DNA of 64,000 nucleotides from Apostichopus japonicus. Its lineage: Eukaryota > Echinodermata > Holothuroidea > Aspidochirotida > Stichopodidae. Position 1 is the stretch's first letter. The number at the start of each line of letters is the position of its first letter. The stretch spans positions 8,089,501-8,153,500 of the forward strand of contig NC_092581.1 in NCBI RefSeq assembly GCF_037975245.1. The letters run 5' to 3'. The notes under the pieces are model-generated. The model did not search any database. It was not told the origin of the DNA and saw only the letters and a list, made by a program, of their open reading frames with translations. This document shows, in pieces, positions 1 through 64,000 of the stretch. Made by a program: the position numbers and the translations under genes.

Positions 1-125
1 CCCGTATTAATTCTATATAATGCCCGTATTAATTCTATTAATGTCCGTATTAATTCTATTTAATACGAAGCTACATGGTGATTGGCTGAGAATTAATGCC
101 GGTGTTAAATAGAATTAATACCGGT
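1..125. repeat. Short minisatellite with an inverted unit
   Basis: Three direct copies of a 21-24-bp unit with the core CCGTATTAATTCTAT occupy positions 1-67. An inverted form of the same core follows at about 107-125, so the stretch can pair with itself. No coding potential is visible. It may be the end of a larger repeat that starts left of the window. Confidence 0.6.
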
Positions 126-239
126 AATAATTTTAATTCGTATGAACATTATATCAGCAATTATTTCCCGTATGGCCTACCATAGACGTATGCATCTAAA
201 CCGCGCTTGGAATGATTTACCTACATCCTGTGCATTGGA

Positions 240-343
240 AGCCCTATACCCTACAAGCGTAGGTAACCAAGAATAGAATTACACAGCTCTAATCTATTTG
301 GCGTTCCATAAAAGAAACCATGGTCAAGGACTCGCTTTTAGTA
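240..343 (-). pseudogene. Second, truncated copy of the LINE reverse-transcriptase 5' segment
   Basis: About 100 bp here nearly repeat 1814-1913, including the segment that on the minus strand reads KRVLDHGFFYGTPNRLELC. It lies directly after the 3' end of the longer LINE copy and an ACT-type microsatellite tail (about 340-352). This is consistent with two copies in tandem, the second cut short at about position 240. It is a non-functional remnant. Confidence 0.6.
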
Positions 344-1913
344 GTAGTAGTAAGTTGAGTCTCGTCTATCCGACATGCTCAGTGATTAACCTCCGCCACG
401 TATCACGATCTTGCGCAAGGTTTATTGCTTCTTCGAAATTGTTAATATTAATGTCCTTGAATTGCGACTTTATTTTTCCAAGCAATGTAGTCACGGGCCT
501 TCCAACTGGTTTAACAGTATGTCTCAGTGCTTCTCTTAAAGCAACCTTTGCTGGAGCGTCCTCTTGGAGTCTTGCTACATGACCGAAAATCTCAATCTTC
601 TATGTGCGACTACCGATGACCAAGGTGTTTGGTTGGTTTCGTTGTAAAGCTCATCATTTGATAACTAATTATTATTGGTCCATCTAATGTTGAGAATATT
701 TCGAAGTAGTCTCCTTTGAAAAGTGTCAATTTTGCGATCAAGATCCTTCGTTGTGCCCCACAGTTCGCAATTGTACAAAAAAATACTCTTTAATAAAGTC
801 TCAAAAATCCTAAGCTTAATGTTCCGGCTTATGTTTTTGCTTTTAAAAATGCTTGACAGTGTGTTGAAAGCACCGTTGGTTATACCAATTCTTCTGTTAA
901 TGTCTTCTTCGGTTCCCAGCAAGCTTCCAACATATTTACACTTCTTCCAACTGTCATTTCCTTTTCTTGTGATTGTAAATTTCTCAGTTTTTGTGCAATT
1001 GATTTTCAGATTTCTTACTGCCAGTTTGTCAGAGACTCGTTTTTCGATGTCCCGCAGTATATGTTGACCAGTTGATGCCCAAGAGATATCATCAGCGTAT
1101 ATTGTTGGTTTACTGTGAAAAAAGAATTAGTGGTGGTAGTGCTGTAATCATGATCAACTAACTGCGATGGCAGGATAACTGCATCGATATCATTATCATC
1201 TGGTTTCAAAGAGTTGGCTAGATAAGTTATAAAAAATAGTGCACTTGCACTATCTCCTTGTGGTGAACCAATGTTAGTATTAAAAGGAAGTCCTAGTTTG
1301 CCCTCTAATTGGACGGTGTAGGAGACGTTATCGATTAGTAGTGATATCAGGTGAAGTTCGTCGTTGTCAAGAACCTGTTCTAGGTCAGTTAGCAAGGATC
1401 CTCTTTGAATTGTGTCGAACGCCTTGCTCATATCTAGCATCAATAGATTTATAGTGTAACCTATGGATGTTATAGCTTTTTCTGCTAGCACTTTAAAAGC
1501 GAAGACAAGTTCAACTGTGCAACGTCCTGAAGTGTAGGCAGTTTGGGTAATGGGGAGGATATGCTCATCAATTGACGGACGAATCCTCCTGGCCACACAA
1601 ACCGCAAGAATTTTCCTCAGTGTTGATAATAAAATGACTGGTCTTAAGTTTTCTGGTGGACCTTTAGTCTTTCCCGGTTTTTGGATAGGAGTTAGGATTC
1701 CTTGTTTAATTTCAATTGGGAAATCTCCTGATTCGGCTATACTATTTAAGATATTTGCTATGTGTTTGTGTGTGCATGGGGCATATTTGAGATGTTCGGC
1801 TGTGACCTTGTCAAGCCCTATACCATACAAGCGTAGGCAACCAAGAATAGAATTACACAGCTCTAATCTATTTGGCGTTCCATAAAAGAAACCATGGTCA
1901 AGGACTCGCTTTT
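344..1913 (-). pseudogene. Degenerate non-LTR retrotransposon (LINE), reverse transcriptase and C-terminal region
   Basis: Read on the minus strand, the first block (about 1913-1100) carries reverse-transcriptase motifs: GLDKVTAEHLK, LTPIQKPGK, LLMLDMSKAFDTIQ and GSPQGDSASALFF. The catalytic YADD box (YADDISW, about 1090-1110) is in a different frame, so a frameshift separates it from the palm domain. The next block (922-665) continues the RT thumb. It ends in an in-frame TAG, after which ISNDELY-like sequence is still recognisable. A further frameshift precedes the LINE C-terminal domain (GHVARLQEDAP ... LAQDRDTWRRLITEH, about 590-370). At least two frameshifts and one stop make it dead. The superfamily assignment beyond non-LTR is uncertain. 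Confidence 0.85.
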
Positions 1914-2098
1914 GGATATCGATAATACATCTTGTACTATTGTCGTCACACCTGCAGGAATTTGGCTATGTTTCTAGGGAACCGTTTTGCCGAGAAAACT
2001 AAACGACACTCTCAATTCAAAGTTGAATACGTTTATGCTTCCGCGGTCACTAAAATTCAGCTAGTAGTACATAAATGGGAATTTCGTAAATCATTCCA
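1914..2098 (+). promoter_or_regulatory. Presumed promoter and 5' UTR of RPGR
   Basis: This short unique stretch lies between the LINE and the first RPGR codon. No TATA box or initiator can be assigned with certainty. It is called only by position: the ATG at 2099 begins an 28-nt coding exon, so the transcription start must lie here or in an unseen upstream exon. Confidence 0.35.
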
Positions 2099-2126
2099 AT
2101 GGCTCTTGAGGATGATGATATTCCAG
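2099..2126 (+). CDS. RPGR: RPGR coding exon 1 (start codon)
   Basis: The ATG at 2099 opens MALEDDDIP and is followed by a GTTTGT donor in phase 1. Joined to exon 2 it gives [11 protein letters not shown], which parallels the human start, where a short acidic leader precedes SGAVFTFGK. The exon is only 28 nt, so gene predictors would readily miss it. This choice rests on phase and family similarity. Confidence 0.8.
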
Positions 2127-5100
2127 GTTTGTAATATGTTTATTCTCGCGTCGTATTAATAAATTGTTCTTCAAGGATGATTCTATGCAGGTTTGAATGT
2201 TTCGTGCAACCGATAAAAATAACGCTTGTGTGTATACTATAGGTAACCTGTATGTCTATAGACCAAGGCGGCCAAGGGGTTTATTATACCTTATACATAA
2301 TGATATAGGCTAACTAGTTGTATGATTGGTGCCAATTCCACACGGTCCTTGTTATCCCTTATACGGTATGTGTAGTATCGATTTCTTTTTCGCTAAAACC
2401 TCAGCTAATCGAAAAGAAAGTACATATATCCTGTAGGGCTGTGAGTTTTCGTTTAAAGACCTAAACGTTTAAACGGCCGATTTTTCGTTCGTTTAAACGT
2501 TTAAACGTTCGCGAAAATCGTGAGAAAACGCCGAGCACGCGTAGCATGCGAGCATAAAGGCGTGGGGTCCAGGGGACAGCCCTAGGGCCCTGGTGGGGCG
2601 AAGACCCCGGTAAAGGAAAAGGAAATTTTTGCGTGTCTGGCGGGAAAAAAAATCGCAGTTGAGGATGTAAAATACTGACAACTTTTTCAATTTAAATTGT
2701 CACGAAGCTGATGAAAAATTTTAAATGACAAGTTAGAGTAGCTATATTATGTTATAAAATGAAAAGAGATTTAATCTGTCTTACAATCTTTAAAAAGTTT
2801 AACTTACAGAACCTCCGATATTATGAAACAAAAAAAGTTCGGCAAAGCCCCGTTTCTAGACTGCCTAACAATGAATAGCGCGCACTAAACGTACATCAGT
2901 TTACAACTGCAGTACGGTTTAACCGAACTTAAATACTACGGTAGGATACTGTACATGTGCTCCGAATTTTCCCAGATACTTCGCCAAACAACTGTGCGCT
3001 CATCCCCTGTCTAACACCTGTTTGTTAACATTTTTGGCACGTTTCCAAGAAACGTTTCATGGAGTATTCCCCATGATACACGAGGCACAGACTGCACAGT
3101 TCATACACGCAGCACAAGATATCAAGCTATGGCCATCTTTATGAAAGTAAACCTTGTAATAAAATATGTTTTAGGCCACACGGCATGATTAACTAATGCT
3201 AAACATTATTTCCATGTTCTTGTAGAAACCGTCAAGTTCGCAAAATACAATTAGTTGTGTTTTTGTAGTTACGTGAGATCCGTAACAAACGAGGTGGTTA
3301 GGCTATTTGCTATACACTTAACTATGGTAGGACATTTGTTTCCCCGTATTTTGGAAATTCTAGAAAATACTTTTTTTTTCCCCCGCTTAACACCAGATGT
3401 CATCTTACGGTTTATTCATAAATGGGTGTACTAGAGCCTTGTTTACATGACATTAGTTGCATTTAGCACGATATACCAGTTTCGCGTGAATTTTTCGAAA
3501 GTGTTTTGCTGGATCTTTCGTAAAATTTGAAAGGACCGAACTTGCTTTTCGTACACAATTGGTAATTTCTCTACTGATTTTCAGAGTATTTTTTTACGAT
3601 CTCCAATCGATACATTTCCTTTGATCATGTATTTGAACAACTATTACCAAGTCGAGTATTAGACCCGGTATTGTCTGGTCAACGTGATGGATAGGGGTTT
3701 GTAATCATTTCGATCGAACATGCATTGACTGGATTATCTGCGCCGCCGCTGTCGGCTCGATATAAAGTACACTTGTGCCGCGAATCAGGAAGTTTTCACA
3801 AAAGGATAACAGCGTTCAAGTTTAAGCCATTCATATCGCCGGATACAACGGGGGGGGGAGACAAAAGTAGGATTACGTTCGCGGTTTATGATTCGGCTGA
3901 TCGTAAGTTGTGTTGTTATTTCGCGTAGTAGACAAAATAAACACGGGAATTGATACGCGATTTTTGCCAATAATTTAATTTTCAGTTGATATCATAGTTT
4001 CGTTTAAACGTTCATCAGGTTTTATTAAACGTTTAAACGATGTTTCGTTCGTTTACACGTTTAAACGTGTAAACGGCACAGCACTAATATCCTGGCAGCG
4101 ACACTAAACATATGAAAAAAAGATGTTCATTGAATTTTGATAAAACTTTGACGAGAGGAACTCCTAAAGACCTAGTAGTGGTACGGTCATTCTCCGCACA
4201 CAGTACTTTCCGCTGACACAAAACAGTGCTTCCCGCACGCCAAATTAGTAAGCGGAAAACAATTTTTTTGACAGCGGAAAATACATTGTTTTTGGGCTTA
4301 CTGAACTGATTAAGTTGATATGATTTAGGAGTATGGAGAAGATAGAATTTGACTGTAGCAGGATAGGAGTTAGCTCCGAGATTAGAATATTATTAGGATA
4401 TCTTAGATTCGGAAGAGGAATGATGATATAGTACAAGTGGCAGTGATAATTAATTTTAGTTAAACAGCGCCACCTAATTTGGTTGTAGTTTTCGATATCG
4501 CGTGATGGAAAAAGGTGCGCTGCCATAACAGTTTAAATTTCAAAGTTTCATCCTTTAGGGATTATCTTTTGTGATATTTTCTCATTAACCTGTTGTATTC
4601 TTTTGATAATTTTTTTTTACGTCGACCGCCACTACCTTGTACTTCTTTACGTAATCCCTAATTACATACATTCTTGTATGTATCTGTATTTGCTTGTAGA
4701 CACTGGGGCTGTATTTACATTTGGAAAAAGCCGCTTTGCAGACAACACACCAAACAAATTTTGGATACGCAATGACAAAGTTTTTCAAGTGTCTTGTGGG
4801 GATGACCACTCAGCATTTGTAACAGGTAAGTGACAAAAAAGAAAGAGTAGAAGCGAAAAGAAGGAAAATAAAACCCACATGTTAAGCCCCTCCCCTCAAT
4901 AAGCCAAACCAAAAGCAAAAGAATAAAACCAAAGTAATCTGTTTTTTTGGGCTGATTATGACATTCAAAGGTGAGATACACCAAAGGAAGTGACCTACTA
5001 GATATAAGTCTCCAGTAAAAATGTTTTTTTTTTTTACACTTTCTCTTTTGCAATGTATGTAAATATCCTTAGATATTATTTGTTATATACTTTCCATATA

Positions 5101-8100
5101 TATGTGTGTGTAAGTTGTTCATGAAATCAAAAAGAGAAGAATGCTTATTTTAAATAGATTTCAACCATAAAATATCTAAACAATGGATATTTTTTTGGCA
5201 GATGTTGATTGCTGTAAATTTTCTTGTAAGTTTTCTGTTTCACTAAGTGATGACTGCATTCAGAAAATTACATTTGGTGCAAAAACCGTGCAAATGTGAA
5301 GCAAAAGTTAAACTAGCAGGAGTAAAATCATTTGTAAAGCAGAGCTTTCTATTTAAAATATTCATAGGCTACTTACCATGATATCTGTGTATAACCACAG
5401 GCTGTAAAGATTGTACCTATCACAGCAGTCACCAGTTTGTGAAATCACCTGCCCAGATGTAACGTCATCACTGATTGCTACTTTAGTCAATTTTGTGCAT
5501 TTGTTTCAGAAAATGGAAGACTTTACACATTTGGTGCTAATGAATGGGGTCAGTTGGGCCTGGGATCGTCAAAGTCAACTACAAAACCTAGTAGTGTGAA
5601 AGGTAAGATTACTGCTAGTGGAATGATGGTATCTTAAGAATTTGTCAGCCTGTTTCTTGCTACCTTAAACTGCCTGATGACAGTTACATTGTATTTTTGT
5701 AGTACTTTTGATGCCTTAAATATTATCAAATTATCAAGACTGGGATATGTAAACTTTAGCTCAGAATCAGTTTTTGATTCATGTAAGGTGGCACCCGTGC
5801 AATAAATAAACATTACAATATTCTCACCAGATATAAACTATCCGATATCATTGAATTGTGACTGTTGTGCCCTTGAAAATGTAGCAGTTTTGCTATCAAT
5901 ATTGTTTAGTAATACAGAAAGCAGGGAATAATTCATCTACTATCACATACCAAATGCTAAGCAAATCGTCAAGTTGCAATACAAGTCTGAAGATATATAG
6001 TTTAGAGCATTCAAAACTGCTATGCAAAATAGTTCCCAAGGAAGGTGCAAACTTGGTATTATAATGAAACATTTTACTGACAGACTTGGAAGATTTTACT
6101 CACTGAATGAACGAAGGATAATATTTGCCCCCCCCCCCCCATAATGTTTTTGGACATCTTAGGCACACAGAACCATCCAATTATCTTAACTGAAAGTGTA
6201 CAGAGACAATGCAAAGGGAAGTACAATGACAAGTTTTGAATTTGATTGGCAGACTCTCTGGAAAAGCAAGAGGTTACTTTAGGTTGTGGATAGGGTAAAC
6301 TTCATGGGGGAGAGGGTAAACCACATGGAAAAATACAATATTGTCTCTTTTGATCAAGTTTCTCACCATTGAAGGGTTGGTGACCACAAACTTTTTAATG
6401 GTTTCACATTCAATATGACATAAGATGATGTATCACTTAGATACACATACAGTAGAGTTACCCTAAAGAGTATGAGGTTTTAACAGCATTCACAGAGCTC
6501 TGTTAAATTCAGCACATCTGCAATGAAACGCTGGCAATATGACTTTATCTTTTTGATGTTTTGTTTATTCCTTTAGCTCTGAAGCAGGAAGGTGTGAAGG
6601 TTGTGGCGTGTGGCAGACTCCACACGTTAGTCTTGTCCAAGACTGGGCGGCTGTACACGTTTGGTGCAGGAGGGGAGGGACAGCTTGGGCATGGGGACCT
6701 GGAAGGCTCAGAGCTGCCTAAATTAGTGCAATCTCTCAGTGAACACAACATTGTGAAAATGGCATGTGGCACAGACCACTCATTTATACTCACAGGTAAG
6801 GATTAATATGGAATATATATTCATGAGATCAATATTAAGCAATATAAAAACCCAGCAACAATGGATCGTACTTCAATTGAACCAACATCCAAACTTAGAA
6901 TTGGGATTACATTTAATGTGTTCTCTGAACAGGTATAGATAATGAGAAGAAAATGTGTTAAGTAACAACAGTTCTTTCAGGCAGGACAGGTAAACACGGC
7001 ATTGAGTCTGGTTTTCGTCTACGTAAGGCTGGTATGACAACTCAAGGATGAGATGTTAATAAAAATAATCTCACTTGTATAATGGTATATATTATCTCAT
7101 AATAATCTCAAACACATGTATCAGGTGGGATGTCTATTAAAGTGTATTAGAGATGCATCAATTAGACCTCCCACTCTCTTAATAATCTCACTTATGCACC
7201 TAGATGAATATGATGAAAAGTTTCTGCAATCCAAGAAAACCAAATTTCTATTCAGGTAAAAAATCAATAAAAATACCCTGTAAATCCTCGTCATACCAAC
7301 TTCAAGCAACGCAGAATGATTTGATAGAAGATATCTTTAAATCAATATGTCTGAATCAATACATCTGAATCAATACATCTGGCAAATGAATAACACAAAT
7401 TTGTTAACAAATTAGCATCAAATTTCTCAATAACATTACTTCAATTATTCAATAACATTACATCAGTAAGATAGGAAAGGAACAAAGCAAAACGAAAAGA
7501 AAGAAAGGAAAGGATGAATTTCTGGCATCAGATTTACTAACGTTGAGAATCTTTTGGTACTGATCATACTTTATTCAGAATGAATCACATTTTGAATGAT
7601 GCTTAAGAATGGAGTGTAGAGCGAGTATGACAAATGTCGCCCTCTAGACGCTCAACATGCCCTACTTACTACATTGCGCTCAGCTGTGTGTGACACTGCA
7701 TCAAACGCACGCTACGTGTTTATGACGTAAATGTCAAAAGTTTTAAAAACAGTCATAATTATATAAAATTTTCTAAAGATCATTTACGTACCCCCACTCT
7801 GCACATGACTGTAATGTATTCATATTGACTTATTGTCTTACATTGGCTGATGTTATGGTTTAATATTTACCTTCCACAATCAATCAGATGCAGGTGTTTT
7901 ATTTGCCTGGGGTGGAGCGGCAGAAGGCCAGCTAGGTATGGGAGATACTTCAGAATGTACCATCCCCAGAGAGCTCTCGGTCAGTGGCAAGGTCAAGCAT
8001 CTGTCATGTGGATACTACCACACTGCATTTGTAACTGGTAAGTATGGAAGATTTTGTAAGGGAAAATGAAAAACATTAAATCCTTTCCTTGGAGATGGTG

Positions 8101-11100
8101 GTGGGAAAGGGGTGGGGGTTGGGAATGGCATGGTAAACAGGAAGTCTTGGGTGGGCATAGCTAAGAGTAATGGTGATCTGTAACATTAGAAGCTTTAAAT
8201 TTAAAAACAATCAGTGACACTGCCTTCTCCCTCATATCAATAGTGTATTAATGTATGTATTGTTAGTCACCCATACTGCCTGTCTATTTGATCATGCAAT
8301 GATTCTGAGACCATTTGACATGTTTCATGGAAAATCTCATCGTTTTATATTCTCAGACATGTCCTCTATGAACCTATGTCACAATTTTTTTTTCCACAGA
8401 GGATGGTAAGTTATACACTTTTGGAGAAAACGACCTAGGAAAGCTTGGTCTAGGTGATGAGTTTACAGGTAGCACTAACATTCCAACTCAAGTTACCGGT
8501 ATCAAAAGTCCAGTCCATTGTGTTGCTTGTGGGAACAATCACACAGCTGTTATTGCAGGTGGGTGTAAAATAAGTTCACTTGTCTCATGTAATTTTGGAC
8601 ACCTGTGTTCTTCATACTTTGCATGTTTACTTTTCAGAAATATATCTTCAACGGTTTAACCGTAAAAGAAAGTCTTTTAAATCTGTTTATGTTTATTCCT
8701 TAGTTGGTGGCGGAAATGGGTGTTATGGGTGGGGTTGTCTTGGCAGCGAAGCTGCAGTTGCTGACCTCTAAGATGTTAATTGTCAGTTTTATGTTAAATA
8801 GGACTTCAGTAAACAACTTAATTGCACATGTAGATTTGATTGGTCGTTCACTGGGCTCAGTTGAATAGATGAGACTTTCTAAAGCAAAATGTTGATTTAA
8901 TTCAACAAGTACACCATGTCATCAACATTGCAGAGATTACAGGGTGTGGCGAGGTTGGGACTCATTTCTCTTTGACTGGTATTCATTGCTGAATGTTTAT
9001 TTTGGGTCACCTAGGCTGGAAATGTGCCAGCCAAACTAGCTATTTGATCCAACTTAAAACTTTATGCCAATTATGCAATCGATACATTTTGTCTGTTCCA
9101 AAGGTGACATGGACTTGTTTACATTTGGTGAAGGAAGTCAGGGTCAGCTGGGACTGGGTCCTTCTGTTTTACAGACGAGCACACCACGCATCGTGAATAA
9201 ACTAAAGAAGCACCGTCTCAAGTCTGTATCCTGTGGTGAGAGCCATACTGCGGTGGTAACAGGTAAAGCATGCATTTTCTTATGTGATTAATGACAGTGT
9301 AAGATTTGTTTAAGTAGAAGGCACATGTTTTTTATTTCTTAGCTTTATCACATGTGTAATTTGTAAATTTTAATTCTATATTTCTTATGGCTTTATTTGT
9401 GAATATTATATATTTATTTTAGTTCGAAGTCTCTTATTGTAAGGGTGTACAGGCCTCCAGGCTACAGGAATTTGGTTTTCTTTTGTACATCCTGATCGGC
9501 TTTGTGTTTTCATATTTTGTTGTTCGTATACTGTTCTTGTGATTGGATCAAATATATAATGAATGAATGAATGAACATGTATATTCATAGTCTTTTGTTA
9601 GTTCCATGGTTCCTTTCAGAAATGCCCAAAAGTTCTCAAAACAGAAATCAAGAAACTTTCCACTTTTGATCCTTCACAGAAAGCGGCTGTCTGTACACTT
9701 TTGGAGATGGGCGACATGGAAAGTTGGCTCAAGGTGAAGAAAGTTTCAGTAATTTATTCGTGCCAGAACGAGTTAGACGTTTGAAAGGATTTTTAGTCGA
9801 GCAGGTCAGTATCCTTCCTCCCTCTGGTACACATTGTGAATCTTAACCTTAATTTACTTCAAGCTAGCCAAAACAAGAGAAGAAAAAAATGTTTGTTTAC
9901 ACTTTTGAAGGACTACTCCAATGGGTAAAGATGATCAGAAATAGTTTTGCAAAAGAATATATGCAAATTGGACAAATTGCCACTAAATCACAGAAAAATG
10001 TGTAGTTTTGTCTTTACTTTTGCCAAGATAAACAAAATTAATAAATTTAATGGAAACTACTATATGCATACATTTAATGACTAAACTATTCCCTTCACCA
10101 ATCTTATTTTGTTGACCTTACCTAGTTAAGGTGAGTAGATAGCATACACCTGATTGTACAGGGTGTAATTCATTGCCCTTGTTTAGTCCTTGGTGGAGTA
10201 CTCAACTCTGTTCCTAATAATTTGCAGTACAAGTACAACATCATGAGTACCCATGCAAGTTCAATTTCCCTTGGTACAAGTACTAATTTATAAGCACAGG
10301 TAAGTGTACATAAATTTGCACAATGCCCTTAGTATGAGTGCAAATCCACAATGATCAATACAAGAACAGTCAGTCTATTTACTACAAATATCTTTCCTAC
10401 TTTTGGATTTGGTAAGGAAATAAGTTGTTCTTGAAATTTATCTCAGAGACAGTAGTAACAAAGGAGTGTCTTCCATTTTTCATCACCAGTTTATAATATT
10501 TGAGGTTAACTACAAACTGTTGTCTTTTTGGTTCCTTGCTGAAAGCAAAGGAACCTATGTATTCAGGTTGGCGTGTGTGTGTGTGTATGTATGTGTGTGT
10601 GTGGGTGTGTGTGTGTGCGTGTGTAACAGCTTCCAATTGAGGACACTCATAGTGTTACACACCTTCCAACCGGGGACTTGCTCCCAAACGGGGACGTCCC
10701 CGTTTGGTTTATGCTCGTATCTCTGTTCCTATTGGTCAAAATAGTTACCGCTAAAATTTCCAGTTCAATAGGCGGGAGTCGTCAATTAGTATATTTGAAA
10801 CGTTTGAGTGTAAATATTTGTGTTTTCTGAGCATGGTTGTCTGTAATGCGCGGTCCCTGTTTGCACAGTGAGAAATCAAATCACGTGACATGTCACTGCC
10901 GCGAAAGTTGACGACTGCCCTCACCTACGATGTCCCCGTTTAGTCGAAATGTAACTACACAACTACACAAGGAGCACGCTACTTACTACTACAAGTGAAA
11001 ACATCCAGAATAAGTCAGTGATTCAAGTCGTTGTTTTTCCAGAAAAGGACCTAGTGAGTAAGTAAATTAAGCAATGTGCAATAATTCCAAGTAAACAACT

Positions 11101-14100
11101 CGTACGTTGTTTAATTAGCGTAATATCAAACGTGGACGTCCCCGTTCCGATAGGCCCAGGCTAAAGTTAGGCTAGGCCTAGTCTGATAGACTTACTATCG
11201 TTAGTTCTGTGCTAGTCTAGTCGTAACTGTTTTACCAACGTTCTGTCTAAATTAAAAAGGAACGATTAATGCTTTTAATGGTAATTTAGAGACAACAAAA
11301 GTTACGGAATGATTGAACAATGATATTTGTCCCACTCATTTTAAGATAAGGCTAGATAAGTCTAGGGTAGCCTAACATAAGTAACGTTAGCATCAACACA
11401 GAGACGATAAGGTATATGCCATGCATTTTGTCAAGCAGGAACACGTGCCCGGTTGGATAGGTAATCGTGAAGTATCAAAAGGGTCCTCCCCATTTGGATA
11501 GGTTAACATGATACACGATGTTATAGTATATACCCCAGGTAGACTAGCCATCACTCCACACACTTGTAATGATTAAGAAAATCACTCTTTGAGTAGTAGT
11601 ACTACTAGCCTAGGCCTAGTACTACTTTAGTATTACTAGTACTACCCTAAGTGTTGGCCATGTGGGTTAGTCAATTATTATCAGTAGCTTGGTACCATTG
11701 TTGGTGCTATGATATGGCTTCTTCTGGTTTTCCTATAGATCCAAATACTGTGTTTGGACATTTCATTACAACTTCAGTTTCAGTTTACCACGAGATTGTT
11801 TCACTCTGTCTTCGCTTTGGGATAACAAGACTATCAATTTGTTTTTGTGACTTTCTCAAAGCTTGGTGCATATTTGTGTATGAAGAAGAAGATTTTGATG
11901 TTATACAACTACATGTGTTACACAACCATCTTAATTGTGAAGTAGCTCATATTTAAGAACAAGTGAACATTCAAAACTATGCTGTAAGATATTGTCCCAA
12001 AATGTGAATATGTAGGCCTATGTTGGTGTTCTTAATTGTTGGAAGATCTATCCATAGGCTTTAGGTAGCAGAAATAGTAAAAAGGCCATGGAAGGCCACT
12101 TAGGCCTTTATTCGCCTGAGAAAGTTAATCTGATGAAATATTTTTATCATCACCAAAACAATTCAAACTAACTGATAGGATGTAAAGAACCAAACAAGCT
12201 GTGTCTTAGTTCTTGACTTTAGTCTGTTATTTCACTGACCCCTTCTTTTGCTTAAGTGACAGTTACTTGTTCATGAAAGTGTCATGAAAACATTTTAATC
12301 TTTACATTCTGTTGCATTGGTTATTAATTGGAAGCAATTGTGAATGGAATATTTTTTAACCTCACTAACTTTTCCTAACAAGACGCTGGTTTCAGTACTA
12401 AAAGAAATAACCAGTGACATGGGTCAGTCAGTTCACTACAATGCTTTTTCCCCCAAGTACTACATTGTTGAAATTTGAAGAGAGAAGAAAACCACAAATG
12501 TCATTATTCCACACTCAAAATGTTCATAGTTCATCACTCCAACAAACAGATTTAGAGAAATATTACCAGTGCATCGGTTAGTCTATGACCTGCATTATAG
12601 GCTTTGTTAGGCTACTGTACTTACAGTTATTGCAGTAAATGTTTATATCATGAATCCTTACATCACAGATCTAATAAGGTTTTTCACCATCCAAACAGAT
12701 ACATGCTGTCATGCAATTGTTGTCTACCATTTTGATGTTTAAAAAACTATAACTAAGCTAATATTAGACTTGTATAGTTTTGGTTTGTTGACGGTCAATG
12801 ATGTCATGTGAAAATCTTCTATAGAGCAACACAAATGTACGAAAATCTACAAAATCTAACCTTGTGTTTATTAATCTTCATTTTAACAACTAGACATGCA
12901 AAGAAGAACAAGAAAAAGACGTAGATCTGTTACAGAACTATGTACAGAAGAGGATCCCCCTGGATTCCTTGTAAAGAATTCTCCAGGAAAAGGTATGCAT
13001 TATCATAAATATTGCAAGTATTTCCCTTCATAAGCACTTTTTCAATAATATATTCAGCATACTTTCTTGCAAAATGGACAGATGGACTTTCACCACTGTA
13101 AACCAATTACTGTGCTGAACAAAACTCTTTCATATGCTGAGCGTAATACAGTTTGCGACTTTTTAACTCATCAAATGTTGAAGCTTTGTTTAGTTAATGT
13201 TTTTCTTACTTGTCAGTTGTTTGGTTCACTTCAGTTATGAAATAGATCCAATTTACCAACTTTGTTACCATATTAGTGTGGAGTGACAAAGCAGATGGAT
13301 AGCCTTATACTGGCAAGGTGTCTCCTAACACAAAATGTAATACTGTACTGTTAAACTTTTCTTTTCATTAGCTGTGATGCAGGAATGTGTTCTATATCTT
13401 TTCATTATTAAAGGGAGAGGTGTCTTTACCGACTGCATAGTTGAGAAAGGGGAATTCCTTTTCTCCTATCATGGTGAACTCATTTCTGGGAGAGAAGGGG
13501 AGACTAGGGAGGAACATACCAGCAGTGTATTCAGATATTTCTTCAAATATCAAGACAAGAAATGGTGGTAAGCTATATGTAATTGTCATGAAGTAAACAG
13601 TCCATTTATAGCCCAAAATGGTTTATAACCATAGTGCACTTTACTTGCTTCACTATATACATTATACACAACAGTATGTACTTACAGCCTAAGGAGTTCT
13701 TGTCTGATTCTGAATCTATCCAATTCTGGACTATTCTTGACTTGAAATTAATAAAAAGCCTAGGACCTCAGCCAAGAGAATGTTCGAGGGTATATGAATT
13801 ATCACTCTATTTTTCCACTATTCTTTTCTCAAGCATACAAAAGCACATTAAATAACTTTCTCACCATCACTGAAAGTTGCAGTTATGATTGAGAGAGGAG
13901 ACAGATAATTCATATTCAAAACAGCCTTGTCATTGTACAATCTGATGGCTTTCCATATGAAAGGAAAGTTTTATTAACAATATATTGAATGCATTTGTTT
14001 ATTCTTTTGATTATCACTATTAAAACCATAAATGTTTACAATATATTTATCTTTCACATTTTGTAGGTATTGCAATTAAAATGGCTGTGTTTATCAGCAC

Positions 14101-17100
14101 CATTAATTAGGAATATTGTATACTACATGTGTTTGTGACTGGTATCTTTTTTCTTGCAGTGTTGATGCTACAAATGAACCCACTCATGGTCCAAAGCTTG
14201 GCCGTCTCGTAAACCACGGAAGAGGAGATCAGGCCAATGCAAAAATGGTAGTCAAGGCTCTGAACAATTTGCCCATTCTGTGCTTGTTAAGCAAAGAAAG
14301 ACTTACCCCAGGAGTAGAAATTTTGTATGATTACGGCCTTGACGAGAAGGATATGCCATGGATGAAGAAGGTACAGTAGGAATTTAATGTTTTATTTTGT
14401 ACACGATAAGTTTGGATATTGTATTCTCAGTGTATATTGATTTGTATATTTCATAGCTGACTAACAGGCTCGTTGTAGTCTCTTGGGTGTTTAATTTCTC
14501 ACTTATTTGGTTGTATACAGAGTGCAGACTGAAGGTGAGATCATTTACTTTGCATCCTTATGGTACCTATGTCTGCCAAAATGCACCTGGAATGATGAAC
14601 TAGGCCATCACTAGCTAAATGTTCCCATGGGAATAGAATGCATTACTGTACATTCATTGTTGGGAAACAAAATGTGGTTGTGTATTAAGTCCATCACTAA
14701 TCACTGTTAAGCAGCTTGCAAGTGGTTTTACTAAACAATAATGTCCATTTAGTAAGACTGAGAGGTATCCAGCTTATTTTTGTGTATCATATATGTATTT
14801 TCAAAGTGACCTAATCTGTATCCCATTGAAAAAGTCAGCTCAAAGAGTCCTTACCAAAACTTATGTCATGTTCATTTCTAACTCGACAATAAGAATAAAT
14901 CTGTCTATCTATTTGGTGTACTGAATGTGAAGGGTTGTTCCGGCTAATCTGTTGTAAACAATTTTCATACTAAACGGTGTCCAAGTGCAATATGCCTAGA
15001 TCCAGTCAGATGGAAATTGTTAACTTGATCTGCTGTAATCCTTTGCATTCAGCAATAAACTTTTGACAGGAAGTTTCTCATTCTCATTTCACATAGCTTC
15101 AGTACTGAAATGTGTGCAATATATGTCTTCCATTCCAGCCACCAGGCTCCTCTCTGACCCATACAGGTTAATTCTCATTTCTTGTGTTGGTTTTCAAGTT
15201 ATTATTTTCTGCAGTTACACAGTTAAAGGCTATTTTGCCTTGTTTATCTTTTGCATTCCATTAAGTGTTAAAGGGATATTCCAGTGGCAGATGATGTTAG
15301 TGTACATTCACGAAAAAGATGAAAATATTCCGCACTAGTACTTTAAAACCCTGTCTCAATATTTTGTCTCTAAATGTGTTGCTTTGTGGTTAATTATACT
15401 TGCAAGTAAATGCCTAGAAAATTGCAGGAAATTGATCCGAGTGGGTGGTCTGTGATATGTCATCATTTCTTCAAAAGCTCTACTTTAACTACATAATTTT
15501 TCTGTTGATTTGTTCTTAAAATATGATACGTTTGGATTTTCATTGGAAATAGCTCTCATTTTACTCTGAATTTAATCCTTAAAATACAAATTTTTAGTAA
15601 GAACGTTATTTCCACTCTCGATAAATGGTTTGCACTTTATAATAAAACACAAAAGTATTTTCAGTTAGTCTGATGTAATGACACCACTAACTCTGTCATA
15701 ACATCATTGCCAGACACATTTGAAACATTTTTCCAAAGAAATTCATGAATATCTTTGCATCAACTTGTGCCAGTGGAATATCCATCCAACACCTTTTTTT
15801 TTGCATTGTTTAATTCTCACATTTTTTCTTTTGCCTGTTCATTATTGTCTTTCTTGTTTCAACCTAACATTTCAGCTGATGATTTGATGAGAGTATAAAA
15901 AGAGGTAATTGTAATAATAAGTTGACAGAATAATTGAGAGTCTTATTAATGTACATATAATAAGTAAGTAAGTGACTGAGTCAGTCAGTCAGTCCGTCAG
16001 TCAGTCAATCAGCCAGTCAGTCAGTCAGTCAATCACTCTACTGTAAAAAATATGGCTATGTTACAAATATGAAAAATAGTGATAGAGCGAACGATAAAAC
16101 ATTAAACAATCGAACAATAAAACACACAAAGGCAGGACCTAACGGCTCAAGTTATCATAGTAAAGCCTTATTGCACGTGGAATAAATGAATTGCGATGAC
16201 GGTTGCTTCTCATGGGTGGGAGACGCAGTCTGCCAGTGCCCCTAGTTATGATATTATCGTGCAGATAACAGTGAAGCGGGTGATCATGGTCATTCCAAAC
16301 AATGTCTAGTTTGTTTTGGAGCAAGCACATATGGATATAATAGTAGTGTCCTCATTTGGTACTGTGGGCAGTAAATCTGTATATGATATATGTAGATCTC
16401 GTGAACAGTTTAATTTTAATGTGAAGTAAAGTAGTATAGCATAGTAGCCTTGATAGGTCACAGCCTACAGATATGATAATTTTCCAATTGGAATATGGTG
16501 CGTATGCAAGAAATACATTGTTTGAAGGTACATGCATACTTAGTTGATTCAGTATAGAATTAACCGTTGCAAATAAGTTAAGTTACGAATTAGTAGAAAA
16601 TAGCAGCAATGTTGGTACATCATATATCAATCCTTACAGTACCTTGCATCACACATAGTTTACAACATATGGCATATGATGTAGTGCATGTGATAGAAAT
16701 ATGTTGTTGTTACCTGTGACAGTGTGCAGTGCCACTAATTGGTACAGTACATAATTTCTACATCGCCAAGTAGACAAATATTTTATCTTCAGTTGGTGTG
16801 TAATGTACCATATCTAGTTTAAATTTACATTAGTTGCCCTCCTAACCCTAATGGGAAAAATGTTTTACTTTTCGTACCAGTTCATAATGTCCAAATCATT
16901 TTTTTCTAGATCTTAGTTTGTAATCATTATATACCATAGAATCCACATGTCATATGTGATACATCATCTTCTTAAATATGCATTAAACATTCTCCATTGT
17001 CCCAAGGGCCACTGCAGGTTTAATTCTAAGACATGAATTGTCTTAAGTTGCTGCTTTAGCATAGGTTCTAGCATGGAGTTTTCAATGGTGTTTATTTACT

Positions 17101-20100
17101 AATTATTACAACAACATATGCATTGGCAGGCCTATGTGCTACATCTGATGTAGCTCATGCACTTATCCTTTTAATGTGAAAAGTTCATTGCATGTACCAG
17201 AACTATTGTTCCTAGCCATTGGTACACAAGGTCCAAATATTAATGCTGTACCTATGTAATGATATAGAGTGATCACATTTGGTACGTGTATTATTTCTAT
17301 TGCAAATGTGTTAAATTTCTAAAAGATAGAATATTTTATCCAAACATGGTTTGTTAAACAGTGATCTTCTTCATTGGGCACAATACAGTGTCTCCATCAG
17401 TGTACAGTGTAAAACTAAACAAATATTGTTTTTAGGCACTCAGACACAACGTCCTCATTTGGTTTGTCATTTTCTTGTAGCTACTTGTATTGTGTAAGTA
17501 TTTATATTCTTTCAAGGATCTAATGCACAGACTCCCCAGTTGGTATGTACTTTGATTGTAGCTAATGTTTCAAGGTACAGTATAAAGTAGTAGAATATAT
17601 CATCCATGAATATTCAAATGGTATGTTGTACACCTCTCCATCTTAATGGTGAATGTAGATCAGAAAGTACATTGTTTCTCCATTTGGTGTGTGAGTATAG
17701 AAATTAGTACTTTCTAGGATCTGATGCACAGAGTCCCCAGTTGGTATGTACTTTGATTGTAGCTAATTTGTCAAGGTATAAAGTAGTAGAATATATCATC
17801 CATGAATATTCAATTGGTATGTGGTACACCTCTCCATCTTAATGGTGAATGTAGATCCAAAAAGTATTGTACATTGTTTCTCCATTTGGTGTGTGTGAGT
17901 ATAGAAATTAGTACTTTCTTAGGCTCTGATGCACAGAGTCCCCAGTTGGTATGTACTTTGATTGTAGCTAATGTGTCAAGGTATAAAGTAGTAGAATATA
18001 TCATCCATTTATATTCAAAAGGTATTTGGTACACCTCTCCATCTTAATGGTGAATGTAGATCCAAAAAGTACATTGTTTCTCCATTTGGTGTGTGTGAGT
18101 ATAGAAATTAGTACTTTCTAGGCACTGATGCACAGAGTCCCCAGTTGGTATGTACTTTGATTGTAGCTAATGTGTCAAGGTATAAAGTAGTAGAATAAAT
18201 CATCCATTAATGTTCAAATGGTATGTGGTACACCTCTCCATCTTAATGGTGAATGTATATCAAAAAAGTACATTGTTTCTCCATTTGGTGTGTGTGAGTA
18301 TAGAAATTAGTACTTTATAGGCACTGATGCACAGAGTCCCCAGTTGGTATGTACTTTGATTGTAGCTAATGTGTCAAGGTATAAAGTAGTAGAATAAATC
18401 ATCCATTAATGTTCAAATGGTATGTGGTACACCTCTCCATCTTAATGGTGAATGTATATCAAAAAAGTACATTGTTTCTCCATTTGGTGTGTGTGAGTAT
18501 AGAAATTAGTACTTTATAGGCACTGATGCACAGAGTCCCCAGTTGGTATGTACTTTGATTGTAGCTAATGTGTCAAGGTATAAAGTAGTAGAATAAATCA
18601 TCCATTAATGTTCAAATGGTATGTGGTACACCTCTCCATCTTAATGGTGAATGTAGATCCAAAAAGTACATTGTTTCTCCATTTGGTGTGTGTGAGTATA
18701 GAAATTACTACTTTATAGGCACTGATGCACAGAGTCCCCAGTTGGTATGTACTTTGATTGTAGCTAATGTGTCAAGGTATAAAGTAGTAGAATAAATCAT
18801 CCATTAATGTTCAAATGGTATGTGGTACACCTCTCCATCTTAATGGTGAATGTATATCAAAAAAGTACATTGTTTCTCCATTTGGTGTGTGTGAGTATAG
18901 AAATTAGTACTTTCTAGGCACTGATGCACAGAGTCCCCAGTTGGTATGTACTTTGATTGTAGCTAATGTGTCAAGGTATAAAGTAGTAGAATAAATCATC
19001 CATTTATATTCAAATGGTATGTGGTACACCTCTCCATCTTAATGGTGAATGTAGATCAAAAAAATACATTGTTTCTCCATCCGGTGTGTGTGAGTATAGA
19101 AATTAGTACTTTCTAGGCACTGATTCACAGAGTCCCCAGTTGGTATGTACTTTGATTGTAGCTAATGTGTCAAGGTATAAAGTAGTAGAATATATCATCC
19201 ATTTATATTCAAAAGGTATGTGGTGCACCTCTCCATCTTAATGGTGAATGTAGATCAAAAAGGTACTGTACATTGTTTCTCCATTTGGTGTGTGTGAGTA
19301 TAGAAATTAGTACTTTCTTAGGCTCTGATGCACAGAGTCCCCAGTTGGTATGTACTTTGATTGTAGCTAATGTGTCAAGGTATAAAGTAGTAGAATATAT
19401 CATCCATTAATGTTCAAATGGTATGTGGTACACCTCTCCATCTTAATGGTGAATGTATATCAAAAAAGTACATTGTTTCTCCATTTGGTGTGTGTGAGTA
19501 TAGAAATTAGTACTTTCTAGGCACTGATTCACAGAGTCCCCAGTTGGTATGTACTTTGATTGTAGCTAATGTGTCAAGGTATAAAGTAGTAGAATAAATC
19601 AGCCATGAATATTCAAATGGTATGTGGTACACCTCTCCATGTTAATGGTCAATGTAGATCAAAAAAATACATTGTTTCTCCATTCGGTGTGTGTGAGTAT
19701 AGAAATTAGCACTTTCTAGGATCTGATGCACAGAGTCCCCAGTTGGTATGTACTTTGATTGTAGCTAATGATTCAAGGTATAAAGTAGTAGAATATATTA
19801 TCCATTAATATTCAAATGGTTTGTGGTACACCTCTCCATCTTAATGGTGAATGTAGATCAAAAAGTACATTGTTTCTCCATTCGGTGTGTTTGAGTATAG
19901 AAATTACAGGGTAGTTAGTACTTTATTGGCACTGATGCACAGAGTCCCCAGTTGGTATGTACTTTGATTGTAGCTAATTTGTCAAGGTATAAAGTAGAAG
20001 AATATATCATCCATTTATATTCAAAAGGTATGTGGTGCACCTCTCCATCTTAATGGTGAATGTAGATCAAAAAAGTACTGTACATTGTTTCTCCATTTGG

Positions 20101-23100
20101 TGTGTGTGAGTATAGAAATTAGTACTTTATAGGCACTGATGCACAGAGTCCCCAGTTGGTATGTACTTTGATTGTAGCTAATGTGTCAAGGTATAAAGTA
20201 GTAGAATAAATCATCCATTAATGTTCAAATGGTATGTGGTACACCTCTCCATCTTAATGGTGAATGTAGATCAAAAAGTACATTGTTTCTCCATTTGGTG
20301 TGTGTGAGAATAGAAATTAGTACTTTCTTAGGCTCTGATGCACAGAGTCCCCAGTTGGTATGTACTTTGATTGTAGCTAATGATTCAAGGTATAAAGTAG
20401 TAGAATATATCATCCATTTATATTCAAAAGGTATGTGGTGCACCTCTCCATCTTAATGGTGAATGTAGATCAAAAAAGTACTGTACATTGTTTCTCCATT
20501 TGGTGTGTGTGAGTATAGAAATTAGTACTTTCTAGGCACTGATGCACAGAGTCCCCAGTTGGTATGTACTTTGATTGTAGCTAATGTGTCAAGGTATAAA
20601 GTAGTAGAATATATCATCCATTAATATTTAAATGGTATGTGGTGCACCTCTCCATCTTAATGGTGAATGTATATCAAAAAAGTACATTGTTTCTCCATTT
20701 GGTGTGTGTGAGTATAGAAATTAGTACTTTCTAGGCACTGATGCACAGAGTCCCCAGTTGGTATGTACTTTGATTGTAGCTAATGTGTCATGGTATAAAG
20801 TAGTAGAACATTTTATCCATGAATATTCAAATGGTATGTGGTGCACCTCTCCATGTTAATGGTGAATGTAGATCAAAAAAGTACATTGTTTCTCCATTTG
20901 GTGTGTGTGAGTATAGAAATTAGTACTTTCTAGGCACTGATGCACAGAGTCCCCAGTTGGTATGTACTTTGATTGTAGCTAATGTGTCAAGGTATAAAGT
21001 AGTAGAATATATCATCCATTTATATTCAAAAGGTATGTGGTGCACCTCTCCATCTTAATGGTGAATGTAGATCAAAAAAGTCCTGTACATTGTTTCTCCA
21101 TTTGGTGTGTGTGAGTATAGAAATTAGTACTTTCTTAGGCTCTGATGCACAGAGTCCCCAGTTGGTATGTACTTTGATTGTAGCTAATGTGTCAAGGTAT
21201 AAAGTAGTAGAATATATCATCCATTTATATTCAAAAGGTATTTGGTACACCTCTCCATCTTAATGGTGAATGTAGATCCAAAAAGTACATTGTTTCTCCA
21301 TTTGGTGTGTGAGTATAGAAATTAGTACTTTCTAGCATCTGATGCACAGAGTCCCCAGTTGGTATGCACTTTGATTGTAGCTAATGTGTCAAGGTATAAA
21401 GTAGTAGAATAAATCATCCATTAATATTCAAATGGTATGTGGTACACCTCTCCATCTTAATGGTGAATGTAGATCAAAAAGTACATTGTTTCTCCATTTG
21501 GTGTGTGTGAGTATAGAAATTAGTACTTTCTAGCATCTGATGCACAGAGTCCCCAGTTGGTATGTACTTTGATTGTAGCTAATGTGTCAAGGTATAAAGT
21601 AGTAGAATATATCATCCATTTATATTCAAAAGGTATGTGGTGCACCTCTCCATCTTAATGGTGAATGTAGATCAAAAAAGTACTGTACATTGTTTCTCCA
21701 TTTGGTGTGTGTGAGTATAGAAATTAGTACTTTCTTAGGCTCTGATGCACAGAGTCCCCAGTTGGTATGTACTTTGATTGTAGCTAATGTGTCAAGGTAT
21801 AAAGTAGTAGAATATATCATCCATTTATATTCAAAAGGTATTTGGTACACCTCTCCATCTTAATGGTGAATGTAGATCCAAAAAGTACATTGTTTCTCCA
21901 TTTGGTGTGTGTGAGTATAGAAATTAGTACTTTCTAGGCACTGATGCACAGAGTCCCCAGTTGGTATGTACTTTGATTGTAGCTAATGTGTCAAGGTATA
22001 AAGTAGTAGAATATATCATCCATTAATATTTAAATGGTATGTGGTGCACCTCTCCATCTTAATGGTGAATGTATATCAAAAAAGTACATTGTTTCTCCAT
22101 TTGGTGTGTGTGAGTATAGAAATTAGTACTTTCTAGGCACTGATGCACAGAGTCCCCAGTTGGTATGTACTTTGATTGTAGCTAATGTGTCATGGTATAA
22201 AGTAGTAGAACATTTTATCCATGAATATTCAAATGGTATGTGGTGCACCTCTCCATCTTAATGGTGAATGTAGATCAAAAAAGTACATTGTTTCTCCATT
22301 TGGTGTGTGTGAGTATAGAAATTAGTACTTTCTAGGCACTGATGCACAGAGTCCCCAGTTGGTATGTACTTTGATTGTAGCTAATGTGTCAAGGTATAAA
22401 GTAGTAGAATAAATCATCCATTAATGTTCAAATGGTATGTGGTACACCTCTCCATCTTAATGGTGAATGTAGATCAAAAAGTACATTGTTTCTCCATTTG
22501 GTGTGTGTGAGTATAGAAATTAGTACTTTCTTAGGCTCTGATGCACAGAGTCCCCAGTTGGTATGTACTTTGATTGTAGCTAATGTGTCAAGGTATAAAG
22601 TAGTAGAATATATCATCCATTTATATTCAAAAGGTATGTGGTGCACCTCTCCATCTTAATGGTGAATGTAGATCAAAAAAGTCCTGTACATTGTTTCTCC
22701 ATTTGGTGTGTGTGAGTATAGAAATTAGTACTTTCTTAGGCTCTGATGCACAGAGTCCCCAGTTGGTATGTACTTTGATTGTAGCTAATGTGTCAAGGTA
22801 TAAAGTAGTAGAATATATCATCCATTTATATTCAAAAGGTATTTGGTACACCTCTCCATCTTAATGGTGAATGTAGATCCAAAAAGTACATTGTTTCTCC
22901 ATTTGGTGTGTGAGTATAGAAATTAGTACTTTCTAGGCACTGATGCACAGAGTCCCCAGTTGGTATGCACTTTGATTGTAGCTAATGTGTCAAGGTATAA
23001 AGTAGTAGAATAAATCATCCATTAATATTCAAATGGTATGTGGTACACCTCTCCATCTTAATGGTGAATGTAGATCAAAAAGTACATTGTTTCTCCATTT

Positions 23101-26100
23101 GGTGTGTGTGAGTATAGAAATTAGTACTTTCTAGCATCTGATGCACAGAGTCCCCAGTTGGTATGTACTTTGATTGTAGCTAATGTGTCAAGGTATAAAG
23201 TAGTAGAATATATCATCCATTTATATTCAAAAGGTATGTGGTGCACCTCTCCATCTTAATGGTGAATGTAGATCAAAAAAGTACTGTACATTGTTTCTCC
23301 ATTTGGTGTGTGTGAGTATAGAAATTAGTACTTTCTTAGGCTCTGATGCACAGAGTCCCCAGTTGGTATGTACTTTGATTGTAGCTAATGTGTCAAGGTA
23401 TAAAGTAGTAGAATATATCATCCATTTATATTCAAAAGGTATTTGGTACACCTCTCCATCTTAATGGTGAGTGTAGATCCAAAAAGTACATTGTTTCTTC
23501 ATTTGGTGTGTGTGAGTATAGAAATTAGTACTTTCTAGGCACTGATGCACAGAGTCCCCAGTTGGTATGTACTTTGATTGTAGCTAATGTGTCAAGGTAT
23601 AAAGTAGTAGAATAAATCATCCATTAATATTCAAATGGTATGTGGTACACCTCTCCATCTTAATGGTGAATGTAGATCAAAAAGTACATTGTTTCTCCAT
23701 ATGGTGTGTGTGAGTATAGAAATTAGTACTTTCTAGGATCTGATGCACAGAGTCCCCAGTTGGTATGTACTTTGATTGTAGCTAATGTGTCAAGGTATAA
23801 AGTAGTAGAATATATCATCCATTAATATTCAAATGGTATGTGGTACACCTCTCCATCTTAATGGTGAATGTAGATCAAAAAAATTACATTGTTTCTCCAT
23901 TTGGTGTGTGTGAGTATAGAAATTAGTACTTTCTAGGCATTGATGCACAGAGTCCCCAGTTGGTATGTTCTTTGATTGTAGCTACTGGTAAATATATTTT
24001 TTTTTTAGTAGAACATAGCATTCACAAGCATTTTGTATGTGACTCATCTATCTTTCCATGAATGTGCTGTATTGTATCAGTACAAGTTATGTTGTTCTTA
24101 GGTTCTATCATAGATTGGCCCACAAGGTATGTTATTAGTGTCATCAGTTTCTGTGTGCTACTGTAAGATGTCAATGGTTTGTATTTAATTCATCATTGTA
24201 GCTGCTACAGTGTTGACATAATAGTGTCATTGGTTTTTGCAAATGTGTTACCACAGTAATTATAAAGTGCTAGGCATAACTTTAAAGGTGTAGACATGTT
24301 GTGCAATGTTGCCATATTTGTTCTGATATTTGGTATTTATGATTATATTTTTAAATTTTATTGGTTCTGTTTATCTGTTTTTACTAACTTATACAAAGGT
24401 TGGTTAAAGGGTACCCTTCTTATGTATGGTATTTATGTGCACCGATGCACAGAGTCCCAAGTTGGTATGCTATATAGCTGTATATAATGTCTGGAAGATC
24501 TTATGTAGAAGAGCATAGCATCCTTATACGTTTGATATGCGACACATCATGAATGTGCATTACATGAATGTCTATACTGTACTGCCATAGTAGAACAAAT
24601 CATGTATCTGGTTACTAGCACAGAGTGTCCCCACTTTGTATGCTTAATATTTTCCGTTAAAAATGGATTCAGTTTCAAGATAAATAGAATGTAGATCAAT
24701 CCAATGGTTGCATCGACAAGTGGTATGTGATACATCATTCGATCTTGCATGTACAAAGTACATTGTTTCTCCATTTGGTGTGTGAGTATAGAAATGAGTA
24801 CTTTCTGGGCACTAATGCACAGAGTCCCCAGTTGGTATGTACTTTGATTGTAGCTAATGTGTAAATGTAAATTTGAAAATGTGTTTCCATTTTCCACAGC
24901 ATAAATATAAAGGTGTCTACATGGTGTTAAATGTTTCCTTATTTGTTTTGATATTTGATATTTATTATTATGTTTTTTTAAATTGTTTTATCCAACAGAT
25001 GGGGAACCAAAAGCCTCTGCAGTAATTCAGCAAAAACTAGCGGTAAACGACAATAAACAACCTACCTGTACAGAGGTGTTTGGAGAAACTCATACAGGAT
25101 CTGAGCAATATCAGGAAGTGGCAGACCATGACCAAAAAACAGATACAGAAGCAAAACACCCTGCAGTACTTGCGCAAGAATTGCCAGCAGCAGAACTCAA
25201 CCGACCATCAGATGTAGAAAGAGAGGCTGATGTAGAATCTACAAAGGAACCGAAAGTAGCACAACAGGTCCAGCCAACAGATATTGAACTTAAGCAAAAA
25301 CTAGCGGTAAACGACAATAAACAACCTACAGAGGTGTTTGGAGAAACTCATACACGATCTGAGCAATATCAGGAAGTGGCAGACCTTGACCAAAAAACAG
25401 ATACAGAAGCAAAACACCCTGCAGTACTTGGGCAAGAATTGCAAGCAGCAGAACTCAACCGACCATCAGATGTAGAAAGAGAGGCTGATGTAGAATCTAC
25501 AAAGGAACCGAAAGTAGCACAACAGGTCCAGCCAACAGATATTGAACTTAAGCAAAAACTAGCGGTAAACGACAATAAACAACCTACAGAGGTGTTTGGA
25601 GAAACTCATACACGATCTGAGCAATATCAGGAAATGGCAGACCTTGACCAAAAAACAGATATAGAAGCAAAACACCCTGCAGTACTTGGGCAAGAATTGC
25701 AAGCAGCAGAACTCAACCGACCATCAGATGTAGAAAGAGAGGCTGATGTAGAATCTACAAAGGAACCGAAAGTAGCACAACAGGTCCAGCCAACAGATAT
25801 TGAACTTAAGCAAGAAATGAAAGTAGCAGACCAAGTGAGAGGATACAAAGTTCTTGAAACAAGTAAGTACCATATCATCAACAATTATCAACATATCATG
25901 TTAAATGTGCAGATACAAGTGATTCTGTATTATATTTGTTTGCATATGCTATGTGGAAAGCAACTAGTCATAATCCTCGTATGAAATACATGTCTGTTTG
26001 CTAAGATGGATAACTAAGAGCCTAACACTAAGTGTTCTCTTTGATACAATTTGTTACTTTTTGTCAAATTTTTAAGACAAAATCAAAGCAAAAATATGTG

Positions 26101-29100
26101 CTTCTTCTGGCTATTGCAGGTGTTCCATAGTTGATTATTACTTCATAATTAAATGTGACAATCACTGATCTTTTCAGAAATCAAAGATGACAGTTTGCTG
26201 ACGGCATGTTGTAATGAAGTAGGCGAAGATGATGGTCAAAGCGATCAAGACTCATCAAGTTCTTCAGATGAAGGAAGTGAATATTTACCATCTGAAGAGG
26301 AAGAATTGGTACCACCATCAGATGCATCAAATGATTCATTCCCAAGATATCCAAACCTTAATCTACTGCTTGGATCTGATGTGGATACTACAGAGTCACA
26401 GGAGACTGCAAAGTTCAACGAGGAAGATAGTCCTGGTCCACCTCTAATACATGTTAAAACCACTAGCAACTCAGATGGTAGAAAGTATAATAAGAAACAT
26501 ATCTGCTTTTACTGTGAGATATCCCAAGCAAAGTTGCCACGTCACTTGCAAAGTGCACATTCAGATGAGTCTGCTGTCAGAGATTGGATGGGAGAAACTA
26601 ATATTACGTTGAAAAATGCCAAGCTTACAAAAATCAGAAACTTGGGAAATCACATCAACAACTGCAAAGTTTTGGAAGAAGGCAGGGGAGAACTACTTGT
26701 GAAGTATAGACCTGTGGGAAGTGTAGATCCAGCAGAGTTTGTTCCATGCCCAACCTGCTACGGGTATTTGACCAGGAAATTTCTCTGGAAGCACACCTGT
26801 CCATTACAAAATAAGCAGAGTGATGCTGGAAAGAAGAAAAGAGGAGACAGAGTCAGAAATGGTACCATGCTGTTACCAAGCCCATCAAATTTGCATTCAG
26901 AAGTTGCAGAACTTTTGTCTACTCTAAAAAATGACAATGTGTCAAGAGTGATTAAGAGTGATGAGCTCATTCTTCAGTTTGCCAAGAAGGAGAATCTAAA
27001 ACTAGGCCATGATCCTGAACAACAAAACTACACACGCACAAAGCTACGAGAAGTTGCAAGACTCTTAATTGACGCTCGTGTTGTAAGCAAAGATGAAAAC
27101 CAAACCTTAACTGAACTAATTCATCCTGCAAAATATGACATCGTTGTGACTGCTGCGCGAAATTTAGCAGGATTTGATAGCAGCACACATACATACAAAG
27201 TACCCAGTCTTGCATTAAAACTTGGCCATTCCCTGAAGAAGTGTGCTCTTATCGTAAAAGCTGAAGGATTGAAATCTGGTGATGAAAATGCTGTTAATAA
27301 ATCCACACAGTTTCATGAATTATGCGAGATGAAATGGACAGAGGATATTTCTGTCCATGCCCATCGTACACTCACGGAGAACAAAAGAAACAAAGCAAAG
27401 GCATTGCCTCTAGCAGAAGATGTTCTTTGTCTCACATCCTACCTGAAAGAAACATCAGAAGTACAAAGGAAGCTTGTGAAGGAAGGAACATGTGACAGTT
27501 TCACAGCTTGGAAATCTCTGAATGAACTTACTCTGACACAAGTGATGCTCTTCAACAGGAGAAGACAAGGTGAGATCTCAAAAATGAGTGTTGATGACTA
27601 CAATAGTAGATGCCTTCCTGAATCCATGGACTACATTTATGATTCTCTTAGCGACTTTGAGAAAGAGTTGTGCAGGACATTCAAAAGAGTAGAAATTGTT
27701 GGGAAGAAAGGAAGAACAGTTCCTGTTCTGCTAACTAAAGAAATGGAGGAATCAATGTCGTTGCTACTCAGTAGCAGAGAGAACGTTGGTGTAAGTGCTG
27801 AAAATCCTTATATGTTTCCATCGACTTCAGATGGTCACATTCGAGGTTCTGACTGTATTAGAAGGTATGCTGTTTTGTGTGGAGCAACTAATCCAACTTT
27901 CCTGCGATCGACAGCTTTAAGGAAGCAGATTGCCACGGTTAGTCAAGTGCTGAACCTCAAAGACAACGAGCTTGACATACTTGCCAAATTTCTCGGTCAT
28001 GATGTACGAGTACATCGGGAGTTTTATAGACTACCTGATTCCACGCTGCAGGTTGCGAAAATTTCAAAATTACTCTTATCGCTGGAGAATGGTAGAACCT
28101 CAAACCTTGCAGGCAAATCACTTGATGAGATTGACATAGAAAAAGATGAAGGTAAGGAATACCACAATTTTACATTTCTTGGGAAACTGTGCACATACTT
28201 CTCCATGATGCAAGCCCCAATTGTTTGTAGAACATGTTGAATGTTGTTCTGAGTAATGATTTCTAGTTCTACAAACAATCCCAGGTCTAAATGTTCTCTA
28301 CACCCTCAAGCTCTAAATATGTCAAACATTATCAAGTATAATGACAGCAAACCACTCCTGACTGCTTTGCTTAAAAATGCTGCTTACATTTCTAAATGCC
28401 TAAAACAGATTAACTAGAGCTCAGTATTTGGAATCACAGGGAATAAATTCCTTCATAGACCCGTAGTACTGCTGAAATGATTAAACATGGTGAGGGTACA
28501 GTCAGCTTTCTTGCACTTTTTACCCAATTGTTGTCTACGTGTATGTAAGATGTGTTGAATATATATCACAAATATAACTCTTGATGTTCTTTGCAGAGAT
28601 ACAGGAGGATGAAAGTGTAAATGACAGTGAAGAAGATGAGAAAGTGGAAGAAGAGGATGAGCAGGAGCAGGAGCCTTTGAACCATGTTCCACATGTGACA
28701 ATGCCAGAACAAAGTCCAATTCCAGCAACTGCAAAAAGTATGTAAACTAGATAGTTTGTAATATTACATTTCTGTAATTCTTCATGTACAGTAAGCATCA
28801 CGTCGGCTAGCGATATGAGTAACTGCTCACAATATACACTGACTTTCTCTTGCAATTGCTTCCTTGCTTCTGTTTTGCTTATATCAGATGAAAATGGGTG
28901 TCATGCCTGCTCATGTGGTGTGCAAAGTACAATGTCTCACCAGTCACTTGTTTGAACTCTATTCAAGCATAATATATATTTGCTCATTTTCAATGTATAT
29001 GTGTCTGATGTGGGTGAATGTCACAATATAATATTTTAATAACTCTAAAATATGCCATTAACTGCTCACGACTTTGCATACAAAACAAAAATAGGACTCA

Positions 29101-32100
29101 ATCCACAGTAACATTGACATGGATGACTGAACAAATACATGTTACTGTAGCTACTGTGAACAATCCTCACAATTTGCCTTTTACACTAGTCTTGTTAATT
29201 CTTGAGGGATTTGCCGCAACTCATTTTCTAGTAGATGATTGAATTGTTCCACCTGTTTTTTGAGAAGCCAGAAAACATTATAGTTTTGTATGAACAGACC
29301 TATTCCCATTCTGACAGATGCACCGGGCATGCTCTTTAGGTGACCTTTTACACATGTCTGTTCTCATCTAAGGCGATTTTGTCTGTTCTCATCTAAGGCA
29401 ATAGTGCAATACATATCTGCATAATTGTTTAAGTTAATTTCTTTTCACTTTTTCAGAAACACAATGCAGAAGGAGACCTTGGTCAAATGAAGAAGTAGAC
29501 ATAATGAAGAAAGCCTTCAGAAAGGAAATTGCACAGAACAAACTTCCTGGAAAAGCAGCGATTGAAAAAGTTCTTGAGCAGTATGATTGCCTTAGAGGGC
29601 GCAAATGGACCAACTTGAAAGATTTTATTCGAAATCGCTTTCTAAAAGCAAATAAAGAGTAGAGCTGTTATACAACTGTTTCAAATAAACCGTTATTTGA
29701 GTGGGTGGTACTTAGTTATGAGGATACAAGTTTCAGTGTCACTTTTCTACATGAAAAAACGTGGGAAGCAAATAGGCGGCTGCTATTTTTGTGATACTTT
29801 TCAAAGCTTTTGTTGTTTGTTCATCACATCACTCTTAAAAGTTGTGTTTGTATTTTAGATTTATGGCTGACCAGAAAAACAGCTGTGACTTATTTGACCT
29901 ATGTGTTATTTCTAATTCACTGCAACATTGCATTACTAGTTTATTTTTAATTCAGGTACTAAGTTGCACTACATACATAAAATGGTGCACAGATAATATT
30001 TCCTTAAGTAATAGAAAAACTTATGCAGAGCAAAAACAAAGGGTTAGAAAGGTTGAACAGCTCTTTTATTGTTTATGTGTTTTAATTCTTAATTACTACA
30101 TTATTACAGGCATGTTTTTCATTTCAGTAATTACGTTGCACTGCATAATTTAAATTGTGTCGAACGCCTTTAGAAAAAAAGCTGCAGAGAGAAAATTTTA
30201 AAAAAAGTAATAGAAAAACTCCTGGATAAATGAGAACACTAGGAAAAATGTAAGCTACTTATTTGTAATTGCTTGGAGAAACTTCAAAAGAAAACACACA
30301 AAGGTTAGATAAATGTTGTTTTTAAGGAGAACAGCTCTGACATTGAGTGTGGTTGCAGAAGAAAAATAGATGGCTGTTACTGCTATTTATATTATTGTTT
30401 TCAAAAATGTTGTTTTGTTTGTTGATGACAGCTTCATTAAAGTGATATTTGTACTTAAGTTTAAGGGCTGAGGGAATGTTGACTTCTTTAAAATTGGTAT
30501 ACTGTAGTTGACTGATAGAGCTAATTTATATGCTGGTCTTTGCTTAATAATGCCACATCTGAGGTGCCTAGTTGAAACATGGCTGAAATAGTCAAAAAGG
30601 TGGTGATGCTATTGGATTGATTCAAATCAATTAGCTGATATGTTTGTTTACTGTTCATTATGTTTAAGCTGTTTAACTTGGTGTTATATGAATACATTGT
30701 TTTGTTACTTACTTTTAGTTTCCATTGTGTTATAGTTATTTTCTCTGTCAATGTGTGAGATTGGCTTCTGTTAAAGGAGAAAATAGATGGCTGCTATTAC
30801 TGCTATTAATATTATTATTTTAAAAACTGTTGTTTTGTTTGTTGATGACAGTCCCATTAAAGTGATATTTGTACTTAAGTTTAAGGGCTGACCGGTAAGA
30901 CAGTTTGAGTTGAGCAATTTATTTATGTCTGATATTGGATATAAGTTCAGTTTTCAAAGCAATAGAATTGCTCTTTAATTAAACAACTTTATTACTTTAC
31001 TTAAATGGGTTTTTTTTTCAAAATCACTGCATCACCTTGATTTAAGCAATTGCATGTTACCAATATAGGGAATGTTGACCTCTTTAAAATTGGTATAGTT
31101 GACTGATAGAGCTAATTTATATGCTGGTCTTTGCTTAATAATGCCACATCTGAGGTGCCTAGTTGAAACATGGCTGAAATAGTCAAAAAGGTGGTGATGC
31201 TATTAGATTGATTCAAATCAATAAGCTGATATGTTTGTTTACTGTTCGTTATATTTAAGCTGTTTAACTTGGTGTTATATAAATACATTGTTTTGTTACT
31301 TACTTTTAGTTTCCATTGTGTTATAGTTATGTTCTCTGTCAATGTCTGAATTTGACGTATCAACGCGTATCAAAACTGATCTGAGTATGTTTTTAAACAT
31401 GAATCCAACTAAAGTTGACATATTTGAAAACTTTGTTGCCAACTTTTGCTTGTACCCATTTAGTATGGACTAAGTTACCCCTGTGCTGAAGTGTGATTGT
31501 AAATGCAAACCCTGTTAGGTATTGACAATAATAGAACATGAACCACTGTTGTGTCCCCAGTTGAAATACACTGTGTGTCCGCATTTGGTACATAACTTGT
31601 TAAGTGTGGTCCACAATTGGAATACACTGTGTGTCCCCATTTGGTACATAACTTGTTAAGTGTGGTCCACAATTGGAATACACTGTGTGTCCCCATTTGG
31701 TACATTACTTGTTAAGTGTGGTCCACAGTGGAAAAAACTGTGTGTCCCCATTTGGTACATTACTTGTTAAGTGTGGTCCACAGTTGAAATACACTGTGTG
31801 TCCCCATTTGGTACATTACTTGCTAAGTGTGGTCCCCAGTTGAAAAACACTGTGTGTCCCCATTTGGTACATTACTTGTTAAGTGTGGTCCCCAGTTGAA
31901 AAACACTGTGTGTCCCCATTTGGTATGTACTTTATCAAAATAGTTTTTAGCTTATATATTCCCTAGCATTAAGTGTTAATGAAAAGCCTCCTGCCATGGC
32001 TCATTGCAAGTCATAGGACACACCCTCATACCTGGGAATATGCCGTGCGGCACTGTCCCCACTTGGTCAGTCCAAAAAAAGAGTCCCCGATTGGAGCCTG

Positions 32101-35100
32101 TTACATGTATGTGTGTGTGTGTGTGTGTGACGCTTAAGCTTGTATGCACGATAACTCAACAAGGGATTGACTGATCATGATCAAACTTGGTGGGTGGGTG
32201 GCCCATAGTGAGTAGATGAACCCTATTGTTTTTGGTGCCCACAAAGGTCACCAAAGGTCAGTTATGGTCCAAAAACCTAAAATACTAAAACTGCAATAAC
32301 TCCCAGTGCCAATGTGCGACAAGGTTGATATTTTGGGACAAGTTGTGAACTGGTTAGGGCAATGTTTTCAAACATAACGGTCATGTGATCCGAGGTCACC
32401 AAAGGTCAATTAATGATAAAAAACTAGTATTTTTGCGATAACTTGAGAACGAATTGTCCGTTAGGGTTGGGAGTTGCTTCAATTTAATCCAATTGTCGAC
32501 CCACATCTGGGTGACCCTTGACCTCAATTTGACCTCTGGTGACCTTTTTATGTTTTGGGGATTTTTACAGTTTCGATGCTATTTTCAGATGTCAAAGGTA
32601 CTTCTGATCATAATTGTCAATAGGTTGACCCCCGTGTGACCTTCGTGTGCGGAGTTATACGAGGTCAAAGTTAATTTTCAGACATTTAATGCAATAACTC
32701 TCAGTTCCAAGGTGTGACATGGTTGATATTTTCGGACAAGTTGCAAATGGTATAGGGGAATATTTTCAAACTTAACGGTCATGTGATCCGAGGTCACCAA
32801 AGGTCAATTAATGATAAAAAACTAGTATTTTTGTGATAACTTGAGAACGAACTGTCCGTTAAGGTTGGGAGTTGCTTCAATGTAATCCATTTGTCAACCC
32901 GCATCTGGGTGACCCTTGACCTCAATTTGACCTCTGGTGACCTTTTCGTGTTTTGGGGATTTTTACAGTTTCGATGCTATTTTCAGATGTCAAAGGTGCC
33001 TTCAGATCATAAATGTCAATAGGTTGACCCCAATGTGACCTTCGTGTGCGAAGTTATACGAGTTCAAAGATAAATAATATTAATGAGGGTCACAGGTCAA
33101 ACGTGAAAAACTCCCAAGTTGCAATAACTTAGCTACTATTTATTGGAATTTCGTCAAACTTGGTATGATGATATTGGTAGATAGTCTCTACACACTGATG
33201 TGTGTTGCAATTGATATCATGCATGTTTATAAGGGGGGGGGGGGGGGGGGCTAGCATTATTTCGTTATAAAAAGTTTGTATGCACAATAACTCAACAAGG
33301 GAATGACCAATCATTACCATACTTGGTGAGTGGGTGGCCCATAGTAAGTAGATTATCCCTGTTGATGTTGGTGCTCATTTCATGAATATTAATGAGGTCA
33401 TGGGGTCAAACGTGAAATACTCCAAATTGCAATTACTTGGCTACTATTACTAGTCGGAATTTCGTCAAACTTGGTATGATGATAATGGTAGATAGTCTTC
33501 ACACACTGATGTGTGTTGCAATTGATATCAGGGCTTAGCATTACTTTGGCAACAAAAGTTTGTGAGCATAAATTACTGTTGTTGTATTAGGGCTTTGTTA
33601 GAAATTTCCCTATGAATGGAACTAATGAACAGCAGCAAGGAACCATGAAATGTTTTCATTCTGGTTTAGGTTTCTTGTGGGGGTTGTCACACTCTTGTAA
33701 GAGCCAGAAGAAGAACTCCTAACCGAGATTGCGTTTCTTCAGAATCTGAAACAGAGACGGAACAAACTAATCAAAGAATTTCCAATACAGTGGAGAGACC
33801 TCCACAAGATGGACAATTGGGAGAAAATTTAAAGAAATTAGCCGAATCTATTGAACTTCAGGGATCATTAAATGGATCCTTAGGTGGTACAGCAAGGGGC
33901 AGGAGAAGACAAAGAGAGGTAAAGAAACTTTTTTGTTTTCATTTGCTTGACACTTCAAGCTGATTTAGTACTATCACTATTAATACTACTTTTTGCATTC
34001 AATTTACTACTACAATCTGTTGATACCATACTCAACTGCTAGTGGGAAAGAAAATGTAGCTAAATATTTAACAAGTTACTAGTGCACCAAAGTCACACCA
34101 GTGACAAGGAACGTAAAGGGTTTGCAAATGCAAAATCAATAATATAGTGTTATATAGGAATAATATAGTGTTCAAAGTTTGTGTAGCAGCCTTGAAGGCT
34201 CTGAACCTCAAAATAATACTGTAGAGTCTGTGTACAATCCTGCTAGGTATACTTCTTTGCATTAGCGATTTGCCCATTAAGCATCAATCCGTAGCATGTT
34301 GCGATGCGATACCAGATCAATAATTCCTTGCGTTTAACTTGTGGGAAACAAATATGTCTTCACTGCGCTAAACCTTGTACGAATCACTCATCAGGAGATA
34401 TTAAATGGTTTTATACCATTTGGGAAGAGTAATACAATGTTACAACCCAGTGCAATATGCAGTTATGATAACAACATTATGTATTCCATTATAACCTTAT
34501 ACTGATCAGTTACTATTTGACTGCCCAAATTTCAGAACTTACAGAGCTCTAGTTTACTATCACATTTTTAATCCTTGTGTGTTACCTGTTTCTTAAATTT
34601 GGGCTAAACTCCATACATTTGAGCAAACTATTAAGAATAACAAAACAGAAATGTAAAAAAAAATACCAAATAATGTTTGTGGGAAATTTGATTCAGTCAT
34701 GAACACACATGCTTTTGAGCTCAAATATGTTTAAGTGATGACATCATGACTGGAATAAAAATTGAAGAAAGATATGACTTGGTTATAAGGTGATAGTTAT
34801 CAGTAATAAGCAGCTGGCTTAGAGTGACCGGATACATGTGAGTAAGTTGGGGTATATGGTGGACCACACAGTATGCCTTTCAATATTATAGTAAGTTAGG
34901 GTGTATGATGGAACACAGTATGTCTTTCAATATTATTGTAAGTTGGGGTATATGGTGGAACACAGTATGTCTTTCAATATTATAGTAAGTTGGGGTATAT
35001 GGTGGAACACAGTATGTCTTTCAATATTATAGTAAGTTGGGGTATATGGTGGAACACAGTATGTCTTTCAATATTATAGTAAGTTAGGGTATATGGTGGA

Positions 35101-38100
35101 ACACACAGTATGTCTTTCAATATTATAGTAAGTTAGGGTATATGGTGGAACACAGTATGTCTTTCAATATTATAGTAAGTTGGGGTGTATGGTGGAACAC
35201 AGTATGTCTTTCAATATTATTGTATTCATTGCTTCCAACATCTGCTCTGCTATGAAGGAACAATGTTAAAGCTTGCTTTTCCTTGAAGTTATAAACCATT
35301 ATTTTAACAAGGTCAGGTGAAGTGCTAGATATTGTTGTGGGTAGTCACTAACATGGAGTGGGAAATGTTGATTATATTACTTACTATTTTTGCAGCTATA
35401 AGCTAAATGTAACCAACACACACATATATACTACTTTACTTGTATTATGATGCTGGTCCCTGAAGTTGTAAACCATTATTTTAACAAGGTCAGGTGAAGT
35501 GCTAGATATTGTTGTGGGTAGTCACTAACATGGAGTGGGAAATGTTGATTATATTACGTACTATTTTTGCAGATATAAGCTAATTGAAACCAACACACAC
35601 ATATATTCTACATTACTTGTGTTATGCTCATAATATTTGGTAACATCAGGTAATTGAGTGGTGTTCATCCTTTGCTGTCACGTGACCATTATGAGCTATG
35701 TGACAGTTATAAGGATGTAATGATTTAGCTCAGGCAGATGGCAGTTCTTTTTGACAAGTTGCTTATTTTTTTGTAGTCCTGTAGTCGGTAGGACATGTTA
35801 ACATAGTAACGTTACATGTTTCCATTGAAGGCAGGGGACTTTGACGTACATTAATCCATCAGGCCGACCCACCAATCTGGTTTGCTTGTTTCTATGTCCT
35901 TGACTCTCAGTCCTACCCAGGGCAGATTTATTACAATATTTTCTGTATCATTTGTATGCAGACATCACCTCTTCCACCTTTGGCTAGAACATTACCACCC
36001 TTAAGTACTTCCACTCCTAAGACACTACCAAGTCTTGGTACCAGGACAACAGGTGATGGTGGCCTCAATCAACAGAGAATACCAAACATCAGTGAAGACT
36101 TGACAGGTGAAACCAACACATTGCTTTCTAACAGTTAAAATTAATTTACAAATTAAAAGAATATATATATAGACTTGAAATATTTGCTTATTAGATGTGA
36201 AAAGTTGTTAGACACAGTGTTTTTTAGTCAGGTGGATTGTCCATAATGTTGATTAGAATTCTCTTCTCCCAATATTGCATCGATAGTATCTCTAGTAGAC
36301 CTACCTCTGTATCCCCTCCCACCCTCCTGCCTCAAGGGGGCATGGAGTTGCATATCTCATTGCTAGCAAAACTTCACTGAACATATACATTTGACCTTAG
36401 ATCAAGTGACGTTTGACCTCAGTTACCATGACAACTACAAATTTTGATAGCACTTGACATTCTCATTATATCTGTGAAGATCCATGTCAATTCAAACCCT
36501 TGCTTAAAAAAATGTCAGACTATGTGAACAATATCCTTTAGGAATGAGGGATATAACTTTGAATGGCAAATATAACTTGTAGAGTTTTGTAGGGACACTA
36601 GCATAAAATGATGTTACCTCAACATTTATTGTCTTTCCCTTTGCTATATCACTGACTTTGTATATCTGCACTACGTACATTTCAAAGTTTAAAAACAAAG
36701 TTAATGAGTAATTAGAATACTGACTAGGAAACTACACTTTAAGTCTGGATATTTTAATTGGTAAACAAAGGAAGTGTCATCATTAGGTAATTGGTTCAAT
36801 CCTGTTTGACATAGTTTGTATAATCTTTGTCCTTGTAATCTTTCAGCCTATTTAACTTTTATCAAAAAATATATTTACTTATTTATTATATACTTTTAAG
36901 TATAACTCAGCAGTATCATGTGTCCTCACTCTTGAATTACAGATTCCAAAGTGAATCCTTTGTCAACTTCCAAGAAGCAGGATGAGGAGTCATCAGAAAG
37001 CGATGAAGGGAGTTCTGAAGAGGATGGAGAGAGCGGCGTTGATGAAGCAGATGATGGTACACCCGTTGACGAACCACTCTCACATGTTTGTAACACCAAA
37101 ACCATCAAATTGTATCTTCTTTCGTGCCATGAAAGCAGCTAAACATGTTTAAAATATTTTCTCTTTCCAAAATGGTACACACAATGGATTTAATATTTGG
37201 AACAAAACATTGCTTGCCGAAGGAAAATGTTTATAATCCGTTTACCTCCAAACAGCATTTTACACTTAAACGTTCTTTGAGATCTAAATAAGGGCAACAG
37301 TCATAGGTATGAAGTAATATGTTTATTGCCGAGGACTGGTGCCTTCAGTCAGATCTTAATACCCTGTAGGTTGACCATGATGTTTTCTGTCTGATCTCCT
37401 TACAGACATATTTCTCTAGAAGTGGAAACAGATCTGACATGAAGCCAATGGCATCAAAGAAACATAAATCTAAGAAAAAGGTAAGCAGATTTCTTGGATG
37501 TAAAATTTGGTTTTTCAACAAGGAAAGATATTTCAAATTATATTTATTTTCTGTGACCTCAGGAAGTTTGGTTCTATGCTTAATGAACTATCGTACCGTA
37601 TTAAACATGTTTGTGCTGAGTTAATTCAACGCAATTCCTGGAAGGAGAATGGTAGGGCTATCAAGATATATAAAATTTTGTGAATACACATGTATTTAGA
37701 TTTTATGGACAACTGAATGACAGGTGCCTTAAGTCACATGTATGGAATTACACAATGAGTAATGTTTAACCAGGATGCACCCTAACTGAGATACCAGAAA
37801 GCTTGGAGAATTTACCAAATGAAACTATTGAAAAGATTTTGAGAGAGCCAGTCATTTCAGTTTAAGAGATAGATTCACTGAGTAACCAGGGATTGAAAAC
37901 TTCTGTGCTTGATTCCCATTCAAGAAGGTTTGTCTGTTTTTTTACTAGTTTAAGAAAGTGTTTGCAAAACAAAAGAATTAAGATCATTCGTGATCCAAAT
38001 GGCTTTGTTTTTCATCTACCAGAAGGTAAGAACTAAGATCGTTCAGTGATCCAAATGTCTTTGTTTAATTCTGCCAGAACAAAAGAATTAAGATCATTAA

Positions 38101-41100
38101 GTGATCCAAATGTCTGTGTTTTATTGTGTGAGATCTAACACAGACTGTTGACACAACTCGGTTGCCAATCTTTGTAATATCGTTATGGAGCTATTTGATC
38201 TGGCTTGATGTCAGTAGCGATGGCATAAGCAATGAAACCGTAATAATAGAGCTAGCATCAGGTAGATATTTCCACATGTGTTTACCAAATAATTTTAGGA
38301 GGATGTTAGTATTGGTGACGAAAATAATAATCAGAGACTGGAGGTCATAGAAGAGAAGAGACCTGCACAGGAAGATGAAGATGGTGAAGAGGATGATGAT
38401 GATGACGATGATGATGATGACAGTGATGATGATGATGATGATGACAGTGATGATGATGACCCGGGAGCTCTTCACAGAGCAGCAAAGCAAAATCTCAAAA
38501 GTTCCCAAGAGGTATATGATCTGATGTCTGCTGTCTCTATTCTGCTCTCTATGACAACATCAAAAGGATGTTTCTTGCTTTCATCATTAACTATTCCTTC
38601 TCAGCAGTGTGATTCTCTTCACCTGTTTCTCTGCGTGTGCTATCCTTCGCAAACCATGGTCATGTAATGAGTTACTTTCATTCACTCATCTGCAAACTTG
38701 ATTCTCCTATCATTCTCATTCTCACACTTAACACCTTCAAAGTAGATCCCTTTAAGCTGCTTTTGATAGAAGGTTTTGTAGTAGGTTTTGTAGTAGTGTA
38801 GTGGTCCCTCAAACAGACCGAGTTTTGTTTTGAGGCTGTCAGATGTCAACTTTGGTTTTCTGTCAAGGTCACAGTATGGAAGTAAAGTCGACTTCTTGTC
38901 ATTTAACATGATCAATGAGTTGCTTTACAATCAAAGAAAAGTGTTGAAAGAATAGAATTTATCTAAATCTCATACTGCAAAGTTTCACTAGATTGATAAA
39001 TGGGTTCTTGTATTTTTTACTGTTGTAGTTACCAGTAATGAAAACTTCATAGGAAGGAGCATTTTTACAACATATGCATTACTAATAATTACTAAGACAT
39101 GCGTCATATAATTTGCTAGCCTAGTTTTGTAAGTCTCTGTTAGTAATATGCTACCAGTTGACTCAACTTTGGACAAGAAAAGGAAGAAATATTGTGTTCT
39201 CTCTGTATCAGCCTTAGTTTCCTATCTTATACCATCTGCTGTGTTGCACTGGCTAATTTCATCAAGCAAACCTTTGGGGGTCTGTATTCATGCTTTCAAG
39301 AACTAATATTTCTCTTCTTTTGGGAGGTGTAATCTATCATTCTTAATACATGAAGTTGTACGTAGTTGATTAATGTTTTTCATGTCTACTGTGCATCATT
39401 CATGAAAGATTTCAAGATTTAAGGATTGTTTCTTTTTCTTTATGTCTTGTTAGATGTAATGTATGAGTCACTCATCTCTTGACTCCAATCTGACCTGAGT
39501 TGCCCTGACAGAAGAGACATAGCACATTCATGCTGGTCAAAGTGTGTGTAGATGTAGTTAGCCACACAGTATCCTGCCTTGTCAGTAACTGTAGCGCTGA
39601 ACCTCTGCTAGTGTTAGAGACCTTACCATTATATTTTAACAACTGATTCAATGCTTTAATTAGATGAATTCCATCTGTAATGAATGCAGTCTGAACATCA
39701 TTTTTAGTAAGTTTAATAGGTAAATACCATATTTTCATCAACTATATCAGGTCTTTGCAGATTATTATTAAAAGGAACACATTAATTACTCTTCAGAAGG
39801 ACTTATACCTTAGTTTTCACTGGTGGTGATCTCCTATCAGGGGCATAGTCCTCTTGCAATGTCAATGCTTTCCTAAGTAGTCTTCCACCTAATAGGCTGT
39901 TTGACATTACTAACACACTTTACAATTCTTGATTACAGCCAAATAGACCTGTATAATTATATTTATTAATTGTATATGTACCAATACAGTTGTGTGTACC
40001 AAAGAATTTCATTCCTTATTTTGATTGGCTGCTAACCATGAGAAATGCACTGCACTGAAAGTTTCCTTGTAAAGTACGAGACAGTAAACAACAATTTTCT
40101 TTTTCATTCTGCCAGGCTCTTCCAGAAAACAAGAAAGAGGCTTCTTCCAGATCCTCTTCAAAACCAACGGAAAAGACAGGTTTGGTTACAATTTCTTCAT
40201 AAACATTGTTATTTGGTCAATGTAAAGAATGTGTAAGATAATGTTAATGGTCTGCAATGTGGGCAAAAAATCTTCCCAACTTTTACTGATAACACAGCTG
40301 TGAAACAGATGTCTTGACTAGATTATGGGTCAATGCATAGATGAATGTCTAACTTTCTTGATGTTCCCATTACATGGCAGATCAGCTTGGTGTTCAGCAT
40401 TGCGTATAAAACAATTCATTATAAATAATGTAATAATTATATTTCAAAATTATTATAGAAACATCGGCTGCTTTGCCATGATAATTTTTAATGTCAGTAT
40501 ATATGGTCTTAAAATTATAATGAAAATATCTTACTGGTTCACTATGTAACAGGAATCAGTCAACAGAAACTGTTGGACATTGACAACTGATTCCTAACTC
40601 TGAAAAGGGCAGAGGTAAACTATGACTACATTGCTGTAGGATGTTGCCCACTGAAAATACATTGCAAGTATACATTGCACACAATTTATAAATTTTATTA
40701 TTTGTCCACATATATTGTGGGAAGTGTATGTCTGTATGCCATGGGACGATGGAAGCGGATGCTTTCATTGCTTAACAGTTTTGTTATGCGTCATGACACA
40801 AGTTTCAGGTTTATCAAAATGAAGAACTGGAAACATGTTAGGGTCTTTCACTGTAGTTATAAAACAGTTCTTGTCTACTCTCTTGCCCACCTCTGAGGAA
40901 TTATGGAGAAGAGGGGAATGGTTACAACTCTTTTGTTTAGTTGTGATTATTGAATGAAACTTAATGGCAGGAAGGGTAACATGTTTGTGACTATCACATC
41001 TCCTTTCTCTGACTGAAATTTAGGAAGTAAAGAAATTGCTGCCAAGGAAACAAACCCCCAAGCTTCAAAGTTGAAACAAGACAAAAGTGAAGTCACAAAA

Positions 41101-44100
41101 GTGGAACATCAAAGACAACAGGAGGATGAGAATGATGATGAGGATGATGATGACGACGATGATGACGATGATGATGACGATGATGATGATGACGATGTCG
41201 ATGATGATGACGATGATGATGAGGATGAGGATGATGATGAGAGCAAGGAGAAGGTTAAAGGTGGAGAGGTAGACAAGAAAATAGACAAAGATGAAACTAA
41301 ACAAGACAAACAAACAGAAGAAAAAGGAGATAATAAATCAATCAAGGAACAGAAAATGAAAGAGATTCCAGGTGAGGAGATAAAAGGAAAAGGTGATGAT
41401 GAAAGAAAGATTACAGAAGAGAAGAAACCAGCAGCACCAACAAATGTTGAGGAAGAGAGAAAGGTGAGAAAATGATCGATTCAATTTATTTCCAAATTAG
41501 AAGTTAGCTTTAGTTTTACTAGTTTTATACTCCATGGCTGGTGGCAGTCCAGCTAATTGGAGATACATCAATGGTGGTCGGCTGAGTTATTGTGTGCTTT
41601 GTAGTTCATGTAATGTTCAAACTATATCTATATGTATCTTCTACCAATCCCTTATAGCAACACCCCTAGCAACATAATGGACCAGTCCACCATCCTCTCA
41701 CCTCAAACTGGTTAAAGTTTCAAAACACACTAATAACATGATTAAGGTCATAGGTTATCTGCATCTCTGCACCCTGTACATGCATCCTATTGTTTCTTTA
41801 GTCACATCTAAGCTGTAGCAGAGAGCACAATATCTATATTGCACCAGTATACATCATTGTTGTGTCCTTCCATAACTAATCTTTTACAACAACTTTGGAA
41901 CATTACAATATAGGTTAATGTTGAGGACCTGTTACATAGTTTAATGTTGATATCCTGTTATATAGTTTAATGTTGATGACACGTTAAGTAGTTTAATATT
42001 GATAACCTGTCATATAGTTTAATGTTGATAACATGTTACATAGTTTAATGTTGAAGATATGTTACATAGTTTAATGTTGAAGATATGTTACATAGTTTAA
42101 TATTGATATCATGCTATATAGTTTAATGTTGAAAACACGTTAAATAGTATAATGTTGATAAACTGTCATATATAGTTTAATGTTGATCACATCTTACATA
42201 GTTTAATTTTGAAGATATGTTACATAGTTTAATGTTGATATCCTGTTACATAGTTTAATGTTGATAACATGTTACATAGTTGAATGTTGATATCCTGTTA
42301 AAATGTTGATAACCTGTTACATACTTTAATGTAGATAACATGTTATATAGTTTAATGTTGATATACTGTTGCATAGTTTAATGTTGATAACCTGTTACGT
42401 AGTTAAATTTTGAAAACATGTTACACAGTTTAATGTTGATATCCTGCTAAGTAGTTTAATGTTGATATCCTGCTAAGTAGTTTAATGTTGATAACCTGTT
42501 ACATAGTTAAATGTAGAAAACATGGTTAAAGTTGATATACTGTTGCATAGTTAATGTTGATAACCTGTTACGTAGTTTGATTTTGATAACCTGTTATATA
42601 GTTTAATGTTGATATCCTGTTAATTAGTGTAATGTTGAGGACTTTTTACATAGTAAACCAACATAACTATGTGTTATATTGGTTTAATGTTGATAACCTG
42701 TTACATAGTGTAATGTTGAGAACCTGTTACATAGGTTAATGTCAAGAAAATGTTTTATGTAGCTTAATATTTATATCCTGTTACATAGTTAATAGAGTCA
42801 CTTATGTTGATAACCTGTAACATAGTGTAATGTTGAGAACCTGTTACCTTAGTTAATGTTAAGAAAATGTTTTATGTAGCTTAATATTTATATCCTGTTA
42901 CATAGTTAATAGAGTCACTTATGTTGATAACCTGTTACATAGTGTTATGCTGATAGCCAGTGTGAAAGTTTATGACGTTTGGTCCATTCTACTTTGGCAT
43001 GTTTATTAATGTTTTGATTTTCATGGTTTTTATTCATGTTAAGTGTTCAATAAGTTGCATGTTTTTCTTGCATATATTTCTTCTCCTGCACCCATTAGTA
43101 TATAACACCGTTAAAACCCTCACTCACTCAGTTTTATTTACTTTGATTATTTTCCTGTTTTCTACCTCTATTTTTACCTTATATTCACGCTTTCTTGTTT
43201 TCGTGGATTGGATGATTCCTGTAAGTTTAATCTTGGAGAAAAATTATAAAACAACCCTTGATGTTGATGAGAACTTAACTTGTAATAAAATAGCCAAACA
43301 GGGAAACAGTATCTTGGTTATAAAGTGCTGGTCGTAAGCAACAACTTATCAACAAAATGACATAATTCTTTGGTAGAATGTGTTTTAAACTAGTAGTGGC
43401 TGATTAATAACAGGATGACCTTTAGTAAAATACAGAACATGCATGACAATAATTACTTAAATCCTGTAAAACAGTATTAAATTCACTTTGCCAGTGACAA
43501 AAGTTGAATTTATGCTGGTCACTGACGTGAGATGGCATGGTCGGGGTGGGGGGGGGGTGGTGCAGAAGAAGGGGTGCTTGAAGAGATTGACCTTTGGGTT
43601 TTCACTGTTTGCTACACTAGCAGTTTCATTTACATGTAATAGACATTTCCCTTTCATGGACAATAGCTCACCAGTTGTGTATACGTTTTGCTCAATGATG
43701 ACTTGATTTTTGCTTGGGTCTTTTCCAATAATTTTTATCTCCTTAATATTTAACAGCAGAATCTTGTTTTACTTTCTTGCTTTGTTTACTAGTATTGGGA
43801 AGAGACATTGCAACAAAAATTTAATTTTAATGGACTTATGATTAATTGGCTTATTTTCTTGATAGTTTAGAGACTGTGTCTTATTCTTGAATTTACATAT
43901 ATTAGTTTGTTTCAATTTATTTACTTCTAGTTGTAATCTATTGTTCTGATGTTTTATTATTAAACTCTGTTTATAAATGATACTCTTTTCGGCCGAACAT
44001 TCCCAAACATGCTTGATGACTCTGTATTAAAGTTTCTCTCATTTTGATATGTAGATAATTATTACACAAAAACTTCTCTCAATTTCATGTATAGATGATT

Positions 44101-44353
44101 TTTACACACAAACGTTTTATGAATGTGACATCTGTCTAGTACACACACACACACACACAGCATATTTGTTGATGTAAAACTAGAATAGAAAAGCCATTAT
44201 TTTAATTTTTTTATATATATTTTTTTTTATCAATTACAGCCCTGGCAGTTTTGGAAAAAGAAAGGTGATGAAGGATCGTCAACAGATCCAGTAAGCCCAG
44301 TCAAACCTAGAGGTGGGGATGAAGCCAAATCAAAAACATGCGTGGTTCTTTGA
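2099..44353 (+). CDS. RPGR: RPGR orthologue (RCC1-propeller, acidic tail, CAAX box), 16 coding exons
   Basis: X-linked retinitis pigmentosa GTPase regulator homologue, in vertebrates a ciliary transition-zone protein. Coding exons: 2099-2126, 4700-4825, 5510-5602, 6577-6795, 7888-8037, 8400-8558, 9104-9262, 9680-9804, 33670-33918, 35962-36106, 36943-37085, 37406-37480, 38299-38511, 40116-40179, 41024-41463, 44240-44353. They sum to 2502 nt (833 aa plus stop) with matching phases throughout; the RCC1 introns are nearly all phase 1. Exons 1-9 encode RCC1 blades with repeated G-x-LYTFG, GQLGLG and SCG-x-x-H motifs, residues about 1-365. Exons 10-15 encode a serine-, lysine- and acid-rich tail with long Asp runs. 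Exon 16 ends in KTCVVL-stop, a geranylgeranylation-type CAAX box. Human RPGR has a similar length (about 815 aa for the CAAX isoform). A 23.9-kb intron after exon 8 holds a nested putative mobile element. The weakest call is the GTTTGT donor at 37086. Confidence 0.93.
2434..4086. mobile_element. Non-autonomous hAT-type DNA transposon in RPGR intron 1
   Basis: The element starts TAGGGCTGTG and ends CACAGCACTA, which are inverted ends of hAT character. It is flanked by a perfect 8-bp target duplication ATATCCTG (2426-2433 and 4087-4094), the hallmark length for hAT. Both subterminal regions carry repeated CGTTTAAACG palindromes (about 2464-2515 and 4002-4075). No transposase reading frame is visible in the 1.65 kb, so it needed enzyme supplied in trans. 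The intact duplication shows a clean insertion. Confidence 0.88.
4087..4699 (+). other. Remainder of RPGR intron 1
   Basis: AT-rich sequence between the hAT element and the acceptor TTGTAG at 4694-4699. I see no further gene or repeat in it. Confidence 0.5.
4700..4825 (+). CDS. RPGR: RPGR coding exon 2 (first RCC1 blade)
   Basis: Encodes [15 protein letters not shown], then KFWIRND and [13 protein letters not shown]. This is the characteristic RPGR N terminus, where the human protein has [20 protein letters not shown]. Acceptor TTGTAG; donor ACAG-GTAAG, phase 1. Confidence 0.95.
5510..5602 (+). CDS. RPGR: RPGR coding exon 3
   Basis: Encodes [19 protein letters not shown], a canonical RCC1 strand pair, then a linker ending in PSSVK. 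Acceptor TTTCAG; donor AAAG-GTAAG, phase 1 on both sides. Confidence 0.95.
5603..6576 (+). other. RPGR intron 3
   Basis: Unremarkable AT-rich intron. A C-run lies at about 6128-6141. No gene, open domain or transposon end was seen. Confidence 0.6.
6577..6795 (+). CDS. RPGR: RPGR coding exon 4
   Basis: Encodes [19 protein letters not shown], then [17 protein letters not shown] and [13 protein letters not shown]. The KALK-x-E-x-VK-x-x-ACGR-x-HTLV pattern matches human RPGR closely. Phase 1 on both sides. Confidence 0.95.
6796..7887 (+). other. RPGR intron 4
   Basis: AT-rich intron with local short duplications (for example ATCAATACATCTGAATCAATACATCTG near 7350). A short CG-containing stretch lies at 7630-7730. 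No exon or recognised transposon was seen. Confidence 0.5.
7888..8037 (+). CDS. RPGR: RPGR coding exon 5
   Basis: Encodes [18 protein letters not shown], followed by a linker and [13 protein letters not shown]. The human counterpart has WGDNSEGQIGL and SWISCGYYHSAFVT. Acceptor AATCAG; donor ACTG-GTAAG, phase 1. Confidence 0.95.
8400..8558 (+). CDS. RPGR: RPGR coding exon 6
   Basis: Encodes [19 protein letters not shown], then [12 protein letters not shown]. The human counterpart has DGELYVFGEPENGKLGL and VACGGEHTVVL. Pyrimidine-rich acceptor CCACAG; donor GCAG-GTGGG, phase 1. Confidence 0.95.
8559..9103 (+). other. RPGR intron 6
   Basis: Intron without a recognised gene or repeat. Confidence 0.6.
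9104..9262 (+). CDS. RPGR: RPGR coding exon 7
   Basis: Encodes [19 protein letters not shown], then [13 protein letters not shown]. The acceptor is CCAAAG with a weak pyrimidine tract, but frame and homology fix the boundary. Phase 1 on both sides. Confidence 0.93.
9424..9578 (+). repeat. Probable 3' tail of a CR1/L2-like LINE
   Basis: A block in RPGR intron 7 ends in several GAAT tetranucleotides (9558-9573), the kind of microsatellite tail left at the 3' end of CR1/L2-type LINEs. No reverse-transcriptase sequence is attached, so this is tentative. Confidence 0.35.
9680..9804 (+). CDS. RPGR: RPGR coding exon 8 (last exon before the 23.9-kb intron)
   Basis: Encodes [17 protein letters not shown], then FLVEQ. 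Human RPGR has [15 protein letters not shown] at the same place. It ends in phase 0 with donor CAG-GTCAGT. The next RCC1 segment, [10 protein letters not shown], is found only at 33670, so the intron spans 9805-33669. Confidence 0.94.
9805..10544 (+). other. 5' part of RPGR intron 8, outside the nested element
   Basis: AT-rich intron sequence with no recognised gene. It leads into the TG-repeat-containing block where the large element begins. Confidence 0.5.
10545..10621. repeat. Left part of an older repeat with a TG microsatellite (insertion target)
   Basis: Sequence ending in a long TG/TATG microsatellite (10572-10621) abuts the left terminal inverted repeat. A matching TG microsatellite resumes at 32106, directly beyond the right terminal repeat, and leads into GGTCA-rich repeat sequence. 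The two TG tracts are therefore read as one target split by the insertion. Confidence 0.6.
10622..10644 (+). repeat. Left terminal inverted repeat of the giant element
   Basis: Starts TGTAACAG, then TCCAATTGAGGAC after two bases. It pairs with 32083-32105. Two further motif copies follow directly (TCCAACCGGGGAC at 10664-10676 and CCCAAACGGGGAC at 10683-10695), forming a subterminal cluster in the same orientation. Confidence 0.65.
10684..10707. promoter_or_regulatory. Perfect 24-bp palindrome of the terminal motif
   Basis: CCAAACGGGGAC is followed immediately by its exact reverse complement GTCCCCGTTTGG. This gives a perfect 24-bp palindrome 62 bp inside the left end. It contains two head-to-head copies of the terminal core, so a dimeric protein site is plausible. 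Related single sites lie at about 10931 (GTCCCCGTTTAG) and 11134 (GGACGTCCCCGTT). Confidence 0.6.
10708..12895 (+). other. Leader region of the element, upstream of the SET exons
   Basis: This holds scattered copies of the GTCCCC motif (about 10931, 11134, 11489) and a CG-containing stretch at 10830-11150 that could hold the promoter. A GTGAGT donor-like site at about 11053 could end a 5' UTR exon, since the first SET coding exon is preceded by an acceptor. The 101-codon open frame at 11651-11956 shows no recognisable domain and is not called. Confidence 0.35.
12896..12992 (+). CDS. SET gene coding exon 1
   Basis: Encodes the basic N terminus and [11 protein letters not shown], ending in phase 1. 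The same phase fits the exon at 24999, so an alternative splice that skips the SET exons is possible in principle. Confidence 0.7.
12896..14379 (+). CDS. KMT5A/SET8-like SET-domain protein, three exons
   Basis: Exons 12896-12992, 13414-13567 and 14160-14370 join in frame. The ATG at 12896 lies two bases after an acceptor (AACTAG). It opens a basic, NLS-like start ([11 protein letters not shown]). The SET domain follows: KGRGVF, YHGELI, a WCVDAT segment across the second junction, [13 protein letters not shown] (cofactor-binding NH motif) and EILYDYG (catalytic YDY), ending DMPWMKK. Layout and motifs match the H4K20 methyltransferase SET8/PR-Set7 (KGRGV, YHGDLI, GRLINHS, ELLYDYGD, HPWL), so lysine methylation is likely; the target is unknown. 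Reading through the last donor gives KKVQ and a stop at 14377-14379, compatible with a stand-alone protein of about 155 aa. AATAAA at 14894 could end it. Alternatively it is the N terminus of the recombinase-like protein downstream. Confidence 0.8.
13414..13567 (+). CDS. SET gene coding exon 2
   Basis: Encodes [20 protein letters not shown] and an acidic/basic linker up to QDKKW. Acceptor TTAAAG; donor GGTG-GTAAGC, ending in phase 2. Confidence 0.8.
14160..14370 (+). CDS. SET gene coding exon 3 (catalytic part)
   Basis: Completes the split Cys codon of WCVDAT and encodes the NH and YDY motifs. It ends in phase 0 at AAG-GTACAG. Both key SET motifs are intact, so the domain is not obviously dead. 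Confidence 0.82.
14380..15960 (+). other. Sequence downstream of the SET exons
   Basis: AT-rich. AATAAA signals at 14894 and about 15054 are candidate 3' ends of the SET gene. The open frame at 15063-15338 has no recognisable domain. Otherwise I see nothing here. Confidence 0.45.
15961..16035. repeat. GTCA tetranucleotide microsatellite
   Basis: Imperfect GTCA/GTCAGTCA repeats of about 75 bp. It lies at the 3' side of the minus-strand LINE fragment that follows and probably is its tail. Confidence 0.8.
16076..16330 (-). pseudogene. LINE 3'-end fragment
   Basis: On the minus strand it encodes [20 protein letters not shown], then [20 protein letters not shown] and IRLYYDNL. This resembles the conserved C-terminal stretch of many CR1/L2-like LINE polyproteins ([13 protein letters not shown]). 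It is 5'-truncated, with an untranslated tail and microsatellite at its 3' end. It lies inside the giant element, so it is a later or carried insertion. Confidence 0.65.
16331..17514 (+). repeat. Decayed flank of the satellite, isolated motif copies
   Basis: Scattered degenerate copies of the satellite core are recognisable: GTCCTCATTTGGTAC at about 16350, AATTGGTACAGTAC at about 16738, CAGTTGGTGTGTAATGTACC at about 16790, ACATTTGGTACGTG at about 17275 and GTCCTCATTTGGTTTG at about 17452. They suggest an older array that eroded outside the homogenised core. Confidence 0.5.
17515..23985 (+). repeat. Tandem satellite, about 33 units of about 200 bp
   Basis: The units are about 199-205 bp, tracked by CACAGAGTCCCCAGTTGG from 17526 to 23946. 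Each unit holds three related cores: GTCCCCAGTTGGTATGTAC, TCAAATGGTATGTGGTAC and TCTCCATTTGGTGTGTG. The 200-bp unit therefore looks like a higher-order repeat built from three diverged monomers. GAGTCCCCAGTTGG resembles the right end of the giant element (GAGTCCCCGATTGG) in the same orientation. The 72-75-codon open frames in the array are by-products: the unit length is not a multiple of three and both strands are open. Confidence 0.92.
20600..23480 (+). repeat. Multi-unit duplication within the 200-bp satellite
   Basis: Diagnostic variants recur in blocks. The ATTTAAATGG variant (20626 and 22028) and the TCATGGTATAAAG variant (20789 and 22191) repeat at an offset of 1402 bp. Variants further on (21026/22627 and 21626/23227) repeat at 1601 bp. 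The 200-bp difference is one extra unit in the second block. This is the pattern expected from unequal exchange of seven or eight units at once. Confidence 0.7.
23986..24998 (+). repeat. Decayed right flank of the satellite and intron end
   Basis: Degenerate units continue (GTCCCAAGTTGGTATG at about 24453, GTGTCCCCACTTTGTATG at about 24627). One well-kept partial unit lies at 24757-24865. The segment just before the exon at 24999 resembles 24257-24345, so the acceptor region itself seems to have been duplicated. Confidence 0.55.
24999..25862 (+). CDS. Recombinase-like gene exon A, three tandem 86-88-aa repeats
   Basis: Repeat units at 25031-25294 (264 bp), 25295-25552 and 25553-25810 (258 bp each). 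Each runs from [12 protein letters not shown] through [28 protein letters not shown] to QPTDIELK. Units 2 and 3 differ at only about two bases, so the amplification is recent. The repeat is hydrophilic and acidic, with no domain recognised. The exon starts with a split codon, requiring an upstream exon ending in phase 1. Confidence 0.8.
24999..29662 (+). CDS. Tyrosine-recombinase-like protein with N-terminal repeats, zinc fingers and Myb/SANT-like C terminus
   Basis: Exons 24999-25862, 26178-28151, 28597-28737 and 29457-29662 join in frame (all junctions phase 1) for about 1061 codons; the 5' start is not in these exons. Order: three 86-88-aa repeats; an acidic Ser/Glu stretch; a C2H2-like finger (CFYC ... 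HLQSAH); a second Cys/His cluster (CPTC ... KHTC); a recombinase-like domain; an acidic linker; and a C-terminal RPWSNEEVD ... [10 protein letters not shown] ... [11 protein letters not shown] module of Myb/SANT character. The recombinase part shows RRRQGEI (Arg box), [11 protein letters not shown] (Lys hairpin), TALRKQ (HxxR box with His replaced by Thr), LGH and a downstream Tyr (EFYR). Similar proteins are common as uncharacterised entries in fish and invertebrates, as far as I recall. It may continue upstream into the SET exons. Confidence 0.78.
26178..28151 (+). CDS. Recombinase-like gene exon B (zinc fingers and recombinase domain)
   Basis: An open exon of 1974 bp. Zinc finger: Cys codons at 26504 and 26513, His codons at 26543 and 26558. 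Recombinase positions: Arg box 27554-27577, Lys hairpin 27701-27733, Thr-x-x-Arg 27911-27922, Gly-His at 27995-28000, Tyr at 28025-28027. No stop or frameshift interrupts it, so it is under constraint or young. Confidence 0.88.
28597..28737 (+). CDS. Recombinase-like gene exon C (acidic linker)
   Basis: Encodes [20 protein letters not shown] and a Pro-rich end ([11 protein letters not shown]). Acceptor TTGCAG; donor AAAA-GTATGT, phase 1 on both sides. Confidence 0.8.
29457..29662 (+). CDS. Recombinase-like gene exon D (Myb/SANT-like C terminus)
   Basis: Encodes [18 protein letters not shown], then [12 protein letters not shown] and [17 protein letters not shown], ending in a TAG at 29660. 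The tryptophan-spaced helical pattern suggests a Myb/SANT-type DNA-binding module. AATAAA at 29684-29689 lies 22 bp after the stop. Confidence 0.82.
29684..29689 (+). terminator. Polyadenylation signal of the recombinase-like gene
   Basis: AATAAA 22 bp after the TAG stop. It lies on the RPGR strand within RPGR intron 8, so its use would also end RPGR transcripts early unless suppressed. Confidence 0.6.
29690..31360 (+). repeat. Non-coding stretch with large direct duplications
   Basis: About 280 bp at 30475-30760 recur at 31068-31350 (offset about 591), and about 110 bp at 30366-30476 recur at about 30783-30893. The short minus-strand open frames at 30521 and 31112 come from this duplication and have no domain. 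No gene is called. Confidence 0.7.
31548..31935 (+). repeat. 56-bp satellite carrying the terminal motif, about 7 units
   Basis: Unit steps measured at GTGTCC are 56, 56, 55, 56, 56 and 56 bp. Each unit contains GTCCCCATTTGGTAC and a second, weaker copy (GTCCACAGTTGAA or GTCCCCAGTTGAA) about half a unit away, so two cores per unit. It lies 150-550 bp inside the right end of the giant element, in right-end orientation. Confidence 0.9.
32083..32105 (+). repeat. Right terminal inverted repeat of the giant element
   Basis: Begins GTCCCCGATTGG and ends CTGTTACA. Its reverse complement matches the left end at 19 of 23 positions. A further motif copy (GTCCCCACTTGGTC) lies at 32055-32068. A TG microsatellite starts directly after it. 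Confidence 0.65.
32106..33600. repeat. Older GGTCA-rich interspersed repeat, right part, with internal duplications
   Basis: After the TG tract comes TGTATGCACGATAACTCAAC, which recurs at about 33275. Two further blocks are duplicated: about 32345-32660 and 32763-33065 (offset about 418), and 33095-33220 with 33385-33530. Words such as GGTCACCAAAGGTCA and TGACCTCAATTTGACCT recur. No reading frame is credible. With 10545-10621 it forms the presumed target of the giant element. Confidence 0.65.
33670..33918 (+). CDS. RPGR: RPGR coding exon 9
   Basis: Opens [15 protein letters not shown], the end of the last RCC1 blade (human VACGGCHMVVFA), and runs into a hydrophilic linker ending RGRRRQRE. 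It is phase 0 on both sides and continues exon 8 across 23.9 kb. This is the key evidence that the intervening genes are nested in an intron. Confidence 0.92.
33919..34839 (+). other. RPGR intron 9, left part
   Basis: AT-rich intron; no recognised gene or transposon. Confidence 0.5.
34840..35222 (+). repeat. 47-bp minisatellite in RPGR intron 9
   Basis: About eight copies of a 47-bp unit containing AGTATGTCTTTCAATATTAT and GGTATATGGTGGAACAC. Copies differ by only a few bases. Confidence 0.9.
35283..35640 (+). repeat. Tandem duplication of about 176 bp
   Basis: The block starting TGAAGTTATAAACCATTATT at about 35285 repeats at about 35461 with few changes, directly after the 47-bp minisatellite. 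Confidence 0.85.
35962..36106 (+). CDS. RPGR: RPGR coding exon 10
   Basis: Encodes [17 protein letters not shown] and a Ser/Thr/Pro-rich segment to NISEDLT. ARTLPPL recalls RRTLPPI in the same region of human RPGR. It ends in phase 1. Confidence 0.85.
36107..36942 (+). other. RPGR intron 10
   Basis: Intron with no recognised features. Confidence 0.5.
36943..37085 (+). CDS. RPGR: RPGR coding exon 11
   Basis: Encodes a Ser/Glu/Asp-rich run ([19 protein letters not shown]) to DEPLSH. The phase-0 junction to exon 12 requires the non-consensus donor GTTTGT at 37086. The stronger-looking GTACAC at 37056 would put exon 12 out of frame with an early stop. Confidence 0.72.
37406..37480 (+). CDS. RPGR: RPGR coding exon 12
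   Basis: 75 bp encoding [15 protein letters not shown] and a lysine-rich end (SKKHKSKKK), phase 0 on both sides. The basic run may act as a nuclear or nucleotide-binding patch; its role is unknown. Confidence 0.8.
37966..38120 (+). repeat. About 67-bp imperfect tandem repeat in RPGR intron 12
   Basis: Three imperfect copies of a block containing AGATCATTCGTGATCCAAAT and CTTTGTTT lie in the intron before exon 13. Confidence 0.6.
38299..38511 (+). CDS. RPGR: RPGR coding exon 13 (poly-Asp)
   Basis: Encodes a Glu/Asp-rich segment with two short serine interruptions in poly-Asp (GAT/GAC microsatellite, 38391-38460), then [15 protein letters not shown]. It occupies the position where vertebrate RPGR has its acidic Glu/Gly-rich region. 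Phase 0 on both sides. Confidence 0.85.
38512..40115 (+). other. RPGR intron 13
   Basis: 1.6-kb intron. Short open frames on the minus strand at 38682 and 39472 show no domain. No gene is called. Confidence 0.5.
40116..40179 (+). CDS. RPGR: RPGR coding exon 14
   Basis: 64 bp encoding [20 protein letters not shown] and a split Gly codon completed by exon 15. Acceptor GCCAG; donor ACAG-GTTTGG. Confidence 0.75.
40180..41023 (+). other. RPGR intron 14
   Basis: Nothing recognised beyond intron sequence. Confidence 0.5.
41024..41463 (+). CDS. RPGR: RPGR coding exon 15 (long acidic exon)
   Basis: 440 bp. A lysine/glutamine-rich start ([10 protein letters not shown]) is followed by a poly-Asp tract of some 40 residues (about 41129-41240), then a Lys/Glu-rich coiled region ending NVEEERK. 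The Asp tract is a GAT/GAC microsatellite, so its length probably varies between individuals. Methionine- or serine-rich frames in the same place are shadows. Confidence 0.87.
41127..41242 (+). repeat. GAT/GAC coding microsatellite
   Basis: Nearly pure GAT/GAC triplets, interrupted by GTC and GAG, encode the poly-Asp run of RPGR exon 15. Confidence 0.9.
41910..42960 (+). repeat. 26-bp minisatellite in RPGR intron 15, about 40 copies
   Basis: Imperfect copies of a unit of the type TAGTTTAATGTTGATAACC plus TGTTACA fill about 1 kb. Units vary in sequence and spacing, and a roughly 115-bp higher-order duplication is visible near 42720-42940. Confidence 0.9.
42961..44239 (+). other. Right part of RPGR intron 15
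   Basis: AT-rich intron with a CA microsatellite at 44142-44160. The 121-codon open frame at 42972 is hydrophobic and low-complexity and is not supported as a gene. Confidence 0.5.
44240..44353 (+). CDS. RPGR: RPGR last coding exon, CAAX box
   Basis: Encodes [17 protein letters not shown], a basic patch, and a C-terminal KTCVVL before TGA at 44351. CVVL is a CAAX motif with terminal Leu, which favours geranylgeranylation. Vertebrate RPGR isoform 1-19 likewise ends in a prenylated CAAX box. The acceptor follows a long T-rich tract. Confidence 0.9.
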   Translation, partial: PWQFWKKKGDEGSSTDPVSPVKPRGGDEAKSKTCVVL

Positions 44354-44424
44354 AGTTACGTCCCGCAGCCCGATGTATGGCCAATGAAATATTAAGCTGA
44401 TTCTGTGTATCAGATAGAACATAG

Positions 44425-44430
44425 AATAAA
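44425..44430 (+). terminator. RPGR: RPGR polyadenylation signal
   Basis: AATAAA 72 bp after the RPGR stop codon. Confidence 0.6.
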
Positions 44431-44939
44431 GGCATTACAAGAGGCAATGGTCAGTATAACTATACAAGAAATATGTTAACTTTATCACATAATACACACT
44501 TATTAGGAATTTTATCCAGAGATGAGGTTTGCCCAGATTGCTCAAGAGACAGCCATCAAACTTTCCCAGAAGTCAGCCCTCTAGCTCTTTCTTGTACTAT
44601 ATATCTTTAAAGTTTTACTTTTAAGGAAGTATCTCTATTTCATTTTGAAGCAGTTTTTAATAATTTAATACCTTGTACATTGGATACTACGGCATACCTT
44701 TGAATGTTATAGTAATATCCGTCCTTATCTTACAAAGTTTAGTGCTATGATGAATAACACCTTGAAACACCTTGAAATGAATTACCACAATGCTACCCAG
44801 TCAGGGTCATTTAAATACATTATTCTGTATTTTCTATATTTCTTAAATGCATTTAAAACTATTCTGTTACACATTCTAAGTTTATAGTTTCTTTTAGTTC
44901 TTTGTATGAAGGAAGTACCAAGCATTTGAGAATAATAAT

Positions 44940-45480
44940 AATAATTAGCTTAAATAGCACAGAATCCAACAAAAGTTGCTCAATGCGCTTTACGCGCTGT
45001 GATCTTTGGTAGAGCGCTCTATCATAGTAATTATAGTAATAATAATAATTTACGGGTGATGACAAAAAGTAAAGAAAGAAAAAGAAATCATCCTATAACA
45101 TTAATGTGAAAATAGATGAGTTTTAAGACTGATAAAGTGAGTCTAGATCCCAAAAGATCTACTGGAAGTGAGTTCCACAAATGTGAGGGAGCATGTTCAA
45201 AAGCCGCGATCCCCAATCATTTTGAAACCAGACACAGGAACAATAAGCTGGTTAAGATATTTTGATCTAGATGGCCAGCCTATTTTAGTTTGTTGAGTAA
45301 GATGTCACATAAATAGCTTGTGGTATTAAATTTAATAGCACAGAAGGCCAAAATGAGGATATTATAATCTATGCGTAGATTTATAGGTAAACAATGCAGC
45401 TCTTTCAGAATTGGAGTCATGGCAGCATATTTACTTTTAAAAAATTTGAGCAGCCATGTTCTGAATCTTTTGCAGTCTAG
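44940..45480. repeat. Probable interspersed repeat remnant
   Basis: Non-coding block with repeat-like words (GAGTTCCACAAATGTGAGGG, GCGCTTTACGCGCTG) and flanking TAATAA microsatellites at about 44932 and 45038. It resembles old interspersed repeats of marine invertebrates. Family not identified. Confidence 0.35.
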
Positions 45481-45599
45481 ATAATTGGGTGGAAGTTGCG
45501 CCAGCTAGTAGAGAATTTGCGTACTCAAGCCTACTGGAGATTACTGTGTTCACAAATGCAAATGTTATGCGGAATATGCTGTTTGTAAAAGCAAGATAA

Positions 45600-46600
45600 T
45601 AGAGGATAATAATTCTTTGTGAACTATATGACTGTATTCAATTCCCAGAATGTTCAGCTATGATATATTTATTCATTTAATAAATAATTATTCTTGGTAA
45701 ACTATATAACCGTATTCAATTCCCAGAAGTTCTATGGCTGATATATTGATTTAATATGTAAGGCAAACTGCTTCTTTCATGACTCTGTGCATAAAGTGTG
45801 ACTCTTCAAGTGCCAGCTTATGTGGATGTAATATCATACTATATCATTATGTATAAAGCCATCTAAGCTTAATTATTAGATTGAAATAAATATGCAAATG
45901 GTATACACTATATGATATGAGCCAATGTTGATTTAATACTTTCAGCTCATTTGCTAATCCTTTACTCTTTACAATTTGTTTTTGTTGAGGTGGGGGGAGG
46001 GGGGAGTGGGGTGGATGAGGAAGAAGTGGAACAGTTGCTCTGTCATGGTCAACTGGATTTAGCAATTGGTCAATACAGTACAACTATCGGTGACTTGTGG
46101 TCTTATAGTAGCCAAGACGATGTCTTACATTGCATCATTCTCATTGCTTCAGTTAATGTTCGCTTTAGCTTAGTCTTGACTTAAACTGTCCATCCATTTC
46201 TGAACAGCAAATTCTTGATATTTTGATAATATTTGCAGAGTAACTTTTAAACTGGGGTTAATCTTGATGAGATACATTCCTAATTCCATTAGGGGTGTTT
46301 GTGGCGATAATTTATATGCATGTCTTGGATTTGTGTTGCATGTCAAATAATTCTACCTTAAGTGTCTATGTTTTGCTTCCTAGTATCATCAGTATTTCTA
46401 ACCCATCATCATTAAATGATGTTAATAGGCACAAAGATAATTTGGATATCTTGTAGACCATTAGAAAACACTGGTCTTATTCAAGGCTGTGTTCCTGTAA
46501 CACTTCTAATGTTTGAGTAAATGATCCTTTGAAAAGCAGAGATTCATCAATTCAAGTGACTGAACTGTATAGTCTAATACACAGAAAATACAGTCTAATC
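45600..46600. other. Intergenic sequence
   Basis: A short imperfect duplication of about 80 bp lies at 45615-45750 (TATTCAATTCCCAGAA twice). Otherwise I see nothing here. Confidence 0.45.
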
Positions 46601-47228
46601 TAAGTGATCACACTCATAACGTGTTAAAATTAAAAATTTGCATATCCACTCATACTTCCAAGATTTAGACTGGTCTTCCACAAGGCTCTGTGTTAGGGTC
46701 CCTGTTATTTCTCATGTATATGCGCCCCCTTGGATAAATTAATTCGTCAGCATGATGTGAAATTTCACTTTTAAGTGGATGACACAAAAATTTATATATC
46801 TATTTCGAATAGTGATTTTAATTCCTCAAAAGTGAAACTTGAGGATTATCTCTCTGATATCAAGGATTGAATGGCGAACAATTTCCTTCTATTGAATGAT
46901 TTGGAAACTGAGCTTGTACTCCTGTCGTCCAGGAATTTTTACTACAGAATTGTCGTCTGTCGACAAATTCAAATTTGGTGAGGAACTAATTGACATCTCT
47001 TTCAGTGCTAGAAATCTTGGAGTATTGTTCAATTCTAATTTATTGATGGAGAAGCACATTTCCAACATTTGTAGAACTGCATTTTGCCACCTCTGGAATA
47101 TTAGTCATATTTGTAGTTGCCTGTCTCGGTCAGATGCTCTGAAACTTGTCCATGCCATAGTTTTGTTGAGACTTTATTCGTACAATTCACTGCTCGCTGG
47201 ATTTCCTGCCTGTAAGTTGAACCTTTAA
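46600..47228 (+). pseudogene. Degenerate CR1/L2-type LINE reverse transcriptase
   Basis: The + strand encodes TGLPQGSVLGSLLFLMYM, then KFHF-stop-VDDTKIYISIS (a decayed YADDTQIY box), LEDYLSDIKD-stop-MANNFLLLN, GVLFNSNLLMEKHISNICRT and KLVHAIVLLRL with NSLLAGFP. Order and motifs match CR1/L2-like LINEs. Stops and a frame change make it inactive. Confidence 0.85.
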
Positions 47229-49967
47229 TTCTCTATGTACAATATTTGGTTTCCTTGTGTTAGTGTTTAATGACCAAGATACAGATGGAAATTCAGTCAT
47301 CCCCTTTACTGTGTGTAAATATTTGTACATTGCACGGAAATGGATATAAATATTTCTAAATTGTGTAAAGAACTGTAATGGTGGATGAAAATAAACTCTA
47401 GTTTATAATCAGTATTTAAATTATCTCTATATTATTTGTTTGTGTATATATAACATCGTTCGGGGAGTATGCTGATTGGATTTGAGAATCTGTCATATAA
47501 CATTTCTCAGAACTATACTCACAAAGTTCTCCAAACTGTTTTCATTCAGTCATATACAACCAGTCAATGAGAGAAACATGACCAATGTTGTAGGCAAGTC
47601 CAGCTCACCAGAGTCTTTTGCATCTGAGTCCAGTAACTTTACAATCTGAGTCCAAGTCAGATATAACAGTACAGCTCAAATTTGGTCTTATAGCAAAGAC
47701 TATAAAAAGTGGAACTGAACATTGCTTGAAATGGTTGGAAGGAGCAACATGTGTGATTAGGCAGGATTTGTGTGGCTTGCCTTGCTTCTATAGTCCCTAG
47801 GACTTGAGAGGAAAAATAATATGTCATCATCTGGGTACATGTGCTTCCAGTCCTGATTTCTTGCCGAAGGCAAAAGGTGTCTATGTAAAGTAGATGCGTG
47901 AGGCAAAGGTCAACAGAGGTCACTGTCTGAAAACCTTGTCAACACATAAATCCAAAAGCAAAGGTTGAAGGAAGTTCATATTTGATGCGTTTCTGTCTTA
48001 AATAGTGAATACAAGAATCCTATTGTTTTCTGGTGAAAGGTCAAATATCATTTGATGTCAATAGAGAGAATACCTTGAAGAATTGGCTCACATGAGCGCA
48101 TGATCTTGCTGACCATGTGACTTTAGCACTGATCATAACTCGAAATTTCGTTTGCATCAGGGATGATCAGGGGCGCAACAACGTACTTAGGATATACTTC
48201 TTGGCGTCTCTGTCTTTTGAAGAATATATTTGGGGTTCTCTTATTTCGTAGAGAAATATATTTTTGCGACGCCTTGGATCGCAAAAACAGACAAGCCAAG
48301 TTTTTCTGAACAAAATCTATGTCAACTGAATATGATACTTTGGTTTACCTCTTCATATGAACTAGTTCCATCATATTGCAATCAATACCAATACGCTATT
48401 CATTGAACCAGGACCCCAATATCCGGGGACCCAGTGCGTTCGTTCCAATATTTTGAGCCAATAGATCGCAACTTCTTGTCAAGTAACTAGATAGCCATAA
48501 AGAACTTTGTGTTTTTACCTTTATGGCTTGTGTCAAGTATATACTTTCGTTGAAGAAAGAGTAATGGCCGCAGCCTCCACCCTTGAACCGGATCCTTGAA
48601 ACCCTAGCAAAGCCACTAGGGATACTGGTGCCCATCTTCACAGCTACCTCTCCTCCTACCTAGGCCCTCAAAAATGGACCGCCGTGCTCACGGTATAAAC
48701 CTGTAACGAAACATCAGACATTTGCATAAAGCAATAAGAGTTTCAACCTCTTCTCAACGAACGAAACCCCTCCCAATTTTCAACTGATACATATCATCCC
48801 AGTAGTTCTCTTTTATTTGGGACAGTTTTGTCCACACCGTCAAGATCCGTTAAAGACCATTTCCCCAGGCTGTCCTGCATTTCGCTTACTTTGCTCACTC
48901 TTTTTAGGTGAGTGATGTTAACGGGAAATAAACGCGAGATTCCTAATCTGCTATGCCAGGAAAATTGATTTTGCACAATGCTCTAAAAAAAAGAAGAGAA
49001 AAACGGCAGTATTTTAATTGTATATGGGACATGCCTGATTTTCTAGACAGTTCGTTGAAATACTATTCAGTTAAATCAGGGACAACGTGTGCAACGCTTA
49101 TTGTTTTAACTATAACCTTGGAGTTCCTTTATATGAACTCTAACTAACCTCAGAGCCGTATATAGAGACCTCAGTAAAGGGCGTCCTCCATTTATTTTTC
49201 TGTCAATTATTCCCCAGTTAGAATCGGACAAATTTCATATTTGATGGCCTTGTTGTTCTCGAGAAGACCATTCATAGTGATTGCTTTATAGATCTACTCT
49301 TCCACCCTTGCTATTTAAAAAAAAACTTCCAAATTCATCAGATTTCACCATATAGGCCTATGGGCAGCTAGCCGCTACTTTGATTCTTTGCATAATATAG
49401 CCATGTCACATTTAATCATGGCCAACAAACAAAACAGAAAACTAAACCCAATGTCAAATAATACTTTCACTCAAATCAAGTACTACAAAAGTGAGCAACA
49501 TCCAAAACTATTTTTTTTTTTGCCAAATGGAAGACGGCCTTCGATAACCGGTTGATATTTATTAATTGCAAGCATGTATGTTAATCAATTGCTTCGTCAT
49601 TCGCTCTGTGTATACACTACTGCCCGTCAATGAGTCTCGCATATTAAAAGTTCACCGAGTAGTCAACTCCGTATACAATGTGCATGCAACGTACTGGCCA
49701 GTAAGAGCGGGAAAAGAGCCACCGCCCACTGACGTCATACTCCTTATTTGGTAGATGGACGGGCGACGCAATGAAGTAATTACCATATGAATGAGATAAC
49801 GGTCTCACTGTAACTGCGCGCTACAGTTATAGTATACAGTTGTATTGTACATTCCTCGGCGCAGACATCGACATCAAAACATTGGGAATTTCTACTACGA
49901 AATTCTCACGCGATATCGGAACTGCTGCATCAAGAATTCTCCTCTGTTTAAAGTTCGGCAAAAGAAA
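47229..49967. other. Intergenic sequence and presumed promoter of the PTB-domain gene
   Basis: No gene is supported. The last few hundred bases (about 49700-49967) are richer in CG dinucleotides than the surroundings, as expected near a promoter. Confidence 0.4.
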
Positions 49968-50004
49968 ATGATGAAAACCCGACGGAAGTCTAACAGAAGG
50001 CGAA
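49968..50004 (+). CDS. PTB-domain gene, candidate first coding exon
   Basis: ATG-ATG opens MMKTRRKSNRRR and a strong donor A-GTAAGT follows in phase 1. This phase matches the exon at 63038, giving RRRKYENDLKANEP. A short basic leader before a PTB domain is common in adaptors of the GULP/CED-6 and ARH type. The roughly 13-kb intron means the join is inferred, not shown. Confidence 0.55.
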
Positions 50005-53000
50005 GTAAGTATCGAATAATACTTTTGTGGATATTTCAGAACGTTGTTGAAGTCATTTTCTCGTAAAACGGTGAAAATTAACCTTTGTTTTGGTTTCTTC
50101 TGTGGCACGTTATCACGCCATTCGATGACGTAGCGTGGGAGAGTGTATTTTCATTGGTGTAAAATGTCACCTGCCTCCATACCACACGACAGTGTTAGGC
50201 GATCCTGTATAAAAACGTGTGAAAAAGGAAATAAGAGAGCACGTATGTGCGAATCTACAACCGGAAGTCGACCGGAAATATTATAAACTTGCATACCAGG
50301 GCTATTATGTTATAAATCCACTGGAAATGTATGGGACGCTAGGCAGGTGTTTAAAATTTGCACTAAAGTTAGGGTAAGGTTAGGCCATACAGTATAGGGA
50401 CTACTTGTAATGCAAAGTCAGACATACCATCAATTCGTTTGACATAACAAAGAAATGGTAATAAAAGTCACCAGTGTTAATTCTTTGTGGCCATATTTTG
50501 GACCATATTTGGTCTTGCTTCCCAAAACTTTTGATACTTTAAATGTTTCAGCATAAATACCAGGAAAAAAGAGAAGCTCACTATGTCTAGTCAGGGAGTA
50601 ATTTAGAGTTCATTAATTATTGTTTAAGCCTACTCACTTATTTTGCTATGCGATACAAGATAAATTATTCTCTGAGGCTACGTAGAGCTTAGACTTGTCA
50701 TTTAACGATAGAATTTGCCACAGTGGTCCTCAGTCATGTTGAGCAAGTTAAATCTTGAGGTACCTTAATTGATTAAAGAATGGATATATAACTGAGTTAC
50801 CTTGATCTGTTACTTCAATCTAACAGATCATGCTGCACAGAAAGAATAACACTACAGTTAGCATTGACAAAAAAAGATTTACAAGCCACAAAGTAAAATA
50901 TTACATCAAACCTATATGCAACCCTTGTTTTCTGTATAGGACTATATAGGAGCATTAAACCTGACTGTACAGATCACCTTAGTTATATCTACGGCTATCT
51001 AATTATATGATTTGAGCAGACTATCAGAACGTTATCACCTAATGCAAAAAGGCTTTAAAAGAGTATAAGCCACATCAGAGCTCATAATTCCTTGGAGTCT
51101 AGAATTATGCTAAGAAGCACTATGTGCCAGTATCACAAGGATGGATCCCTTGAAATTGGTCATTGGGCATGTAATACACTAAGGATGAAAATGTGTGTTA
51201 CCTTTTTCCTAAATTTTATCTTTTTATCCACTATAATGTACCTTTCTCCCCCCCCCCCCCCTCCATCTTAAAAGTTACCTTGATGCTCTTTAATAGAGTT
51301 GAGAATTCGCAGACGCGTAGCCAAGGGGGGGCAAGGGGGGGTGGCGAAGGGGCAGCAGCCCCCCCTTGAGCATATTTAAAAAATTTTTTTTAATGTTTTA
51401 ATGATATCGCTAGTATTTTCAAAAGAGAAAATGCTAAGATGCAACTTACAAGGCCTGGGAAGTGCCATTTCCAACGATCTGGGAGGCAATTTCAGCCAAA
51501 ATTTTCTTGTACGCTTCGCGCCAATCATGGTGGCGCTACGCTTAGATAGTTTGCAATGCCGACTCTACAAGACAATTCACTGATCTGTATCTTTCTTTTT
51601 TGTTGAATATTGTAGTTTTGGCAGATAAAGCAACTGACTGTGTCTGGAATGTAGCTTCTCTTGCTGAACAAAGAAACTTGGCAACAAAGTTTGTCTACAT
51701 GGCCTTGAATTTAGGTAGACCAGCTTGTGGAACACAGTCTACATTGTTTGATACAGAAATGTATGTCTGTTGCATATCAATGTTTGGTTACAAACTGTCA
51801 CAGCAGTTGTACTGTACTTTAGAAGCCATTCCTTACTTTGATTGACGATCTTCCAATAAGTTTTTTTTGACATGAGTAATTCAGCTTATTATGAGATGAC
51901 TGATTAGAACATATAGCATTAGTGCTGACCAAGGTACAAGTCACATTCATGAATCATCATGAATGATGTCAGAGAGGATCTGACTAAGTAATGAAGTGAA
52001 ACCAGTCTCAGTGTTACGCAAAAAGAATTTATGGAATTCCCATAAGGCATTGCTTCTGACGTACATTAATACTTTATGACAAACTAAGTTGACTTGTTGT
52101 GACTGGTACAGTAAGTTGTCGGTTTGAAAGTGATTATTTTCCACAGTTTGTAGGAAACTGCAATATAGATTATTTTCAGAATAGGTTATCACAATTTTAT
52201 TGATTACCGTGGCATTTATGTAAATGCAAAACAACTTCTACCCAATGTCTATACTTTTTAACAGTTTGAAATTTCAAACTTCCACCCGGTGCAAATAGGT
52301 CTACAATATGAAATTGAAACCAACAGAAATGAAAGCAACATTTAGTCTCTGTATTAGATCCTGTTTTCAGAGAATTTTGTAATCCTTGGACATCCCTTGT
52401 AACAAAACATAGGTCTACATTAATCTGAGAAATGCCTCAGACAGTGGGTGTTAAAAGTTTGTTGAAATGTCCGTTCTATAGTGAATTATAACATTGCTAC
52501 TACATCATACGGCACTTCAGTATTAATTCCCTAACCCAGTCTGTACAGGATCCTGTATGAAACAGACAAGAAGAGAGTTTGTAGTGCTTTATGTAAAAGC
52601 AGTGATGGTACTTGCTTGCATACATTATCATAAAAAAGACAGGCCTTATATTGGCCTTTTGACCTGCATTATATATATATACTCAATATTCTCATCAAAT
52701 ACTATATGTTGACTTTAGGTGTTATAGAAGTCCCAATATTCCATGATCTGCATATGAAGTCCATTCAGTCATTGATGTTTGTATTTATGAATTTACTGCA
52801 CTTAGGACTGTCGACATTTAAAATGAACTGGCAGAAACATTGTAAGCAAAAAATTTAATAGCAAAGTTCAAAAACATGTAAAATGTGAAAATATTTTGAC
52901 TGAGCACTGATTATTTGATGTATATACACCTACTACAGGATATAAGGAATGAGGGATATTCCCCATTGATCCCCTCAGCATGGCTTTATCTGTTGTTTTA

Positions 53001-54512
53001 GGCAGCTGCTATATCATGCTGTTTCACTTTCAAAAATGTGAAATGCTTTTATAGAGACTAGAAACTACGGTCTGACTACATTGTAACATAATTGGACAAA
53101 ACTGATTCATATCCCATATTGTGCACTTGACATGGTACACCTCGCTGCACACAGACATGTGCATGATACAGAGCTTACAAGGCCACCATTCCATGCATAT
53201 TTGGTAATTACTATCAAGGAAAGAACAAGTTCCATCCTTAAACCAAGTAAACAATGATTATAATGTTTGTTCTTCATAGCAAGTTACCATGGCCACATTT
53301 TTGCATTAGAAGCATACAGTAGTATGTCGCTTTTGTAGTGTAAGAAAATTGATCCCAATACCTCACCGTGTCAATGATTCTCAAATCTCCTGTGTAAACA
53401 CTCTACTGCAGGAAAACCCCTACAACAAATAGACCCTTTTTTTTTATAGGATAAATGGCATACTCATGAATCGGTTCAGTGCACACGGAGAATTTCATTC
53501 ATTTTTCACTACCCTACTAAACAATTAGGTGTCCACCCAAAATGCTTAACCAACATTCCTTGTATTGTAGGTAAAAACCACATGCGGAACTGTGACCTCA
53601 ATTAGTATTCTTGTACTACAAATGCAGAATTTTCTGTAGTTTACAACATAGTGAGTGGCTCGATACAGTTTATACAGCAGCTAGTAAATAGACTAATAGA
53701 TATACACTGTAAGGTCACCAGACTAACTTCAAAAGCATGAGTGAGGCAGGGGGGGGGGAGGGGTATGGGAGGTAGACAACAAATGTGATGATAATAGTTG
53801 GGAGGAGACTGATATTTTCATGAAAATGTTTGTGGATATTGACAGGTCTTTGTGTGTAAAGTAACTGTGTTTTTCAAGTTTGGAAAAAATGCCTTATGGC
53901 AATGGCGTGGTTAAGGAAAGGTGTGTTGCTCTATTTTTCAAGGCAAAAGATAAAATACACTTGTAAATTGTAACTGCAGAAAAAAGAAAGACGAATTGTG
54001 AATTAAAACAAAAGGACTGACATTTTTATTTTAAAACTATTCTTCAAATTCCAACAAAGAATAAGAAACGATCAAAGTATGATGACCAGAGATTAAGTTG
54101 GATCCAGACCCACTTTGGACAATATCTTGTTCCCTTACCCACACTTTCAGAAAATGGCTCATCAGTTGAAAGTAAAGACTGTCACTTTTCTTAAACAGCC
54201 ATACTTATTTGTGACATGCTAGATGCAAAGTAGACTGGGAGATATTACTAAGTCCTAGTTCAAAATCATTTTCACAATCAATTGCACATAAAGTAACTTC
54301 CAACGTTTACCTCTCCATAGCAATGCCACACTATTCACATGATCGAATAGAATAGCAGATTGGCTTGCAGTAGTGAAAACCTGTAGTATCCAGTGAATAC
54401 ATGTCGGTTAAAACAACAAATCACACCCCAATGTAAGGGCTCTTCATTTCTGCTGCATACAGAATGAGGGGCCTAAGTGGCAGCTTAACTGAGAAGCATT
54501 TCTATTACCATA
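50005..54512 (+). other. Left part of the PTB-domain gene intron
   Basis: Long AT-rich intron. A C-run lies at 51248-51261. A probable interspersed repeat lies at about 51305-51590, with CG-rich words (GCTTCGCGCCAATCATGGTG) unlike the surroundings. No gene was found. Confidence 0.45.
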
Positions 54513-56566
54513 TGGTCAATTCCATGATAAGGTCAACATCATACCAAAAAAATTAAAATCATTGTACATTAAAATTGTACCAGTTTCCAATAAATAGAAT
54601 ACTTGTAGTTACTAATAATAATTTTTTCACCCCCGAAACATCATTTGTTTGATTATGGGGTCGGTTATAACAAATGGTTCCTGTTGAAACTAAATTATGA
54701 AAAATACAGTGAAATTTCATTTTGTGCAGATTTGTACATAGTAATCATAGATATCATCAGTTTTTTGGACTAATTATATTTGCTATAGCATAGTGCTCAC
54801 TTAATAGCTTCAATTTTTTTTCAACATCAAGGCATTAGACAATAGTGGTGATTTGAAAACACCCTCGATTTACTGTCACGCGAGTCACAAAATTTACTGT
54901 TTATGTTTTTTTTCTCCTTGCCTGCACAATAGTTTTACTCCAAATAATAAATATCAAGTCTTCACATAGATACTTAAAGGATTACTGAATTTTCCTTTCC
55001 AGAAGATATTTAAATTTTGCGGAAAATCACCCTTTATGAATGTCACGCGAGTCACGTCACGCGAGTCACGTCAAATCAAGATAGTGTTTCTACCTATTTA
55101 CTGTGTGTTGGACTAATTATATTTGCTATAGCATAGTGCTCACTTAATAGCTTCAATTTTATTTTGATATCAAGGCATTAGACAACAGTGGTAAATAGAA
55201 AACAGTAAACACCCTCGATTTACTGTTACAGAGTCACAAAATTTGACTGTTTTTGCTTTTTTTCACCTTGCCTGCACAATAGTTTTACTCCAAAATAATG
55301 AATATCAAGTCTTCACAAAGATACCAAAAGGATTACTGAATTTTCCTTTTCAGAAGATATTCAAATTTTGCAGAAAATCACCCTTTATGAATGTCACGCG
55401 AGTCACGTCAAATCAAGATAGTGTTTCTACCTATTTACTGTGTGAAAATTACAGGGATGTTATCTAGTTTGATGAATGAATCACTGATTAAAGATATCAT
55501 ATATGCATTCCCCTTTAATTAGGCAACTTGAATAATATGGGCATACATAATGCAACTAATCATCATAATTTCATTTGAAATATCAGAATTTAAAATCATG
55601 AATATTTATTCGCAATATAATGCCTACTTTATCACCACATTTGGAAAGTTAGCACATGTCATTGATTCTTTAGTATTATACTAAAACATAATCTATATTT
55701 GTATCTGGCAATGCCATGTGCTATGACTTGACAACCTTAAGGTCTTAACTGCTCAATCATTCCCAAAATCCTATGAGCGAATGTATCTTCTCAAATATTA
55801 CACTTTTGGTTTATTCAAATATGACAAATGAGAATGGTAATTTGATCACATTTTGATAGATCTGTTTCTTCTATAACTTTCAAATGAGTGACTTCAACAG
55901 ACTAAATATTGTTATAAATATTAATTGACAAAATATATTGCCTGAACAACTGTACTACCCGTACAGTATATTACCTACTGTCTGCAGTCATGAAGGTAAC
56001 TCGGGGACATTAATATCATCTGGACATTCCCAAGGGAAGTACCTCTTGGACACTTTCTAGACCAATGAATGTTATATTTCACTATGCAAGATCTGTACCT
56101 TCAATTCACTACTGCATTTGGTCTAGAACTATCCGAAAAGTGAACTTGTCACGCGAGTCACGTTTTCTTGTCACGCGAGTCACAATACATCTTCATCATT
56201 ATTTTCATGCGTTACAACTTTTTTTCAAAGTTGCATAGCAATTGAGGTAGAGGTATTTTTCAACTTCGGTATGATTATAAAAAGTGATTGGAAAAATTTT
56301 AATAAGACATAAGAAATCGAACATTTGTGTGTGCATTCTGATTTTTGCTAATAGTAACTGTCACGCGAGTCACGTTTAGTTTTTCGCCAATTTCACCCCC
56401 AATACTCGAGGTATAAATATTTTTTATCTACTGTTGTAAGCATTAAGGCGTACCTTCACTGCTACATTAATGCTTTTCTCCCAGGTAATTTCTTTATTTG
56501 TTAAATGATATCAAATAGAGAGGAATTTGAGTAAAAATGTCACGCGAGTCACCATGGAATTGACCA
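54513..56566. mobile_element. 2-kb TIR element with repeated TCACGCGAGTCAC motifs
   Basis: Inverted ends TGGTCAATTCCATG (54513-54526) and CATGGAATTGACCA (56553-56566) flank the block, with TA on both outer sides as a possible 2-bp target duplication. Inside are eight copies of GTCACGCGAGTCAC (about 54875, 55042, 55056, 55393, 56149, 56170, 56360, 56539), all in one orientation. A segment of about 340 bp is duplicated (about 54768-55080 and 55109-55450). No transposase frame is visible, so it is non-autonomous. Superfamily unknown. Confidence 0.7.
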
Positions 56567-59500
56567 TATATTCAGCTAGCTAGGCAAACTTCAATTTGTT
56601 GGTTTATGTTGAGGTCAAGGCTTCATGGAGGTTCCCAGATACAGGTAGATCTAAGATGCTCTGTGCTATAGAACCTAAAGGACTCTGGTTGATGCCATGA
56701 ATGCTACTGTCTACAGTATAAATCACATTTTGCAAAAACATTTAATGGCTACATGGAGCACACCAATGCATCAATGCATCACCATCCTGGGTCTAAGGGG
56801 AGGTGGTGTCCACTTCCCCTCTGAGAAATTGTTGCTTATCTCAAAGGGCTTAGGTACCAAATGATGCAATCTTTTCCATCTTTTCTCCTTACATTTGTAT
56901 TCCATTTTTCTGCTTGTAATACCTTAACATTTTTTTAGCTAGATATTTGGAAGAAAAAACTGAAAATTTTGTGGCCACGTGCCTGATGGTAACAAGTTCA
57001 AACTTGTATTGCCTGATGTAGAAATAAGCCAGGCAGTAAAGGCAATCTTTGTTTACAAATGGCAGGCCAACAGAGTAGGTCAAATAATATGACAGGTATT
57101 ACTTGGCTTATACTCAACTTGTCAACTGTCACATACATGTGTGTAGGCCTACTGAGCTCCAATGAACTTGGCCAGAGTGAATGTTTGTTTCAAGTAAGAA
57201 ATACAGTATCTTGGCACCAAACTTGATGGCCCAAAAAGTAATTTGCACCATTAAAAATATGCCTGCCCATTTAGGGGTAAGGATATTTCATGTCAAATTG
57301 ATTTCTGAGCAGAGAAAAAAGTTGTGGAGGTTCTCAACAAAAGTTGCAGTTTATACTCTAAATGAATATTATCCACACTACACATCCATCTATTTGTTGG
57401 TAGACTGCTACAGTACATACTGTACCTGTAAAGTATGTGGAAAATTAAGGTATATTTAAGTATTCATTGTTCAAAGATTTAATACTTGGAAACAGCATCA
57501 AGCGTATTGATACTCCGTGGTGTTTTGAAGTTAACAGTTTTGATCCATTTTCTTGTATTTCCTTGTTGTATTGATATTCAATCAGGTTTGAGCAGTTCAT
57601 GTGAAAAGTGCATTGAGGTTCACACAGATTCTACAGACTGTCTGCCAAATACATTGACCTCTTTTATTGAACCTAGCAATGTTTATGTGTACATGAGGGA
57701 TCTTGCTTCAGCATATATATGTCCCACTGCGCTTTGCAGTCAAAAGTTTACTAGCAGGAACATGACATACACATGTTTATCATATCACAACATGGGGTTA
57801 TTAATTCTCTTTCTAGTGTTAGTTACAGAGAGGCCTAATAGATATAATGTTGTTATGTAACTATGCAGATCTGTACAGTATGTTTGATGGGTGGTAAGGT
57901 ACTGTAATCAACAATGTCGCCCGGTCTTTGTGGACCAGTCTCCAAAGGTGAATGACTCCACAATATTTCCATGAATAAAATGTCTGGCTTTTCTCGCAAG
58001 ATAGATGTGACCTTCACAACAGTGCTGGGAAAGGGGATATGAAATCGGAGAGGGGAAGGATAGGGGGAAGGATGAGGCTAGAGTAAAGTGAAAGAAGAGT
58101 ATTTTGTCAATAAGCATACATGGAAAGGACTTGGATCCAATGCCTATCTAACATTCTTTAAGACATTGCAATCCTATGTTTATACCTCAGTGAGGCCTTT
58201 CATATTTTAAGAATATCATCCAGTGTTATTTATGTTTGTATAATGTAATACTTTACAACAAACAACGAGAAGAAACATTAAGTGAGAAAGAGTGAACATT
58301 GCAAAAAAAAAACTGGCTGAAAAGCAATTTCTTTGTAGATAGTTTTGGGCATGCTGCCAGAAATGTTTCTATTTGAGAACTTTGAAATGATGCTTGCTCT
58401 TCTCATAGCATTCAGTGTAAATAATAGATTCAAGGAGGACACATTGAATGCTGCATGTAAGTTTATAAACAGTAATTGTGAGTCGCTGAAGCTATATTGG
58501 CTCACCTAGATTGACAGACAAACACTTCCCTTGAGACTGAACTTGTTATGGCTGAGAGCCAAGTTTTTTTTCAGACATTGGCACATTGCCAGAACAATTT
58601 TAAACTTGGAAAACATCCATAGAATGAAAAGGTTCTCAATGTAATCAACCACCTACTACTGTATTGTAGGTGAGTAATGAGTTGCTATGAGGAAATTACA
58701 ACTAGCTGAACCATCATGGAACTAGTAAATTACAATTTGCAATATTTGGACTGCATCAACATAGGTTTCTTGTTTGCAATATAGATGAGAGGTTTGAACC
58801 TTACATTTCCCAAAAGAAATGGTTGTTACGAACCAGGGAATAAATGATTTTAGTAAATATCCAATGTTGATATCCTGTTACAATGCATTTCATTATGTTG
58901 TCTGTCTTTAGGAAAGTTTTCTTTGAAATAATATGAACCATTAAATTTTGAAACTTTATAATTTGCCTTTTGCAGCTCAGTGAATATGGGAACCAGACAT
59001 AGACAACAAGATACACTAATTTAATGGAATCGTATCCCTAGTTAATGCTTACTAGAAAATATCTAAGAGTCTTATTGGGAATATTAGTAATATTATGAGG
59101 AATACTCCTTAAAAGTTTTAGAAAATTGTTAGAAATTGTTTATTAAATAAGCTGGTGTGGAAAATAAAAATTCAGCTAAGAAAGTAACATTGTGCCGACG
59201 CAACTCCCCCCCCCCCCCCCTCCATAAAGTAATACTTCCTAATTACTTTTTTTGTCTTGCAATTATGTCTCACACGTACCTCTCAGTAAAGCGGCACACC
59301 CAAAGTTGAGAGTGCGAGTTTACGAAGGTAGCTTACTCTTGGCTATCATGTATTTAATATTACAGCCCGTCCACTAAGGTTTCTTCAAATTCATTCTGTA
59401 CTCTGTTGTAATGGAAAGCTAAAAGTTCCCAGTCTAATAGTTTTACCTCATTCCCAGGAGGTAAACTCTTGCTTGTTTTTTCTACTATGGTGATTTAATC

Positions 59501-62500
59501 ATTAGAATCCCTACATTTATTTATCGCTAGTATTTAACGAAAAGCTTCTGACGTTGTTACGCTAAACCCAGGTGCCTTCTGTTTAATTGTGGCTTTATTC
59601 AAAGTATCTGTGTCTGCAAATTGTACTCTTAGTATTTTCAGTACATGATGATTTCACTACAAATTTTGCCAGGTATTGATTGACTTCTGAATAGATTTTC
59701 CAATTTTTTTATATTTTTTATGCATGTTAAAGAATGAATAATAATTATTGTTCGGTAAAATAAAAAGGCAAATTCATGGAAAATCAGCAGATGTACAGTT
59801 ACATATTTGGTTTAAATCTTAAAAGATTAGAGGAAAGTTTTGAACCCAACCTATATGTTTCTATATAAATTGTGGGTGTGGGAAGGCTTTTACAAGCATA
59901 TGGCTGAAAGCAGTACTTGGCTAGTTGCCAGTCTGTGTTTTAATTTTGATGGGTGGGGAAAAAAAACCAGTTAGCAATAGACTTTGAAGAGGTTATTGTG
60001 CAAAAGAATTTCTTTTTGTACTGTTAATTAATACTATACAGAGAGTTTGTTACGATGCCCTTTTTTGTAAAACATAAAAAATAAAGATGCTATCTACTGT
60101 ATTACTGTAATATGTGTGAGTTCACATGAAACTTACAGAATGTGGAAGTAAGCACTTAGTGAAAACTGAAATATACTAGTTTTAAATGCTTTGCTTTAGC
60201 CAATTGTATCATCCACAGAACAAACAATTAATGAGGACAAATACCCACCTGAGACAACCAACATTTTGTTTTACGTGGGACAGCTGGCTTTGTGTGTCAA
60301 AATAGTCCCTACTATTCTACTTAATTCTTGAAAGACTTTATCAATTGGCTGTAGAAAGTGTAATGAAGATCTTTACGTACACAATTCTGTAATGAATAAT
60401 AAATGGGAGGTGATGACCAGAATTGTCTTCATTATTTGCCATTACTGGGACAGTCATTAGATTAAATGACATTGATATTTGAATACGGGTGATCTTCAGA
60501 CTATTCACATATTCGATTAAAACCAACAGCATTGGGGAAGAAGAAATCCATGGGATAGAAACAATTTGTGTTTAAAATAAAGTGCACCCGTAATGTAAAA
60601 ATTTGCTAATGTGAAGTACTAAACATAATAAAGACTGCCAATAGTAATATTAATTATGAACTGTGTATGGTCTACAGGTAAACCAACGTCACGTTCCCCA
60701 ATTCTGCAATTTTCTAAAGTCTGTCCCTGTTAGTAGATGTGCGTGGAAAAATCTTTGGCAGAGTTCCAAGTTCTTTGTGGCTGGTCTATAATGCGTATGT
60801 CAAATTGTAATGTTTACTTTTTAACTGCAAAATTGAGAGAGCTGGCAAGGAAACTAAAATACTAGTACTGTATATTTATATGTGATATACGGATTTGTTT
60901 ATGCACTGTAGGAGGCAGACAGTAGATAACAAGTCATGACACAGGCAATCAAAAGAGAAGGGATACATACTGTACAGTTTGTATTTGTTAAGTTGTTTTT
61001 GTCTGCAGTGACTAGAGTCAGTGATTTAAGTCGGTTAGAGGTAATGATTACTCTTATTTGACTCTCAAATCAAGTGACTTGTTTACAACTCTGGATTTGG
61101 ACTTAAACACCTTGTTGAAAATATTAATGGAGAATGATCCTTTGATCTTCTCAAAATATATAGAGAATCTTGTTTGTCTGACTATACAAAGAAATTAATA
61201 ATAATTAAATTAGCTAAAAGATCAAATCATATTCACTCATGTTGAAACTTGAGCAATTACTGCCTGAAATTTTGAAACATTTAACCACACTCTGGGGTCT
61301 TTTAGTTGTCTAATTGAACATTCCTAAATTTCCGGGAATAATGCCAGGAAAGTACTTTTGCAAATAGCACTTGTTTTTGGTATGTTGACCTAAAGTTAGG
61401 CTGTACAACTGTACAGAACTTCCTGTCTGGCTCTTTATACTTTTGCAGGGACCTCAATGCAAGGAATGTTGTTATTTCAGTAGGGAAACTAAGTAGCTGG
61501 CCTTGCTTGTCCATAGGTTTATCTGTACCACTTGACCAATTGTAGTTTACTTAAATTGTGGACTGTTTCATAATGGTTACTGAGCTTGCATGTGATGTAT
61601 GGAACACGCGTATTGCTCATTCATAATTAATACTGATACTAATAACAAGATCCATAAGATTTCAGGATAGTGGTAGACACTCCATGCCTACGAAATTTCC
61701 ATATTCAATACACACACAACTTCTAATGCTTGCTTAATAAACATGATGATCGGCACTGTTTTCAAAAGGGAATTACTTTCATATTCCTTAATTGAATTAT
61801 AAATGGAAGGACACATTTTCATAATTTTTTTTATAAATTATTAAATGTGCAAGTTACTTTAAATAGAGCCCTAAACAAAAGTGTTTACATTTAGTAGCTT
61901 GCTTACTCACTCACCCATCTCCATACAACCTTAGCACCCTCACTCTTCAGTTTGTGGTTTTGCAGTTCAAGTATAGTTGTGTCCGGTGTAAGTTAAATTC
62001 AGTTTAACTCTTTTCAAGATTTTACATATTGATATATTACTAGTAAAAAATAAGGGTTTAACAGCATTTTATTCACTGGCAACAGTTGTGGTAGATTTGA
62101 TGGGTCATCAAACATGATAAGACAAGCTAATTGATAGGTTGAACTACTGTACATGCATAGGGACATGAGAGATTATAATATAAACTGAGGCATTCGCAAA
62201 GTTAACCTTGATGACAGGAACAGAGTGTCAGTATTTTCACAAACATGAATTGTCTTCTTCATCAATTTCTTAAATGGACAACCATTAATAATTGAGCTGG
62301 TCGTCAAATTGACAATCTTAAAAGTGTCAGCCCTGATGTTACAATTGGTTGCTTTAAGCCTTTCTGTACAACACTTTCACAAAGTAGTTGAATCTAGACT
62401 TGTCATCAAGCCTGGTTATGCTTCATATTTAATATTCAAGTGACATATAAGTCAAAAACATGTTTTCTTTAACACAGATTGCAAACTTTGGGTAAGGCAA

Positions 62501-62572
62501 TTTACTGCTGTATTGCCAGTTAACTTTGCAGTTATTGGACATGTACTCATAAGCTGTGGAACGTATATAGTT
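56567..62572 (+). other. Right part of the PTB-domain gene intron
   Basis: No exon with a recognisable domain was found. The 124-codon open frame at 57486 is Cys-containing but lacks an ATG-supported start or splice context, and is left uncalled. A C-run lies at 59207-59220. Confidence 0.45.
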
Positions 62573-62660
62573 AAATACTGTATGGTGAAATACTGTATGG
62601 TGAAATGCTCTATGGTAAAATACTCTATGGTATCATACTGTGTGGTGAAATACTGTAGGG
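62573..62660 (+). repeat. 15-bp minisatellite
   Basis: About six imperfect copies of ATACTGTATGGTGAA. Confidence 0.85.
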
Positions 62661-63037
62661 GCGAATGCAGTAGCAGCCAATGTAACATACATACATCATA
62701 TGTATACACAAAGGTTGGTAATAATTGCTGTTACTCTCTCTGGTATTAAACCAAACAGCTGTCTATTGCTTCGTCATGCAGACTCATCAAGGGCATATCA
62801 TGGTTGAAGACTTCCTATATTTGCTTAGCATGAAATGGTTGGAGACTTTTCAAAGTGACATCTTCCTGATAATCTATGTTATATCCCATCACTCACGAAT
62901 GAGTTAACTGGAGTTGACTAAACATTCAGGGAATGAATACATATTGGAGGGCTGCAGCTATCATCAGCACTATGACTCCTCTGTCTGCTGTAACACTGAC
63001 AGTTGTTTAACTTCTTGCATTTGTTGTCTCTTTGCAG

Positions 63038-63177
63038 AATATGAAAATGATCTTAAAGCTAATGAGCCCATCGTTGAGGGTGTACCATTCTATGTGAAAT
63101 TTTTGGGATCGTGCCTGGTGGATCTGCCAAATGACGAGGTTCACACAGCATCATCAGTTAAAAGACTAGTTCATGAG
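63038..63177 (+). CDS. PTB/PID-domain adaptor, second coding exon (gene continues off the window)
   Basis: Encodes YENDLKANEPIVEGVPFYVK, then FLGSCLVDLPNDEV and ASSVKRLVHE. The pattern GVPFYVKFLGSCLV, two acidic residues, then a helix ending in KRLV matches the N-terminal strand and first helix of PTB/PID domains (for example KYLGMTLVEQPKG ... AIKRIV in ARH and KFLGSTEVEQPKG in GULP). Acceptor TTTGCAG; donor GAG-GTATTG in phase 0. The rest of the domain must lie right of 64000. Subfamily not assigned. Confidence 0.75.
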
Positions 63178-63296
63178 GTATTGTATCTCTATTTTGTGTT
63201 TATAGCTGCTATTGTTACTCTCTGCCATCTTTTCATACCATTTGCTTACAAAGCTGCTAAGAGTTCTTTGTAAAAGTCTTGCATGTTAAGAGAATG

Positions 63297-63682
63297 CTTA
63301 GGGTGTTGTGGTCAAGTGGTTAAGGCAGTGGACTTGTGATCTTAGAAGGATTAGAGGTTCGAGCCCTGGCCAGATCATTGCGTCCTTGGGCAAGGCGCTT
63401 TATCTCCATTGCCTCTCTTTACCCAGGTGTATAAATGGGAACCTGCAAGGTAACTTGTAAATATAGTTGTGTGCGCCGGTTTGTGGCTGCACCCTATGGG
63501 AAGTTCCCCGGGGGGACACGTGGTTGTGGTGCACTGTGGTGAAACAGGAGAGATCGATTGAATTGTGCACACTTTGGTGTGTAGGTGTGTCAAGTTACCA
63601 ATGACCAGGGTTGTAATTTTGTAAGGTGCCATTGAATGTATGTTTATGTGCAATAATGAGCACCATATAAGTGTTATAATTA
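63297..63682 (+). repeat. tRNA-derived SINE
   Basis: The head carries RNA polymerase III box A-like (GTGGTCAAGTGGTTAAGGCA) and box B (GGTTCGAGCCC) sequences. A conserved-core-like middle follows (TTGGGCAAGGCGCTTTATC, ACCCAGGTGTATAAATGGG), and the tail ends ACCATATAAGTGTTATAATT. It lies in the intron of the PTB-domain gene. It is not a functional tRNA because no complete cloverleaf is kept. Confidence 0.85.
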
Positions 63683-64000
63683 GGGAAATACTGCTGTCTT
63701 CTGACATTTGCGGACCACTAAATACCTAATTAAAGATGGATTTTCACCAAGGACACTCAAATAATCTGAATAACATGTAATTTTACCTACAAATTTGGCT
63801 GCACTCTACATCTACAGTATAATGCCAGTTGATACATTGGCTTCTAATAACTTCCCCCATGGTAACCCTTAGTTACAGACTATTGCCTTCATCTTGTAGC
63901 AGGGATAAGAATCTCACAATTTTTATTTTTGGATACCTTGACTCAATTGTCACCATCTTTTGCCAAAACTATTGGAATGCTACTACAAGTGTTACTGCTA
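63683..64000 (+). other. PTB-domain gene intron, right edge
   Basis: No feature recognised up to the window end. Confidence 0.5.

Follow-up and report, generated by a model that had tools for sequence, protein, structure and literature searches.

The locus and the block within it

The window, by which is meant the whole 64-kb stretch of DNA analysed, contains an exon (8372-8656) that matches RPGR in PDB with E 7.9e-40; inspection by eye adds more RCC1-like exons between 4537 and 9288, and the next exon of the host gene is probably that at 33670, also picked out by eye and with no significant PDB match. On these sequence matches the intervening intron is that of an RPGR-like gene, which agrees with the placement given in the initial annotation. 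Lodged in it is a block of 21,484 bp at 10622-32105 (Table 1). A search of the same genome for the paired ends, which that annotation had advocated, gave four full-length copies in the 18.7-21.5 kb range (21,484, 19,905, 19,140 and 18,720 bp). In this genome sequence search four loci carry both the left 339 bp, with 100% identity, and the right 176 bp, with 98-100% identity, and over the ~1.4-1.8 kb adjoining each end the mismatches among the four full copies amount to 0.07-0.42%. All four reside in TG tracts, and at the window copy both ends adjoin TG, just as originally described. What the flanks of the four have in common is the TG tract or host repeat only, with the ends being exact to the base.

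Do the inverted ends by themselves betray a transposon? Re-alignment reproduced the reported agreement between 10622-10644 and the reverse complement of 32083-32105 (19 of 23 positions, both beginning TGTAACAG), the best local alignment reaching 26 bp. Taken alone, this match carries no significance, since 19/23 is attained by 295 position pairs in the 64-kb window, and still by 87 when low-complexity pairs are filtered out and the spacing is restricted to 5-40 kb; it is within chance, and TGTAACAG alone, with 46,157 sites, is uninformative as a pattern. The end pair is counted as real because the ends recur at other loci. The earlier contention that matching inverted ends mark a transposon thus stands on the recurrence at four loci and not on the match itself. 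The 23-bp terminal inverted repeats (TIRs) are recurrent in the window family and in sister families. A left-end search found 19 left ends, 10 of which were read, that at C8:12785886 included; together with nine right ends read to the base, a number that leaves out two F36 copies, they make up the 19 ends of window and sister families in which positions 18-23 are GGGGAC (15/19) or GAGGAC (4/19).

Some 6.5 kb of the 21.5 kb is a 199-bp minisatellite bearing GTCCCC-NN-TTGG motifs at ~200-bp steps, and among the window ORFs scanned none was recognised as cargo; the element is large rather than visibly cargo-rich. GTCCCCNNTTGG occurs 44 times within it and not once in the remaining 42.5 kb of the window. 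Close to the left end the palindrome CCAAACGGGGACGTCCCCGTTTGG is a candidate protein-binding site.

Table 1. Positions in the window of the element, its parts and the flanking host sequence
Feature	Position	Strand	Remark
High-copy host repeat with TG target, left part	10524..10621	+	BLASTN to 5 empty copies
TG tract, left junction	10573..10621		last 7 bases GTGCGTG
Very probable YR-SET transposon, complete, 21,484 bp	10622..32105	+	four copies with common ends
Left terminal inverted repeat	10622..10644	+	TGTA start; GAGGAC at positions 18-23
24-bp perfect palindrome CCAAACGGGGACGTCCCCGTTTGG	10684..10707		subterminal motif in both orientations
Exon-containing ORF	11651..11953	+	39% over 72 aa with sister family; no Pfam match
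First SET-proximal exon	12887..12992	+	approximate start; donor GT at 12993
SET exon 2, KMT5A-like	13414..13567	+	splice sites and phases fit
SET exon 3	14160..14370	+
199-bp minisatellite, 32.3 copies	17509..23984		length varies between copies
Repeat-bearing linker exon	24999..25862	+	acceptor uncertain
Tyrosine recombinase exon	26178..28151	+	YR catalytic domain preceded by two zinc-binding motifs
C-terminal exon	29457..29662	+	50% over 74 aa with sister family; phase-compatible with YR exon
56-bp tandem array close to right end	31553..31925		with GTCCCCATTTGG-type motifs
Right terminal inverted repeat	32083..32105	-	TGTA start; GGGGAC at positions 18-23
TG tract, right junction	32106..32129		begins TGTATG
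Same high-copy host repeat, right part	32106..33073	+

A gene joining a SET domain to a predicted recombinase

The multi-exon coding sequence reported to lie between the ends is indeed there, as SET exons and a 693-aa frame with a YR-like fold, and the order in the gene is a KMT5A/SETD8-like SET domain, a repeat linker, zinc-binding motifs, a tyrosine recombinase (YR) and a tail. The SET domain matches KMT5A with E 3.4e-19. The linker exon has three repeats, each of 258 bp (86 aa), at 25029-25813, and the exon chain from 14370 to 24999 offers no direct phase match unless a weaker acceptor at 25031 is used. In Pfam the C-terminal tail, which we take to have a Myb/SANT-like look, gave only sub-cut-off unrelated matches.

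From its model and alignment the 693-aa open frame is predicted to have a YR-like fold with the catalytic residues R469, K516, R588, H614 and Y623 (693-aa ORF numbering). The R, K, R, H and Y are invariant in all seven YR sequences aligned, and in the HxxR motif the usual His is replaced by T or S. The predicted structure is low-confidence overall (mean pLDDT 63.5, pTM 0.39) and its structural matches, which include XerH, XerA, Cre and lambda Int, are to be seen in that light. Comparison with XerH gave Z 13.5, and for helical proteins values of Z up to ~13 may be unspecific; the PDB matches further include Cre, lambda Int and Tn1549 Int, and the best structural match has an rmsd of 8.2. In Foldseek the best E was 1.2e-4 and the top 11 were all YR or topoisomerase IB. 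Pfam gave a sub-threshold Phage_integrase match only for the window YR and no recombinase match for five other YRs, and at E 0.1 none of the six YRs scanned matched PF12012 (DUF3504) or PF11917 (DUF3435). PHROGs gave E 0.078 at best, none of 19 pattern matches in IMG/VR was confirmed as a YR relative, and phage records yielded no relative. Some fish and cnidarian proteins may have a YR end motif similar to this one.

The wider family in the genome

The window element is one member of a family with at least 73 YR loci in the genome. At 51 of the 73 a SET lies upstream in the same orientation as the YR, while at the other 22 the 45 kb upstream hold no SET on that strand. For the first 65 YR places SET was upstream in 44, against 0.8 expected, and in two families half of SET and the YR are in one reading frame. 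A related left end is present upstream of the YR at 11 of the 65 places (10 loci), on the same strand in 11/11. The initial proposal of a giant element led by a SET and/or tyrosine-recombinase-like protein gains support from the copies and from this common SET-YR gene. A SET locus elsewhere in the genome forms a tandem of 40,027 bp.

A sister family, of 10,106 bp (10.1 kb) and with a YR 63% identical, has the exon order of the window element, and its ends and insertion sites are like those of the window family. It has deletion derivatives of 4.3-4.4 kb whose ends and TG insertion are like those of full elements; both ends were read in two of three (4,333 and 4,414 bp), one breakpoint of the internal deletion is common to all three read, and they are best read as having been mobilised in trans. 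Families with YR identity of 63% or lower have the same right-end type and are in TG tracts. The ends are not confined to a single locus, the outcome that the initial annotation had named as refuting its proposal: the same or similar ends are present in the four full copies, in a sister family and in deletion derivatives.

Insertion sites

Host-repeat copies without insertion served as empty sites in place of orthologous introns, and in all five that were read, out of 39 other copies listed, the TG tract is unbroken. The left junctions are GTGCGTR in 10/10 read and the right junctions TGTATG in 9/9 read; in the two F36 copies the right boundary is inside a (TACA)n tract, not TG, and is not placeable to the base. 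Inspected by eye, the four window-family copies show no target-site duplication other than TG/TGTA. TGTA is present at the junctions read, but these lie in TG tracts and were compared without true empty sites.

The last base of the left flank is family-specific, G in 4/4 and, in the sister family, A in 6/6; that the latter arose by chance alone is unlikely, since among the matches listed for GTGCGTRTGTATGTG A is at R in 17 places and G in the rest. By eye GTGCGTR is in none of the five empty host-repeat TG tracts read. It is because of the six sister-family A's and these five tracts that the left end is in doubt: the true left end may be up to ~7 bp further out, and the terminal GTGCGTG/GTGCGTR of the left flank may be carried by the element. 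Enrichment of the target in the genome was considered and rejected, as GTGCGTRTGTATGTG has 153 occurrences versus 274 for the reversed control, and so is available, not enriched.

A very probable mobile element and how it might move

What is observed is repeated copies with precise ends, TG tracts as targets, deletion derivatives, a common SET-YR gene and a predicted YR-like fold in which the catalytic residues are present. On that basis there is little doubt that the block at 10622-32105 is a DNA transposon that moved recently and belongs to a large family in animals, its transposase being a YR whose gene also encodes a SET domain of KMT5A/SETD8 type. We infer that it is a YR DNA transposon that moves via a circle. 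The recombinase, guided by the zinc-binding motifs and C-terminal tail, would bind at the 23-bp ends as well as at the subterminal GTCCCC-NN-TTGG motifs, and would cleave at TGTA; the ends would be joined to a circle having a TACA|TGTA centre (TACATGTA) with inverted arms on both sides; and the circle would recombine into a TG tract, the site around the insert then reading GTGCGTR|TGTATG. If targets are selected, the tract before insertion would be GTGCGTRTGTATG, and if bases are carried it would be a TG tract without GCGTR. The family-specific flank bases recall the coupling sequences of Tn916-type elements and, by that analogy, may be short coupling sequences carried between sites. As for the SET domain, it would probably mark chromatin at the element or its target, favouring access or limiting silencing.

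We lean towards regarding these elements as a superfamily of large animal DNA transposons, so far undescribed, in which a YR and a KMT5A-like methyltransferase in one protein would take circles into microsatellites inside high-copy repeats, which would serve as a safe haven, and place a chromatin mark at those sites.

Alternative explanations

An ordinary host gene nested in the RPGR intron, with inverted ends by chance, would account for the intact coding exons, and the end match alone is within chance. Speaking against it are the four full-length copies, nearly identical to one another, which lie at different loci and end alike, together with the deletion derivatives of the sister family and the host-repeat copies without insertion; with the other copies it is refuted, its probability being close to nil. 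Might instead a host block have been spread by segmental duplication or by recombination between TG microsatellites? The copies do sit between TG tracts, and tandem duplication is exemplified by the 40,027-bp SET locus; however, the flanks beyond the TG tract or host repeat are unmatched between copies, the ends are base-exact and families with YR identity of 63% or less have the same right-end type in TG tracts, all of which makes this extremely improbable. That a DDE-type transposase of other origin moves the ends, with the SET-YR gene as a passenger, is very unlikely: TIRs are typical of DDE elements and the Pfam scan covered part of the element's ORFs, yet the four window-family copies lack a visible target-site duplication other than TG/TGTA, the YR has the same orientation as the related left end in 11/11 and the inverted arms around the TACATGTA centre fit a YR.

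Two further readings accept the recombinase and assign it elsewhere. Cryptons, going by the available part of PMC3212892, have terminal direct repeats of 4-6 bp and no TIRs, with a circular intermediate having been proposed; like them (CryptonA in animals) the present elements would be DNA-only and YR-moved, with crossover likely at a short direct repeat, TGTA in this case, and this TGTA could be the Crypton repeat. A Crypton that acquired a SET domain and inverted ends is nevertheless unlikely. The enzyme class is the same, but Cryptons have a DUF3504-type YR and lack TIRs, whereas here there are 23-bp TIRs, a SET domain, zinc-binding motifs, a size of 10-21 kb and microsatellite targets; PF12012 was not matched in the six YRs scanned, none of its nine matches in the genome coincides with the 78 YR places, and hhalign (A2) gave a probability of 0.5% against one Crypton-like ORF, weak evidence from one single sequence. 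Nimaviruses of crustaceans integrate into telomere repeats by a YR, and descent from a large endogenous DNA virus that integrates likewise, whole or as a remnant, is a shade less credible than a DDE passenger. The accessible portion of PMC10871703 describes endogenous nimaviruses as hundreds of kb long, with viral genes and targeting (TAACC)n or 28S rDNA, and the likeness lies in a YR with a C2H2 domain and simple-repeat insertion in an animal genome. Here, by contrast, the target is TG tracts, the two families measured are only 10-21 kb, no viral gene was recognised among the ORFs scanned and no YR relative was confirmed in IMG/VR contigs or phage records; a SET fusion is not mentioned for nimaviruses in that portion of the paper. 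Reverse transcriptase and RNase H of DIRS/Ngaro type were sought in a subset of the element's ORFs and none was found.

Relation to other known elements

The YR fold, with Tn1549 Int among the PDB matches, is shared with integrases of Tn916/Tn1549 type, which belong to bacterial, conjugative elements and are not known to have SET or zinc-binding motifs. SETMAR (Metnase), a single domesticated primate gene in which SET is fused to a mariner DDE transposase, also combines SET with a transposase; in the elements considered here SET is part of a mobile element, is present in many families and is paired with a YR. Starships of Pezizomycotina are, in the available part of PMC12134995, large and YR-driven, sometimes with TIRs and direct repeats, and some insert into other transposable elements. 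Size, enzyme, TIRs and insertion into other elements are points of likeness. Starship captains, though, carry DUF3435 (PF11917), unmatched in the six YRs scanned here, and the present elements differ in having an animal host, the recombinase in one gene with SET and no cargo recognised in the ORFs scanned.

A literature search by title and start of abstract, with Repbase and bioRxiv outside its scope, found no description of a transposon with SET and YR. To our knowledge, YR-driven DNA transposons of animals are known only as small Cryptons and endogenous viruses, the large ones being fungal Starships. With at least 73 YR loci in one genome and a divergence of 0.07-0.42% near the ends of the four copies studied, the family makes YR transposition into a defined type of target, TG tracts, tractable in an animal. 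Mobile elements that encode a chromatin writer beside their recombinase are moreover rare, and because the two are encoded together, manipulation of host chromatin by a transposon becomes testable on one protein.

At one SET-YR locus of another family, F35, the interval between SET and YR is 25 kb and includes a 268-bp minisatellite, with minus-strand frames that by eye are retroelement-like.

Full-length copies and recent mobility

Searching the genome with the left 339 bp of the window element gives four places at 100% identity and another 15 diverged left ends (74-85% over 55-90 bp), and the right 176 bp was recovered at the same four loci. Other loci carrying both ends, which the initial annotation proposed to look for in the same genome, are thus at hand: there are four full-length copies, that of the window included (the window family; see table). 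Over ~1.4-1.8 kb beside each end the four differ by 1-7 mismatches per pair (0.07-0.42%), plus indels, of which the largest, ~952 gap columns in the left part of the copy on contig C16, we read as a ~476-bp length difference plus matching overhang. Along its whole length the C15 copy aligns to the window element in collinear blocks at 97.2-99.4% with arrays of differing length, and in each of the four copies the tyrosine recombinase (YR) frame is open, at 99-100% identity. The window family has been mobile recently.

Coordinates of full-length copies and of features of the window element
Feature	Position	Length	Remark
Window copy	C21:8100122-8121605	21,484 bp	
Window-family copy	C21:4860437-4880341	19,905 bp	
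Window-family copy	C16:36010104-36029243	19,140 bp	
Window-family copy	C15:21169379-21188098	18,720 bp	
SET exons	window 12887-12992, 13414-13567, 14160-14370		joined in frame
Minisatellite with GTCCCC-NN-TTGG-bearing units	window 17509-23984		array length differs among copies
Tandem array with GTCCCC-NN-TTGG-bearing units	window 31553-31925		

Non-autonomous derivatives are found in the sister family, whose 10,106-bp element lies on contig C7. Three loci retain ~1,700 bp at its left side and its right part starting at 7,716, and the internal deletion junction is common to all three; two, covered in full, measure 4,333 and 4,414 bp and have exact ends within TG tracts, while the third extends past the piece fetched. 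Since the SET and YR exons fall in the missing part, mobilisation in trans is suggested.

The SET-YR gene and its recombinase

The initial annotation envisaged a multi-exon gene for a SET and/or recombinase-like protein, and the window element encodes both, with an open YR frame. In the joined SET-exon protein 137 aa match the Pfam SET domain (E 9.2e-14), and against PDB it finds KMT5A/SETD8 (3.4e-19). The repeat-bearing linker exon joins in frame to the YR exon, and the latter to the C-terminal tail exon; between the SET exons and the linker the gene model has a gap. Six coding stretches, the linker not among them, are conserved in the same order between the window and C7 elements. In other families the C-terminal half of SET and the YR occupy a single open frame, 1,263 aa long in one case and 1,498 aa in another; there the fusion is evident with no need for a splice model. 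The window also holds an RPGR-like gene of the host animal.

An AlphaFold model of the YR, built with 7 sequences, has a mean pLDDT of 63.5. With it the top 11 Foldseek matches are all tyrosine recombinases or type IB topoisomerase (best E 1.2e-4); VIA-align, whose middling Z values are uncertain for helical proteins, aligns 282 residues to XerH (Z 13.5, rmsd 8.2) and also lists Cre and the integrases of Tn1549 and lambda. R469, K516, R588, H614 and Y623 are unchanged in seven aligned sequences, the His of HxxR being replaced by T or S. The zinc-binding motifs C116/C119/H129/H134 and C197/C200/H212/C214 are invariant in an alignment of five families; in a wider one the first Cys pair is not among the invariant positions.

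Ends and insertion targets

The two 23-bp inverted ends are present as first described, agreeing at 19/23 positions, a match of little weight alone because 295 23-mer position pairs in the window equal or exceed it. All 19 ends examined start with TGTA, and positions 18-23 read GGGGAC in 15 and GAGGAC in the window family's four left ends. A head-to-tail join of the two ends has the centre TACATGTA in 7/7 cases computed; its central 16 bp form a perfect palindrome in 4/4 joins of the window family and in 0/3 from the sister family with its derivatives. Inverted arms with a short spacer between them are the general layout of YR sites (PMC3212892), and the joined ends have that layout. There are 44 occurrences of the motif GTCCCCNNTTGG in the window element, of which two tandem arrays hold 38, and none in the other 42.5 kb of the window (59 and 1 with one mismatch allowed); a 24-bp perfect palindrome built from it lies at 10684-10707. 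Units of both tabulated arrays carry the subterminal GTCCCC-NN-TTGG motif.

That the ends adjoin a TG tract holds outside the window too: such a tract surrounds all four copies, at which no target duplication beyond TG/TGTA is visible. Around the window element the tract is part of a high-copy host repeat (window 10524-10621 and 32106-33073), for which the right flank, searched by itself, yielded 2,788 first-look candidates, 40 of them scored. Of the 39 other copies listed, five were read, and each of these keeps both parts of the repeat on either side of a continuous TG tract, as expected of an empty site, here seen in paralogues. The host repeat begins with a hairpin-like GGTTCCTTGCTGAAAGCAAAGGAACC, its internal TG tract being the insertion site.

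GTGCGTR directly precedes all ten left ends examined, four of the window and six of the sister family (19 left ends were found), and TGTATG directly follows 9/9 right ends resolved to the base in three families. As the last left-flank base is family-specific (G in 4/4 of the window family, A in 6/6 of the sister family), and as GTGCGTR is absent, by eye, from the five empty TG tracts, the element may carry part of this sequence with it. In a further family, F36, the right boundary in two copies (L031 and L033), located only approximately, lies within a (TACA)n tract instead of TG, and families may thus differ in the targets they choose.

Class and family size

Assignment of the window element to YR DNA transposons is well supported as to mechanism; circle formation would be part of such transposition, and the SET domain may have a role in it. 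In its workings the element resembles Cryptons (PMC3212892) and Starships (PMC12134995), yet it departs from a defining feature of each. Neither DUF3504 (Crypton) nor DUF3435 (Starship) was matched in the six YRs scanned, and, unlike Cryptons, the window element has terminal inverted repeats. It is filed as a variant of YR transposons, not a categorically separate class.

Two protein searches of the genome gave at least 78 YR places, or at least 73 distinct loci after fragment merging, both lower bounds given that 64/214 and 74/225 candidates were scored. A SET match lies upstream on the same strand in 51/73, with 0.7-32.3 kb between the two starts. No such match occurs within 45 kb at the remaining 22, of which one has a SET match on the opposite strand. 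For the first 65 YR places, 44 have an upstream SET versus 0.8 expected by chance. SET matches total 91, 47 of them without a first-search YR within 45 kb. Some families have identical copies, such as F36 with four YR frames at 100%.

Contig C17, 5.5% of the genome, holds 18 of the 73 YR loci, several with stop codons, and is perhaps a repeat-rich or sex-linked chromosome. One family has a SET-YR spacing of 22-31 kb (C9:28904493, C13:2782500, C13:8994935, C16:31819642 and C16:32018842), and elements >30 kb therefore probably exist; one of these intervals has, by eye, retroelement-like frames. At C13:9229159, 9269186 and 9309213 three SET matches recur at an exact 40,027-bp spacing, with 0 mismatches among three 601-bp pieces, which reflects either an artefact of assembly or a 40-kb unit recently repeated in tandem.

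Follow-up and report, generated by a model that had tools for sequence, protein, structure and literature searches.

The window, a 64,000-nt stretch of Apostichopus japonicus (NC_092581.1, 8,089,501-8,153,500, forward strand) in whose positions all coordinates are given, contains an RPGR intron that hosts a block of repeats and coding exons (Table 1). The initial annotation had described a TIR-bounded block with all of its parts on one strand between 12,896 and 29,662. Both descriptions hold; that interval runs from the ATG of the first SET exon to the last stop codon, and alignment of copies places the ends of the element at 10622 and 32105, 2.3-2.4 kb further out.

Table 1. Features of the element and its insertion site, in window positions.
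Feature	Position	Strand	Details	Basis
RPGR intron, host of the element	9805..33669	+	23,865 bp	
TG tract, left junction	10573..10621	.	last eight bases TGTGCGTG common to four copies	
Whole mobile element	10622..32105	+	21,484 bp	copy ends identical; block common to three other copies
Left terminal inverted repeat	10622..10646	+	TGTAACAGCTTCCAATTGAGGACAC	copy alignment
SET exon 1	12896..12992	+	ATG	splice sites
SET exon 2	13414..13567	+		splice sites
SET exon 3	14160..14379	+	GRLVNH and YDYG; phase-0 donor 14371, else stop TAG 14377-14379	splice sites
199-bp satellite	17509..23984	+	32 copies, one GTCCCCNNTTGG each	repeat reading
Exon A	24999..25862	+	three 86-aa repeats	sequence reading
Exon B	26178..28151	+	two zinc fingers and tyrosine-recombinase-like domain	alignment
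Exon B, putative active-site codons	R 27563, K 27704, T for H 27911, R 27920, H 27998, Y 28025	+		
Exon C	28597..28737	+	acidic stretch	sequence reading
Exon D	29457..29662	+	C-terminal domain, three predicted helices	single-sequence AlphaFold
56-bp tandem array	31553..31925	+	six GTCCCCNNTTGG motifs	repeat reading
Right terminal inverted repeat	32081..32105	-	GAGTCCCCGATTGGAGCCTGTTACA on +	copy alignment
TG tract, right junction	32106..32129	.	TGTATG common to four copies	

A multicopy element with fixed ends in TG tracts

We found four near-identical copies of the element in the genome (18,720-21,484 bp, on three chromosomes), which by copy alignment have the same ends at unrelated places, as expected of a mobile element (n=4). 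The three besides the window copy, in other places, contain both the SET and the recombinase gene parts. The terminal inverted repeats are imperfect and 25 nt long, matching at 20 of 25 positions when the right end is read inward (counted by eye), and a TG tract surrounds each of the four copies; the eight bases TGTGCGTG at the left junction may be part of the element. Non-coding differences among copies amount to only 0.2-0.6%, indicating that the element moved recently. Among the copies, 4/3,656, 8/3,644 and 10/3,644 coding positions differ, as do 24/10,596, 55/10,115 and 57/10,167 non-coding positions, so that coding differences are the fewer (the sums omit C15 at SET intron 1 because of an insertion of ~258 bp there; the block comparison leaves out most rows of the satellite and any row of <250 bases). 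Comparison of the joined flanks with the retrieved flanks revealed no empty site.

The 12-bp motif GTCCCCNNTTGG, defined after inspection of the sequence, has 44 occurrences in the element versus 0 elsewhere in the window, clustered at the element's ends and in its internal arrays. Most retrieved relatives lack the exact end and 12-bp motif sequences.

A reading of the block as host genes nested in the intron, with no element, was overturned by the alignment of copies; inverted-repeat scans had missed the element because an imperfect repeat of 25 nt was below their resolution. Another inverted pair, of 22 nt at 5718/46213 (1 in the window versus 0 in each of 12 shuffles), encloses RPGR exons and was rejected as an element end. 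Segmental duplication of host genes instead of transposition would fit intron-rich genes with polyadenylation signals and the absence of long inverted repeats, but we consider it highly improbable: the breakpoints of all four copies fall on identical bases, at short inverted repeats inside TG tracts, and beyond them the copies have only dispersed repeats in common.

The SET domain and the recombinase-like protein

Joined, the three SET exons encode a 156-aa protein that covers the entire Pfam SET profile (E 1.3e-13). Its closest solved structures are those of KMT5A/SETD8 (E 1.3e-20, followed by the next family at 6.2e-16 and then by 2.6e-6 or worse), and with its cofactor and substrate motifs it belongs to the KMT5A/SETD8 type. 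The intact SET motifs of the initial annotation are present (GRLVNH and YDYG), with ND in place of NH in two relatives. The tyrosine of YDYG has a role in monomethylation. By homology to KMT5A the domain is a putative H4K20 monomethyltransferase, the least certain of our assignments.

The zinc fingers and recombinase-like domain that had been proposed for the downstream gene were both recovered. The two fingers (C109-C112-H122-H127 and C190-C193-H205-C207, numbered in the translation that begins at 26180) do not vary among ten aligned sequences, and neither do the putative active-site residues R, K, R, H and Y, in sequences 32-63% identical to the window protein. At the His position of HxxR stands Thr, or Ser in one relative, among 11 sequences compared (11 of 15 rows, leaving out L009 and L011-L013 for their wrong-strand reading; the ten-sequence alignment includes L011 in the correct orientation). 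Similarity to known recombinases is remote, with the catalytic motifs in register: hhalign gave a probability of 16.7 and E 0.0015. PF00589 scored 22.4 bits on this protein against a cut-off of 27.1, short of family membership, and Pfam found nothing else; we rejected the PF00589 match (residues 386-436 of the longest frame), which is out of register with the catalytic motifs and disappears when the domain is excised. Searching the PDB with the family profile returned no recombinase at E <= 1, PHROGs and NCBIfam gave weak unrelated matches only, and neither viral contigs nor phages yielded relatives. The structure model of the domain (mean pLDDT 37) is unusable.

A five-protein profile test reached 12.5 bits versus a maximum of 7.0 in 3,000 shuffles (1,537 scored), residues 378-425 contributing most of the score and the catalytic register little of it; a second profile test contains one selected bacterial integrase and is not independent. 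In bacterial genomes, 41 pattern stretches were found; tblastn confirmed two, both of them integrases that align in register (E 9e-7) and are 92% identical to each other. Because both were picked via a shared 8-residue word, this similarity was partly selected for. The box-II pattern used on the window protein, like the 12-bp motif, was defined after inspection of the sequence.

Could the element be genuinely mobile, with a recombinase-like domain that is no longer catalytic and serves as a DNA-binding module while another enzyme moves it? Replacement of the catalytic His by Thr or Ser and the remoteness of the similarity would fit this, and domesticated animal tyrosine-recombinase domains with lost catalytic residues are described in PMC3212892. 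We nevertheless think it unlikely, since the R, K, R, H and Tyr residues are held invariant at the divergence given above, and no other transposase-like frame was recognised among the element's listed long frames, a few of which were searched with Pfam.

For exon D, the initial annotation's SANT-like C terminus found no backing: Pfam Myb/SANT gave no match up to E 10, and Foldseek of the model against the PDB gave nothing at E <= 0.001. The single-sequence AlphaFold model has three helices (mean pLDDT 75), and the SANT-like label remains a plausible candidate.

Association of the SET and recombinase parts

Of 68 recombinase matches across the genome, 45 are preceded on their own strand by a SET match no more than 40 kb away, and none of the 68 has a downstream or antisense SET match within that distance. 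The other 23 have no listed SET match <=40 kb upstream, and two of these do have SET by direct tblastn. In three diverged relatives that we read directly (L029, L030 and L032), a single open frame runs through the last exon of SET and the recombinase, and at six more loci the SET and recombinase matches have equal open-frame lengths. The initial annotation had asked whether the two occur elsewhere in one protein or in adjacent genes, and had named homologues that are never neighbours as the outcome that would count against it; the 45 matches contradict that outcome, and the three relatives place both parts in one frame. Its proposal that the element may encode a chromatin modifier, either as a fusion with its integrase-like protein or as a co-expressed partner, is supported by these associations, all in one order, and by the fixed ends of the multicopy element.

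Whether the window copy itself encodes a fusion is less direct. SET and recombinase could instead be two separate genes of the element, the SET gene a passenger whose protein ends at the TAG of exon 3, just as KMT5A ends shortly after SET. Several features favour this: the stop codon lies about seven residues past the last conserved SET residues, an AATAAA follows SET exon 3 at 14894, 6.5 kb of satellite separates the two parts, and splicing SET exon 3 straight to exon A would break the frame. The in-frame acceptor that we found is weak, which counts against the fusion. We still regard separate genes as doubtful, because they sit poorly with the one open frame of the three relatives, with a phase-0 donor after SET exon 3 that occurs at the same place in the window and in two relatives (C4 and C8), with a phase-0 route into the recombinase frame in C8, and with the lack of a start codon in exon A. 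When a linking exon between SET exon 3 and exon A was searched for at a single pair of score limits, the five candidates all lay in the satellite. Synonymous and nonsynonymous changes among the exon A repeats are too few for comparison. We infer a SET-recombinase fusion in the window copy, and our best explanation of the locus, which we judge probable, is a recently moved animal DNA transposon of ~20 kb that encodes both a KMT5A-type SET domain and a zinc-finger, tyrosine-recombinase-like protein, most likely joined by splicing into a single fusion.

Proteins of fish and other animals that carry the annotation KMT5A-A-like may share the SET-recombinase layout. In the open-licence literature, we found neither the name KMT5A-A-like nor a title or abstract describing SET joined to a tyrosine recombinase.

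Known elements and a proposed mechanism

HarbingerS and MuDR are elements of other transposase types. Their Phytophthora families took up a SET histone methyltransferase gene (PMC12730594), and they differ from the present element in those transposases, in their oomycete hosts and in having no tyrosine recombinase. Cryptons, known from animals, fungi and oomycetes, are transposons with a tyrosine recombinase, and PMC3212892 describes animal Cryptons as lacking terminal repeats and a C-terminal domain. Our element resembles them as a eukaryotic DNA element encoding a tyrosine-recombinase-type protein, with no transposase-type target duplication recognised; unlike them, it has inverted ends, introns, a size of ~20 kb, SET, zinc fingers and a C-terminal domain (exons C and D), and so falls outside the animal Crypton description. 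Starships resemble our element in being large and in having a tyrosine recombinase, which moves them, but they are fungal (Pezizomycotina), and the available text on them does not mention a SET fusion; their captain family was compared by Pfam only. SETMAR also fuses a SET domain to a mobile-element protein; according to PMC12062965, however, it belongs to the primate host and combines SET with a mariner transposase, and is no SET-carrying mobile element. KMT5A/SETD8 shares the whole SET domain with both of its motifs, whereas here the domain is element-borne, multicopy and followed by a recombinase.

We propose that the zinc fingers and neighbouring domains would bind the 12-bp motif at the ends and internal arrays. 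After excision as a circle, the element would have its inverted ends on either side of a TG spacer, as the arms stand in an Xer or lox core site, and the recombinase could swap this spacer with a genomic TG tract, a TG-for-TG exchange that would make a transposase-type target duplication unnecessary. Least certain is the part of the SET domain, which, delivered to the element by the same protein, may methylate a histone lysine (H4K20me1 by homology) in the element's own chromatin or at its landing site, either tuning its own silencing or preparing the target.

On an evenly balanced view, these elements may be a new superfamily among the DNA transposons of animals, with a single SET, zinc-finger, tyrosine-recombinase polypeptide that recombines DNA and writes a histone mark, guided to its own ends by 12-bp arrays and inserting TG for TG. 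It would include at least nine loci of one genome with the one-frame arrangement, and some subfamilies seem to have no SET or to have SET far upstream. Through such elements, inverted-repeat ends and TG-tract targeting would become known among the tyrosine-recombinase elements of eukaryotes. Transposons have mostly been studied as targets of histone methylation; a KMT5A-type writer carried together with the element's own recombinase makes it directly testable whether mobile DNA marks its own chromatin or landing site. Multicopy KMT5A-like genes exist in other animal genomes, and a SET-bearing element of this kind could account for them.

A repeated element within an RPGR intron

SET exons, zinc fingers and a recombinase-like domain had been placed on one strand in the initial annotation, and all of them read on the forward strand of the window (C21:8089501-8153500). 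Joined, the three SET exons encode 156 aa that contain the whole SET domain (Pfam SET, E 1.3e-13), with KMT5A/SETD8 as the best PDB relatives (E 1.3e-20). Downstream, exons A-D, with splice sites all in one phase, encode three 86-aa repeats, two zinc fingers, the recombinase-like domain, an acidic stretch and a C-terminal domain; the block limits first drawn are the first ATG (SET) and the last stop codon. On either side lie exons matching RPGR (E 7.1e-114). Because the exon ending at 9,804 and the next one join in frame and their junction aligns to RPGR without a gap, the block sits within a single 23,865-bp intron of RPGR, which would measure 2,381 bp minus the element; the six other measured introns span 362-1,092 bp. 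An Asp-rich frame with a GAT repeat lies 3' of the RPGR exons and may be an acidic RPGR region, cf. the ORF15 exon. The window also holds retroelement pieces and a 22-nt inverted pair, 95% complementary and absent in 12 of 12 shuffles.

Features of the window with their coordinates
Feature	Position	Strand	Remark
Reverse transcriptase pieces	668-1965	-	Pfam RVT_1, DUF6451
RPGR exons	within 4,700-9,804		seven, RCC1 repeats
Inverted pair	5718-5739 / 46213-46234		
Element	10,622-32,105		
SET exon 1	12896-12992	+	
SET exon 2	13414-13567	+	
SET exon 3	14160-14379	+	
Exon A	24999-25862	+	
Exon B	26178-28151	+	zinc fingers, recombinase-like domain
Exon C	28597-28737	+	
Exon D	29457-29662	+	
RPGR exon	at 33,670		
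Asp-rich frame	41017-41472	+	

The recombinase exon (exon B) has at least 68 matches in the 671.6-Mb assembly, four of which, the window included, show 99-100% identity across all 657 residues. For each of the remaining three (C21b, C16 and C15, named by chromosome or contig), we aligned a 40-kb stretch around the match to the window and considered rows of at least 250 bases. All three match from about 10.6 to 32.1 kb, including the SET exons, a satellite and the recombinase exons, with one insertion each in C16 and C15; beyond this span such rows are dispersed repeats, the right side of C15 running on into a diverged repeat and C21b having two short matches elsewhere. The left end, TGTAACAGCTTCCAATTGAGGACAC, and the right end, GAGTCCCCGATTGGAGCCTGTTACA, are identical in all four copies (21,484 bp end to end in the window; 19,140, 19,905 and 18,720 bp in the others) and, read inward, match each other at 20 of 25 positions (counted by eye).

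A TG tract lies on either side of each of the four copies, and a hairpin-like repeat (GGTTCCTTGC...GGAACC) adjoins the left tract in the window, C15 and C16 (diverged) copies and in C4, a 63%-identical relative; C21b lacks it. The repeat flanking these insertions is dispersed and itself carries a TG tract. Since TG tracts flank every copy and the repeat is common to several, the target may be a TG tract, often inside one repeat family. Differences from the window copy amount to 24/10,596 (C21b), 55/10,115 (C16) and 57/10,167 (C15) non-coding positions and to 4/3,656, 8/3,644 and 10/3,644 coding positions, respectively, which points to recent movement. On C17 lies a fifth copy, decayed, with stops inside both its SET and recombinase matches.

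Identity of the recombinase-like domain

The domain presents, in order, an Arg box, GKKGRTVPV (Lys), a second Arg box with Thr at the usual His position (Ser in the diverged relative L029), LGH and, nine residues further, Tyr, and these motifs align in MAFFT with those of XerC, XerD, FimB, FimE and lambda Int. The second-box pattern, composed after sight of the sequence, has a single hit across the six frames of the window and none in 60,000 shuffles. Two related bacterial integrases stand in register with the domain (BLASTP E 9e-7 for L006), a similarity partly selected for, as they were chosen via a common 8-residue word and are 92% identical to each other. R, K, R, H and Y, and the ligands of both zinc fingers, are unchanged in ten aligned sequences with 32-63% identity to the window protein. 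Counting against recombinase identity are an hhalign comparison with known recombinases (probability 16.7, E 0.0015), a family profile search of PDB that found no recombinase at E <= 1, and an unusable predicted structure of the domain.

Association of SET and recombinase

The suggested adjacency of SET and recombinase homologues recurs across the genome: 45 of the 68 listed recombinase matches are preceded on their own strand by a SET match no more than 40 kb upstream (29 within 5 kb, 33 within 10 kb and 40 within 20 kb), compared to 0.0034 per match, about 0.2 in total, expected at 40 kb by uniform random placement, and copies belonging to one subfamily are not independent in these counts. 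No SET match lies downstream or antisense within 40 kb of any of the 68. With the SET protein as query, 114 exon-wise matches were obtained across the genome, 71 with a listed recombinase match within 40 kb downstream and 43 without, the latter counting host genes and decayed elements together.

Direct reading of ten diverged loci (L027-L036) found SET in eight, among them L031 and L033, where the genome search had missed it, and none in the 3.9 and 3.3 kb upstream of L035 and L036, respectively. In the L036 subfamily no SET was found within 8 kb, but its five copies each have a SET match further upstream, at 22-31 kb. The L035 subfamily has seven listed copies (about 41% identity; e.g. C9:34218424, C16:6266763), none with a SET match within 40 kb upstream; there it may have been lost, have diverged or never have been present. 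L037-L040 (C13:2.77-2.79 Mb and 8.99-9.00 Mb), copies of a 35%-identical subfamily whose SET match lies 22-31 kb upstream, are 99.67% alike across all 13.9 kb fetched, and the repeated unit is therefore larger than this. Elsewhere on C13, SET matches at 9229168, 9269195 and 9309222 follow one another at intervals of exactly 40,027 bp. Each is accompanied by a second exon match at constant offset, and they seem to mark a 40-kb segment in tandem repeat; none of the listed recombinase matches lies near them.

That both domains might belong to one predicted protein, as the initial annotation had considered, is borne out at L029, L030 and L032, where a single frame of 1,484, 1,429 and 1,263 aa, respectively, covers the final SET exon together with the recombinase; Pfam recognises the SET part of L030 (E 2.3e-5), and its match to that of L032 falls just below the cut-off. 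Six further loci (C3 10.8 Mb; C4 4.19 Mb; C11 26.5 Mb; C16 3.93 Mb; C17 12.56 and 13.3 Mb) have SET and recombinase matches of equal open-frame length in two genome searches, and in the C8 relative a phase-0 donor 3' of SET exon 3, paired with a phase-0 acceptor, opens a route to a 1,041-aa recombinase frame. Exon A of the window copy has no start codon and therefore needs an upstream exon. Of the possible joins in this copy, a direct splice from exon 3 to exon A breaks the frame, and one from exon 1 to exon A keeps it (1,093 aa) and skips SET; a protein of 1,204 aa would result if exon 3 were spliced to position 25,031, a weak phase-0 acceptor.

Known systems, motif arrays and a proposed mechanism

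Animal Cryptons reportedly lack terminal repeats and a C-terminal domain (PMC3212892). SET genes are reported inside HarbingerS and MuDR transposons of Phytophthora (PMC12730594), SETMAR is a host fusion (PMC12062965), and the excerpt of PMC9406493 holds nothing on SET within an element. Among the titles and abstracts listed in a literature search, none describes a SET domain linked to a tyrosine recombinase. On a bolder reading, the element would be a new superfamily.

The element contains 44 sites of the motif GTCCCCNNTTGG (reverse strand CCAANNGGGGAC), and the rest of the window contains 0. The 199-bp satellite holds 32 of them and a 56-bp array 6; of the other six, which lie outside both arrays, 3 are close to the left end, 2 close to the right end and 1 is at 24,824. 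Copies inside arrays are not independent. In C4 this paired motif also lies inside the left end; over 107 bases that end is 77.6% alike, but it lacks TGTAACAG. The exact motif was not found in the other fetched relatives, L028-L040, for most of which the sequence fetched stops short of the element ends. We infer that the element's own protein binds at these motifs, which are thus putative recognition sites.

The most economical account is a circle and TG exchange by a fusion protein, which would bind the motif arrays and bring the ends together; the recombinase would then swap the TG spacer of the excised circle for a TG tract in the genome. Xer and lox core sites have a similar layout, with inverted arms around a short spacer. 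GRLVNH and YDYG are retained in the window, C4, C8, L029 and L030, L032 and L033 keep YDYG with ND replacing NH, and the window-type copy C15 reads GRLANH; given these changes, not every copy need be an active methyltransferase. SET might supply an H4K20me1-like mark that tunes self-silencing of the element, or it might act in target preparation.
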